Of a stretch of DNA of 64,000 nucleotides, positions 1 to 64,000 are shown one piece after another. The notes beneath the pieces are model-generated. The model did not search any database. It was not told the DNA's origin and saw only the letters and a list, made by a program, of their open reading frames with translations. Within the stretch, counting starts at the first letter, position 1. Every line of letters starts with the position of its first letter. This stretch comes from Sipunculus nudus (taxonomy: Eukaryota; Annelida; Sipuncula; Golfingiida; Sipunculidae). The position numbers and the translations under genes were made by a program. The stretch spans positions 10,961,979 to 11,025,978 of the forward strand of contig CM049321.1 of the NCBI GenBank assembly GCA_026874595.1, written 5' to 3'.

Positions 1-200
1 AAGAAAAAATGGTCTGATTTTGATTTAGGATCCGGATTCAGGAGATGTTACCAAGGAATACTCACAAATGTATAGTCAGTTATATACGAATGAAACTGGA
101 AATATTGGCCCAATAAGTGAAAGCAAACACGGTTTTGGCAGCATCCCGCTATAGGAACCGCACCTGGCGGAGGCTTGCATTCCTTAGACTGCAGAATTTT
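1..200 (+). repeat. 3' fragment of the CCTCCGCCAA-type interspersed repeat
   Basis: The block around GGATCC, the stretch 'ATACTCACAAATGTATA' and the end 'CTGGCGGAGGCTTGCATTCC' (about 165-184) recur in the same order near 12,690-12,845 and, shortened, near 15,280-15,381. The closing GGCGGAGG matches the right terminus of the complete element at 24,048-24,303. This copy is cut by the window edge. No coding capacity is seen. Confidence 0.6.
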
Positions 201-419
201 AGTTTACCTTATGTATCCCTGTTCTCTAACATTAACACACTCACAGAAAATTCAGGTCTTCCCAACCTCTCTGCCATTTGATATGCTTAATCCATAATTT
301 AAATATTAATTATTAATTTTTTTTTATCATATCGACTTCATGATCATTTTTGGTCAAGGTCAAGGGAATGTGAAGTTTTATGAAACACCATCGTACAGTA
401 GACCGGATATTGAAATTTT
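201..419. other. Unique AT-rich spacer
   Basis: AT-rich sequence with a short T run near 318-326. No exon, repeat or RNA signal is recognised. Confidence 0.4.
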
Positions 420-605
420 TGTTGGTAATTTGATTGATTTATTAATTCAATCCACTGGGTTTCGATCCCCGGCGTGGCTATGAGAACTGGATGTTGTTGC
501 CCGTTCAAGGCTGATGGTTTTCACCCGGTCCTCTGGTTTTCGCCACCTCTGAATTAACAAACACCCCCATTCCAGCCATGAAGAGTGTTTATGATTATTA
601 TTAAA
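420..605 (+). repeat. tRNA-derived SINE-like fragment
   Basis: GGGTTTCGATCCCC at about 458-471 resembles a pol III B box and tRNA T-arm. It is followed by GGCGTGGC, a body containing CCGGTCCTCTGGTTTTCGCC (like the central domains of metazoan SINEs), and a TTATTATTAAAA tail near 595-605. No convincing A box is seen upstream, so the copy is probably 5'-truncated. The SINE family is not identified. Confidence 0.45.
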
Positions 606-1382
606 ATTATTTGTGCAGTTCATGCATATTAAATCATTTAAGTGATAATATTTAAAAACAATACTTATGAACCTATTCCTGAAAAGCCCCAGCATTCGAT
701 GGCGCCTGTGAAAATATTTTAATTAATCTTTCCCTGAACTGTAATATTGAGTAACAGGGCTTAGTCCGTTTTTAAACAGAATACAATTAAATTTACTCAT
801 TTAACTGAATAACTGCTGATGGAGAGTCGAGACAATTAACACTCCAGTCTTAAACTTCAGATAATGGAACTACGTTAATCCGAGAACAGTTAATTTAATA
901 TCATTAATATGAAATCTAGAATGAAAACCTGAAATTATGACTGTTAATCTGATATTGTGATAAACATTAAATTTTCAAATCTTCTGAAGAATGTGCTTAT
1001 TGTTGTAACTAATTACAGCAAGCCTCACATAATTAAGCACTTGGTAAAACCCTTCAAAGAACCAGGTCCGCGGAGTACACGGTAAGAATATTTAATTGGC
1101 AATTATTTGAGGGAATATTTTGCAAAACGCCCAAGTCGGTTGTGTAAACCGTCAGAGTTCGACAAACCTCGTCATGTTAATAGCCATATAAACGTTTTAT
1201 GTCACAGCCGTTTAATTAAACGAGTTCTATCGGAACTGAATCTCTTAGTCCAGCTGTTTCGTGGTTTTATTATTCATATATGTATAATACTGTGTAAACT
1301 TACTCTTGACGATGGGCCCTATATTTGTAAAACGGTTTTGGACCTAATGCTGGTGGTGTTCGTGAAACAAGATTTCCACTTT
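606..1382. other. Unique AT-rich DNA, no gene seen
   Basis: AT-rich non-repetitive sequence. The short frames have no signal peptide, domain, codon bias or good splice context. Nothing annotatable. Confidence 0.45.
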
Positions 1383-1500
1383 GCTGGATAGGGATTGTGG
1401 GTAAAGAAATCCTTTCCCCACAATGCACTGGGGCTGTAGTGCAATACACCAGGCAAATACACGAGAGACGTAGATATAAATGTAATAATAATATATATAG
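1383..1500. repeat. Dispersed repeat, copy 1 (pair with 15,705-15,800)
   Basis: AGGGATT, then AAAGAAATCC, then CACAATGCACTGGGGCT, then ATATAAATGTAATAATA occur in the same order at 15,712-15,795. The pair has diverged with small indels, which indicates an old dispersed family. Confidence 0.5.
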
Positions 1501-3588
1501 TAATTACAGAGCGCCAATTCTCCGATGGTCGGACTCAAAGCGCAGTTGTGAGGAAATAATGCATATTAATTACCAAAAGCTAGCTTTTGATAAACGATAC
1601 CAATTTGATATGTGACGTCATAACGCCTTGTACCGGTGCACCGAAAATTGTAACAGCCTTATTATTCATACATGATTATCAATAAAATGTTCTAGCTCAG
1701 GAGTTCGTTAAAGCTACTTTACAAGCTGTAAATGACAAAAGCCACGCTGACCTGAACCAGGAACATTAAAAAGTGTTTTCTGTGGTACCTCCATGTTGTC
1801 GGGTGTTTATATATAATGTGTTTCTTGACTGTTAGGCTTAGGTTCAATACAAATGCATTTAAATTTTTGAAAATTTGAATTTTAATAAAAATTTGAAAAA
1901 TAACTCTGCTCTTAAATTTGCACCAGGATATGTTGTGATAATTCAAGGATACTTGTAGTTTTATTTTAAACAGAATGCTGCCTGGTCATAAACGTATAGA
2001 CACACGGGAGCGTATACCTATATGCTACCCGATGCCTTTTCTCCTTTTCTCCTTTTCTCCTATTCTCTTGATAAATATTTGGTATTAATATTAATCTGGT
2101 ATAATATACATACATTACAAAAACGTAAAATGCCTGCTTTTTACAAAGAACAAAATACTCTATGAGATATGCTACCACACTACTAGAAAATTTTGGACCC
2201 GAGCACTAGTCAGCTTTAACCCGATTTCCACTCGATTACTTATAAACATGGTAACATTCAATAAGTATACATACCAGGTATATATTAAATATAGATGAAG
2301 CATACTGTTTTCTCATTGAAACATTATCGTATCTATATATACTAATATTTCACTTTAAACCCCTTTCATTACTCTTGTGCACAAGGGGGAAAGATTTGCA
2401 ACAGTGGCGCAAAACATAAACATAGCTCGAAAGCTGCCTGGCTGTTGTTCCCCGAAACTTCTCAAATTATGATTTAACAAGCATCAAATAAGAATTGGTG
2501 TTTCTTCTATGTTTCTTCCTTGATACTTCACTTGCAATAAACTAGACAAATCGTTAACTTGTTTAGTATACTTTCTAACAACACCCAGCATGAGCCAGAA
2601 AAGTTCTTTAACTCAGTATATTGGTAAATCCCTCCGGTTTTTTTTTTTTTTTCATTTATTTCTAACCGCATGAATACAAGCATGGCACGCACAAGTTACT
2701 GGAAGCAGACAGCTAGTAAGCGAAACAGGAAATGACTCGTAACCATAGAGACGGAGATTCAGTTTAGGTTGTGAGTTTACATGTAATCTATTGTGTCAGT
2801 TCATCATTCGTAGCCTTATGTTAAAATTATGGCCTGTTTGCCATGATATGACTAAACATGATGGAAGACCACTGCAATGCATTCCTCGATAAAGCTTGTT
2901 TCATGACTCAAGTTGGGCTTACCAGACCAATATAAGTGCCTACTCATTCGTGTTGACAAGGCTAAAACAGTGCATTTAGGGTTGGAGGACCATTTCCCAT
3001 ATTTTTTCCATTAAATCTGTGATATTTATTATTGATTACCGAAGGGGCGATCGCAGCGCCATATGTTACAATCTAAACACTGTACCAAGCAGTTCCATTT
3101 ATCGTATTTAAAATGAAAATAATCTGGTCTTCACGCGCAAATTAACCAAATGGTTAATTAGCTAGTTTGCATGATCCGACTAAATTAATGTGGCCGTACC
3201 ATGGCTCAACCATCAATATGCATGTCCAATTTTTTTGCGTTCAATTAAAACCAAATGGGATTAGAATCCTCAGGGACATTTTATTTTCAACCAAATAATT
3301 CTCAAATCCCCCGGGTTATGTGACTATTAATAAGGTGCTGGCCGGTTCTAGAAATTAGAAATGTTAGTGCTCAACAACGATTTTAATGTGCTTTGTAACC
3401 TAATTAATTTCTTATTTGTATTTCTCGCCTGCTGTTAACCTCCTTCCTGACTTTAAAATCTGTTCACCAAGAAGATATCGATCTAGTCATCCCTTTTTAT
3501 CTGACACCAAATTCACAGCTTACATTGGATACAACGATAAATGATAGGCAAACGCAGCTGCAAGTTTGATTTTATCGCAGTGATGTAC
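1501..3588. other. Unique AT-rich DNA, no gene seen
   Basis: Mostly unique sequence. It holds three TTTTCTCC-like units near 2,036-2,062 and a T run near 2,638-2,652. CpG is common (for example GGGGCGATCGCAGCGCC near 3,043), unlike the right half of the window. No exon is supported on either strand. Confidence 0.4.
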
Positions 3589-3905
3589 AACTCGAGTCGG
3601 ACTTGGACGTGAGCCCGGACTCGAGTCCACGTTATTGAAACTAAAGGACTCGGACTTGGACTCGAGGGTCCGAGACTCGGACTAAGACTTGGAGGTAAGT
3701 ACTCGAAAAATCAGACCATATTGAATACAGTTGGGAAAGGAAAGCCCTGCCACCTTCTATAAGACATTTATATACATGTGCAAACCACTAACAGAATATT
3801 AAAAAGACAGTGATTAGTCGAGTCCACGCCATCCAAGTCCGAATGCAAATCCGAGTACAGGCTCCTCGAGTCGGAGTCCAAGACAAGAGTCCTTGATGTC
3901 GAAGT
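3589..3905. repeat. CTCGAGTC-rich degenerate repeat cluster with inverted halves
   Basis: Block one (about 3,590-3,710) repeats variants of GACTCGAGTCC and GGACTCGGACTTGG. Block two (about 3,815-3,905) carries the complementary sense, such as CTCCTCGAGTCGGAGTCC. The two blocks could pair as a loose stem. Confidence 0.5.
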
Positions 3906-4178
3906 CCTTTGACAAATAAGGTTTGATTTCATTTTCCTCCCGATGCAGACCCAAAGCTTGTTACATACAGTCTTTTTTATGTAATTTTCTGTAGTATAGT
4001 TAATATTTATATGCTTAATATTCATTAAGTAAATAATAATAAGATTGGTCCATTAAGTGTAAAAAAAACGCTACGAAAATGCCAGATAATTAATATTTAT
4101 AAGGAAATGACCTAGAACAGTAACAAATTTAGCCGAAATCTACACAAATAACATTTTCAGCGCCTTTGATAGAATTGA

Positions 4179-4529
4179 TCATGGATTTACAACTTCGATA
4201 AGTCGATTACAGAGACCTATAGGAGCAACAAATGGTGACTGAACTTGGTCACTGGTAGTATGTTTTGGCAGCCTTGCTACCTGCGGTGTGTCAAATTCTA
4301 CCACCACTTTTTTTTGCAAAAGGGGATGATTAATGTAATCATCTCGTGGTATTCCGTGAACAAGATTTTGTATAAATATTTTCAAAAGTGAATGAACCCT
4401 ATTTTGTCTGATTTTATGTAATTTTACCATGAGAGTGCTTATTATAACCGTTACATCAGATGAATATGAGAAAGAGGCTATCAAATATGTGCTGGTACAA
4501 ATGTTTAATATCCTAAGTATTACATTCAA
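4179..4529 (-). other. Open frame of 116 codons sharing a codon-aligned segment with 31,519-31,590
   Basis: The frame begins MNVILRILNIC and then reads STYLIASFSYS. The plus-strand frame at 31,519-31,590 reads LNDILEV followed by CIC and STYLMASFSYS. In the best-matching 33 bases nearly all differences sit at third codon positions, as expected of two copies of a once-coding sequence. The rest of the frame (for example VVVEFDTPQVARLPKH) matches no family I can name. No signal peptide, catalytic motif or splice structure is visible. It may be a mobile-element coding remnant, a lost exon or an untranslated repeat. Confidence 0.3.
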
Positions 4530-4740
4530 ATTTTTGTGATTTGGAACAAACCTATACTGAATATTTTATATATCTTATTTTTAAAAACCTTTAACTTAGT
4601 TGTAAGGAGTTTGCAATGGTTCCTACATAAATATATATAAGAAGCTATAGGTTTTAGGTAATACAATTTAACAGTCCCCCTGTTTAACATTTTAATTGTT
4701 AAACAATTTACCCCACTTCATCCAGACATTTTTTTTTTTA

Positions 4741-6077
4741 TTTTTAGCGAACCTGTGAGCTTATGCGATGGTGTGGCGTCGTCTGTCGTCCGTCGTCCGT
4801 CGCCTGTACGTTAACCCATACTATCTTGAAAAGGGCAAGAGTTAGCATCAATAAATTTTATGCAAAAATAGTCATCTAAAAACTCAATCCGAATTTGCTT
4901 ATTTTTATGGCTAACTGCATTTTCTTAGATTTTATAGGGGAAAAGCTAAAAAAAATTCACAGAAATGATTCCTGGAACAATCTCTCCCAAATTTGTTCGA
5001 ATGGTTCCAGTTCGGTGAATTTAGACCGAGTTAAAGGAAGTTGAACTAGGTCATCTGTCCTAAAAACATACTAATATTACAATCTCAGAAACGGCTTGAG
5101 CTATCATCACCACGTTTTATGCTAATGTTGGTCACATAAGTCATACCTGAAATTGAGGTATTGGTGGCGCCACCTGCATCGGCCTTTTTTGTACGGGGGT
5201 CATCAGTGCCCGTATCATACTGACGGCTACAAAATAACTTCTTCTCTGAAATCATATGGCCAAATTGTTTAATATCGCACAGAAATACTCCTATAGGGTA
5301 GTGCTTTCTGAAGTTTGTTAAAGTGGTCTCAGTTCAGTGAATTTTGGCTGAGTTATGGGAAGCCAAATTTAGTCATATGCCATAACAGCCCATTTGAGCT
5401 CAGTGGCTACAAAGATCTTTTTCTCAAAAACCACTGGGCCAAATTCTTAAATCTCACACATTAATTATCCTTAGATAATGATAATTCAAGTTTGTTAAAA
5501 TGGTTTTGGTTCAGTGATTTTTGGCTGAGTTATGGGAAGCTGAACTTAGCCATTTTGCTGTATTTTCCCATATGAGTTATAAACCTGCAAAACGTTTTTT
5601 GACTGACGCCACTGAGGCTAATTTGTTTAATATTTTACAATTTTAATCCCCTGAATAATTCTTATAATAATTGTCTTTTATGGTTCCAAAGAATGAATTT
5701 TGGCTGAATTATAAAGATTGAATTGAGTCATTTTACCATATATGTTAGCTGCATGAGGCAGATACATCTAGCCTGGCACCAGTTTATCAGCATCCGTTAC
5801 ATCATGCCTCTAGACATTAAGATTTTAGATTATCTATCGTTAATATTGAAAAGAATGTTTTTTAAAAGCTTTTAAAAAAATGTAGATTTGTGATTTTAGA
5901 TATTCCTCATGCCAGGCAATGTTTAAAATCGTAGGTAAACAACTCTCTGTGGGTATATAAAGACGGCTGTACATGGATTATAAATAATTGGTATCCATAC
6001 TCAACTTAATTCAAGATTTTGCCATCAGTGAGATGTATCTGTATTATAATTTTGCATTCAATATGCATCTGTAGTAA
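4741..6077 (+). mobile_element. (GTCC/GTCG)-bearing repeat element, module 1
   Basis: It opens with TTTTTAGCGAACCTGTGAGC, then a GTCGTC/GTCCGTC microsatellite at 4,778-4,806. Degenerate ~200-bp units follow, with the recurrent phrases 'TCAGAAACGG', 'GAGCTATCATCACC', 'GGTGGCGCCACCTG' (5,163-5,176) and 'TTTTTTGTACGGGGGTCAT'. The design (terminal motif, GTCC microsatellite, internal tandem units, no ORF) matches tandem-repeat-carrying non-autonomous elements known from bivalves. Assignment to a superfamily would be guesswork. Confidence 0.6.
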
Positions 6078-7453
6078 TTTTTAGCGAACCTGTGAGCTAA
6101 TGCGATGGTTTGCCGTCGTCCGTCGTCTGTAGGTTAACCGATTCTATCTCGGAAACGACTGGAGCTCGCATCATGAAATTTAATGCAAAAAATTAGCCAT
6201 CTGAAAAACTCTGCATTTTCTTAGATTTTATAGAGAAAAGGCTAAAATACCTTTAAAAATCTTCTCCGACGAAACGATCAAGCCAAATTGTTTAATAATT
6301 CACAGAAATAATCTTTTATACCATCTCTCTCAAGTTGTTCGAATGGTTCCAGTTCGGTGAATTTATAGGCCGGGTTACAGGAAGTTGAACTTGGTCATCT
6401 GTCCAAAAAAGCATACTAAAATGACAGTCTCAGAAACGGCCGGAGCTATCATCACCAAATTTTATGCCAGTGTTGGTCACATGAGTCTTATATGAAATTC
6501 AGGTATTGGTGACGCCACCTGAATTGACCTTTTTTTGTACGGGGGTCATTGGTCATCTGTACATTAACCCATAATTTCTCAGGAATAGCAGGAGCTACCA
6601 TCCCCAGATTTTATGCAATGATCTGTCACATATCAAATGTTGTGGGATTCAGCTTATTTTTTTTTTTTTTTTGCCATATTTATTTACTTAGATTTTATAG
6701 GGGAAAGCTGAAAAACCTTTAAAAGTCTTCGTCTTGTAAACGGGTCCAGCCAAATTGTTCAATATTTTACAGAAATGATCCTAGAGGCAAGCCATCTCAA
6801 GTTTGTTCAAATGGTTTGCATTTGATGAATGTTAGCGGAGTCACACAAATTTGAACTCAGTCATTTGGCCAAGTAAGCATACTGTCATGGTAATCTCAGA
6901 AATGACAGAAGCTAGCATTATCAAGTATTGTGCAAATGTTGGTCACATGACTCATATTTAAGTTGCAGATTTCTTGGTGCCACCTATATTGACCTGTTTT
7001 TTAAGGGCAAAAAACCACATAATTTTTGCCTCTTTCAGCTTAAAATGTTTATGATAAAACTGTCAACTTGAATCGTTCATTTTTTCAAAAGAATTATCCT
7101 ATGACATGGTTATTTCAATCATATCAGAATAGATTCAGTTTGTTGATTTTTGGTTGAGTCATGAAAAGCTTAAGTTGGTCTTATAGCCATTATTATGTTT
7201 ATTTCAAACTGAGGACTGCAATAGTGTTCTTCTACAAAATTATTGTTTCAATTATAACTTCTGTAACATTGCACAAAAATTATTCTTAGGTGGCCTTTGT
7301 TCAAGTTTACGTGAATGATTTTTTGCAGAATTATTGGACCTTTAACAATGAAAGGACTGGATCTTTTATTATTCTAGATATTTTGATGAAAAGTTTTTGA
7401 ATATGTCAGCTTGAAAAAGAAGCATGTTAGCCATAGTCTTTCAATATGTGTAA
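6078..7453 (+). mobile_element. Same repeat element, module 2
   Basis: The head TTTTTAGCGAACCTGTGAGC recurs at 6,078-6,097 with the CGTCGTCCGTCGTC run. The ~200-bp internal units repeat again, including TCAGAAACGGCCGGAGCTATC near 6,431 and TTGGTGACGCCACCTG near 6,506, then decay toward 7,450. Degeneration suggests considerable age. Confidence 0.55.
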
Positions 7454-8230
7454 ACAGATTTACCAACAGGCCAAGATTGTGTCTGTATCTTTAAATGGGT
7501 TGAGATAATGCCAACTATTTCAGATTTGACAACAGATCAAGAGTTCATTCTGTGCACCCAGATATAGGTCAAGAGTTCAACCAGTGCAGCCAAGCACAAG
7601 GCATGTGATCACCTCGGGGTGACATGTGAACACGTCATGGGCACCATGTGGTCACCTCATAGGTAGCATGTGATCACCTGCTGAGTATCATGTGATCACC
7701 TCATGTGTGTCATGCACCTCAGGGCTGCATGTTGGACAATCTGTGAGCTTATGCAATGGTGTGGCTACTATTTCAGATTTGGCAACAGGCCAAAAGTCAG
7801 TGTGGATCTAATTATAGCTTTGGCAGACTCTCAACTGTATCAGATTAGGCAACAGGTCAAGAGTTCACTCAGTGCAGCCAGGTATAGGTCAGGAGTTCAT
7901 TCAATGTAGTAGCTGCATTCTATTTATAGCGTTGACAGACTGCCCACTGCATCAAATTTGGCAACAAAGTTCAGCATGGATCTATTTATAGCTTTGGCAG
8001 ACTGCCAACTGTGTCAGATTATGCAGCAGGTCAAGAGTTCACTCAGTGCAGCCAGGTACAGGTCAAAAGTTCACTCAGTCTAGCCAGGTGCAAGCCATAT
8101 GTTCACTCAGTGCAGTAGCCTGAGCCAGCAATTTGTTACAGTTCACTTGGAGCAACTGCCTTTCTCACCTAAGCCTGGTCAGCCCCATGCATCAGACTCA
8201 AGGGAAGTTTGATGTATTGGCCTGATATTT
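7454..8230 (+). repeat. Tandem block: GTGATCACCTC units and ~174-bp units
   Basis: At 7,598-7,705 a short unit built on CATGTGATCACCTC recurs about four times. At about 7,741 the element head 'CTGTGAGCTTATGCAATGG' appears a third time. From 7,760 to 8,110 a roughly 174-bp unit repeats: CAGATTAGGCAACAGGTCAA at 7,841 and CAGATTATGCAGCAGGTCAA at 8,015, each followed by AGAGTTCACTCAGTGCAGCC. No coding capacity is seen. Confidence 0.6.
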
Positions 8231-8707
8231 TGACCTGTCTATGTGTCTTTGATGGCTTTCTCGTTCACAAGACAGGTGTCGCCACCTACAATGAATTTTG
8301 CACAGTGTATGCGCCTGTATATTTCTACAAAGGAATTTGATATATCAGCCTGAAATTGGGCATATTTATTAATATCGAATATCTTTGTCGTATACAAGAC
8401 TGGTGGTGGCACCTACAATAATTTTTGCACAGTCTGTGTCCCTGCTTATTTCTCAGGAGGGGTTTGATATAACAGTCTGAAATTTGTCATATGTATATAT
8501 CTCTGATAGCTTCGTTATATACAAGACTGGTGGTGCCAGCTACAATCATTTTTGTGTTGTGTGCACCAATGCCAGAATTTCAGCAGTGATGTTTGTTTAA
8601 TTGTTTCTTATTCAAAATGTTTAGTACTTGCATTGTTCATATACATGAAAAGTAATGGTCCAGCATTGAAGAATTTACCTGGTTTATTTCCCAATGCACA
8701 GGTTCGC
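8231..8707 (+). repeat. ~135-bp tandem units and right terminus of the 4.7-8.7 kb element
   Basis: Three units centred on 8,279, 8,406 and 8,530 share 'ACAAGACTGGTGGTG', a CCACCTACAA motif and ATTTTTGCACAG. The same sequence family forms the satellite at 37.7-39.3 kb. CACAGGTTCGC at 8,697-8,707 is the exact inverse of GCGAACCTGTG at 4,747-4,757 and 6,084-6,094. It is taken as the element's right terminal inverted repeat. Confidence 0.55.
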
Positions 8708-9764
8708 ATTAGGCCTGTAGGCCTTGTTTTATCTTTAATTCCAGTGGTGGGGCAGCGGCCGACTTACCCCCTTCACTCAGTCTTGAAATTAAAATTGCAT
8801 ATAAAAGTGAATATCATTTTCATAAAAGCATATACCATCAGACAAATCATTGCACTAGGTTTTACAAAAGTATGGGGTCTAATATAAATTTACCGCACCT
8901 TTTACGATTGATTTTAAACATTAAGATTCTTTAGTCAGGAATGTGACTTTTGATTAAATAAAGTCACAATCTGTAATATGTACCTTAACATTTCATTCAT
9001 ATGTTCATTTATGTCTGTATTTAACAATTGGTTCTTTTGATGAGCCATTAATCTTTATTAATTCTAACGGACTCTTCAGTAATCTATTCATATAATTGAT
9101 CTTTATGGGAGTACGTGGACTCATTTTTATTTATATCCTTTTTTAGGTCCATAGAATGTAACATGTAGCACTTATTGAAGGGAAAAATCTTACTTTAATT
9201 TTTTATATTATTATTTCGACCATTTTTATTTTACTCATGTGCATTAATAAACCACCTTAAAATTGGATAATCGTCATAATTCCGAAACCACTTTGGGTAA
9301 AGGCATAAGTCTTAATTAAGCTCATGCACTCACAAAAATGTCCATGATCTTATTTTCACATGAACCAGATTTAGTGACGTCATTCCCAGGGCACGGAATG
9401 AGCGTGTTCATTTCAATTAGGATTCCCGCGTGGCAAGACCGGGTCCTCGCCCACACGGCCCCGCTTCTAGCTGTCAAATTAATGTAATATAAGGTGTTAT
9501 TACACTGGAATGCAGACTACCAGCCAAACAAAAAAAAAAAAACATTAAAATACCCTGAACTGCAGATCTCGATCCGTAGAGTTTTTTTATTTCCTTTTTG
9601 CCTTGTGTCACCATAGTTTTGTTCTTTATAAATAGCTTCAGTTAAAAATTGCGTGTCACAAGGTGCTTTTCTGTTTCAGTGTATATGCACTTGAATATTT
9701 TTTAGTGTACATGCACTTGTATATAATGTTCTAAGAGAAGAGGTATTTTTCCATGTATATATAT
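8708..9764. other. Unique DNA, no gene seen
   Basis: AT-rich with a GC-richer, CpG-rich patch at 9,375-9,475. An A run lies at 9,530-9,542. The longest frame (8,552-8,887) lies across the repeat boundary and has no coding character. Confidence 0.4.
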
Positions 9765-9840
9765 ATACACATAGAGAGAGAGAGAGAGGGAGGGAGGGAG
9801 AGAGAGAGAGGGAGGGAGAGAATCGGACAGACAGAAACAG
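9765..9840. repeat. (TA)n then (GA)n microsatellite
   Basis: TATATATATACACA is followed by GAGAGAGAGAGAGGGAGGGA-type purine sequence. The long Ser/Leu/Pro-rich minus-strand frames here are artefacts of the simple repeat. Confidence 0.9.
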
Positions 9841-10521
9841 AGAGTGACAGACAGAGAAGGACAAATTAAAGCACGGCAAGACATTGAGACACGATGTTCA
9901 TTTATGTTCATTAGCTATCTTATTTATTTATATATCGATAAAGATATAATCAATCTATAAATATAAACATTGAAGAAAGCGCAGATAAATTATTCACCAT
10001 TAGCCCGTAAGAGTATTAACAAAGTGTCTGTAATAGTTCAGCATCTTAACCACAATTAATGATAATACATTAAGAAGTAGGATGAGTAAAATTGTTGTAT
10101 TAAAATATTCACAATTAATTAAATATCTAAATGTTATGATGAAACATTGAATGTTTTTTATTTTTTTAGTCCAAGTAATTGTTTCGTGTAACAGACTTTG
10201 TCTTTAAGCTAACATCAAGTCAGATGATTTTTATTAATAACAGCCCGCTTATTAAAAAAATCGACTATCACAGTTGTCCCCGCCCATAACCAAACCCCTA
10301 CTCTTTGCCATGAACCCGAGACCTTGACCCCGGCCGTGACTTTATAGAAAACTTTCAGTTTCCCGCCAGGCGGATCTTTTTTATTAACATATTTTAATAT
10401 ATATTTTCTCTGACATTTAGGGTTTTAAAAGTTTCATTTGTTTAAGTGCTTGAGGTTGCGATACATTGCGTGTGGCTATTGATAATTTTATAACAAGGAC
10501 ATTTGATATTACCGGCGACTA
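9841..10521. other. Unique AT-rich DNA upstream of the candidate small gene
   Basis: AT-rich to about 10,250, then a GC-richer stretch (10,270-10,375). TTTATAAC at about 10,487 is a possible TATA-like element 35 bp before the ATG at 10,522, but this is weak. Confidence 0.3.
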
Positions 10522-10791
10522 ATGGCATTCCGTAATTATTTTAGCGCAGTGCTGGCCATGCTTTCGTGCCTGACGGCTTGCAGCATCTCATGGGATGCTG
10601 ACAGCACTGCGGGAGCTGGGGAAGCAGTGACAGCAGCCTCATCTCAGGCCTTGACATCTAATGAATCTAATGAGGTAAATTTCCAGCGGGCCGGAGTTTT
10701 CGGATAAACAAATTTATTATTTCTGCAATAGGACACAGCGGGAATTCAACAAGAGACGCAGGCAGACCTGGTGACAATTAGCTCCGACTGA
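10522..10791 (+). CDS. Candidate small secreted protein, two exons (10,522-10,674 and 10,732-10,791)
   Basis: The ATG at 10,522 opens a frame starting MAFRNYF, then a hydrophobic run (SAVLAMLSCLTACSIS) typical of a signal peptide. A Ser/Thr/Ala/Glu-rich tail ending TSNESNE follows. GAG|GTAAAT at 10,675 is a good donor and TTTCTGCAATAG|GAC at 10,731 a good acceptor, giving a 57-bp intron in phase 0. Exon 2 reads DTAGIQQETQADLVTISSD then TGA, for a 70-residue product. Without splicing the frame stops after 61 residues. The GC content is above its surroundings. Doubts are the very short intron, the lack of a nearby AATAAA and the absence of any recognised family. Inverted repeats inside exon 1 (GCAGTGCTG and CAGCACTGC) could instead mark a transposon fragment. 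Confidence 0.35.
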
Positions 10792-11284
10792 ATGAAAAAG
10801 AAATGATAGTTGTTCCCGGCCTTGGCACAAAAACGGTTCATCTCTCCATGACCGAAGCAACAGCATTTGTCTGCACTAAGAGCACTACTGCCACCTGTCG
10901 ATGCTACATAAAACTAACTTAAATCTCGCAGTGGGAAAATATTTCCGCACAATTGCTGACACAATCCCATGCATGCTCCACACAGAAGGTCTATCTATGA
11001 TTATTTCCATCAATTGAGACATCTGTCTAGATCTTGACCCTGTGCGGAGGTTGAAACTAAGCAGGAGACGTAAACCTTATTTGTTTCAGAAGCTAGAGAG
11101 TTGCCCCTCTGACATAATTGAGTATATCACCTTTAAGAGTAACATGCTTTCCACTGTCGAGAACCGCGCTGTAAATCTCGATGGAGATGCAAATATTTTT
11201 CGTCATTTGTTACAACAACCCACAGCTTATAGGTATCGACTGATATATTTGTGTACTTTACAATAACACCTACAGTACCTATTT

Positions 11285-11288
<4 letters not shown>
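10792..11288. other. Unique DNA, no gene seen
   Basis: Mixed-composition unique sequence. The 74-codon frame at 11,042-11,266 has no features of a protein. Nothing further is supported. Confidence 0.35.

Positions 11289-11344
<56 letters not shown>
11289..11344. repeat. (TA)n microsatellite
   Basis: About 56 bp of uninterrupted TA dinucleotides. Confidence 0.97.
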
Positions 11345-11345
<1 letters not shown>

Positions 11346-11917
11346 GTGCTAAAAAAATCCGTTATAACTCGGTAAGTCAGTAAATGCCACTGTGTGTTTA
11401 TTGAATTTCTGACTACACGTACACATGTTTATCTCCCACGGGTCACTAAATGATAGCCAGGTTGTATGCGGCAGAGGGAATGACTGGTTATGACGAGGTA
11501 GACTTTCCACTTTGGTTTGTATGTTCAGTGTATATGTGTTTATGTGTTTATTCATTACATGTAGCCCAGCTGCTGTTAAAATGACGGGATGTTATAATGA
11601 TTTCAATTTTATGGTATGGATGGCCGTTGTAGAGCAGTTCCCCGTATGACTTGTGTCAAGAAGCAAGTTGGCCCTTCAGTCAAAAATAAATTATACTGAA
11701 TCATGTATTGACGGCTAGTATAACACAGGAGTGGCACGTTGTCAAAAAAAGTCTGTTGCCTTTGATTTAACATTATATTTAATATGGTGTATAAATGTTG
11801 TAACGAGTTCCATACATTTGGGAAATATCTACTATAACTATCAGTTACTGTGGATGGACCAGCTGCATTATATACTGTTCTGATGAATTATGGTTGATGG
11901 TACGATTATCATGTTTT
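11345..11917. other. Unique DNA, no gene seen
   Basis: Unique sequence with no repeat or exon recognised on either strand. Confidence 0.35.
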
Positions 11918-12160
11918 TTTTTGGGGTGGGGTGGGGGGGGGGGTGTGATCCAGGATTTAGAAAAAGGAGGGGTCCAACCCATGAGGACTTATGACAAAAC
12001 TGAAAGGAAGGGTCCCGCGGTCCGGAAAATTTGGGGGGGGGGGGACCAGGAAGCAAAAATTGGTCTGAACCCATTTTAAAAGGTTGCGGCGGCAGAAAAA
12101 GGTGGAGTCTGGACCCCTCCCCCCCCCCCCTCTCCCCCTCCCCCACCCCCATGATCCGCT
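11918..12160 (+). mobile_element. G-rich hAT-like MITE, plus orientation
   Basis: GATCCAGGATTTAGAAAAAG near 11,947 is followed by GGGGTCCAACCC, and the block closes with ATGATCCGC at 12,151. The reverse complement of the same string order occurs at 51,122-51,306, which keeps the fuller terminus GATCCGCCCCTG. Termini of the CAGGGGCGGATC type are known from hAT non-autonomous elements. Long G and C runs (11,928-11,943, 12,032-12,043, 12,116-12,130) give G-quadruplex potential. No transposase is present. Confidence 0.55.
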
Positions 12161-12845
12161 TTTGATCTTTACATGTCATTGCATATTGTCATGTTTTACT
12201 TAGGTTGAGTTTGTATATTATTATTTTAAGGGTAGGCTTGGTGGGGATGATGAGTTTATTTCTATATCAATATTCGGGTCAACTTTTTTATGGGTGGACT
12301 TTCTTAGATATCCCTGAGAGTAAAACCATCGAATCCCTTTTCCATTTTGCTCATATTGGCGATAGATCTCAAACATGGCTTATTTCAGAAACTGACCTTT
12401 GGGCACGAAATTACTCATATATTTATTTTTCAACCTGGCCAAAGTTGTACACCCTATGGCATTTTCTCCATTATCGTTCAGTTGCGCATGTTGGGGGGGG
12501 GGGGGGGGGGCATTCCAGTGATCGATAGGCGATTACAGACCTCTAGTTTTAAATTCATTTGTTTGAGGGTATGCTTTCATCCCCATACGTGTGTGTGTTT
12601 TCACAACATAACTCGCGCAATCCTTAACGGAATCTCACTGAATTTTCAGGGCATTTCGGGATGGGCTAGGGAAGAATCGATTAGATTTTGGTGTGGATCC
12701 GCCTCATGATCCGGGCCCAGGAAAGACTTCCAGGAATATTCACAATTGTACATTCACTTAACAACGAATGAGAGAATGTTAACACGTTATGGGGAGCATC
12801 CCACATTAAGGACCGCCCACATGGCGGAGGCCTGCATTCCAGAGA
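12151..12845 (+). mobile_element. Dispersed repeat, source copy of the 14.7-15.4 kb duplicate
   Basis: From ATGATCCGCTTTTGATC to GTTATGGGGAGCAT the sequence is near-identical to 14,714-15,381, with a few indels. The main one is about 19 bp near 12,415. A G run (about 12,493-12,510) is shared. Unlike the duplicate, this copy continues past GGGGAGCAT into CCCACATT and CATGGCGGAGGCCTGCATTCC, the CCTCCGCCAA-family right end. Frames of 107 and 120 codons lie in it but shift across the homopolymer and show no domain, so it is treated as non-coding. Confidence 0.7.
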
Positions 12846-13796
12846 ATGCATCTTTCTAATTTATAATGTTGAATCGACGTGATCGATGGCTCAGTGATTA
12901 CTCTCTGCAGGATCCGACCGTTAACTTACATAAAACATTAAGGGGAGGTTTATCCACCTGCGTTTCCTTGAGACGTTGAAAGCAGGAAGCACATAACCGG
13001 GAGAAGGAAGTCTGATTTTCAGAGATTGCTATCAGAGGCAGGTTACATGCAACTTCTGCAACTGTAACACCGTTAGAATGCTGGTGGTCACGCGAGTAAT
13101 TTGTGATTATCAGAGTTACACTGTTGACAGAAAAAATTTAATTCATTCATGTGGACCGTACTTCGTAGATTTCGTGTAAATTATGAATTCAGGTGACCTT
13201 TGTAAGGAACAACATCAGTTTAAAGGACGCCCGGCCTTTCATCATTAAAACATAGAGTGACTATATATATTTTGCATCGTAAACATTTTTGGAGTGCCAA
13301 CTGATCGATTATATCAACGAGTCTTTTTTCATAATCGATTAAATCGGTTGCATCTTTACAGAATTGATCACAAATGATTATGTATGCACATGCAAAAAAA
13401 AGTTATATTATCCTGGTAAAAAACTAATATAAAACTAATATAACTAAAATTGAGAAATGCCCCCTTTTGAAAGGTGGGGTGCTGAGCCCCCCCAATGAAT
13501 TGATGAGTATAAAAAATTCACTTTTTTATTATTGAGTATTTACAATCTCATATATATAAAATTTTGAGTACTATATATACATGACCGCAACCTCCAGGAT
13601 TTGAGGTGCAAAAAAATGCAAAGTTGAGATTCTGTGTCAAAATGCATCCTTTGCCAGACAAATAACAATCTCTTAACAAGGAGGTAAGCATTGACCAATA
13701 AATGACTGCAAATTTGCACCAGAATGCAGTAGTATACATACAGTTTTTCAATTTTTTTTATGAGATTTCTAGCTTCCTCTGTGCATATAGTCATGA
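12846..13796. other. Unique DNA, no gene seen
   Basis: Unique sequence. A short stem, CCCCCTTTTG then AAAGGTGGGG, lies near 13,460-13,480. Minus-strand frames of 84 and 67 codons at 13,540-13,794 overlap each other in different phases and look like chance. Confidence 0.35.
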
Positions 13797-14155
13797 TTAA
13801 AGGGTAATTTTGGTAGTGAAAAGTCCTTATAAGGCCTTTTTACAGGATGTGTGAACTTGTTTATCAACAACCTGTTTGTAAACACAACAATGTTGACAAA
13901 CGGAACAAAACATATAACCTAAAGTGGTAGGTTGCATATATGCCAAGGTAGAAAGGTCACTTGTAGCAAAACGCAATTTGCAAAGCGCTGGCTTATCTGA
14001 CTTGCTGCCAGATGCCCTTGTTGAATTTGTTTGTTATAAACAAAACAAGCAGCCTGTGTGCTGTGATATCCACGTTTTCTGGCCATTTTTTTATAAAAGT
14101 TTCAAGGGATAACCTTAAGTTTATAAAGGTCAGATAGGTGACAGGGTCCCTTTAA
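13797..14155. mobile_element. MITE-like element with TTAA ends
   Basis: TTAAAGGG at 13,797 and CCCTTTAA at 14,148-14,155 are perfect inverted termini that include TTAA, as piggyBac-type target duplications would. The body is related to 22,434-22,870 and more weakly to 20,040-20,160. Shared strings include GTTGACAAACGG, ACCTAA followed by GGTTGCATAT, TTTGCAAA and 'GATGCCCTTGTTGAAT'. The 62-codon frame inside is not coding. Confidence 0.5.
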
Positions 14156-14598
14156 TTGGATGTCCCTTTATATCTTACTTTACTGCAAAGGCAGAGAGTA
14201 CACGAGTCCGATTAGGGTAATGTCTATATTTATTACCCGTTTCAACCATTTCAGCATCACCAGTTGTGGTGTGCTGATGGGCTTAGCTGATATACGAAAG
14301 GTATACGAGGGTGTAACCGATGCACATCCATTATGGATGACATTTTAACATATGTCACAGTTAAGCTTTATTAACAACTATAAATATGCGCGGTCCTTAG
14401 TGTGGGTTACTCCTAAACCCGTGTTTTCAATCACTTATTGGCTTATATTCCAGATTCATTGGCGCATATGTGCCCGAACACGTATTGGCATAAAATTTTT
14501 TTGCCTATAATCCCATGTTCAATGCATATTTGTGAATATTCCTGCATGTCCTTAATGGGTCCGGATCAAGAGCCGGGCCACACACCAGAATCTTATTG
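14156..14598. other. Unique DNA, no gene seen
   Basis: Unique sequence between a MITE and the first 117-bp direct repeat. No signal is recognised. Confidence 0.35.
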
Positions 14599-14715
14599 AT
14601 TCTTCATTGGCGCATTCCAAATTTACCTTAAAAATTTCATGGGATTCCTTTCGTGATTGCGAGATTTATGTTGTTAACACCACGCAAACACATACATGAA
14701 TGGGAATGAACGCAT
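14599..14715 (+). repeat. 117-bp direct repeat, left copy
   Basis: Runs from ATTCTTCATTGG to GAATGAACGCAT. It is identical by eye, base for base, to 15,382-15,498. The two copies bracket the duplicated repeat at 14,716-15,381. Confidence 0.9.
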
Positions 14716-15381
14716 GATCCGCTTTTGATCTTTACATGTCATTGCATATTGTCATGTTTTACTTAGGTTGAGTTTGTATATTATTATTTTAAGGGTAGGC
14801 TTGGTGGGGATGATGAGTTTATTTCTATATCAATATTCGGGTCAACTTTTTTATGGGTGGACTTTCTTAGATATCCCTGAGAGCAAAACCATCGAATACC
14901 TTTTCCATTTTGCTCATATTGGCGATAGATCTCAAACATGGCTTATTTCAGAAACTGACCTTTGGGCACGAAATTACTCTTACAGGTGACAGGCCTGATA
15001 TTTATTTTTCAACCTGGCCGAATTGTCAAAGTTGTATGGCATTTTCTCCATTATCGCTCAGTTGCGCGTGTTGGGGGGGGGGGGGGGGGGGGCATTCAAG
15101 TGATCGATTGGCGATTACAGACCTCTAGTTTTAAATTCATTTGTTTGAGGGTATGCTTTCATCCCCATACGTGTGTGTGTTTTCACAACAAAACTCGCGC
15201 AATCCTTAACGGAATCTCACTGAATTTTCAGGGCATTTCGGGATGGGCTAGGGAAGAATCGATTAGATTTTGGTGTGGATCCAACTCATGATCCGGGCCC
15301 AGGAAAGACTTCCAGGAATATTCACAAATATACATTCACTTAACAACGAATGAGAGAATGTTAACACGTTATGGGGAGCAT
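14714..15381 (+). mobile_element. Inserted duplicate of 12,151-12,785 between 117-bp direct repeats
   Basis: Homology to the upstream copy starts exactly at ATGATCCGC, inside the end of the hAT-like MITE, and stops exactly at GGGGAGCAT, mid-way through the repeat. The ends therefore match no natural element terminus. It carries a G run (about 15,074-15,092). The frames inside (73, 72 and 109 codons) mirror those in the source copy and are not coding. Confidence 0.75.
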
Positions 15382-15498
15382 ATTCTTCATTGGCGCATTC
15401 CAAATTTACCTTAAAAATTTCATGGGATTCCTTTCGTGATTGCGAGATTTATGTTGTTAACACCACGCAAACACATACATGAATGGGAATGAACGCAT
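15382..15498 (+). repeat. 117-bp direct repeat, right copy
   Basis: Perfect copy of 14,599-14,715, reading ATTCTTCATTGG to GAATGAACGCAT, followed by unrelated ACGACCATAG. Confidence 0.9.
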
Positions 15499-16455
15499 AC
15501 GACCATAGAATGTAATGTTTACCTCCAGAAAATGGCCTTAAATGCTGTCCGAATGATCATCATTAAAAAGCCGAAACCGATCTTATTGCCAGTCCTCGGG
15601 TAAACGCCTAAATAAGGAGACGGAGCTCGTGATCACTTTAGCCGAGTGAAGCGTTGTCACAGTGTTAGAACACACCACGCAGAATCGAACAAGTTTAGAA
15701 CTCTGCTTGTTAGGGATTTTAGGTGAAGAAATCCCTCTTTCACAATGCACTGGGGCTTTTAAATACACAGCGGAGTAGGTATAAATGTATAATAAAGAGG
15801 ACAATGTGGTCCGTTCAAGTATGTTGGGTAAGAACTGTGTCACGTCAAATTACATGCATGAACACGGATCTTTTTGTGTGATAAAAGGACTTTATGGAAT
15901 AAGTAGTAATTTTGCAGGCATGCATGTGTGTTATGTAAACGGACTGGGTTTCCAAATTTTGATTTTGGAAGACAAGTCGTCCCGTAATTCCTAATTGGAA
16001 AAAAAAGTTCGATTTGATTAGAAACGGCGTCTTGCGGAAGAATGATTTTAGAGCTGTTTACCACCAACCATGGAGGTTATAAAGAAGGCGTTTCAAGTCG
16101 CCCTGAAGGCCGTGTCGAGGGCTCCTCATGGGCCCATAAAACTAGCTAATCCCTTGCACAGAGAGATACGGCTGACAAGACACGTGCTAATTGAGCCAGC
16201 TTAAGAATCCTACCTTCGGGAACCCGTCGCTCGTTTCCGGAACTGTAAACTGTCATTACAATGCTGCCTGTTAAAACACCCATAAATACTTCATGCATTA
16301 ATAAGCGTTAGAAATTTAGTGAATCATTAAACACCAGGTATATTCATTGTAACATCGCGTAGGACGTCTGCGTGTAACATTCTTGGTACCCACAATGCAC
16401 GTCTAGATGTGTTGTGCTAATTGGCTTAGCTAAAATGTATATAATGACTAAATGT
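15499..16455. other. Mostly unique DNA, holding dispersed repeat copy 2 at 15,705-15,800
   Basis: The segment TAGGGATTTTAGGTGAAGAA to TATAAATGTATAATAAAG matches 1,383-1,500. The rest is unique and has a CpG-rich stretch at 16,085-16,140. Frames at 15,583-16,067 lie on both strands over the same DNA and look like chance. Confidence 0.4.
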
Positions 16456-17150
16456 AGCAGAACTGGTGTAAAACTCTATACCCTATATATAAAATCAATC
16501 CAGAAGTTTTTTCAGTTCATTACAGACCCCATAAAGTATATACTATTTTAAACCTGTTAGAGTGTTCTTCCTGGTGGTATACATATTTCTGAACTTTACA
16601 TTTATTTTTTAACATGATGATGTAACATTAAACAAAAATAAATGTTTCAAAGGTACACTATATTTTATGCAACCGGTTACAGTAAGCTACTTTATAAAGG
16701 TCAACTATTAAACTACAAGACTATTTCTCAAAAGTTTTATCTTTTTGTTATTCCTATATACAGTGTGCCTTCTTGTTGATAAATGAAATTAAAAATTTTT
16801 ATGAAATCAAAATTTGTAATTTTAATTTTAAGGTAGATGGAAAAATGATAGAAGAAAAGTGAAAAAAACGGATTTGACATATTGTCATTTAGTTTAATAC
16901 CAGCCCGAAAAAAAAGTGGCTTTCTATTACAGAATGCTTAAAATAGCTTACTGTTTCATATTTAAAACAAAAATAATGTAAAAAAAATCATATGAAAATG
17001 AATAAACATTTAAAAAAAGTTTACTATCAGAAAGAACTCTGTGCCAGTTTTAAAATAAATAATGTATACTTTATGGTTCTGTTGTGAATTTAAAACAATT
17101 TTTTGGACTTATTTTAGATATAGGGATTTTTGCCAATTCTGCCAGTTGTA
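16456..17150. mobile_element. Element with ~130-bp inverted arms, AT-rich core
   Basis: The left arm carries CCCTATATATAAAATCAATCC and CCATAAAGTATATACTATTT. The right arm carries the inverse order, with AATGTATACTTTATGG near 17,060 and TAGATATAGGGATTTTT near 17,117. The outer ends (CAGAACTGG and CCAATTCTGCCAG) also pair. The same arms recur at 27.7-28.4 kb. No ORF is present, so this is a foldback or MITE-type element of unknown superfamily. Confidence 0.55.
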
Positions 17151-17689
17151 TTACTGAGTTTATCAGTAATATTGTGCCTCACCGTTACCAACCCTGACCG
17201 GACACAGCGTTTCGAAGTTTTTTTTATAACATAGTTAATGTAAAACGATCAAGAGGAAAATATCACCAGGTCAACAACAATAAAAATGTGTATGTCATAA
17301 TAACGACTACCGTTCCGGTCACAAGGCGGAGGAGTTAGGTATATTTGTAAAGTGGCTCTGAGCCCGACATCTGACATTTTACTTCAAAGATCGCGAGAAC
17401 AAAGGGCATCATGGCCGACGGGCGCGTCGTCTGGCGTGGGCGGTCAGAGTTCGGAACTTCATATAAAATACACCTTGTGGGCAGCAAGAGATATTACTCC
17501 ATGAATTCCAGATATTCATATGACCTTTATTTATTGTACATGGATTGCACGAGTAATTGTAATAAATAATTCGAGGCACTCTCCAACGCTCGGGTTGCAG
17601 GGTCCGCTACTACATATAGGGGTAGAGGTAACCGTAGGACCCTGAGAAAACCACGACACACAGGACAGGTCTCAGACCGATGATCAAGC
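17151..17689. other. Unique CpG-rich DNA
   Basis: GC-richer unique sequence, for example GCCGACGGGCGCGTCGTCTG near 17,414. No exon is supported. The 72-codon minus frame at 17,527-17,745 runs into the tandem duplication. Confidence 0.35.
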
Positions 17690-20180
17690 TGTTTCGGATC
17701 TGAAAGTCCTCGGGAAAAGGGCGATATTTCAAAGGAAAATATCACTAGACCTTACAGGTTGACCTCTTGTTTAAGCCTACACCTTTCAATATAAATCTTG
17801 GTATCACTAAGGTTTCTTAATTACATATCATTCTTATCATAAGGTTACGTTCATCCTTATTCAACAGTCAGAACAAATGACTGTCCTTAATATAATCATA
17901 AAAATAAAGAAAATAATAATAATAATTATAATAATTATAATAATAAAACTGTAATTAATTATAGCGTTATTCTGCTTTTATACTTCGCCGATACACGTTC
18001 ACGATACACGTTCATTCCACAGACACATTATGCCAATAGTATATATAATTATCTATAACTTGATCACTATATAAAATAATATACAAAATACAACGTTCTT
18101 GGTATCTTGTTGTTAGAGAAAAGGCGAATGGAACAAATGTATTAAACTTTACAATGCCACAATGGTGCGTTTCCTACTCTGAAATCTTTAAAAATATTGA
18201 TGGAATTCGTTACTTTTGTTTTTTATCATGTGAGTTATATCTACATATAAATATCTATTATCAAAATCTGCGACCATTCGGTACAATTTTAGGAGGCAAT
18301 TTGATTAAAGTAATATCCCGTGGAAGCCCCAACTTCACCCGACATCAAGTTTAACTTCCCTGACTGAACCCGGGAAACAGAATACAAATCATTTAAAATC
18401 GATTCTGGCGGAGTCGAACGTAGGCGGCATGATTCTGTTACTTCATACAAAATATTTTGGTATTTTGCATAAGGAAAACTGAAAATATAGAAGAGCAGCC
18501 AACGGTTTCATATCAATATTGATTTCACAATTTAATGATTCCCCAGGGGCATTATAAAGTACATTTTATGGACGTTCAAATGTACGAATTACACCATGAC
18601 TTATTTCCGATTTTTTTTTCAAATCGAATAATACATACATAACTCACAGCAGACAAAAATTAAACATACAGAAAACGATCCTAGAATGAATATCAGGACG
18701 TGGTGTTACGGTAATAATCAATTTTGTTTATCAGGTTGAGACGCAGCATTAGGCTTTGATCTAGAAGGTCCTGGTTGGTCCCCGCCAGAAAATGGTATAA
18801 TCCTAAGAGAACCTCAGTCCTCAAACATAAACTCTGTTACCTTTACGAAATGTAACTTAATTATTAGCTATCATGACACGCGTCGCTCGAAATAGTATAT
18901 CATATGGTACTTGCTTGTCTTTGCGGTTACCTAAACTTCTGAGGTGTCTCCTCCATATATCCGTTGCTTCCTCTTAATGGCTTTCATTTCATACATCTGC
19001 CTTGGAGTGTCCACTTGATAGCTATTTTAAATGATAGGTCCACATTTTGACCTTATTTCGTGCGCATGCGACACTACCTCGTCCGCACGCGATATACTTT
19101 CTCCTGCACAGGCGATAGTTAATTCATACGCACGCGATACCTTCTTATGCGTACGCGTTACTATCTCGTGCGCAGGCGATAGTTTTTTTCGTACGCATGC
19201 GATACTTTTTCTGGTGCATGCGATTGTATCTCATGCGCACGAAATAATGATAAATTTTTGCTTATCCTGTCCCAGCCACCGTAAAAAAGGTCTAGTTATA
19301 ACATTTTTATCAACTTTAGGTAATCGTGCTAAAAAGATTCTTATTATGCCCTGTGAGGATGGCATCAGTTGTTGATCTACCAGCTCTCAGGAAAAATGAT
19401 AAATATGACGATGTTGACAAACAGTATAAAAGCATGAAACCGAAGGAAGTTGAAAGTTCAGTGGTTCATATTGTGAAAATATATGAAGAATCACTTGTTA
19501 TCTGTAACATTCTGGTATATCTGATTTCCCCCTGATGTCCTTGTTAGACGTATATGGGAAATGACCACCAGCCATTTTGTCTTTTTTTAATATATGCGTC
19601 AACTTTCTAAGAAACCCATTTAATCTTCAATCAGTGAGGAGAGTGCTACCTACAGGCCATGATTGTGACCAAAGTTTTTAAAAATCTGACCAAGGGATGT
19701 TTTGAACTTAATTTTAATATTGAGATATTTACAAAATTCAGCCGGATTTATCAGATTTGTCAATGAAACAGGTATTTAAAAAAAATCATGAAGTTTTATT
19801 TTGTTTTTGGTGCCATGCAGTTCATAAAAAAATAACCAGTTCCGTGATATCGATTCTTATTCGAGGCCTCGAAAAAATAACATGATATTTTTGTAGATCG
19901 TATTGATAACTAGTGGCAGCATTAGTTTACTATAATAATTTTATTTTAAAGCTTACTATTCACCTGTTTTATCTGCAATATTTTCGTGATTTCTGGCTTA
20001 CTCTGCCTACATGTAAATAAGCTGTTGGTAATTCATGATGAGAGAAGGTCTTATAACGCCTCTTTGGCGCACTTATGAGCTTGTTAATCTACAAGATTTT
20101 AGTGAACTCGGTACATGCGCCTTTGTTAACACAAAAAAAATGTAACCGAACGTGGTTGATCGTATATTATGTGAGTACGC
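17690..20180 (+). repeat. Old tandem duplication, unit 1
   Basis: Unit 1 aligns in order with unit 2 (20,300-22,560) at an offset of about 2.6 kb. Anchors include TTTCGGATC with GAAAGTC, 'GACCTTACA', CATTCTTATCA, ATTCGGTACAATTTTAGG, 'CTTCACCCGACATCAAGTTT', ATCAATTTTGTTT, the CGTGCGCACGCGATA array, AAACAGTATAAAAGCATGAA and CTACCTACAGGCCAT. Divergence is high, with many indels. No shared reading frame is conserved, so a duplicated gene is not indicated. Confidence 0.7.
19056..19250 (+). repeat. Palindromic CGTGCGCACGCGATA array, copy 1
   Basis: Variants of TCGTGCGCACGCGATA recur about every 25-30 bp. The core GTGCGCAC is self-complementary. The Ala/Arg/Asp-rich frame at 19,031-19,375 is a product of this repeat. 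Confidence 0.75.
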
Positions 20181-20299
20181 TCATAGAGCAAAAGCCACAA
20201 CACAACATTAGCAAACTCTGACATTTGATGTGGATTACGTTCTTTCACACACAAAAATGCTAGAATCAACATTCAAACTTGGAAAGGACGTGGCCAATC
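20181..20299. other. Junction between the two tandem duplication units
   Basis: Short non-repetitive link. GGCCAATCGGTAAGGC at about 20,291 begins the tRNA-Arg-like stretch described in the findings. Confidence 0.35.
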
Positions 20300-22560
20300 G
20301 GTAAGGCTTTCGGATCGAAAGTCTTCAGGAAAAGGGAGATATATCAAGAAAATTTCCCGAGACCTTACACGGTATGACCTGAGGTTTCATAATTTAAAAA
20401 AACATTCTTATCAAAGGCTTCATCCTTATTTAACAGGAAGTCTTTATGACTTTCCTTAATTGTAATAATAATTATTATTATAATAATAATAATACTGGTA
20501 ATATTATTATTATTATTAATATCATAATTATTATTATTATCAAATAAAATGTAAATAGATAAATATATGTAAAGTCCCACTCTAACTTGAGGGTTTGGGC
20601 GTGGTCCAATGCGTTATTCCGCTCTCATCTACATCCTGATACATGTTTAAATTTCTGTGAAACGCTTTTCTCAGACAGAATATGTCTTTCACTGTCGTGT
20701 CGCGTCCCCGCACTCTCTTTGAAACCCGACAGTTTTTTTTCTCCACGTTTCTGCAAAACTCTTATGCAGTCGATTCGAATACATGTATTTAACTTCACAA
20801 TGCCAATTTGCCACTCTTGAATTGTTTAAGTTTATAATTCATGTAGCGACTTTTAATTTTATAAAGTGAATTATATTTAACTATAAATCTTTATTATTAA
20901 ACTCAGCGAAATTCGGTTCAATTTTTAGGGGATAATTAGATAAAAGTAATACACCGGGGAGACAAAACAACTTCACCAAACATCAAGTTTAAATTTCATA
21001 GAATGAACCCGGGGAGTAAGAAACCCAATGAATTTAAATCGGAGCTGGTGGAGTGAACGCATGATTCTTTTGATTTCATATATAATATAGTATTTTGCAA
21101 AAGGGGAAAAGAAAATAAAATCAGCAAGCAATTTCATATTAATATTGATATTACAATTGAAAGTTTACCCAGGGGCATAATAAAATTATATAATATAGAC
21201 GTACATGGTACGAATTTCACCATAACTTATTCAGATATTTTTTTGCAAATCAAGTAATACATACATACCTCACAGCAGACAGAAATTAAATATACAGTAA
21301 AAAGATTCTAGAATAAATATCAGAACCCGGCATCACGGTAAGAATCAATTTTGTTTGTCAGTTTAAGGAAACGTTGGGCTTTGACGTAGCACTAGGCTTT
21401 GAGCTTAAGGTCCTCGGCTGATCCCCGCCAAAAAAATTATACTAAGAGAACGTCTGTCCTCAAAGATAAGCTCTGGTAACCTAACCACACGCATCTTAAT
21501 TATTCCCTATCATGACACGTACCTTAAATATCGCGTGCGCACGAAATAGTATCATATGCGACTTGCTTGTTATGGTGGTTTCCTATAAAGGGCTGACGTT
21601 TCACCTCATATATGTTGCAGCTTCTTAACTGCTTTGGCGAGTCCACGTGATAGCTATTTGGCATGGCTACGTAACAGCTATTTCGTGTGCACGCGACACG
21701 ATTTCGTGCACACGCGATATTTATTTCGTACGCACGCGAAATTATCTCGTGCGCACGCGATACTATCTCGTGCGAAGGCGATAGTTATACAAGTATCTCG
21801 TGGGCAAACGATGGTTATTTCGTACGCACGCGATACTATCTCGGGCGCAAGTGATTGTACGCACGAAATAAAGATAAATGTGACTTTAAATGTGATTTTT
21901 GGCTTTCGATGGGTACATAACGTGCAAAAGAGAGTCATATTATGCCCCTGTGAGGATGGTAGGAGTTGTTGATATACAAGCTGTTAGTATTAACATGGTA
22001 CATATGCCCATATTGACAAACAGTATAAAAGCATGAACTAGAAGGTGGTTTACTTCAAGGCCGGAAGTTGAAAGTTCACTAGTTGTTGGTGGTTAGAACA
22101 TATGAAAAATCATTTGTTTTCTGTAAACCTCTGGTATGTCTGGTAAATGACCATCAACCCCCCTCCCCCCCCCCCGGTGGTATAAACACGTCGATGCAAA
22201 CAAAACGGACAGCTTGTGCAACATGGGACCGGCACTAATTGGCTTATTTTATGAAAAGTTCAATAAATCATCTTTATTTAATACAGTACGTCAAATATCA
22301 GAAATAGCACGTTCAATCTTCACTTAGTGAGGACAGCGCCACCTACAGGTCATTAAAGTAACTATAAATTCTAAAAAGTTCACTCCACACCAGCTTGTTT
22401 TGACCTTGATTTCAATATTGAGACATACAAAGTTCATGATGGGAAAAGGTCTTAGTCCGCCTCTGCACATGTGACGGACTTATGAACTTGTTAATCTACA
22501 AGATTTTAGTAAACACGGTAGATTCGCCCATGCTGACAAACAGAAAAAAAAACATGTAAC
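20300..22560 (+). repeat. Old tandem duplication, unit 2
   Basis: Homologous in order to 17,690-20,180. It contains an ATT/ATA-type low-complexity block (20,460-20,545), the second palindrome array (21,529-21,870), 'AAACAGTATAAAAGCATGAA' near 22,018 and AGCGCCACCTACAGGTCAT near 22,335. A C run lies near 22,158-22,174. Shorter than unit 1 because of deletions. Confidence 0.7.
21529..21870 (+). repeat. Palindromic CGTGCGCACGCGATA array, copy 2
   Basis: Longer and better preserved than copy 1. TATCTCGTGCGCACGCGATA-type units alternate with TTTCGTACGCACGCGA. Frames on both strands (112 and 86 codons) arise from the repeat. Confidence 0.8.
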
Positions 22561-22870
22561 CTAAGGTGTTGGTTGCATATGAGCAGAAGTTGAATGGCCA
22601 TTACTTGCAAAACACCGTTTGCAAAACTCTCATTCATTAGATTTACCGCAAGATGTCCTTGTTGAATATGCTTGGATTATTTTGGCCGGCCCTCCACATG
22701 TCATCAACATGTGGTAAGCAAACCGAACATCCTGTATGCGTTATACAAGGGTGTATTTTTAGTCAACAACTGAACGTGGGTTGGCTGAATATTTTCGCGG
22801 ACGCTCTTAAAGTACAAGTTACAACACAACATTTGCAAATTATGACTTGAAAGGTTGAAGGGATTATCTT
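22434..22870. repeat. Relative of the TTAA-ended MITE at 13.8 kb
   Basis: Shares TTAATCTACAAGATTTTAGT with 20,088 and GTTGGTTGCATATGAGC, TTTGCAAA and GATGTCCTTGTTGAATATG with 13,930-14,030. The 65-codon frame at 22,653-22,850 is within it and is not coding. Confidence 0.45.
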
Positions 22871-24047
22871 TAGTTAATAAACATCAGATATCAGAATAGG
22901 AGACGTCAACATATCGATCTGTTTTCACTTTTTAAGCACGTTTCCCTAGATTCCGGAATAGCCCCTTTCGATATTTGTGACGAATTGTTTGCTTGTGTGA
23001 GTGTCAATGAAGTTAGACCTTGAAATCTTCTCTATTTTTTAACAGGAGTTTGTTGGGTTCATAATTTCCTATAAAATTGGTTCACCACGCACTTAATGGT
23101 ATTTTAAAGAATACAAATAACTACATTGATTCTTTCAGCTTCTGGAGTCTTCGGGCGTCCGGCATACCATAACAACCAGCAGGCACCTCAAGGTCAGCTA
23201 ATTTTTCTCTGATGAAAATGTTCGCCTATTTGGTCACAGAAAGACCTTTCTCTAATCGACACAGGGTGCACTCTTCTGGCTTCCTAAAATAAATCAGGGG
23301 CGTCTTTTGTGGCTTATTATTGGTTTAGCAGTTGTGTCATCCGAGCAGCAGTAATTCGATTTGAGCCCACATGTCGGGGGCCTTCAAAGATCTAACCTAG
23401 TCAGCGTAAAATTTTGACGCAACGAGCGCACTGTCCTGTAAACAGCCAGAAAAGGCCGGCCCTGTCACCCGGTGAACAAGTACTGATCTTCTTCCATGGC
23501 CTCCTGCTATTCTGTGGCGCAGTCAATGCTGAAAACGACCAAATCAACACTTTCCCACTGAAATATTATATCATTTACCACAACAACACGATATTTAAAC
23601 TTTTAAGTCAACCAAAATGGCCAAAAACACTGTCCAAAATCTGAATGGTCTTTGTTGCCAAATATTGGCATACTACCAGTCTCAGGAAAGCGTCTTAGAA
23701 GAGAGTTGCTGGTTACTAACTTTGCCGTTGCGTAACTACTCCCGTCTCCTTCAAACGCCTGGGCCCCAACTCCCCTCGACTCCTTACCCTGCTTATCGGA
23801 TCCCCCGCTGGAAGAGCCCATTGTCTATTGTGCCCCCCCCTCCCCCCGGGCAAAAGCTCCCAAAGAGGACGATAGTCCCCACTAATCCCATCCCTGTTAA
23901 ATGTCTAAATTTGTAAGAGAAACTTTATTTTTTTCAGTTTGAGTCACGCTGACAAAAAAATAAAAAATATCGACAATTGAAAGCCATATCGCGATACGCA
24001 ATATGCAGATCCCCATATCGGGATATATTGATCTATCGTAATTTATT
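22871..24047. other. Unique DNA, no gene seen
   Basis: Moderately CpG-rich unique sequence with a C-rich patch (CCCCCCCCTCCCCCCGGG near 23,832). Frames at 23,414-23,644, 23,603-23,821 and 23,617-23,916 overlap on opposite strands with no supporting signal. Confidence 0.35.
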
Positions 24048-24303
24048 ACCTCCGCCAAGCGGGTGTTATGTTTTTCCGGCGTTGGTTTGTCTGTTTGTTT
24101 GTCTGTCTGTAAGCAACATTATTCAAAAAGTGATAAATTGATTTTGACGAAATATTCTGGATAGCTTAGCAATGATACAGGTAACAATTGATTAATTTTT
24201 TGGGGGTGATTTGGTTCACCGTCTGGATCCAGAAATATTTTAAAGGAATAATGCTGCATTTCTGAAAATGCCATATCGAGTAATAAGCTGCCTTGGCGGA
24301 GGC
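24048..24303 (+). mobile_element. Complete TIR element, CCTCCGCCAAG / CTTGGCGGAGG
   Basis: The 11-bp perfect inverted termini lie at 24,048-24,058 and 24,293-24,303. Inside are a GTTTGTCTGTTTGTTTGTC microsatellite, AGCAACATTATTCAAAAAGT, GATTTTGACGAAATATTC and CACCGTCTGGATCCAGAAAT. This order is characteristic of a repeat I recognise as widespread in marine animal genomes. It is non-coding. Truncated relatives lie at 1-200, 12.6-12.85 and 15.2-15.38 kb. Confidence 0.75.
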
Positions 24304-24959
24304 CGATCTGTGGTCTCTGAGTGCAAATTCACAGTCATAATACGAAATTGTAGGCGAAACATGCCCTAGTGACATGGATGGCTCCAGGTTTTACCGATGA
24401 CAATATTCTTTTCTACAATTACCTTTTGATTTACATTTTCTCTTGCAGATCCAGAAAAACCTTGTTTGTCAGTTTGTGAATCAACTTTATATACCAAAAG
24501 CTTAACGTTACATATTTTCGAATGCGCTGGGCCCATTTTGTTTATTTCAGGGCACCTAAGTAAAAGTCATGTTTCAAAGAGGACATAGATGCTTAATCTG
24601 ATTTGCTCATGCATAAAGTACTCTCTACTGATCTCGAGGCCAAAGTCACGGTCACCAATATATGATAAGATGATTTATGACTAATGACCATTATCGGATT
24701 GGAATAGGTTTGGTTTCCTGATTGCTTTGCACCGGTATAGTGACTTTGTTTGAATAAGTTCCCGTCTAATTCACGTTCACGCGTGATAGACCATAAGCCA
24801 GCACGAATCACTTCTGTAGCAGCTAAGACTGACAGACAAACAGAGCCATCGTTCATATCGAACCACAGTTTCGTAAATTGCCTGATATACAGATCTTGTA
24901 TTCTGCAAATCTATAGAATAGGATGTCATAACCGAGGGACTGGTACAGATAGGGTAAAG
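24304..24959. other. Unique DNA, no gene seen
   Basis: Unique sequence. Opposing frames at 24,593-24,856 (-) and 24,750-25,040 (+) overlap and neither has coding support. Confidence 0.35.
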
Positions 24960-25162
24960 ATAAAAGGAAATTGGGCAATGGCCGGACGCTGGTTCACTCT
25001 CTGCACCGGGGTCCCAGGTTTACAACAGGACGCGGCTTGACACAAGTCCGGGTAATGCTCAACAACCTTAAATGATAGGATCGTCCCCTGGAGGACGCAG
25101 GAATCAATCTTACCCGTAAACGTCATTAATGTATAGTGTTAACCCGTTAGGCCACACCACAT
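24960..25162 (-). repeat. tRNA-derived SINE-like element, minus strand
   Basis: Read on the minus strand, GTGGTGTGGCCTAACGGGTT (about 25,141-25,160) resembles a tRNA 5' arm with A box. About 40 nt on, GGTAAGATTGATTCC (about 25,100-25,114) resembles a B box with small insertions. A tRNA-unrelated body follows. No clear tail boundary is visible and the family is unknown. Confidence 0.4.
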
Positions 25163-26043
25163 ACATTATTTGTTCTACGAATGCTGATATAAAAAAATGA
25201 TGCGAGTGTGCAAGCGAATTTTCTTTAATTTACCGTTCGAGACCATATACTGTGACTTTATATTCGCGGGGTTCAAATTTCGCGATTTCCATTTTTCCTG
25301 TGTTTCGCGAGGGTGCCATTTTCGCGATCTCACCAGACAAAGGTAACACACAGAATGTAACTTGTTTACATGAGTCAGTCATATCGAAAAATAATGTGCA
25401 CTAAATCTAAATAATAATAGAACCAAGGGAACACTGGTTGATTGAAGATTGTTATTCATGTGATGTCATTAATAACAGTAATCTTTGAACATTCAAATTT
25501 TTTTTTATTCATAATATCAATCCTTTACCTTTCGTTTTCCCTCCGACGATCGGGCTTCTTATTGAGGAAGGTTTCAATTTCACAAACATTCCTTTGTCGC
25601 GAATATCGCGAATTTGTACCATGTTATGTTGAAATTTTCAAGCTGGCCAGTAAAAACTAAAACGAATTTCTTCAGTTCTTGAAATGATGCATATAATCAG
25701 CAACATTTAGTTAGTTGTCCATACCAAAGACAAGAGCACTTATTATAGCAAAATTAACGAGGACCCTACACGTCCATGTTTGCAGTGTAAGATAGACCCA
25801 CGAAAAACAGGAGCGACGAATCAGTCGAACGTCTATGGTCGGTTCCACCAGTAAGGGTGCCCATTGAAATTTGTCGATTATTCTTTTATACTAAAATATA
25901 TTTACACAGTGTGTCACTAAAGCTGATCAAGGACTAAAGGCCTTATCTGAGATTAAAAACATCATGACCCCACAACAAAATTATATTTGCAAACCTCTGG
26001 TTCTTAAAATGTCTCTACAATAAATCTGTGTGGCTAAGCTTTG

Positions 26044-26045
<2 letters not shown>
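25163..26045. other. Unique DNA with a dense TTCGCGA cluster
   Basis: At 25,262-25,330 eight CG dinucleotides lie within about 70 bp as TTCGCG/CGCGA motifs, and related TCGCGAATATCGCGAATT occurs near 25,596. The rest is AT-rich. No exon is seen. Confidence 0.4.

Positions 26046-26119
<74 letters not shown>
26046..26119. repeat. (TA)n microsatellite
   Basis: About 70 bp of TA dinucleotides with one phase slip near 26,096. Confidence 0.97.
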
Positions 26120-26120
26120 T

Positions 26121-26204
26121 CAGTAAATCCATCGGGACCCGTAAAAAGTGGTCCTTTTTTAGGTAGTCCCTCATCCGAGGTGTTCGTTAGGCGAGGTTTT
26201 ACTG
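26121..26204. mobile_element. Short pogo/Tigger-type remnant
   Basis: CAGTAAATCC at the left and GGTTTTACTG at the right are inverted termini (9 of 10 match), the type used by pogo/Tigger-class Tc1/mariner elements. A TA follows on the right. The left TA is lost into the microsatellite. Only 84 bp remain. Confidence 0.45.
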
Positions 26205-26500
26205 TATTATCATTTGAATCTTTAATGCTATGTCGTTGTTTCTAACGTTCTTTAGTATGTGATCGAGTAAATAAATATAAGAATAAGAAATATATCTAAC
26301 ACCAACTGTAACAGAATGAGGACAATATCTACAGATTATATCATTGTTTGTTTATGCTGCCAGTTCTCTTTGTTGCTCTTAGTAAGATATTTTGATAAAG
26401 GTCTGTTAAAGGGTTAGAATAACTCCAAAGGAACATGCTGTTAAAGTCTAGAGGCAATCTGAACCACTAATATATGTTTTAGCTAATTCATCCATGCATG
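26205..26500. other. Unique AT-rich spacer
   Basis: AT-rich sequence between the Tigger-type remnant and the next (GTCC)n-like element. No exon, repeat or RNA signal is recognised. Confidence 0.35.
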
Positions 26501-27262
26501 GGCCTGATGAATTTAGGCCATGGCTATGCGACGTCCGTCTATCTGGCTGTCCGTTCGTCCGTTCGTCCGTCCACAATTTTCATAATGTTTCTTCTCCTTT
26601 TTTTATTAATTAATTAATATATTAATTGATATTAATTTATTTATTTTATCTGATATGGCTAGGTGTGGGCTCTTACACTGCGCCCCAGTATTTGTGGGCA
26701 CTTACAATGCGCCACAGAATTTGTGGGCTCTAACCCTGCACCACAGTAATTGGTACTTCGCCACAATATTTGTGAGCTCTTATACTGCGCCACAGTATTT
26801 TGAGGGCACTTACACTGTACCACAATATTTGTGGGTTCTTACACTGCGCCACAGCATTAAGTTGGCTATCACACTGCGCCACAGCATTATGTTGGCTCTT
26901 ACACTGCGCCACAGTATTCTGAGGGCACTTACACTGTACCACAATATTTGTGGGTTCTTACACTGCGCCACAGCATTATGTTGGCTCTTACACTGCGCCA
27001 CAGTATTTTGTTGGCTCTTATACTGCGCCGCAGTATTTGTGGGCTCTTATACTGCACCACAGTATTTTGAGGGCACTTACACTGTACACAATATTTGTGG
27101 GGTCTTACACTGCGCCACAGCATTATGTTGGCTCTTACACTGCGCCACAGTATTTTGTTGGCTCTTACACCGCACCGCAGTATTTTGTGGGCTCTTATAT
27201 TGCGCCACAGTATTTTGGGGCTTTAACACTTTGCCACAGTATGTGTTGCCTTAAATGTTATG
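26501..27262 (+). repeat. (GTCC)n-like run plus 31-32 bp minisatellite
   Basis: GACGTCCGTC and GTCCGTTCGTCCGTTCGTCC lie at 26,530-26,573. From 26,660 to 27,260 a unit like TTACACTGCGCCACAGTATT + TTGTGGGCTC repeats about 18 times. Because 32 is not a multiple of three and the unit lacks stops, long frames appear in several phases on both strands (up to 199 codons). These are not evidence of a gene. Confidence 0.85.
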
Positions 27263-27594
27263 TACCTTGTCACAAATATTCCAGAGTTGAAGTATCCTAA
27301 TAAATTACCCATATATCCGTTCATATTGAATCTTTTATTATAGTTACATTATAACCGATATAACCTGGAAATTGTAAAAAAAAAAAAGAAAAAAAGAAAT
27401 CGGCTCCTGGTTGTTTTAATGTCTTTTCTAGGAGGGATAGCGTGATGTATATATAAAGGACTCGTGTCAAGACCTGCAATTTTTCAGGGACTTCAAACTA
27501 TGTGGTTCAGATCTAGGGCTCAGCCCTCGTAAAATTGGGCCGAATCCAGCTCGAGTCCAGTAAAGAAAACAAGTGGCCCATGTGCACATTAAAA
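27263..27594. other. Unique DNA, no gene seen
   Basis: An A-rich run lies at 27,377-27,399. Otherwise unremarkable. Confidence 0.4.
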
Positions 27595-28520
27595 TTAAAT
27601 TAATTTTTTTATTTAAAATAGAATTTAAAATTTCAATTTTATGCTTGAATGAAACGTAATACAGGAAAAATAAGGAACTGTTTTGAGATAGTATCATGCT
27701 GTTTGAAACTGCCCCATTAAAAAGTAGTTTACTGTTACTGGTTGCTTAAAATTGTGTACAATTTAGAAATGTAACATTAATTTCATTACTACATGTAACA
27801 ACAGAAAGAATTCTGTACCAGGTTTTAACAGATATGTATACTTTATGGGGTCTATACATTTGAAACAGCATTTTTTAAATTTATTTTCAATTTAGGATTT
27901 TTTTTTTGCAGGGATGCTGCCTTAACACATAAATCAAATCGCATATGCTGCTAGACCTCGCCCGCTGCCTATATAATGAAATCGTCCTAGTGCCTGTGAA
28001 TATATGTCAGATTTCTCAAATGTATAATAATAAAATACAGAAATTGGTGTCCAAATCAAGAGCATGGAGTACAAATTTAGAATTATTATTATCTCAATTC
28101 TGTCTCAATAGCATATGTAATCAGTTTCAGTTTATCCTTAAGGTAGCATTATTGTCGAAACCCCCTTTATCTAAAAATGACTAAAATCAATCCAAAAGTT
28201 GTTTTAAATTTATAACACATCCAATGAAGTATACATTATTTTTAACCTTGTTCAGTGTTCTTTCTGATGCTACGCATATTTTCGAACATTTACATTATGA
28301 AAAATTTCATTTTTTTTTAATTCACGCTATTTTAGACACCCAATAATAGCAAGCCACCTTTTAGTGGAATAATATTGAACTACTTGATTTAATATTAAAA
28401 TACTTGAAAAGTCATTTTTTCTATCATATTTAAATTTTTTATTGACTAAAAATTTTAAAAATTTCAATTTTAAAGTTTTATCAATCATTAGTAAAATATC
28501 TGCAAATTTTTTCAATTTTG
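27595..28520. mobile_element. Two arms of the 16.5-kb inverted-arm element, back to back
   Basis: The right-type arm (about 27,800-27,925: AGAAAGAATTCTGTACCAGG, TATGTATACTTTATGGGG) is followed after about 210 bp by the left-type arm (about 28,138-28,275: AAAATCAATCCAAAAGTTG, GAAGTATACATTATTTTTAA). The outer ends GCAGGGATGCTGCCTTAA and CCTTAAGGTAGCATTA also pair. The order is the reverse of that at 16.46-17.15 kb, so two partial copies abut or the element is rearranged. Confidence 0.5.
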
Positions 28521-29650
28521 ACCTCTCTCACAATGGTAGGGATCCTATTTATTTAAAAAATACATATTAAAGTTATCTAGATTACTTGCTTTATCTATTA
28601 TGGCTTGTTCCAATTCATGAACATTCTTTGCAGCCTAAACCGGCCTCTTATAAATGGCGCCACCTATTGACAGCGGGAGGAACCCGGCATCCAGGGTTCC
28701 TGGAAGCGTGGACCTGTCAACAGGTTTGTCGACAGTCAGGCCCAGTGCTGCGTGCAGACAACACAGTCAGTATACGTGAGGGTGACACTATCAGCTAATA
28801 GCTTGTCGACCAGGCAAAGGGGGACCGCTGTAAGCATATCGATCCGTCAAAGTGTATCCACTGCACTTGTAATTATATTTTAATCAATTTTCGAGAATAG
28901 CCCAGCGGAATTTGCATTCGGCGCCGACATCTCCTACCCATAGCTCTAGTGAATAAATGCCTCCCCAGTGACAAGCCGGTTGGCGCACTGTGAGGTCCCT
29001 TTTCACCTGATCAACAGATTGATGGTCTTATTAGGTGAGATGAACCATATGTAGCACGAGGAAAACGCCAGCAACAGCAATTCACTTGAGCCCACGTGAG
29101 ATAACTGTTTGTGTAAAGAACTAAACCGATATCTCAACCAAATCGCTCTTCATCGCTAAAGCCAGGAAACTGACAAGCTGCATGGAATGCATGAAATCAA
29201 CAAGCTGGTGGCGTGCTTGAAACCGACAAGCTTGTCAGGCCGGAGCACGTGAGGTTTCGCGGGGTTTTCCCGCGTTTTCCTGCAGACTGACTGTTGTACC
29301 AGGCTGGTTAAAGGTACAATAAGTGGAAAAATTGCCTTCGGGGCAGCGTGTGTCTGTGAGAAAGCTACCTTTGCCATCATTTGCTGGCCTCAGAACACTG
29401 CTGGCCGTGTGTAATGCCCGCGCTTACAGGTAAGGCTTCTTTCGTTAATATCAGCGAGAGTGGCAAGAGAGGTTGAATGGTAGAGTTGACGCTCTGGCCC
29501 TTGTTGAAGTTGTCCCTGTTGGCACGACCGTGATTTCAATGGCAGCCTTGTCCAGTCACGGGCCCAGGAATCGATCATAGCGGCTTAAGGCTGTCAGACA
29601 CGCAAATAGCTTATATATAAAGGCCAACACTGATACAAATATAACGCACC
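28521..29650. other. GC- and CpG-rich unique block at the methylation-like boundary
   Basis: Contains strings such as GGCGCCACCT (28,655-28,664) and TTTCGCGGGGTTTTCCCGCG near 29,255. CAG|GTAAGG at 29,427-29,435 is a consensus splice donor. To the right of about 29,650 CpG almost vanishes. This could be the promoter or first-exon region of a plus-strand gene, or the unmethylated flank beyond the 3' end of a minus-strand gene. No coding exon is recognisable. Confidence 0.35.
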
Positions 29651-30860
29651 TGTTAACCAGTTATACCAGACTACAGACAATTAAAATTGTTTCACCAGTA
29701 ACACAGAATTCAATGAATAAAATCCTGTCTGTACACAAAACAGCAGTGATAATAATAATAATAAAACACCTTTTATATCTATAAGAATTTGGTTTATCTG
29801 TGGTATCTGCAAAGGTTACTTCAACACCTGTAAGCTGCTCTGTGTTAAAAATGGCATACAGTCTGGTATAACAAGTCCTGTTCCAAAAAAAAGTGTCAAA
29901 AGTAACACAAATGTGGTAGGACTGAATGATGGCTCATTTCTCTGTGTCTCTTATTTCTAGGTATATATTACTTACATATCTGTTGAATGGGGCATTTCAA
30001 TAAGTCTTAAGTGGTTTTGAACCTTCCTCACCTCTCCTTCCCTTTCATGCGGATTCATTCTTTGATGCAGGTATTGAATGTATTTATAGTTTACATTGTG
30101 GACACCTGGTGATCAGGTATGGTATCAGGTAGAGCTCTACCTTGATCAGCGGCAGGTAATGGTTATAATATATACTGTGGTTACCTTTATATATTGAAAA
30201 GGTTAATAATTCAAAATTTTCTTTTTTTACCATTATTTACAAGGGTGACATTTTTTGTGATTTTTGCATACCTTGACCTGCACATGGTATACATATATAT
30301 CAGTTAACAGTTATCACATTACTTAATATGCCCGCTCAGTCTAAACAAACTGACGAGGACCCACAACAGAGTACAACATGGTTTATCTGTATCACATTAT
30401 TTAATTTGCCTGCTAAGTCTAAACAAACTGACAGGGACCCACAACAAAGTTCAAAGTCTTGTCCTCTGTAGGCAGACAATATGAAGAGCTGATTTAATTA
30501 ATTTTTTTTTTATTAACAGGTAGTATTAAATATATATTATTATTTATAATGTCATTCTCTTGCCTTCCAACAACTTAAACGTACAGGTGTGTGGTGGCTT
30601 GGATAACAAACATCAAATTCCAATGAGGCTATACTATAAATGACCGTTCAGACATGTCTACAGATGAGTTGTCAGTTAATGGTGATCAATTAATGTTTTT
30701 TAGTACAGGTTAATTACAAATCAGGCTCAGATATATAATATTTTATAAAGTAAATTTAAGAAATATTGTTAAGATTGACTCTGCGATATGTTCATATGGT
30801 ATTGTCAAATTTCCACACAGCATTTAATGTATTAAGTTAGAAATGTTAGCTGCTTCATGA
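29651..30860. other. CpG-poor DNA with an ~80-bp tandem duplication
   Basis: Starts a CpG-poor region (no CG seen at 29,650-30,045). At 30,312-30,460 a unit containing 'TCTAAACAAACTGACGAGG' and ACCCACAACA repeats once about 80 bp later. No exon is recognised. Confidence 0.45.
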
Positions 30861-31514
30861 TAAGGGTGCTTTTCCAAGTACGCGTTTTGTGAGAGTTTGT
30901 TGCGCGGCTGCTGCACGGCGAAAATCAAACCAGTTAAAAAGTCATGTTCTGTTTCCATGTATGCGATTGCCTCGCGACAAACGCACACTTCAGTTTAGGA
31001 ATCCAGCGGTGCTGGATTTCTGCCTTTGCCGCACGACTAACGCATGGGAATTCCGCCTAAATGACATCACATGTAGGGTTTCCCCGTACTCGTATGTTTA
31101 AGTCTGTTTCAGCTGTGTCAGGAAGGTATGCGATTGCTGCGCGGCAAACCCATACAAAATGCTCACATGGAAAACGACTGGCCATGTGGCAAACGCAAAC
31201 GCACCCTAAGGGTGCTTTTCCATGCAAGCATTTACTGCGCAGCTGCTGCGCGGCGAAAATCCAATCAGCTAAAAAGTCAATTGTGCTATTTCCATGTATG
31301 CGATAGCCGTGCGGCAAATGCACCCATCATTTTTGGAATCCAGCAGTGCCGCGCGGCAATGCGTCACATGTGGGGTTTCCCAGTACTCGTATGTTTAAGT
31401 CCGTTCAGCTGTGTCAGGAAGGCATGGGATTGCCGCGCTGCAAACGCATACAAAACACTCACATGGAAAAGGACTGCCCGCGTGGCAAACGCATGCACAT
31501 GGAAAAGCACCTTA
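30861..31514. mobile_element. Tandem dimer of a TAAGGGTGCTTTTCCA MITE
   Basis: TAAGGGTGCTTTTCCA opens at 30,861 and again at 31,207. TGGAAAAGCACCTTA closes at 31,500-31,514, giving ~15-bp inverted termini. The two monomers share the order CTGCTGCGCGGCGAAAATC, TTTCCATGTATGCGAT, GTACTCGTATGTTTAAGTC, CAGCTGTGTCAGGAAGG and ACTCACATGGAAAA. At their junction GCACCCTAAGGGTGC is a near-perfect palindrome, so the second copy abuts the first through one shared TAA. The high CpG content contrasts with the CpG-poor surroundings. Frames inside (70-130 codons) are not coding. Confidence 0.7.
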
Positions 31515-32202
31515 ACTTGAATGACATACTTGAGGTACCATGCATTTGTCAACTCAGCACATATTTGATGGCATCATTTTCATATTCAAGACCTGATACT
31601 ATATTTTACCAAAGGTTGTAATAAGAACTCTTGTGGTAAAATAGAAAAAACCTGACAAAACAGGCTTCATTAACTTTTGACAAAATCTGTATTAAATCAT
31701 GTTCTCTGAAAAGCACTGGGGATGATTACATTGAAGATCCCCCCCCTGTATTGACACCCCTACATATTGGACACACAATTAATACTGTTTTGTTGATTAG
31801 ATTCTTACATGTGAGCCTCAAGGTGGGATAAATATAACAAGATAAACACGATGGCTATATGGAAATGTTAAAAAGGGAGACCTTTATCTGAGATGGCGTT
31901 AGGCGGGGAGGGGGGCAGCCTTAAGTATAAAAATATCTGTTGAAATGGACAATGTTTCAGATTTTTCCAACATGAATATGATATGGTAACATTTGAGTGA
32001 CTTTGTGATAACAGCAGAAATAAAGTATTATCTATTTGCATAGTCTATGGGAAAGATGAACATGAATCAGATGACTGGAGAGACTAGATATTTGAGCTTA
32101 ATTTTATTGTCTTAAAATACTTGACTGATATTGGAGTCTGTTCATTGGACTATCACCTAAATTGTCATGGAAGGGAGGTCTTGTTTCATAAAAATTTTAA
32201 TA
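31515..32202. other. Codon-aligned relic and probable 3' UTR of the minus-strand exon
   Basis: At 31,519-31,590 (+) lies the segment matching the 4.2-4.5 kb frame. TTTATT at 32,103-32,108 is AATAAA on the minus strand, about 95 bp beyond the stop codon at 32,203, and is a plausible polyadenylation signal. A further C run lies near 31,740. Confidence 0.35.
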
Positions 32203-32448
32203 TCACGTGGGAAAGACCATTTTTTTCTCTTTTGGTCTATTCAACCAAAATTCATTAGAATTCCAGCCCTCATGCAGCACTGTTGCAGTTCCTGCGGCTG
32301 CTGTGGTGTAGAATAAAGCTGTTAAAGCAACAAAAGTCAGTAGTAGAGGCTGCACAAGAGCTGGCAGCAATAGAAAACAGACTGTGAAACCAACAGAGTA
32401 AAGGGCAAAGCCAGTGTAAACACTTAGCTGTAATGGACAAGGTCCCAC
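32203..32448 (-). CDS. Probable terminal exon of a multi-pass membrane protein, minus strand
   Basis: After a minus-strand acceptor (TTCAACTTACAG, AG at 32,450-32,449) the exon reads VGPCPLQLSVYTGFALYS and continues for 81 codons to TGA at 32,203. It contains two hydrophobic helices, about residues 8-30 (ending VCFLLLPAL) and 34-58 (LLLTFVALTALFYTTAAAG). A polar tail follows (GWNSNEFWLNRPKEKK). There is no in-frame ATG before the helices and the frame runs about 14 codons into the presumed intron before a stop, so it must be spliced to an upstream exon at higher coordinates. GC content is above the flanks and an AATAAA lies about 95 bp downstream. The pattern could suit the last part of a four-helix claudin-like or similar protein, but I recognise no family signature and give no name. 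A chance hydrophobic frame remains possible. Confidence 0.45.
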   Translation of the reverse strand: MGPCPLQLSVYTGFALYSVGFTVCFLLLPALVQPLLLTFVALTALFYTTAAAGTATVLHEGWNSNEFWLNRPKEKKMVFPT

Positions 32449-33423
32449 CTGTAAGTTGAATGTACTTTGTTTAATTGATCTGTCTCCCTATTATAACTCA
32501 TACACTGCTAAATGCGACCACACAACGTGATCAAATCCATGAAAACCAGCTAATGGCACTCATCATTGTGTGGATGTTTGATTGATATAGCGGAATCCCC
32601 CCCGAACTTAGACAATCCACTGGGGGAAGTAAGTGAACAGACATGTACATGTTAATACACGCATAGACATTTGCATAGATAAAGACCCTGGGGGTGTAGA
32701 ACTGAGTGGATCAATCTTGGTGTGTAAACACATTTTACTTTGCTGCATTGTTGATTTTTGTTTTTTATATGGACATTGTTAAATATTTCATTGTTTGCAT
32801 GGAGACTAATATAGATTTATACTCACCGGGGGAAAAATATGTTTTTAGAAAAAAAAAAACCTTGTCAATATATACTGCAACACAGTCACAGTGTCACTGA
32901 TAAAATGTAGGGATTGTTCTCTTATTAGCTCAGCTGACTTTATTTGAACTGAGCTTTACCAATTAACCTCAGTCAGTTGTCCAGTCATGCATGAGTTTAG
33001 GTTTTTATCAACAGACCATATTTTAAACCTGTCAAAGCTGCATACTAACATTGCATATTGGTGTCTTTGAAAAAATTCTCTAAAGGATTTTAGGGAAAGG
33101 TTAGTCTGGTAATTGTATATTCCTTAAGGTGATGACAAAAGTTAATTAAAGATCTAAACGCTTAAATCCAGATGTCCTTATTGTTAATACATATCAGATC
33201 AAGAGAATATAATATTCGCTAATTCTGTAGTTGCTTTTAAATTGTTTATTATTTGTTCTTTTTGAAAATCTGAGTCCTTGAAGTTAGAGTCTCCAGTCTT
33301 TGAGTCCAGGTCTTTTTGAGACTGAGTTTTTTTCAAATACATAAATAAAACATTTGGTTAAAATATTACTGTGTTTTATTCATTTTTAATCTCAGGTTTC
33401 AGAAATTAGGTAAATTATGGTAA
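32449..33423. other. CpG-poor DNA, likely intronic, no exon seen
   Basis: AT-rich. Near 32,929 an AGCTCAGCTGAC motif matches the head of the 52.9-62.8 kb elements, but only about 12 bp are shared. Nothing else is recognised. Confidence 0.35.
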
Positions 33424-33736
33424 GTTTCTCCTTGTAGAGACTACAATCGGAGTTTGTCCTAGTAGAGACTATTATCAGAGTTTGTCCCAGTAGAGACTAT
33501 GATCGGAGTTTGTCCTAGTAGAGGCTATGATCGGAGTTTGTCCTAGAAAAATCCCTGATCCTAACTAGTAGAAAGTCTGATCTGAGTTTCTCCTAGTAGA
33601 AAGTCTGATCCGACTTTGTCCTAGTAGGATCGTCGATTCTACTGGATCAGAGTTTGTCCCGTGACATATGTATATATATAGTTATATATAGTTATATATA
33701 ATTATATATAGTTATATATAGTTATATATATATATT
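33424..33736 (+). repeat. ~28-bp minisatellite then (TATATATAGT)n
   Basis: Units like AGTTTGTCCTAGTAGAGACT + ATGATCGG repeat about eight times to 33,665, decaying on the right. From 33,669 a 10-bp unit TATATATAGT repeats about six times. Confidence 0.8.
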
Positions 33737-34596
33737 AAGTCCTGATCTCTGAGTATGAGTACAAGTTTGTCCTACATTGAGTCCTAAATCACTGTAAACA
33801 CATAGCATATTGAAATGCTTTAAATATTAATTAAATGACTAGAAATTTACAGATGATCTCATTTTTTAATCTTATTGAAATATGTAATCATTATAAGTGC
33901 AAGCAAGTTAAATTTATATACCTATCAAATCAGCTAAACGTAGGTACCAGAGCATACTTGACTCTTTCTTAAGAAGGCATTTTATTATTTTTTATTTACC
34001 TTATTTATTTTGAAAGCGTCATGCACCATTCAGTCAGACTTTATTAGCCAGTCAGTAGCACCTGTCCTGTGTATATTGCTGACCTCAGCACTTTCTTATC
34101 TTTACTGTGTTGCTATTTTCAACATCACCTTTGAGAAGTCCTGAGTCAATCTTGCTGTCTGTTTCCTATCGTTCTGGCAAGAGGTGAGATAAAGTGTGTA
34201 CGAGCTCTGCTCTGCTGAAAATTGGTGGCTGTTACCCTGGAACATTATCAGTTTAATGTCTCTGGTATCTGTTTTTATGAATTGTTGTGGTTAAGGCAGA
34301 AGTAAGCTGATTGCAGGCAGATGCTCCTGAGTTTTCACTCTGAACATCTTTAAATAAGTGGAGATAACTCAGGTGTTTTTGAGAGGCCCTCATTAAATAG
34401 CATTTCCATATCAGTATAAATCAAGATTCACACTGAACATGGTGGAATTGAATTTGTTATGTATTTTCTGTAAATGCCTGATGTTTTAGAGTCTTTTGAA
34501 TGAAATGCCTTCATTTTAATCATAAAAAAAGTTACAAGATAATAACTGCAAAAAAGTGAGAGTTTTTTCATATTTTTGTTCATAATGTTAAATGGA
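33737..34596. other. CpG-poor DNA, no gene seen
   Basis: Unique AT-rich sequence, compatible with intron. No exon is supported. Confidence 0.35.
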
Positions 34597-35095
34597 TTAA
34601 AGGGACCTATTCACATACTAGGTATGATGAAATAAAGTGGTTCTCCTTACAGTATTATGGTATCTGCTTACTACTAGCTGTACACAAGTGGATATAAACT
34701 TGCAGTCAGTACCACAAAACATAAACACAGCGTGCACAACATCTGGTGGCCATGCTGTGCAACTATACCAAATTTCTTACAGCTTCCAGCCTGTTTCTCT
34801 TTTGTACTGATATTTCTTCTTTCAATTTTCTTCTCCATGTTTGTGATTGGTTAAATATCCCCACGAAGATTGGAAATCTAAATTGTGTGTGTGTTATGGT
34901 AAACAGACACAAGAAGTCTGGGTTTACTCACAATGTATGAACCTGGTGAATTAGAGAAAGTAGGTTTGTGTGCATGGAGGGTTTTCAATAGAAATTGTTG
35001 TATTCTGTAAAAAATTAACAGCATGAGAAAATACACACATTATTGCAAATGTTTATGTACATTTTAAAATGTAGTCTATTAAGATTAGCCTTTTA
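34597..35095 (+). repeat. TTAAAGGGACC repeat family, copy 1
   Basis: TTAAAGGGACC + TATTCACATAC at 34,597 matches TTAAAGGGACC + AGTTCACATAC at 51,571. Further right both copies have TTGTATTC, AATACACA and a TTTATGTAC stretch in the same order (near 35,000-35,065 and 52,337-52,410). The ends are unclear. Confidence 0.4.
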
Positions 35096-35899
35096 ACAAG
35101 CATTTGCAGATATATCTTTGATTAGCATTAGATAAACAAAAATTCTTGACTAGCACTGTCAATTCTACAGTGATCATGCCAAACATCTTTTAAAATAAAA
35201 CAATTAATTAGTGCGTTCAATGCAAGATTGGGATTATGACTCTCAGCCAATCAGAGCATTAACTGCTCAAAGGAACCCTTTAAAAAATAACCCTGTGACC
35301 TGTTGGTCTTTTGCCCTATTTAAGTTACAGCTTCAGAGCTCAAAGGGTTTTAACCTGGCTGATTGAATGCTACATTAAGGAAAGCTTCTTGATTCAATTG
35401 TCTGTCACTGGCCCAGTCAGTCATTAGTGGCAAGCTCTCACCATTAGGGCTGTAGAACCCTCTAATTCAGCATCCAGACAGGTCTAGTTTAAACCTTACA
35501 GGAAGCCTGTGACCTGTTTGTTTTAACTATACTCAGTGGAAGTTTGTACTTGTTTTAAGTTTGTATCTTCAGTAACTCCTTGTTTGCACATCAAGCTAGT
35601 GATTAATAGGATGTTTTAGTAACTCTTCATTAACATATTAATGATAATAATGCTACTATGATTTCATTGCAGTGATAATGATGTGATTGAAGTGCTGATA
35701 ATGCTTATTTAGATGATGATATAATGATTTAGATTATATAACTATTTATTGAGGGTATTATGACTTTGCAATAATACAGACAGTATGCAGCAGTTATGTA
35801 CATGTATATTGTTAGAAAAAAATGTATACTGAATTCATTATGTAATCTATTGGGGGACCCCCCCCCCCCCCAAGAAAAACCTCTTCACTAGGTTGGCTA
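35096..35899. other. CpG-poor unique DNA, no gene seen
   Basis: Unique sequence; GTGACCTGTTGGTCTTTTG near 35,296 and GTGACCTGTTTGTTTT near 35,509 are a weak short repeat. A C run lies at 35,860-35,872. Confidence 0.35.
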
Positions 35900-36060
35900 T
35901 TGAGATAGTTCAGAATGGTTCCCTGAAATAGGTTCAAATGGTTTTCTGAGATAGGTTCAAATGGTTTTCTGAGATAGGTTCAAATGGTTTTCTGAGATAG
36001 ATTCAAATGGTTTTCTGAGATAGGTTCAAATAGTTTTCTGAGATATGTTCAAAAGGTTTT
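35900..36060 (+). repeat. 23-bp minisatellite
   Basis: About six units of GGTTTTCTGAGATAGGTTCA + AAT, with substitutions in the outer units. Confidence 0.9.
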
Positions 36061-37393
36061 TTTTTTTAACTCTTTTCTTATTGATTAATTTTTTAAAGCA
36101 CCAACTTATGTACAGCTGAAAAAAAAATATTACTCTTCAAACTTGAGGACAGAACGTCCTTCAGTATATAAGGTTTTTAACCTGCAGCCATTTTTTTATA
36201 CGTACAGTATTATTCCAGAAAACACCATATGAGCTCATCATTGACTCACCTGGTTTCTGAATGGTCGCAAGACATGAAGACATTGTGGGGTAAACGGGTT
36301 TTCTTTTGATTTTATTTTATTAAATGTTTGAATAACTTGAGCTCAAATGTGGTTAATTTCTGGTGGAAAAATGGTTGGGGGGGGAGGGGGGGGGGTTCTC
36401 AAATTTATATGTGTGGTGCCTTAGAAGCCAAGCACCTTATTTCCAAAATGTTAAATTCACCTAGGTTACCCTCAAGAATGTAATTTTCAGTGTGTCTGTC
36501 TTTAAAAGCAGATGAATGTGGGTTCAGGTATGAGCTGGACAATCTGTTCTTTATATTGATACAAGTGGCCAAGATCTTAACCATATGGGTCTGCCCTCTT
36601 CACCAAGGGAACAATGGGTCACTGATCCTACCTAGTCAGCACATATGGAACAGATTATTTACCACTTACAAGGACCACCAAGTCATGGTTTGCATGCTGG
36701 ACAAGGACCTGAGGAAACCTGTGAAAATGATCGTCTATATTCCACAAGGGCAGGAAGGAAGCATGTAAAATCAGATTGGACTGGGATCGTAGGTGTACCA
36801 CAGTCTAAAACCTGACTCTGTACCTTTCATGGACCATGGTGTGAAGATACCTGGTATAGGTTGGGAAGTATCCTGTATGTGATAGTTTACAGCTGACAGG
36901 GATGTGTACTTAAATATACACACATTCCTGGTGCTGGCCAGTCAGTCTGCAGTCCAATTTAACTGGCATGCATGCAGTTACAGTCAGCGTATACCATTTT
37001 TCAGAAGGCCTTTGAATTGCGAGGGACCTTTGAATTGATCAGTTATATTCAGTCATTACCTCAATTTGATACTTGATTCATTTATTAATTAGTCTAGTAG
37101 TTATATAATTGCAGACAAATATTTTCCCTCAATAGGTGTTAGTTACTATTTTATCAAGTAAAGGAGGAATGTAGCTCTCCCTCTGATTTAGCCACCATTT
37201 TTGTTTCTATAATCAAGTGGGGTGGTCTACCGATGTGCACAGAAACTACATCTAGGGAACATACACAATAAATAGCTTCAACATTGAGACATGCTCCATC
37301 AAATTTGACAGCCCACAGATGCTTAGGTTTTATGAAACAATTACATTTTGATATGAGGTTACAATATAATGCATCAGTTGTTTGTTGCATTGT
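36061..37393. other. CpG-poor DNA with one weak coding candidate (36,490-36,768 +)
   Basis: A G-rich tract lies at 36,376-36,394. The 92-codon plus-strand frame contains CPLHQGNNGSLILPSQHIW and DHQVMVCMLDKDLRKPVKM. Its composition looks more protein-like than other frames here, but there is no domain, signal peptide or convincing splice context. It may be an exon fragment or chance. Confidence 0.25.
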
Positions 37394-39470
37394 TATACCC
37401 CTATTGACCTTATTAGGTAATTGTATCCGCCAAAACAGAGTTTGCAGATACTATGTTTTCAGGCCACCCGCCACCGCATAGGTGTCTGGAGAACTCCTCC
37501 ATAACTGCTGGGCTGAATTTTATGAAACCCAGGATTATGTTCTGGTCACATGTGAACTGCTGCACCCTGATTTTGTTTTGACCTCTGACCTTTCCTCTGC
37601 ACTTTGCATCCATTTGTGTGTCTGTTTCCACATATAAACCCACATACCTCGGAAACCATTTGACAGATTTGGCCACAATTTTGCATGTATATAGGTCTTA
37701 CATAGCTCTTTATTATACAAGAAACTGGTGGTGCCACCTGCTGCCATTTTTGCACAGCATCCATCTGTTTGACTACCGTGGGATAAAATCACATATCTTT
37801 GCAGTGGTTTGACATATCTGCCTAAAATTTTGCAGGTTTATATATCCTGGACAGCTTTTTTGATTTTATGACAGGTGGCGCCACCTACATTCACGTTTAT
37901 GCTGCAGACATCCAAGCTCATATCTCGGGAACCTTTTGACTGATTTGGCCAAAATTTTGCATGTGTTTAGAACTTACATAGCTCGATCTTTATCATACAA
38001 GAAACTGTTGGCGCCACCTGCAGCCATTTTTGCACAGCATCCGTCTGTTTGTCTGCTGTGTGATAAAATCACTCATATCTTGGCAGTGGTTTGACATATT
38101 TGCCTAAAATTTTGCAGGTTTATACATTCTGGACAGCTCTCTTGATTTTATGACAGGTGGCGCCACCTTCATTCTAATTTACACTGCAGACATCCAAGCT
38201 CATATCTCGAGAACTGTTTGACTGATTGGGCCAAAATTTAGCATGTGTATAGATCTCACATAGCTCTTTATCATACGCAAAACTGTTGGCGCCACCTGCA
38301 GCCATTTTTGCACAGCATCCGTCTGTTTGTCTGCTGTGTGATAAAATCACTCATATCTTGGCAGTGGTTTGACATATTTGCCTAAAATTTTGCAGGTTTA
38401 TACATTCTGGACAGCTCTCTTGATTTTATGACAGGTGGCGCCACCTTCATTCTAATTTACACTGCAGACATTCAAGCTCATATCTCGAGAACTGTTTGAC
38501 TGATTGGGCCAAAATTTAGCATGTGTATAGATCTCACATAGCTCTTTATCATACGCAAAACTGTTGGCGCCATCTGAAACCATTTTTGCACAGCATCCGT
38601 CTGTTTGTCTGCCGTGGGATAAAATCACTCATATCTTGGCAGTGGTTTGACATATTTGCCTAAAATTTTGCAGGTTTATACATCCTGGACAGCTTTTTTG
38701 ATTTTATGTCAGATGGCACCACCTACATTCTAGTTTATGCTGCAGACATCCAAGCTCATATCTTGGGAACTGTTTGACCAATTGGGCCAAAGTTTTGCAT
38801 GTGTATAGATCTCACTTAGCTCTTTATCATACACAAAACTGTTGGCGCCACCTGAAACCATTTTTGCACAGCATCCGTCTGTTTGTCTGCCGTGGGATAA
38901 AATCACTCATATCTTGGCAGTGGTTTGACATATTTGCCTAAAATTTTGCAGGTTTATACATCCTGGACAGCTTTTTTAATTTTATGTCAGGTGGCACCAC
39001 CTACATTCTAGTTTATGCTGCAGACATCCAAGCTCATATCTCGGGAACTGTTTGACCAATTGGGCCAAAGTTTTGCATATGTATAGATCTCACTTAGCTC
39101 TTTATCATACACAAAACTGGTGGCGCCACCTGCAACCATTTTTGCACAGCGTCCATCTGTTTGTCTGCCATGGGCTAAAATAACTCATATACATGTATAG
39201 TGGTTTGACTTATCTGCCTTAAATTTTGCATATGTATACAACTTGGACAGCTTTCTGGATTTGGTGGTAGATGGCGCAACCTACATACACATTTCGGCTG
39301 CAGACATCCATGCTAATATGCAACACTTCACTCTATTTCCCCTTGCCACTCAATCCATGCCTCACTTCACCCGTTCCACTCTGATTTTGGTGGATACACG
39401 TAGTTGCTTGTCGACTACCCGTATTCTAGTTGCACTTTGGTGTTTATGGGATATATCATAAAGCTGGTCA
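37394..39470 (+). repeat. 278-bp dimeric satellite (about 6 units) with lead-in
   Basis: CCATTTTTGCACAGC occurs at 37,744, 38,024, 38,302, 38,580, 38,858 and 39,136, giving spacings of 280, 278, 278, 278 and 278 bp. Each unit has two related ~139-bp halves, one with ACTGTTGGCGCCACCTG and one with GACAGGTGGCGCCACCT. The latter contains the 14-bp palindrome AGGTGGCGCCACCT (for example 37,873-37,886). The lead-in at 37,394-37,700 resembles the head of a mobile element. The half unit is related to 8.23-8.56 kb. Small frames inside are not coding. Confidence 0.85.
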
Positions 39471-39488
39471 CCAGTGTAACATTTCATT

Positions 39489-40021
39489 TAAGAGTATATT
39501 CTAGATCTAAGGTAGAGAGAGTCACTTAAATTCTAGATCTAAGGTAGAGAGAGTCACTTAAATTCTAGATCTAAGGTAGAGAGAGTCACTCAAATTCTAG
39601 ATCTAAGGTAGAGAGAGTCACTTAAATTCTAGATCTAAGTAGAGAGAGTCACTTAAATTCTAGGTCTAAGGTAGAGAGAGTCACTTAAATTCTAGATCTA
39701 AGGTAGAGAGAGTCACTTAAATTCTAGATCTAAGTAGAGAGAGTCACTTAAATTCTAGGTCTAAGGTAGAGAGAGTCACTTAAATTCTAGATCTAAGGTA
39801 GAGAGAGTCACTTAAATTCTAGATCTAAGGTAGAGAGAGTCACTTAAATTCTAGATCTAAGGTAGAGAGAGTCACTTAAATTCTAGATCTAAGTAGAGAG
39901 AGTCACTTAAATTTTTGGTCTAAGGTAGAGAGAGTCACTTAAATTCTAGATCTAAGTAGAGAGAGTCACTTAAATTCTAGATCTAAGGTAGAGAGAGTCA
40001 CTTAAATTTTTGGTCTAAGGC
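39489..40021 (+). repeat. 32-bp minisatellite, about 17 units
   Basis: The unit is ATTCTAGATCTAAGGTAGAG + AGAGTCACTTAA. Variant units (31 bp with TAAGTAGAG; AGGTCTAAGG; TTTTTGGTCTAAGG) recur in a patterned order, implying block duplication. Decayed units continue to about 40,140. Confidence 0.95.
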
Positions 40022-40841
40022 AGCAAGAGGAACTGAAATTCTAGTTCAGAGGCAAAGAGAAGGATATAAATTCTAGGTCAGATCGAGGCAGAGAGAAGGA
40101 TTTTAATTCTAGGTCTTTTGCTTAGAGAGGGACTTTAATTCTGTAGATGGAAAGTAAAGTGATCCATTTCAGTTTTAAACAGGAGCCCTCCAGAGAGGAG
40201 CTTGAAGTTAGAAAACTGTAAAACGGGAGAGTAAAGGAGCAGGAAAAACAGAACACTTTTCTTACCAAAGGAAAAGCTGACAAAGCATCCCTATAGAGAG
40301 AGTGTCAGGTAAAAAAAGCAAGCTTACACCTGTGTGCTAACTAGTAGTGTAAGAGAGCTACTAAAAAATATTACTCACTCGGTCAGTGCCCTAATCCTGA
40401 GCTAAGTAATACTACTCCTCTCAGATAACCACAAGTTAACTGTGAGTTAACCGTGAGTTACTGTTTCACTAATTGTTGCCAATAGGTTGCTTGAATTAAC
40501 TGGGTTTAAGATGTGTGGTGCAGAAGAAACAGGTTATCTTTATCTAAATCTGCTGTTAAATTATAGTCTTAACCCTTAAACAGTCCTCTGGCCTAACAGA
40601 CAGGAACGCTGTTTATTTGATGATGTTTGTGCTGCTGCAGTTCACTTGGAAGATATTACTCAGGGTTAGAGTGGGTATTTGAAGTGAGATATGTGTACAC
40701 TGCTGGAGTACATAGAGCTCTGTTAAATCTCCATTGGGATTTTGTTTGTGTTAAAGAATACTAAGTGGTTTCTATGGTGATTACAACATGGCAATTAGAA
40801 TGTGAATCAGTGTTCATTAATACAGTTGTTATATATATATA
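40022..40841. other. CpG-poor DNA; last ~60 bp is a partial 117-bp repeat unit
   Basis: Unique sequence. TTAGAATGTGAATCAGTGTT and ATACAGTTGTTATATATA at 40,794-40,841 match the end of the repeat unit at 42,276-42,590 and form the left flank of the transposon insertion. No exon is seen. Confidence 0.4.
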
Positions 40842-42273
40842 CAGTGAAACCTGAACCAAGCGACCACTGCCGCCAGCGACCGTCTGTGACTTACGACCGA
40901 AAAATGATTGCACCGAGCTCAACCACTCTTTAATGCCCCTGTGTCGAGCGACCGTTTGTGGTACGCGACCACCGACCGCTCAAATGTGGCCGGTCGCTAG
41001 TCTTTACCTCCGTTAAGCGATCGCCTGGTGTAGCGGTAGTGGCACCTGGCGTCCTAAGTTAAGACTAAAACGACCGTGCCATTGACCGTCTCTTTAATGT
41101 GCTGGTGGCAATGGTGACCTACTTTCCCCGCGGTGAATTGGACATCAATTCACAATACCCTTCCAGGTGTCAATGGCCTGGAGACCGCGTGGCTTTAATC
41201 TTTCTCCAAAAATGAAAGTTCTTCGAATATTGCGAGGGAACATGTAAAACGACGCATTTCTTTAATTCTGATGCCTGTGTACCATTACTTTTTTTCAGCA
41301 CGGCCTTTCTTTGAACACATGTTTGTTTAACGATTGTCTAAAACATCTTTACGGTAAAGGATCACGTGCTCTAGGGGATAACCCATCATTAATATTCATC
41401 CAATAGAACTCCCGTTGTAATACAACTTGTATTATTGACACCGCGGTCGCATTCACTACGCTGTGGTCATTGACCGGAGTCATAACTAGTCTTAGCGATG
41501 TGTAAATAACATTTGCATGGATTTATTAAAAAAAGTAAGTCATTAAAGTAAGTTTGTCATTACGTAGGCGATCAACTGCCATTGCTTATCACACACATTT
41601 TTACTTGACAACATGTCAGTTTGTGACGACGACAAACTGACGGCCTGCTTCGATAAGATCAATACTGACAATAGAATATTCATCAATAAAAGAATAGGAC
41701 TCAATGCTAACTACCATAGTACCAATATAAAGAGACTGTTTGATAGCGTGAGCAGTCACCTGTAATCTAATGATTGATCCCTTCATACGTACTTTGAAGT
41801 TTATTGAGATTTTAATGGGGTCTGCTTCTAATTACGGAGAGCACAAGTCAGTGATCAACAAAGTGACTCAGTGTGTACTCATGGTACATCATTAATTAGC
41901 GGTTTGTGTTTGTGCAATATGACAAACAGGCTATTCAAAGCCTTTGATAAAGGCTTGTTTTATAAAGTTATAAAAGGACCAGCTTTCTTTGATAATTATA
42001 AGCAAGATTGATTTATTGTTTTAAGTTAATATTGTTGTTAAATTTTAAATATTGTTGTGAATATCTTGATTTTTTAATTATTTATATACATATATATATA
42101 TCTAGTATGTATTTTTATACTAAATGAATAAATGTTCACGTACACATATATGCCTTGATATTCTTTGTTCGCTTCATGTTGAGACATAGACCACCTGAGA
42201 CTTGAGACCAATTGTGACTTAAGACCGCTTTTGGTGTGGCACATCAGGTGGTCTTAACTATCAGGTTTTACTG
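40842..42273. mobile_element. Non-autonomous pogo/Tigger-like transposon with TA duplication
   Basis: CAGTGAAACCTG (40,842) and CAGGTTTTACTG (ending 42,273) are inverted termini, and each is flanked outside by TA (40,840-40,841 and 42,274-42,275). Sub-terminal GACCACTG and GGTGGTCTTAA-type motifs (AAGCGACC, GTCGAGCGACC) repeat near the ends. Terminus and target suit the pogo/Tigger branch of Tc1/mariner. At 1,432 bp there is room for a short ORF, but no transposase frame is visible. A small hairpin lies at 41,615-41,641. The element is CpG-rich inside CpG-poor DNA, which suggests a young insertion. Confidence 0.7.
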
Positions 42274-42275
42274 TA

Positions 42276-42590
42276 TCTGAAAATTAAAGTGTTAAGTACG
42301 CTGGGACATGGAATCACCTAGTGTCAGCACCATGTATTCTCATATGTTAAGAATAGATTGAATTTTTGTTGATACATTTGTTATATATAGATCTGAAAAA
42401 TTAAAATGTTAATTATGCTGGGATATGGAATCAGCTAGTGTCAGCACCATGTATTCTCATATGTTAAGAATAGAATGAATGTTTGTTGATACAGTTGTTA
42501 TATATAGATCTGAAAAATTAAAATGTTAATTACTCTGGGATATGGAACCAGCTAGTGTCAGCACCATGTGTTCTGCTATGTTAATTACAC
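42276..42590 (+). repeat. ~117-bp tandem repeat (2.7 units)
   Basis: TCTGAAAA starts units at 42,276, 42,392 and 42,509. Each contains GCTGGGA-ATGGAA, CTAGTGTCAGCACCATGT and ATACA-TTGTTATATATA. The upstream part of the first unit is on the far side of the transposon at 40,794-40,841. Confidence 0.85.
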
Positions 42591-43003
42591 CAAGGCAACG
42601 TCAGTGAATGTCTACAGTTCATGGGTGATAGCTTATGTATGGACATATTAAAAAAAATCTGTACCTTTTTTAATATGGTTAACCTCTACCACAATCCCCT
42701 CTTGGTTCATAAGAAATTTCCATTCTGTGTACTCACCTTTTTATCAAAGACACAGATAAAAATATTTCCGCTGAAACAAAGGCCCATAGGAATATGTCCA
42801 AAACTATCCATATAACAATAATTGTGAGGAGTTATATAATTTAAGGAGTTACACGGGATGGACATGCAAAAAATCTGTTACAGGTTTGCAGGTATATATA
42901 TGTGCACACCCTGAAGACAGTGTTGTCATAAAGGGGGAGGCATTACCCCCCCCCCCCAGTCACACCCCTATAACCCCACCCCCACTAAACCAGTCTGTGT
43001 TGC

Positions 43004-43006
<3 letters not shown>
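42591..43006. other. CpG-poor DNA, no gene seen
   Basis: A C run lies near 42,946-42,957. The 64-codon frame at 42,621-42,815 has no coding support. Confidence 0.35.

Positions 43007-43066
<60 letters not shown>
43007..43066. repeat. (TA)n microsatellite
   Basis: About 60 bp of TA dinucleotides. The Tyr/Ile frame ending here is an artefact. Confidence 0.97.
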
Positions 43067-43069
<3 letters not shown>

Positions 43070-44286
43070 ATAAAATGTCTTAATTCTCTTTTTCATGTGC
43101 TGAGTTAGCCTGAGTGTGCAGATGCCTTTTCTCTCTAATATCTGAAATCACTCTGTGCTACATGGTATGTTCCATTCTACCCCGAGTTTCTAAGTCTGGT
43201 TTTACAAAGTATGGGAATACATGCCTAGAATTGTTCCATGGCTGAGGGTAATTACCAGCTTTTAACGACAGAAGAGGTGAGGGATGAGGTACTCAGGGGA
43301 GGGGCAGTGACAACCCAATAGAGAGCAACAGGACAAAGATAGCAACAGTAACATAAACGTGCCTTGCTTAACACCCTGCCAGTAGCTCCCTCACAGTAGA
43401 CGGCTGCACATACTTTGGTTTTACATGTCCGTTTTGACCAAAGTGCAACTTCCTGATGGCTTTCTCAAAGCCAGAGGCTTTTTCCCTATCTGGAGTAGAC
43501 TGGTATCCGCTCATATTCTATACTTAATAGCTTAATTTTCAATGTGTACCAGTACCTTACTCTCATATCTACCGTTAGCAGGGCACATTTTGGGCAGGTC
43601 TTTAAGTAATTTATTCAAAAATTTGAAATAAGTCATTTTGACCAAATGTTTGTGAGCCAGGTGGCGTATTCCAATTAAAGTCCAGAACAAACAACATATG
43701 TAAAAAAGAAACCTTTGTCGGACATATATTCATATCTGTATCCATATCCCTATCCAGATCCTCGCTGATGCTGAAGATAAAATGTTGTTTTCCCCTTTAG
43801 GTTTAATGGGTGTGGCTTAAAATCTAATGCAGTCATGAGTCATTTGGAACGGCAATTTGCTCGGAGATTGCGATTGTGCAGAAATGTGTTTACTTTAGGT
43901 TGGACAGGAAATTGAGAAATTTGTCTTAATGGTACTATCCAGGGCAGTATAATTTGTGAGAAATGTTGCTAATGAGACGAGATGGAAATCCTAACTCAGT
44001 CCATCAAAGAAGTCAGGCAGACTGGCGTAAATCACCTGGCAAATAGCCGTATAGTTCCAGAGTTGTGTCAGTTGGGAATCATGGGCGTCCAAACGCACCA
44101 CCATAAATATTGAGTGTGTATCCTGCTTGGCTTGATAATGATACAAGCTAGTATATCAATACATTAATCATCAATATTTTTGCAATATATTTTCCATGTT
44201 TTAAGAAAGGTTAAAACATTGCTGATGCCATCGTTATGTTTTCCAATGTGCTCTCCCGATGTCTGACAAATGTCATGTGGCAAGAC
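43067..44286. other. Unique CpG-poor DNA, no gene seen
   Basis: One of the longest repeat-free stretches of the right half (about 1.2 kb). The composition is closer to neutral than the flanking AT-rich DNA. No splice-flanked open exon could be supported on either strand. Confidence 0.35.
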
Positions 44287-47200
44287 GTCACTCTGATCTG
44301 TCCAAGTGTCATTCTGATCTGATGTGCCCCAGTGTCACTGTGATCTAATTTGTCCCAGTGTCACTGATCTGATGTGTCCCAGTGTCACTGTGATCTAATA
44401 TGTCCCAGTGTCACTGATCTGTGTCCCAGTGTCACTGTGATCTAATGTATCCCTGTGTCATCCTGATCTGATGTGTCCCAGTGGCAAAGGGATCCAGTGT
44501 GTCCCAGTGTCACTTATCTGATGTGTCCAAGTGTCACTGTGATCTAATATGTCCCAGTGTCACTGATCTGATGTGTCCCAGTGTCACTGTGATCTAATGT
44601 ATCCCTGTGTCATCCTGGTCTGATGTGTCCAAGGGTAATTGTGATCAAATGTGTCCCAGTGTCACTAATCTGATGTGTTCCAGTGTCACTGATCTGATGT
44701 GTCCCATGGTAACTCTGATCAGATGTGTCCCAGCTTGTGTCACTAATCTGATATATCCCAGGGTAACTGTGATCAGATATGTCCCAGTGTCACTGATCTG
44801 GTGTGTCCAGTGTCACTGATCTGATGTGTCCAGTGTCACTGTGATCTGATGTGCAAATGTCACTGTGATCTGATATTTCCGGTGTCATTGTGATCTGATT
44901 ATAATCAAGTGTCACTGTGATCTGATATGTCCCAGGGTAACTGTGATCAGGTGTGTCCCAGTGTCACTGATCAGATATGTCCCGGGGTAACTGTGATCAG
45001 ATATATCCAAGTGTCACCGATCTGATGTGTCCCAGGATAATTGTGATCAGATGTGTCTCAGTGTCACTGTGATCTGATGTGTCTCAGTGTCACTGTGATC
45101 TGATCTGCAAATGTCACTGTGATCTGATATTTCCAGTGTCATTGTGATCTGATTAATCCAGTGTCACTGTGATCTGATGTGTCCAGTGTCACTGTGATCT
45201 GATGTATCCCTGTGTCATCCTGGTCTGATGTGTCCAAGGGTAACTGTGATCAAATGTGTCCCAGTGTCACTAATCTGATGTGTTCCAGGGTAACTGTGAT
45301 CAGATATGTCCCAGTGTCACTGATCTGATGTGTCCCAGGATAATTGTGATCAGATGTGTCCCAGTGTCACTGATCTAGTGTGTCCAGTGTCACTGTGATC
45401 TGATATGTCCAGTGTCACTGTGATCTGATGTGCAAATGTCACTGTGATCTGATATTTCCGGTGTCATTGTGATCTGATTATAATCAAGTGTCACTGTGAT
45501 CTGATGTGTCCATGCAGTGTCACTGTGATCAGATGTGTTCCAGTGTCACTGATCTGATATGTCCTAGGGTTACTGTGATCAGGTGTGTCCCAGTGTCACT
45601 GATCAGATATGTCCCAGGGTAACTGTGATCAGATATGTCCAAGTGTCACCAATCTGATGTGTCCCAGGATAATTGTGATCAGATGTGTCTCAGTGTCACT
45701 GTGATCTGATGTGTCTCAGTGTCACTGTGATCTGATCTGCAAATGTCACTGTGATCTGATATTTCCAGTGTCATTGTGATCTGATTAATCCAGTGTCACT
45801 GTGATCTGTTGTGTCCAGTGTCACTGTGGTCTGATGTGTACATTGCACTGTGATTGGATGTTTCTCAGTGTGTCCCTGATATGATGTGTCCCAGTGGCAA
45901 AGGGATCCAGTGTGTCCCAGTGTCACTTATCTGATGTGTCCAAGTGTCACTGTGATCTAATATGTCCCAGTGTCACTGATCTGATGTGTCCCAGTGTCAC
46001 TGTGATCTAATGTATCCCTGTGTCATCCTGGTCTGATGTGTCCAAGGGTAATTGTGATCAAATGTGTCCCAGTGTCACTAATCTGATGTGTTCCAGGGTA
46101 ACAGTGATCAGATGTGTCCCAGTGTCACTGATCTGATGTGTCCCATGGTAACTCTGATCAGATGTGTCCCAGCTTGTGTCACTAATCTGAAATATCCCAG
46201 GGTAACTGTGATCAGATATGTCCCAGTGTCACTGATCTGGTGTGTCCAGTGTCACTGATCTGATGTGTCCAGTGTCACTGTGATCTGATGTGCAAATGTC
46301 ACTGTGATCTGATATTTCCGGTGTCATTGTGATCTGATTATAATCAAGTGTCACTGTGATCTGATATGTCCCAGGGTAACTGTGATCAGGTGTGTCCCAG
46401 TGTCACTGATCAGATATGTCCCAGGGTAACTGTGATCAGATATATCCAAGTGTCACTGATCTGATGTGTCCCAGGATAATTGTGATCAGATGTGTCTCAG
46501 TGTCACTGTGATCTGATGTGTCTCAGTGTCACTGTGATCTGATCTGCAAATGTCACTGTGATCTGATATTTCCAGTGTCATTGTGATCTGATTAATCCAG
46601 TGTCACTGTGATCTGATGTGTCCAGTGTCACTGTGATCTGATGTATCCCTGTGTCATCCTGGTCTGATGTGTCCAAGGGTAACTGTGATCAAATGTGTCC
46701 CAGTGTCACTAATCTGATGTGTTCCAGGGTAACTGTGATCAGATATGTCCCAGTGTCACTGATCTGATGTGTCCCAGGATAATTGTGATCAGATGTGTCC
46801 CAGTGTCACTGATCTAGTGTGTCCAGTGTCACTGTGATCTGATATGTCCAGTGTCACTGTGATCTGATGTGCAAATGTCACTGTAATCTGATATTTCCTG
46901 TGTCATTGTGATCTGATTATAATCAAGTGTCACTGTGATCTGATGTGTCCATGCAGTGTCACTGTGATCAGATGTGTTCCAGTGTCACTGATCTGATATG
47001 TCCTAGGGTTACTGTGATCAGGTGTGTCCCAGTGTCACTGATCAGATATGTCCCAGGGTAACTGTGATCAGATATGTCCAAGTGTCACCAATCTGATGTG
47101 TCCCAGGATAATTGTGATCAGATGTGTCTCAGTGTCACTGTGATCTGATGTGTCTCAGTGTCACTGTGATCTGATCTGCAAATGTCACTGTGATCTGATA

Positions 47201-47406
47201 TTTCCAGTGTCATTGTGATCTGATTAATCCAGTGTCACTGTGATCTGATGTGTCCAGTGTCACTGTGGTCTGATGTGTACATTGCACTGTGATTGGATGT
47301 TTCTCAGTGTGTCCCTGATATGATGTATCCCGGTGTAACTTTGATTTGATTTGATGTGTCCCAGTTTCACTCTGTTATGATGTGTCCCAGTGTCAGTCTG
47401 GTCTGA
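44287..47406 (+). repeat. 22-28 bp minisatellite with 1,413-bp higher-order repeat
   Basis: Two unit types alternate: GTGTCACTGTGATCTGATGT + GTCCCA and GGGTAACTGTGATCAGATGT + GTCCCA. GTGGCAAAGGGATCCAGTGT occurs at 44,481 and 45,894, and unit order is conserved between 44,481-45,893 and 45,894-47,306, apart from one-unit indels. An inner period of about 600-630 bp is also visible (GTATCCCTGTGTCATCCTGG at about 44,599, 45,200, 46,011 and 46,642). Frames spelling repeats of LMCPSVT are artefacts. Confidence 0.95.
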
Positions 47407-47534
47407 TTTTTAGCTTAGCTGACTATAAGTCATCTGAGCTATAGTCATGGTCCATTGTCTGTTGTCCGTCTAGCTCTCCATCTGTCCTTCAGTCCGTCCA
47501 TATAAGACTGGCATGTTTCGACAATATTGGACCT
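47241..47534 (+). repeat. 294-bp direct repeat, left copy
   Basis: From TGATCTGATGTGTCCAGTGT to CAATATTGGACCT it is the same as 49,477-49,770, with one substitution seen (CTCTCCATCTG against CTCTCCGTCTG). It spans the minisatellite edge and the head of an AGCTTAGCTGA element. Confidence 0.9.
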
Positions 47535-47980
47535 GCCAATCTGAAATTCAGCATAAAGTTAGATGTCCAGAAAATCTCCTACCAAAATTGGGTCAATCGG
47601 ACTTTGTTCCTCCGAGATATTAAGGAAAAACCTCAATTTTTTATAAAAAAATCTAATTTCACACTTCAGGACTGCGTAATATAAAAACCACTTGTCTGGT
47701 TTCTTCATATTTACTTTAAATATTCCTCTATATAGTTTCTATGAACATGCCAGAAATTAAGTCAGTATTGTATAATTTAAAATTTTTTGGACTTTGTAAA
47801 AAACTTTAAAATACAACTTTAATTAATCAAAATTCAATTGTGTACCAAAAATAATCAAAATCTGTTAAATTTGTTTAAATATTGGCAAAAATATAAAATT
47901 GGTACCTGACATTTTGCCCAAGTTTGACCATGGCACGCCTTTTTCTTGTAAGAACATTTGATTTACTTTTCACAGTCGGT
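47407..47980 (+). mobile_element. AGCTCAGCTGA-type element, 5' part only
   Basis: Head TTTTTAGCTTAGCTGACTAT, a weak GTCC run (GTCCGTCTAGC, CAGTCCGTCC), then AGACTGGCATGTTTCGACAA and the body shared with 53.0-53.5, 55.7-56.2 and 59.0-59.5 kb. It ends near the GACCATGGCACG and TTTTTCTTGTAAG motif. The remainder is replaced by the foldback block. Confidence 0.75.
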
Positions 47981-47982
47981 AT

Positions 47983-48440
47983 ATATGTCAGAGACGAGAT
48001 TGAAATCCAGGCGGATTTTAAATTCGCCTAGACGAGATTGCGATTGTGATCTCGCCTAGGCGAGATTGCAATTGTGATCTTGGCTAGACAGATTTTAAAC
48101 TTGCCTAGACGAGATCACAATCGCAATCTCGTCTAGGATTTCAATCTCGTCTCTGACATATGTCCAGGCGGATTTTAAATTTGCCTAGACGAGATTGCGA
48201 TTGTGATCTCGCCTAGGCGAGATTGCAATTGTGATCTCGGCTAGACAGATTTTAAACTTGCCTAGACGAGATCACAATTGCAATCTCGCCTAGGCGAGAT
48301 TAAAATCCATCATGGAGCAGGCCATGATTTTAATCTCGCCTAGGCAAGTTTAAAATCCATCTGGTGTCATCCAGGCGAGTTTAAAATCTGTCTGATATTA
48401 CTTAGGCGAGTTTAAAATCTGCCCAGGCGAGATTAAAATA
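47983..48440. repeat. Nested foldback array built on CTCGCCTAGGCGAG
   Basis: A perfect 26-bp inverted repeat lies at 47,983-48,008 and 48,136-48,161 (ATATGTCAGAGACGAGATTG + AAATCC and its inverse). Inside, CGAGATTGCGATTGTGATCTCG and its inverse pair, and CTCGCCTAGGCGAG is a 14-bp palindrome repeated several times. A period of 157 bp is seen (CCAGGCGGATTTTAAAT at 48,007 and 48,164). To the right, GGCGAG-TTTAAAATC units decay to 48,440. No ORF is present. Confidence 0.85.
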
Positions 48441-49476
48441 GTGATCTGATCTAATTTCCTTATATATCAAGCATTGTTATTGACATATGAAAGATGTTTT
48501 CAGTCGGATTTTCAATATTTTAACACTGAATGGTTATATATAGTTAAAAGGTAATATATTTATTAATATTTACAGAATATTATAGTATTGATGTTATAAT
48601 TAACTTTTTTACAGTAATGTAATAATTATTCATGTGATAATTAACATTAATTTTGGAAACAGAATTATGAAATAGATATTTGATTATTATTTGAACCTAC
48701 AGCATCCTTATCATACCAATTATTTGCTAAACATTAATTAATCTTTATTTTTCTTCTCCAGTTTTTTTAACAACCTTGGGATTGTAAATATCACTAATAA
48801 TTTTTTTTAAAAAAATAAATTGTAATTGTAATTAAATATATGGCAATTAGAGAGTAACAAGAGGTATATTGAAGCACACTTATGAGATATTATGAAGAGC
48901 AAATCTGGGGGAAAAAGTTATCCACTTGCATATTGAATCAATCATAGATAGATAGATAGACAGATAGATAGATGAGTTTAGATAGCTATTACTTCACTAT
49001 TAAATAAGTATATTACACATTAACATAAACAATCATCCTATTTGAAAATTCTTACAGGACAAACAGAATAAATTAGTTGGTTGATCTAGTTCAAATGTTT
49101 CTTTTCACCCAGGTATTCAACACTCAACAGTCAAAACATGTACACTTATGGTACAAAATATGCAGGGTATCAGTATTTATGATGGACTTTGATACATCAT
49201 CCTTTTTTTAGGTAATTAAACATCATATGAGAAAAGGTAAAACTTGATACACAGATGTATGCAAGTGAATATTTCTTTGTCTTATTTAGTCTTTTCTTAT
49301 AATGTATATAATATTCTTCTGATCTTTTTTTTAATGTTTTGTGAGGCATTTTGTGAAGCTTCAATATTTATGTAGACTGTGTTACAAGATAACTGCCTTT
49401 TTTTTGGACAGTATTATATCATATCAGAAAAAATATGATTTCTAGATTCATAGAGTAATAGATCATTTATGCATGT
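48441..49476. other. AT-rich CpG-free-looking DNA with (GATA)n
   Basis: A GATAGATAGATAGA microsatellite lies at 48,947-48,974. No exon or known repeat is recognised in the remainder. Confidence 0.45.
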
Positions 49477-49770
49477 TGATCTGATGTGTCCAGTGTCACT
49501 GTGGTCTGATGTGTACATTGCACTGTGATTGGATGTTTCTCAGTGTGTCCCTGATATGATGTATCCCGGTGTAACTTTGATTTGATTTGATGTGTCCCAG
49601 TTTCACTCTGTTATGATGTGTCCCAGTGTCAGTCTGGTCTGATTTTTAGCTTAGCTGACTATAAGTCATCTGAGCTATAGTCATGGTCCATTGTCTGTTG
49701 TCCGTCTAGCTCTCCGTCTGTCCTTCAGTCCGTCCATATAAGACTGGCATGTTTCGACAATATTGGACCT
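49477..49770 (+). repeat. 294-bp direct repeat, right copy
   Basis: Same as 47,241-47,534 apart from one base. It begins abruptly after AT-rich DNA and ends abruptly at GGACCT, followed by unrelated ATGATGG. It carries a truncated AGCTTAGCTGA element head at 49,643. Confidence 0.9.
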
Positions 49771-50101
49771 ATGATGGACACATGTTTCTTCTCCCTTTCA
49801 GCAACAACTGCTTCCCAAAACATATCAGTTTTCTACTTTTCCATAATTATTTTGATTTATTTAATGTGTATTTTTATACTTGCAAATCTCCACTTCCTTC
49901 CTCTGCAATTTACAACATCTGGTGATTCCCAATGCAATATTTTAGACACACATTCTTGTATATATTTGAAATACTTATATATTTCTATGTTACTATTCCA
50001 CTCAACTACAAAATTAATACAAATTTACATCCGTCAAAATGAAATCTTACAGACCTACATACAACAATGGTGATACAATTATACCTGTCACATTCAGCTG
50101 T
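49771..50101. other. Unique AT-rich spacer
   Basis: Low-complexity AT-rich sequence. The 100-codon frame is Phe/Ile/Tyr-rich without motifs. Confidence 0.4.
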
Positions 50102-50935
50102 TCCCAGTCGCACTTTGATCAGATGTGTCCCAGTGTCACTGATCTGATGTGTCCCAGGGTAACTGCATGTGATCAGATGTGTCCCAGTGTCACTGATCTG
50201 GTGGGTCCCAGGGTAACTGTGATCAGATTTTCCCAGTGTCACTAATCTGATGTGTCCCAGGGTAACTATGATATGTATTCCTGTGTCACTCTGGTCTAAT
50301 GTGTCCCTGTGATCTGATGTATTCTTGTGTCACTCTGGTCTGATGTGTCCGAGTTGCACAGTGATTTAATGTGACCCAGTTGCACTGTGATCTGATGTGT
50401 CACAGTGTCACTGATCTAATGTGTCCTAGTGTCATTCTGATCTGATGTGTCCCTGTGTCATTCTGATCTGATGTGTCCCTGTGTAATTCTGATCTGATGT
50501 GTCTTAGTTTCATTCTGATCTAATGTGTCTCAGAGTCTTTCTGAGCTGATGTGTCCCAGTGTTATTCCAAGCTGATGTGTCTCATTGTTATTCTGATCTG
50601 ATATGTCCCAGTGTCACTCTGATCTGATGAGTCCAGTGTCACTGATCTGATGTTCCCCATTGTCACTTTGATTTGATGTGTCCCAGTGTCACTGTGATCT
50701 GATGTGTCCTGGTTATATCGTGATCTGATGTTTCCCAGTGTCAGTCTGGTCTGATATGTACAAGTTTCACTATTATCAGATGTGTCCCAGTCTCACTGAT
50801 CTGATGTGTCCCAGTGTCACTATGATCTGATGTGTCCCAGTTATAAGCACTCCGATCTGTCCTAGTGTCACTCTGATCTGACATGTCCCAGAGACATACT
50901 GATCTGTCCCAGTGGCCTATGTTGTTCATCTGTAC
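50102..50935 (+). repeat. 22-28 bp minisatellite, second block
   Basis: Same unit family as 44.3-47.4 kb (GTCCCAGTGTCACTGATCTGATGT), but more diverged and without visible higher-order order. Confidence 0.9.
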
Positions 50936-51121
50936 AGTGTTGCACTCTTAGCGCAATACAATTAACTTATGAATAAGTAACTGGTAGACAACTCTAATGT
51001 CTTACTCCAGGCTTATTTCTTCATTAAAGTTATACTCCTGCAGTATACTGTTGTATGGACATCTTTTAAATTTCTCTTATTTATAACCAGCTCTGTCTTA
51101 TTTCTGAAGTGTGCTACATGC
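50936..51121. other. Unique spacer
   Basis: Short AT-rich sequence. Nothing is recognised. Confidence 0.35.
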
Positions 51122-51306
51122 CTCTCTAGCGGATCAAGGGGGGGGGGTTTCATCAGAAACAACGTTTTTTTAAGGGCTTCAGACAAAATTTTGCAGCTTG
51201 GACCCCCCCCCCCCCTTTTTCCAGACCTGGGGACCTTTTTTTTAGGGTTTCCAATGGTCCTCCTGGGTTGGACCCCACCTTTTCCTAAATCCTGGATCCG
51301 CCCCTG
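51122..51306 (-). mobile_element. G-rich hAT-like MITE, minus orientation
   Basis: Reverse complement of the 11.95-kb element: GGTTGGACCCCACCTTTTCC, AAATCCTGGATCCGCCCCTG at the right end, GCGGATCAAGG at the left. C and G runs lie at 51,139-51,148 and 51,206-51,220. No clear 8-bp target duplication could be matched. Confidence 0.6.
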
Positions 51307-52883
51307 ATTAGGCCATATGCTAAAACATGTTTTATCTTCCTGTTGTCACAAAACTGAAATAAAGCAGTTCAGTTTTACTCTCCTAGTGTGCTATTGAATA
51401 TCCCAGGTCTGTAACCTTGTATTTTCATTACATACTGTGTCTGATCATTACAATGTGACACATGTTGCAGCACTCGGAGATGTCAACCATTAATAATTCA
51501 TCCCTCACAGCTAGCAGAGCATTAAGATGAGGGCTGGAGCTAAAGCTGGCCTTGTACCAGAGCAGGTTTGTTAAAGGGACCAGTTCACATACACTGATTA
51601 ACATATTATGTGTAGCATTTTCTTCTTTTCATATCATGTCTATATTTCATTCTAAACCATTTTCTAACTCCTGTATGCAGTTGAAAGAAAAATTGAAGAA
51701 AGTTGAAATAAACCTTCACCGGATGTAAGAAGTGGTGCAAAACTTTTTCTAAAGAGTCACTCTTTTTTTTAGGATTTCCTGAAAATGACGCTTATTATTT
51801 TTTCCTCTTTTTTTCATGAAAGCATTCATGAAAGAATTTCTGTCCAGCTGTAACAGTCAAGTTAGAATTAGGCATTTCACATTATTTTGTGTAGAAAATG
51901 TCCTTATCTTATTGAATTGGGATGTGTGCCATATATATTTCAGACTTTTAGAATGATATGCATCGATCTATATATACAATTGTGTTTTTCGAATCGCCTC
52001 TTTATTCAGTCTGTGATGAAAAATGGGGAATTGACACTAATTTTACTCTTTTTTCACTCTTTTTTTCAAAGATGTCTGCTCTTTTTTATGGAGCACTTGC
52101 TCCTTTTTTTGGTCATTCACCTTCGCCAGGCTTATCAAGATTTTCAATCTTCCAACCAGTGTGTTTTCTTCCATGTTTCTTCTTGTTGTTACTTTTGGGA
52201 TTGTCTTGCCTTATGATATGCCCAGCACCAGACCTCTGGTCTGTGGACTATGTTTACTCACACACAGAACCAGACAATGTATAAAACAGGTGAGTTATAA
52301 AATGTAAGAAATTTTGCTTGGATGATTTAGCTATAAAACTTTTGTATTCAGTGAAAATGAAGTAATATAGCTCGAGATAATTAATACACATATTAATGCA
52401 AAGGTTTTATGTACCTTTAAAACTTAAAAAATTATCCATATCAGCAAATTGAGAATCGGGATGAAGGCTGAAGCTTAAGCTTGCTCTGTAACAGATCAAG
52501 CTTGTTAAGTCGACTGCTGCTTGAAAGTCTGCTTTTGCCTAACAGCAGGAAATATACACAAATAAACTGTTACCCTAAGCTATCTGGTAAAAATGATCAC
52601 AATTGGCTTTTGTTTATTTTCACTTGAGTTAGCTGTTGTTTTTACATCTATTTGAGGTCAGTTTATATAAACCCACTCCATCTTGAAAGGTATTAATTAG
52701 ATTAAGTGTTACACAAATAAGTTTTGTCTATATTGAAATAGAAACTCTGGCTTGTAAATGCACGCACAAAAACTTTGCGCTCACTTGCTGTGTGGTAACT
52801 AGACTTTGGCAATATTAACATCTGCAAATTTCTGGTATTTGTTGGTCTGTTGATGTTGAAAATAAAGTTTAATTTTTTTAAAG
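51307..52883. other. CpG-poor DNA with TTAAAGGGACC repeat copy 2
   Basis: Contains the second copy of the 34.6-kb family (51,571 to about 52,420). A diverged direct repeat, GATGAGGGCTGGAGCTAAAGC near 51,527 and GATGAAGGCTGAAGCTTAAGC near 52,460, brackets it at about 935-bp spacing. The 108- and 109-codon frames at 51,887-52,284 are hydrophobic by AT bias. Confidence 0.4.
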
Positions 52884-55533
52884 TTTTTAGCTCAGCTGAC
52901 TATAAGTCATTTGAGCTGTAGTCGTGGTCAATTTTCCGTCGTCCGTCCGTCTGTCCGTCAGTCGTGCCGTCCGTCCGTCTGTCTGTAGATGTGGCACGTT
53001 TTGAAACCTTAAGGCCTAGGAATCCAAAATTCGGCTTAATGTTAGATGTCCCCAAGATCTCCTACAAAGCCGAAAACTGGGTCTTTGCGACTTAGTTCCT
53101 TTGAGAAATTAAGGAAAAACCTCAATTTTTTATTAAAAACCTATTTTCACACTTCAGGACTGCCTAATATCAAAACCCCTCATCTGTTTTTCCTCATATT
53201 TACCATAAATATTCCTCTATATTGTTCCTATGTACATGCCAGAAATTATGTCTGTATTATATAATTTAAAAAAGTTATGGGCCCAACATAATGCATTTTG
53301 TAAAAAATCAGGAAAGATATTTGATCACTTAACACAAAACATGTTAAAGCTATGGACTTTTTTCCAGTAATATAACTTTAATTAATCAAAATTAAATTGT
53401 ATACCCAAAATTAGATCAATATCTTTTAAATTTTTTTAAAATATAAACAAAAATAAAAAATTGGTACCTTAAATTTTGCCCAACTTTGACCATGGCACGT
53501 TTTTTTCCTGTAAGTACTGTGGATTTAATTTTCAGAGCATGTTTTTGTTAGCATTTTGTCTGTTAACACCAAAAATTTGAAACCATTTATTAAAAAACTG
53601 TAGATTTTATTCAAGTTTTCAAGCATAATGTAACATATTGTTTACATCAAGCTAGTGTTATGCAGTTTGCTATAGCTCAACTCCCCAGCTTCAGCTCTCA
53701 GTTCCTAAAATTTGGCATACAATTAGATGTCTCTTAAATCCCCTACCATGCCAAGAATTTGGTCACTAGGACTTAATACCTTCGAGATATTTATGAAAAA
53801 CTTCATTTTTCCATTAAAAACCTATTGTTACACTTCAAGACTGCCTAATATCAAAACCACTGATCTGAGTTTAATCATATATAATATACATATTTTTCTA
53901 TACATTCTCTATGCACATGCCAGAAATGATGTCAGTATTGCGTAATTGTTTTAAGTTCTAGGCCCAATCATAATGCACTTTGTAAAAAATCAAGAAAAAT
54001 ATATAATTCCTTAACAAGAGGATTGCTGAAGCTAGAGATCTTTTTTGTCAGGGATGTAACATTATTTAATCAAGATTCAATTGAATACCCAAAATTAGTT
54101 CTGAATTTTTCAAATTTTATAAGTTATTAGTATAGATTAAAATTAGTACCTTAAATTTTGCCCAACTTTGACCATGGCACGTTTTTTTCCTGGGAGCACT
54201 GTTGATATAATTTTCATATCATGCACAAATAAGGATTTCAGCTTTTTAGTTTAGAAAGCTGAAAGAAATTGGCCAAAAATTGTAGCTTTTATTAATGTTT
54301 AAATGAGACCATGTCAGACCTTGGCTCTCTCCAGCCCCTCTTGAGTCACCTGTATGTTGACCTTGTTGAACTTTCAGCAGAGTATGCATGCTTGAGGAGA
54401 GGTAACACTGGGGCAGCCAGGCAGCTTATGGCCAGCCACAGTTGATCCAGGTGTCCAACCCAACTCATCTAGTAGTTTTAACCAACAAAATAACAATAAA
54501 CAATAAATTAATAAATTTTTATTGGATTTTAATAAAAAATTAAGGAAAAATAGAAAAGGAATTTGTTAGTTTATAATAACAGGAAATTAACTTGCAGTTA
54601 CTGATGATATAAGAATCTTGTATCGATGGATAGAATGTCACGTATTCCAAATAACACCATGCAGTCACCTATGGTATTTTTCAATTCAATTTTAATGATA
54701 AAAAAGTAAATCATATTATTCATTACTAATCATTAGGGATCATATGAAGGAAATTAATGATAGACAAAAATGCAGTTGATAATATTAATCTAGATTCCTA
54801 CTGTGTCTAGTGTGTACATTGATGTGTAATTAGTCCAAAATGAATATATTACATTTTTTTTAATATAAATAAAAGCCATAACACCAGGTACTTATGATCA
54901 TTATTTAAATGTGTGAATTTTGTATATTATGGATTCTCAACATCATTGTTCGGTGAAAACTGAATAAATACCAGACATGGTGCGAATACTTTGCAATTGT
55001 ATTTAAATACAAATATGAATATGTACTCCATTATAAAATTTCTTGCATAAAGAATGGGAATTCAGGTAAAAATGAAAGTATATGAATACCAGTGCAAATA
55101 CTTTCACAATGTATTCATGAATGCATTCATGAATATATTCTTTAATATTATTTTATTAATCATTTCAGTTATATTTCATTTTAAAAAATCATATGATTTT
55201 CTTATTATTTTTAATAAATTATATTTGGGACAATATTTGTAATTTTTTTAAATAAATAGTTAAACTCTTATATTATATGTTCTGCTTATAAGTTATACAG
55301 CCAAGTCAAAATCTGTGTGACAGTAGTACTCCATTTGTTAATAAAATAAATGAAATCAATCCTCTTCCCTGTCTCCAAAGGTACTATCAAAATCATACAT
55401 AAGCTAAACAACAACAGCTCATAATACAGCTTATATTTATTACCACATAAAACCAGCATGTGCCTTATTTTTAAATCATATTTTTTATCATATATAACAG
55501 CTGAGCGCCGTGGCCCATAGGTCAATTGTTTTT
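52884..55533 (+). mobile_element. Large AGCTCAGCTGA element, tandem copy 1
   Basis: Starts TTTTTAGCTCAGCTGACTAT with a GTCCGTCCGTCTGTCCGTCA run (52,938-52,985) and ends CAGCTGAGCGCCGTGGCCCA + TAGG near 55,498-55,521. AGCTCAGCTGA and TCAGCTGAGC act as inverted termini. Inside are two diverged sub-units (about 52,990-53,545 and 53,690-54,215). Each closes with ACTTTGACCATGGCACGTTT + TTTTCCTG and CTGT-GAT(T/A)TAATTTTCA. The shorter frames do not agree between copies, so the element is non-autonomous. Confidence 0.75.
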
Positions 55534-55573
55534 ATGAAAGTAACAACCTCCATTTTTAATGCTGACTTATCTA

Positions 55574-58500
55574 TTTTTAGCTCAGCTGACTGTAAGTCAT
55601 CTGAGGTATAGTCGTGGTCCATTGTCCGTAGTCCGGCCGTCTGTCTGTCCGTCAGTCTGTCTGTCCGTCTGGATGTCCGTCCGTAAGACTGGCACGTTTC
55701 GACACTGTTGGACCTACGAATCTGAAATTTGGCATACAGTTAGATATCCCTAAAATCTCCTACCATGCCGAAAATTGGGTCAATAGGACTTCGTTCCTTC
55801 GAGATATTAAGGAAAAACCTCAATTTTTTATTAGAAATCTATTTTCACACTTCAGGACTGCCTAATATCAAAACCACTCATCTGGGTTTCTTCATATTTA
55901 CCATAAATATTCCTCTATATAGTTTCTATGTACATGCCAGATATTAAGTCAGTATTATATAATTTGAAAAAGTTATGGGTCCAAACATAATGGACTTTGT
56001 AAAAAAAATCAGGAAGATATTTGGTCACTTAAGACCAAAAGTGTTAAAGGTAGGGACTTCTTTCCAGTAATACAACTTTAATTAATCAAAATTTAATTGT
56101 ATACCAAAAATTAGATCAAAATCTGTTAAATTTTTTTAAATATTGGCAAAAATATAAAATTGGTACCTTAAATTTTGCCCAACTTTGGCCACGGCACGTT
56201 TTTTTCTTGTAGGTACTGTGGATTTAATTTTCACAGCATGTATACATTAGGAATTAATCTGTTAAAATATGAAATTAGAAAATAAAAGCTGCAAAATTAG
56301 GCTAGTTATTGAATATTTTTGGAGGCTCTTGTTGTATTCCCTTGCATTGTCAAGCAGTCCCCTTTGATGACTGTAGGTCATTCAGTGCACATCTCAATGC
56401 TCCCCAGGCTGTTGGCATAATTTTAGATGTCCCCAAAATCTCCTACCATACCAAAAATTGGGTTATTAGGACTTTTTTCCTTCGAGATATTAAGGAAAGA
56501 AAACTGTGTTTTCCATAAAATAAAGCCATTGTTACACTTCAAGGCTGCCTAATATCAAAACCACTGATCTGTTTTTGATTGTATTTAGTATTCACATTCT
56601 TTCATACGTTTTCTATGAACATACCAAAAATTAGGTCAGTATTTGGTATTATTTTGAAGTTATGGGCCAAAACATAATGCAATTTTTTAAAAATCAGGAA
56701 ATATATTTACTCACCTAACATGAGAATTGCTGAACCTACAGACTTTTTTCAGGAATATAACTTTATTTAATCAAGATTCAATTGTTTACCCAAAATTAGA
56801 TCTGAATTTTGGAAATTTTTCAAGTTATTAGCATAAATAAAAAATCAATACCTTAAATTTTGTCCAACTTTGGCACTGTTGATTTAATTTTCACAGCATA
56901 TATACATAAGGATTTAATCTTTCAAAATATAAAATTTCAAAGAAATTGATTGGAAAGAATAGCTTTTATTCATGTTTTCATACACCATGTCAAGTGTTGT
57001 TTACATCTAGACCACCTAGTAGTACAGCCTTCACTTGCATTATGTAACCCACCCCAGACAGCTTGCCTTGGGTCAGCTTGGCCACTACCAGCAGGCTTCC
57101 CCTCTGCCCTGCACTCCCCCCCCCCCCAGATGGTGTATAAACTAGATGAATGTTATTATTTTTGTATTTGATTCATTCTTATTCTAGGCTATGCTACATT
57201 TTAGATTTTGTATTGTACCACCAGGGTTACAGTGATTAAAGTGTACATTTAATTGTGTCCACAAAGTGGTGTATTGCTATGAAAGTGTGGATGTTCATGA
57301 GATAAGTAATTCCTTACTTCAGAGGAGTAAAAACTTCACCAGGTGTGAAATTGACTATTAATTCCAGTAATAAATTAAAACTGGGATAGTAATTAGCACA
57401 ATGATATTGTTTGTCCCTCATTCAACCAACAGTGTGTATACTTTATTTGTAATGTCTTATTTTATCAAATTTACTGAATCTTTTATTTTATTTTGGTGAA
57501 TAAAATTAAGCATGTACTGAAAACTCCAATGTGCAAAACTTTTTAATAGTGATTCAAGGAGTATTCTTGTAGATGCCATGTTGTGGCATTATTTTCCTTT
57601 AAATTCAGTTTAAACATTTATGATTTAAAAATAATAAAATATATGTGTATGCATAATATGACCCAATATGAGCTACACTCTGGATATATGATGATTGCAA
57701 CTTTTGCAACAATTCTAATATTTTAACTTATAGTTTCAGTTTTTTACTCTGTATATATAATGATTGCAACTTTTGCAACAATTCTAATATTTTAACTTAT
57801 ATTTTCAGGTTTTTTATTAAAAATTTTTAAAACCTGTAAATAAAAAAAATGATTCAGATAAAAACTTCTTAATGGAAAAAGTGGATATGCTTAAAAAAAA
57901 TAGGATTATATATAAACTTAAATGCATTATTCCCTTGAAAGTGAAATAAAGGTATTAGTCCATTCTGTCAACTTGCCAGTCCATCTGTAAATTTTCATAT
58001 GCATCACAGTATCTCAAAACTTTTACTGTTTTTCTTCATGACAGTCTTGTCAGAGTATTATTTTGCAATCATATATTTTGAACTTTACTATAACCAAGTA
58101 GGAGGGCCCCTTTCCTCTTAGCTTTTCATATTCTTATATAAATGAAAAACATTACAATAGAATATTTCTACATTCACCTTCGTGCTGCCCTCACTTTTCC
58201 CTTCTCCGAACCCCATCCCAAAGCCAGCCTCAGTAAGCAAGAACAAGATGAATCAGATAAATTCATACTTTAATATTTTGTATAACTATTCGTCCATAGG
58301 TACCTATGTACATGCCAGAAATTATGTCAGTATTGTGTAATATGTAGACATAGTGGGCATCACAATAATGTACCTTGTCAAGACTAAAGAGATATTGTGT
58401 CATACAGTCACGAATTCATAAATTACTTCATCAGCATAGTTAATCAAAACATCATATCTGTCAAATTGAAAGCTTGCAGACTACCATACACTTTAGATCC

Positions 58501-58816
58501 TTCAACAAATAGCCTTATCATCATTCTACTACTGCTTATTACTGCTGTCATTGCATTCATATTTGCTCAAATATATCACAATTTTCAACCCCTCCTAAAT
58601 AAATAAAAAATAAACCACTATATTTGACTCTATTAATCCATCAGTCAGGTAATTTCATTTATCATTTACTCGCATATTACATTACATTCCTTTATAATAG
58701 CCCAACATGTCCATGATATTCCTAAGCTTTATCGACTCAATATAGTATCACAGTGGAGAAACATTCATAGTCCAATCATGATCAGCTGAGCGCCGTGACC
58801 CATGGGTCCCTTGTTT
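55574..58816 (+). mobile_element. Large AGCTCAGCTGA element, tandem copy 2
   Basis: Head at 55,574 (TTTTTAGCTCAGCTGACTGT), GTCC run at 55,625-55,682, tail ATCAGCTGAGCGCCGTGACC + CATGGGTCCCTTGTTT ending 58,816. It starts only about 40 bp after copy 1. Its last ~515 bp (58,300-58,816) match 62,259-62,779. It contains a 69-bp tandem duplication (57,677-57,815) and a C run near 57,115. No CG is seen from about 56,609 to 58,180. Confidence 0.75.
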
Positions 58817-58877
58817 ACCTTAAGTATGTTAATCTCCAGAATTTCCATATTGGTTTGGTGGTAGCACTTGCTTCTTA

Positions 58878-61800
58878 TTTTTTAGCTCAGCTGACTATAA
58901 GTCATCTGAGCTATAGTCGTGGTCAATTGTCTGTTGTCCGTCCGTCTGTCGTGCCGTCCGTACGTCCGTCTGTCCGGATGTCCGTCCGTAAGACTGGCAC
59001 GTTTCGACACCATTGGACCTACAAATCTGAAATTCGGCATACAGTTAGATGTCCCCAAAATCTCCTACCATGCCAAAAAATAGGGTAAATATAACTTCGT
59101 TCCTTCGAGATATTAAGGAAAAACCTCAATTTTTTATAAGAAATCTATTTTCACTCTTCAGGACTGCCTAATATCAAAACCACTCATCTGGTTTTCTTCA
59201 TTTTTACCATAAATATTCCTCTATATGGTTCCTATGTACATGCCAGAAATTAAGTCAGTATTATTTAATTTTAAAAAGTTATAGGCCCAAACATATTGGA
59301 CTTTGTAAAAAAATGAGGAAAGATATTTGGTCACTTAAGACCAAAAGTGTTAAACTTTTTTTCAGTAATACTGCTTTAAATAATCAAAAGTTAATGTATA
59401 CCAATAATTAGATCAAAATCTGTTAAATTTTTTTAAATATTGGCAAAAATATAAAATTGGTACCTTAAATTTTGCCCAAGTTTGACCATGGCACGTTTTT
59501 TTCCTGTAACTGCTGAGGATTTAATTTTCAAAGCAGGTTTTTTTTTACCATTTTAACTGGTAAAACAAAAAATTTGAAACCAGTTGATCAAAAACTGTAG
59601 ATTTTATTCAAGTTTTCAAGCAGCATGTCACATATTGTTTACATCAAGCTAGTGTTATACAGTTTACTAGAGCTCAGCTCCCCAGCTTCAGCTCTAAGTT
59701 CCTTCAGTTTTGCATACAGTTAGATGTCCCCCAAATCCTCTACCATACTAAAAGTTTGGTCACTAGGACTGCATTCCTTCGACATATTAAGAAAAAACTT
59801 CATTTTTCCATTAAAAACTCATTTTTACACTTTAAGATTGCCTTATATCAAAACCACTGATCTGACTTTGATCATATATAATATACATATTTTTCTATAC
59901 ATTTGCTATGCATATGCCAGAAATGATGTCAGTATTGTGTAATTGTTTTAAGTTCTAGGCCCAAACATAATGCACTTTGTAAAAAATCAAGAAATATATT
60001 TACTCTCTTTACATGAAAATTACTGAAGGTAGAGATTTTAATCAAGATTCAATTGTATTCCCAAAATTAGTTCTGAATTTTATTAGTTATTAGCATAAAT
60101 ATAAAATCAGTACCTTAAATTTTGCCCAACTTTGGCCATGGCATGTTTTTTCCCTATAAGCACTGTTGATTTAATTTTCATATCTTACACACGTAAGGAT
60201 TTTAGCTTCTAAATTCTGAAGTTAGAAAAGGAATTGGTCAAAAACTAGCTTTTATGAAAGTTTTTATGAGACCATATCACACCTTGGCTGTACTGAAGCC
60301 CCTCTTTTATGTCCCCACATTGACCTTTCAGGCCAATTATGCATGCTTGAAGCAAGGCACTCTGCAGCCAGCCAGCTCTTGGGTGGCTTCAACTGGATCT
60401 AACTGTCCAACCCCCTCCACCAGTATTTGTTTAGGCCATAAACATAACAATAAACTTTTTTTTTATTCTTGGTTTATGATAAGAACTTAAAAAAATAAAT
60501 GGAAAAGGAATTTATAGTTAATGAGTTACAGGGGATTACCTTGCAATTACTGATCATTTATGGATCTTCCATGGATGGCCTAAATTGTATTTCAAGTGAT
60601 ACCATGCAGTCACCATTGGGTATTTTTCATTTCAACCATAAAAATGAAAAATAAATAATTAAAATAAATTGTTGTTTACTGTTAGGGATTATATGAAGCA
60701 AGATAATGATAGACAAGGATGCAGTTGATTATATTAAATTAATCTAAATTTCCAGGTCTTTTCCAGGTGTTTAACTTGTTGGTTTATATTTATTACAAAA
60801 TTAAAATAATAAATAAATATGTCAAAAATTTAAAATATTACTCAGACAAGTGCTCATTAAAGATTTTAATTTGTTTGACTTATAACTCATGGTTGTATCA
60901 GTTGTTACATGATACTGGCTAAATAATCAAAATTTATATTGCTGGTCCTTTATTTCAGTTCATAAAATTAAAAATTCCCAACTCCAGTTTGCTCCTGGTA
61001 TAATATATTGGGTGTTTTGATCCTTGGATTAATTTTAACACATGTATTAGTTTTATAGCTGAGAATACTTTTCTTTTTTTCCTGATACCATTAAAAAAAA
61101 TATAAATATTCAAATCTTTCCTGTTAGTGCTGTGGATTTAATTTTCACAGCATTTACACATTAACATTTCATCTGATAAAATCTGATATTTGAAAGCAAT
61201 TGATCAAAAACTGTAGATTTCATTCAAGTTTCCAGGTACCATGTCTTCATTGTTTACATCAGATCAGTGTAAATGCAGTGTACTGGGCAGTTACATAACA
61301 CCTTCAGGTCTGACCTACTGCCACTGTGAGTGTCTGGGTCAGGCTGGGTCAGGCAGTAATTACCACAGAGCCTCTCTTTCTCTCTTCTCTCTCTCTCTGG
61401 CAGTCTAGGTCTCTCTTTCTCTCTCTCTCTCTCTCTCCTCTGCTTTTTCTCTTTCTTTCTCCATCTTTCTTTCTCTCTTTTTCTCTCTCTCTCTCTCACA
61501 CACACACTCTCTCTCTCCCTAATTGCCTCCCTTCCTCCCTCCATCCCATTCTGGTGACAGGTACTATAAACAAGATACATTAGCTATACAAGTTGATGCA
61601 ACTTAGAAATGTGAATCAACTGAAATATTCACAATCACATGTATGTTATACTGTAAATTTATAGTAACATTCGGAAACTTGGATTAAAATTATGTAATGA
61701 AAAAAAGGAATAAATGCAAATATTGTTAATTTTTTCTTGGCTTAGTAGAATGGGGAAAAAATTATTTGCTTTGTTTCTCCATCTTTCTGTCTGTTTTAAA

Positions 61801-62779
61801 TATTTAATGTTCATGAATAACCTTTTTTTTATAAGCACTGTTGAATTAAATTTCATATCCTGTATGTATATGCAAGGGTGTTGTAACTCTAACCATCCCC
61901 TTCTTCATCCCACTGAGGCTTTGCTCCTTGGCACTGTGAACAATAGTTCTGTGGCTATAGCATAAAATTTAATAATTAAAGAAAAATATCTACAGAGAGA
62001 CAGAGGCATTGTAACTCTGATCATAACACAACACCCCCCCCCCATCAAGTCATTGCACCTGTGGAATGCTTTTCAAAAAGGTAACCAATGGAAAGGCATG
62101 GTCATGTCTCAAATATTATTTGCAACATTTTCTTCAATCATATAAACCAACCATGGCCCAGATTACCTCTTCCTCTCAAACTTTATCTACATTTCATCAT
62201 GTTTTTAAGATTTTAACTTTCCAGGTGGTTCAGTATTGTTGACCATTTGTCCATAGGTACCTATGTACATGCCAGAAATTATGTCAATATTGTGTAATAT
62301 GTAGACGTGAGGGGCATCAAAATAATGTACCTTGTCAAGACTGAACTTCTCAAGATATCATGTCATACAGTCACAAATTCATAAATCCCCTCATCAGCAT
62401 AGTTAATCATAACCTTGTATCTGTCAAATTGAACTCTTGCAGTTTTCCATACACTATAGATCCTTCAACAAATAGCCTTATCATCATTATACCACTGCTT
62501 AGCATACTGTCATTGCATTCATAATTGCTCAAAATAATTGCTTTTTTTTACCCCTCCCAAATAAATAAAAAATAAACCACTATATTTTACTCCATATTAA
62601 TCCATTAGTCAGGTTATTTCATATATCATTTACTCACATATTAAATTATATTCCTTTATAAAAGCCCAACATGACCATGATATTCTAAGCTTTATCTACT
62701 CAATATAGTATCAAAATGGTGATACATTTATAGTCCAATCATGATCAGCTGAGCACCGTGACCCATGGGTCCCTTGTTT
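58878..62779 (+). mobile_element. Large AGCTCAGCTGA element, tandem copy 3
   Basis: Head at 58,878, GTCC run at 58,937-58,989, tail ATCAGCTGAGCACCGTGACC + CATGGGTCCCTTGTTT ending 62,779. It begins about 60 bp after copy 2. Sub-units at about 58,990-59,545 and 59,640-60,180 align with copy 1, as does 60,250-60,420 with 54,290-54,480. It is the longest copy. The extra length includes the CT-rich block. Confidence 0.75.
61366..61555. repeat. (CT)n-rich polypyrimidine tract inside copy 3
   Basis: CTCTCTCTCT blocks interrupted by TTTCTTTCT, ending with CACACACACA and CCTTCCTCCCTCC. It produces Arg/Glu- and Ser/Leu-rich frames on the two strands. Confidence 0.9.
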
Positions 62780-64000
62780 GTATCTTGGTGTCACCAAGGC
62801 CCTGTGTCCACCACACCTGTGGGTCCTGGGTGTGTAATCATCCCCATTGCAGGGTGATTATTACACCAACCCTAACATCATATAACAGATGAATGTATTT
62901 CTCGCAGGTTCTAGCTACAAGTGTTCTGGAACTATCTACATGGAAATCACCAGCTCAGCCTAGCTCCCAGAGGCATCTAGACCTCCAGAATCATCTGTCA
63001 GCTAATCATAACAAACTGTAGTTTAGTAAGTTCCAATATTTGATACATAAACAACCTAAAAATAAGTTCAGTACCTATGTATAAAGCTTTTACAAAGTAT
63101 CACTGATGACACAGCAAATTAATGGATACCAGTTACCCATTTTGCTGACAATGCACAGAATACAATATTTTAATAACTGAACAATTAAAACAAGGTTGAC
63201 ATATGACTGTGGCAGCAATATTAAATATAACAGATCAGGGTATATCAGGTAAGATCGGAGCATAATATATATAGCTATATTGCATATACATCAGTTTTGT
63301 TATGAAGAAAAAACTTAGTATGTGAACAAATAATCAAATTCAGTTGCCCAAATTATGTCACATTTTATAAATAATATACAGAAAACCGTGGCAGGAAAAT
63401 TGGATTTTCTAGCAGGTGGTATATGAGAACTGTCATGCGGTGCCTGGAATTTTCCCTAGGAATCATTTCAATTCAATACACCCTGGGATTTCCCAGGGAA
63501 TAGAAAAAAGCTAGAAGGATCAAAATACAGTGCTTGAGTGGCATAAATTCATCCAGTTACAGGGGTCAAACATATCCAACTGTTCATAGTGCTTATGGTA
63601 CATTCTGAGTCAATAAGGGGATTTTAATCTGACCATTAGCACAGTTATAAAAGTGTTAACAAAATTGAATCTTATATTGTAGTTTCATCTCAACAAGAAT
63701 AATTAGGTCACCATGAACAAGTGCATCCAGAGACCCCACCGTAACAGCTGACGTCATAACCATTCACATTTTAAAACATGCATTAATTCTTACTATATAT
63801 AAAAATCAGGCTTACACCATCTTGGTCTGTTTATGCCACTTATATTTGAGAGAAGATGAGAGGTAGAGGGGATTGCAGCCTCATTTTGAATTCAGCTGGT
63901 TTTTTTTTTTTTGCACCTTTTGCCATATAGCCACAAGGAGCTTAATTTATTTTAGCTGCCATGGCTATATACAGCATCCCTCAGTCTGTTTGGCATCCAA
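62780..64000. other. CpG-poor unique DNA with a hairpin and one weak exon-like frame
   Basis: GGGTGTGTAATCA (62,828) and TGATTATTACACCAACCC (62,855-62,872) form a near-perfect hairpin. After TTTCTCGCAG at 62,907 a frame stays open for 37 codons (VLATSVLELSTWKSPAQ...) to TAG at 63,021. This is compatible with a short terminal exon on the plus strand but too short to trust. A T run lies near 63,900. Nothing else is recognised. Confidence 0.3.

What the first reader, a model, noticed from the sequence alone, without database searches (positions are those of the whole stretch)
29650..64000. Sharp CpG-density boundary at about 29.65 kb
Left of this point CG is frequent, even in AT-rich DNA (for example eight CG in about 70 bp at 25,262-25,330). 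Right of it CG is scarce and TG/CA abundant; I saw none between 29,650-30,045 and none in about 1.57 kb from 56,609 to 58,180. In molluscs, DNA methylation is concentrated in gene bodies and erodes CpG there, so the right half may lie inside a long methylated transcription unit although almost no exons are visible.
Basis: partly seen in the sequence, partly recalled or inferred. Interest (0 to 1): 0.7.

Follow-up and report, generated by a model that had tools for sequence, protein, structure and literature searches.

The report
Border of an ancient methylated DNA domain
At this point on an animal chromosome the DNA changes abruptly from CpG-rich to CpG-poor, most likely because the DNA to the right has long been methylated in the germ line; it is a clear but ordinary example of the patchwork methylation known from invertebrates.

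Summary
The boundary is real and well placed. CpG observed/expected is 0.79 left and 0.31 right of 29,650. With one CpG-rich insert (30,861-31,513) masked, the best change point is 29,645, support 29,581-29,720; 0 of 2000 block permutations reach the observed step. The deficit looks like deamination: CG falls most, TG and CA rise, and CpG columns in a low-domain repeat array vary to TG/CA more often than GpC columns vary by transition. With 100 kb of chromosome added on each side, the low tract runs to about 160.8 kb: about 131 kb, 92% low, broken by islets. Ten arbitrary 5-kb samples elsewhere in this 1.43-Gb genome split 4 low, 6 high, so such compartments are common here. Best reading: the border between an unmethylated and a germline-methylated compartment. 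The gene-body part is not shown: 763 stop-free frames gave no credible Pfam domain, and searches meant to tie low CpG to genes in this genome did not complete. A new instance of a known phenomenon.

The parts
8705..29645 (.). CpG-rich (presumed germline-unmethylated) compartment, O/E 0.86
   Evidence: two-state model
29581..29720 (.). boundary zone; best step 29,645
   Evidence: change-point fit with the 30,861-31,513 insert masked
29646..64000 (.). CpG-poor (presumed germline-methylated) compartment; continues outside the window to about 160,778 in window-based coordinates
30861..31513 (.). CpG-rich insert (42 CG in 653 bp) made of two ~300-bp related halves with inverted-repeat ends GGTGCTTTTCCATG / CATGGAAAAGCACC; probably a transposon-derived insertion
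40844..41900 (.). CpG-rich islet (52 CG in 1,057 bp); opens with CAGTGAAACC after a TA run, like a pogo/Tigger-type transposon end (recalled, not tested)
47936..48505 (.). CpG-rich islet (26 CG in 570 bp) of palindromic tandem repeats
52923..53088 (.). CpG-rich islet at a TCCG microsatellite
55506..55800 (.). CpG-rich islet at a TGTCCGTCAGTC-type microsatellite
58671..59106 (.). CpG-rich islet at a GTCC-type microsatellite
6541..8704 (.). small low-CpG block inside the left, high half (14 CG, O/E 0.18)
   Evidence: the 264-kb refit calls the same interval
29427..29434 (+). CAGGTAAG, a strong splice-donor-like word about 216 bp before the edge; one of two in the window, both on +, so possibly chance

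Best explanation
29,645 is the edge between two chromatin compartments of a mosaic-methylated animal genome. To the left CpGs have mostly been unmethylated in the germ line and survive. To the right they have been methylated over long evolutionary time, and 5-methylcytosine has deaminated to thymine, turning CG into TG or CA until about a third or less of the expected CpGs remain. CpG-rich islets inside the low tract are later insertions or expanding repeats that have not yet lost their CpGs, or that stay unmethylated. Shown from sequence: the step, its place, the CG/TG/CA signature, the 131-kb extent and comparable compartments elsewhere in the genome. Inferred: methylation itself, and that the tract is (mostly) the body of one or more long transcription units; I put that second step at about 0.55.
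For: Sharp step at 29,645. Left-to-right dinucleotide change is largest for CG (-0.49), then TG (+0.14), AG (+0.12), CA (+0.11) and CT (+0.10). Over 264 kb, low segments lack 3,786 CG and have 5,818 surplus TG+CA; high segments lack 688 CG with 1,926 surplus TG+CA. A repeat has 8 and 6 CG in its high-domain copies and 1 in its low-domain copy; of 5 sites where both high copies have CG the low copy has TG or CA at 4. In the six-copy 278-bp array of the low domain, CpG columns read 27 CG, 19 TG/CA, 14 other, against 100, 11, 15 for GpC columns (Fisher P 2.3e-5 on the first two classes, cells not independent). Low CpG also holds in stretches free of the masked arrays, O/E 0.00-0.28 in 7 of 7. Apart from CG/TG/CA the halves are alike: trinucleotide distance left-right 0.166, within-left 0.129, within-right 0.181. 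Ten samples elsewhere: 4 at 0.07-0.29, 6 at 0.77-0.90. Known pattern: sharp methylated/unmethylated boundaries predictable from CpG score (PMC2957685, passages).
Against: No methylation data. On six non-overlapping right-half repeat pairs the CpG transition excess is not significant (7 transitions to 4 conserved for CG, 27 to 54 for GpC, P 0.09). In the GGTGNCGCCACCT family 5 of 7 plus-strand low-domain copies still have CG, as do 2 of 2 high-domain copies. One-kb bins over 264 kb give a broad, not cleanly two-peaked, distribution. PMC2957685 itself says the CpG score cannot fix the methylation of one specific region, and PMC5481141 reports no obvious relation of oyster methylated regions to CpG content. 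No exon was found.
Confidence: 0.85

Rival explanations
1. The low tract is methylated because it is repeat-rich, not because it is transcribed: methylation targets transposons and satellites there, and CpG decay follows.
For: The right half is full of tandem arrays and duplicated units. In oyster, DNA transposons, helitrons, satellites and young repeats are more methylated than background (PMC4378273, passages).
Against: Repeats in the left half keep CpG (18,122-19,523 and 20,768-22,142 lie where O/E is about 1.1). In the right half the islets that keep CpG are repeats or inserts, whereas stretches outside the masked arrays are depleted. That is the opposite of repeat-targeted decay.
Confidence: 0.2
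2. Assembly join or foreign DNA: two different sequence sources meet at 29,645.
For: Abrupt change of one dinucleotide.
Against: The 264-kb neighbourhood alternates between both states, repeat families occur on both sides (4,322-4,532 with 31,742-31,514; 11,947-12,081 with 51,298-51,166), composition without CG/TG/CA does not separate the halves, and the window lies inside a 63.5-Mb contig.
Confidence: 0.02
3. The tract is methylated (or was) without being a gene body: a non-genic, repeat-holding compartment of the mosaic.
For: No credible Pfam domain in any frame scanned from 29.6 to 164 kb and no Rfam match; in Ciona 83% of methylated DNA overlapped genes, so 17% did not (PMC3827831, passages).
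Against: Short exons in very long introns escape such scans. Weak strand asymmetry fits plus-strand transcription: T>A in 13 of 14, G>C in 10 of 14 and TG>CA in 11 of 14 ten-kb bins, against 8, 5 and 7 of 12 bins to the left; arrays were not masked.
Confidence: 0.25

Closest known systems
Mosaic (fractional) CpG methylation compartments of invertebrate genomes (PMC2957685, PMC3827831; passages)
   Same: Alternating CpG-poor and CpG-rich tracts with relatively sharp edges; the paper speaks of tracts of tens or hundreds of kilobases.
   Different: At about 131 kb with islets this tract exceeds the mean methylated-region lengths listed for sea urchin, lancelet and ascidian (3.6, 4.8, 5.3 kb); methylation itself is not measured here.
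Gene-body methylation in molluscs, oyster (PMC4378273, PMC5481141; passages)
   Same: Long depleted tract beside an undepleted one, as expected at the edge of a methylated gene or gene cluster.
   Different: No exon, transcript or methylation call seen; the species is not identified.
Cg_HINE non-autonomous Helentrons of oyster (PMC7492417, passages)
   Same: Short GTCC-type microsatellites followed by satellite-like repeats, as at 52.9, 55.6 and 58.9 kb.
   Different: Subterminal inverted repeats and the terminal palindrome were not looked for.

Membership tests
mosaic CpG-methylation compartment | strong local CpG depletion beside an undepleted tract | tested here: met
   O/E 0.17 and 0.92 in the two fitted states
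mosaic CpG-methylation compartment | sharp boundary | tested here: met
   29,645, support 29,581-29,720 with one insert masked; unmasked the step moves to 31,490
mosaic CpG-methylation compartment | deficit of CG matched by surplus of TG/CA | tested here: met
   AG and CT also rise by 0.12 and 0.10
mosaic CpG-methylation compartment | two classes of tract across the genome | tested here: met
   4 low and 6 high of 10 arbitrary 5-kb samples, one each on contigs C1-C10; small sample, and 1-kb bins around the window are broad
mosaic CpG-methylation compartment | 5-methylcytosine present in germ cells | not testable with these tools
   no methylation data held
mosaic CpG-methylation compartment | DNA methyltransferase genes in the genome | not tested
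   seven requests for PF12047 did not complete
gene-body methylation | low tract coincides with a transcription unit | tested here: inconclusive
   no credible Pfam domain in 763 distinct frames; weak strand asymmetry
gene-body methylation | housekeeping genes lie in low-CpG tracts of this genome | not tested
   nine requests for PF00118 did not complete
Cg_HINE-type Helentron | GTCC-type microsatellite before satellite-like repeats | tested here: met
Cg_HINE-type Helentron | subterminal inverted repeats and 3' palindrome | not tested
   not searched for as such

The most novel reading that the evidence does not exclude
A tract of about 131 kb that has been germline-methylated as one block for long enough to lose most CpGs, yet is not the body of a protein-coding gene: either a very long non-coding transcription unit or a methylated non-genic compartment, which mosaic genomes are not thought to hold much of.
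Probability: 0.2. Interest if true: 0.5.

Novelty: new member of a known kind. Interest (0 to 1): 0.22.

Why it matters
It shows that CpG counting alone can map presumed methylation compartments in an unannotated 1.43-Gb animal genome to about 140 bp at an edge, and gives a well-defined place to test what stops methylation from spreading. It does not by itself change what is known.

Tried and rejected
Exon search. Pfam was run on stop-free frames in batches: 129 in the right part (50 aa or more), 137 in the left part (55 aa or more; 54 left frames of 50-54 aa were not scanned, from 320 outside six arrays), 199 of 218 frames of 33-49 aa from 29.64 kb on (the 19 left out lie in the CpG-rich islets at 30.9-31.5 and 40.9-41.9 kb), 276 of 279 frames of 58 aa or more at 64-164 kb (three crossed a locus end), and 27 of 71 splice-signal candidates, namely those under 58 aa within one locus. 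Five of the 27 had been scanned before, so 768 scans cover 763 distinct frames. Best E-values were 0.0022, 0.0043, 0.047, 0.015, 0.00058 to DUF2689, 0.0039 and 0.029; with 27 to 150 frames per batch these are about what chance gives, and I judged none credible. The DUF2689 match (about 0.09 expected in its batch) was not followed up. No Rfam family reached its gathering score in the window or in the 100 kb to the right; ARAGORN, run with the bacterial code, found no tRNA.

The duplicated 1.4-1.9 kb units at 52.9-60.7 kb were tested as possible coding paralogues and rejected: indels that are multiples of 3 are 2 of 22, 1 of 13 and 1 of 4, with no clear substitution phase. The high-domain 30-bp array was tried as a control for CpG decay, but only 4 monomers of 30 bp were split out; uninformative. 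Cross-boundary repeat pairs gave only 5 CpG-type sites; uninformative. The pooled pair comparison (CG transition share 0.435 right against 0.260 left; GpC 0.218 and 0.266) uses overlapping pairs and counts microsatellites, so I rely, which is not significant. A first splice scan used strict thresholds and gave 6 candidates; a later script failed on an index error and was mended.
Full report
What was checked. CpG O/E is 0.795 left and 0.310 right of 29,650, and 0.783 and 0.327 with tandem arrays masked. A single step gains 135.5 log units; 0 of 2000 block permutations at each of three block sizes reach the observed gain.

Where the edge is. Unmasked, the best step is 31,490, because a CpG-rich insert at 30,861-31,513 (42 CG in 653 bp, against 3 CG in each 500-bp flank) sits just inside the low side. 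It consists of two related halves (30,861-31,197 and 31,207-31,493) and has inverted-repeat ends. With it masked the step is at 29,645, support 29,581-29,720, and the two-state model of the window agrees. A refit on 264 kb absorbs the short low stretch before the insert. I take 29,645 as the edge and the insert as later.

How far it goes. The window lies at C16:10,961,979-11,025,978 of a 1,426,538,692-base assembly in 153 contigs. With 100 kb on each side, high and low tracts alternate on the left, and the low tract runs from the edge to about 160,778 in window coordinates: 131,133 bases, 92.3% in the low state, O/E 0.32. It is broken by further islets, among them 100,238-102,761, 104,229-105,312 and 135,134-137,707, so it may be several adjacent domains. 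Ten arbitrary 5-kb samples, one on each of contigs C1-C10, gave O/E 0.07, 0.16, 0.26 and 0.29 (four) and 0.77-0.90 (six). One-kb bins in the 264 kb are broadly spread rather than cleanly two-peaked.

What kind of change. With arrays masked, the left-right difference in dinucleotide ratios is largest for CG (-0.49), followed by TG (+0.14), AG (+0.12), CA (+0.11) and CT (+0.10). Over 264 kb, low segments lack 3,786 CG and have 5,818 surplus TG+CA, while high segments lack 688 and have 1,926. Without CG, TG and CA the halves are no further apart (0.166) than right-half chunks are from each other (0.181; left 0.129). A repeat beside the small low block in the left half has 8 and 6 CG in two high-domain copies and 1 in the low-domain copy, and at 4 of 5 sites where both high copies have CG the low copy has TG or CA (in a wider alignment 4 of 6). 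In the 278-bp array the CpG columns read 27 CG, 19 TG/CA, 14 other, against 100, 11 and 15 for GpC columns (P 2.3e-5, cells not independent). Against this, six non-overlapping repeat pairs in the right half give only a trend (P 0.09), and in one repeat family 5 of 7 plus-strand low-domain copies still hold CG. The direction of these changes is inferred, not polarised by an outgroup.

Gene body or not. No credible Pfam domain was found in 763 distinct stop-free frames (what was left out is told in Tried and rejected), and no Rfam family in the window or in the 100 kb to its right. Short exons in long introns would be missed, so this is weak evidence. CAGGTAAG, a strong donor-like word, lies at 29,427, about 216 bp before the edge; the window holds two, both on the plus strand, so chance is not excluded. 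In 14 ten-kb bins of the tract T exceeds A in 13, G exceeds C in 10 and TG exceeds CA in 11, against 8, 5 and 7 of 12 bins to the left. This weakly favours plus-strand transcription if the asymmetry known from transcribed vertebrate DNA (recalled) holds here. Requests that would have tied low CpG to housekeeping genes and shown methyltransferase genes did not complete.

Repeats. Depletion is not a matter of repeats as such. Left-half duplications keep CpG, the right-half islets that keep CpG coincide with inserts, tandem repeats or microsatellites, and seven right-half stretches outside the masked arrays have O/E 0.00-0.28. The simplest history is an old methylated tract with younger insertions.

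Literature. From passages only: CpG-poor and CpG-rich tracts separated by relatively sharp boundaries, predictable from the CpG score, are described for deuterostome invertebrates, with the caution that the score cannot settle one specific region (PMC2957685). In Ciona sperm, domains are almost fully or not methylated with sharp edges, and 83.0% of methylated DNA overlaps genes (PMC3827831). Oyster methylation lies mostly in gene bodies, with some young repeats (PMC4378273), and its mosaic is said to have no obvious relation to CpG content (PMC5481141). Molluscs and annelids are described as having canonical mosaic methylation (PMC11292947). The finding is therefore a new instance of a known kind. 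The mollusc assignment was not verified here.

Noticed in passing
window 52,884-54,788; 55,574-57,010; 58,879-60,737; part at 47,406-47,975: Non-coding units of 1.4-1.9 kb repeated at 2.7-3.3 kb spacing, 77-80% alike by BLAST, opening with GTCC/TCCG-type microsatellites as in oyster Cg_HINE Helentrons.
   Followed up: partly
window 44,292-47,407; 49,477-49,645; 50,102-50,906: A 26-bp satellite with about 123 copies in the main array and outlying arrays; 6 CG against 550 TG and 243 CA in the main array.
   Followed up: partly
window 47,241-47,534 and 49,477-49,770: A 294-bp duplication 99.7% identical, about 2.2 kb apart, holding the end of the satellite; looks very recent.
   Followed up: no
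window 12,150-12,799 and 14,713-15,381: A 94%-identical duplication in the left, CpG-rich half.
   Followed up: no
window 19,058-19,241 and 21,678-21,783: CpG-dense palindromic repeats of the type TCGTGCGCACGCGATA in the most CpG-rich part of the window.
   Followed up: no
window-based 97,943-98,442 and 99,888-100,387 (L015): Frames repeated nearly unchanged 1,945 bp apart, pointing to a recent tandem duplication at the edge of an islet.
   Followed up: no
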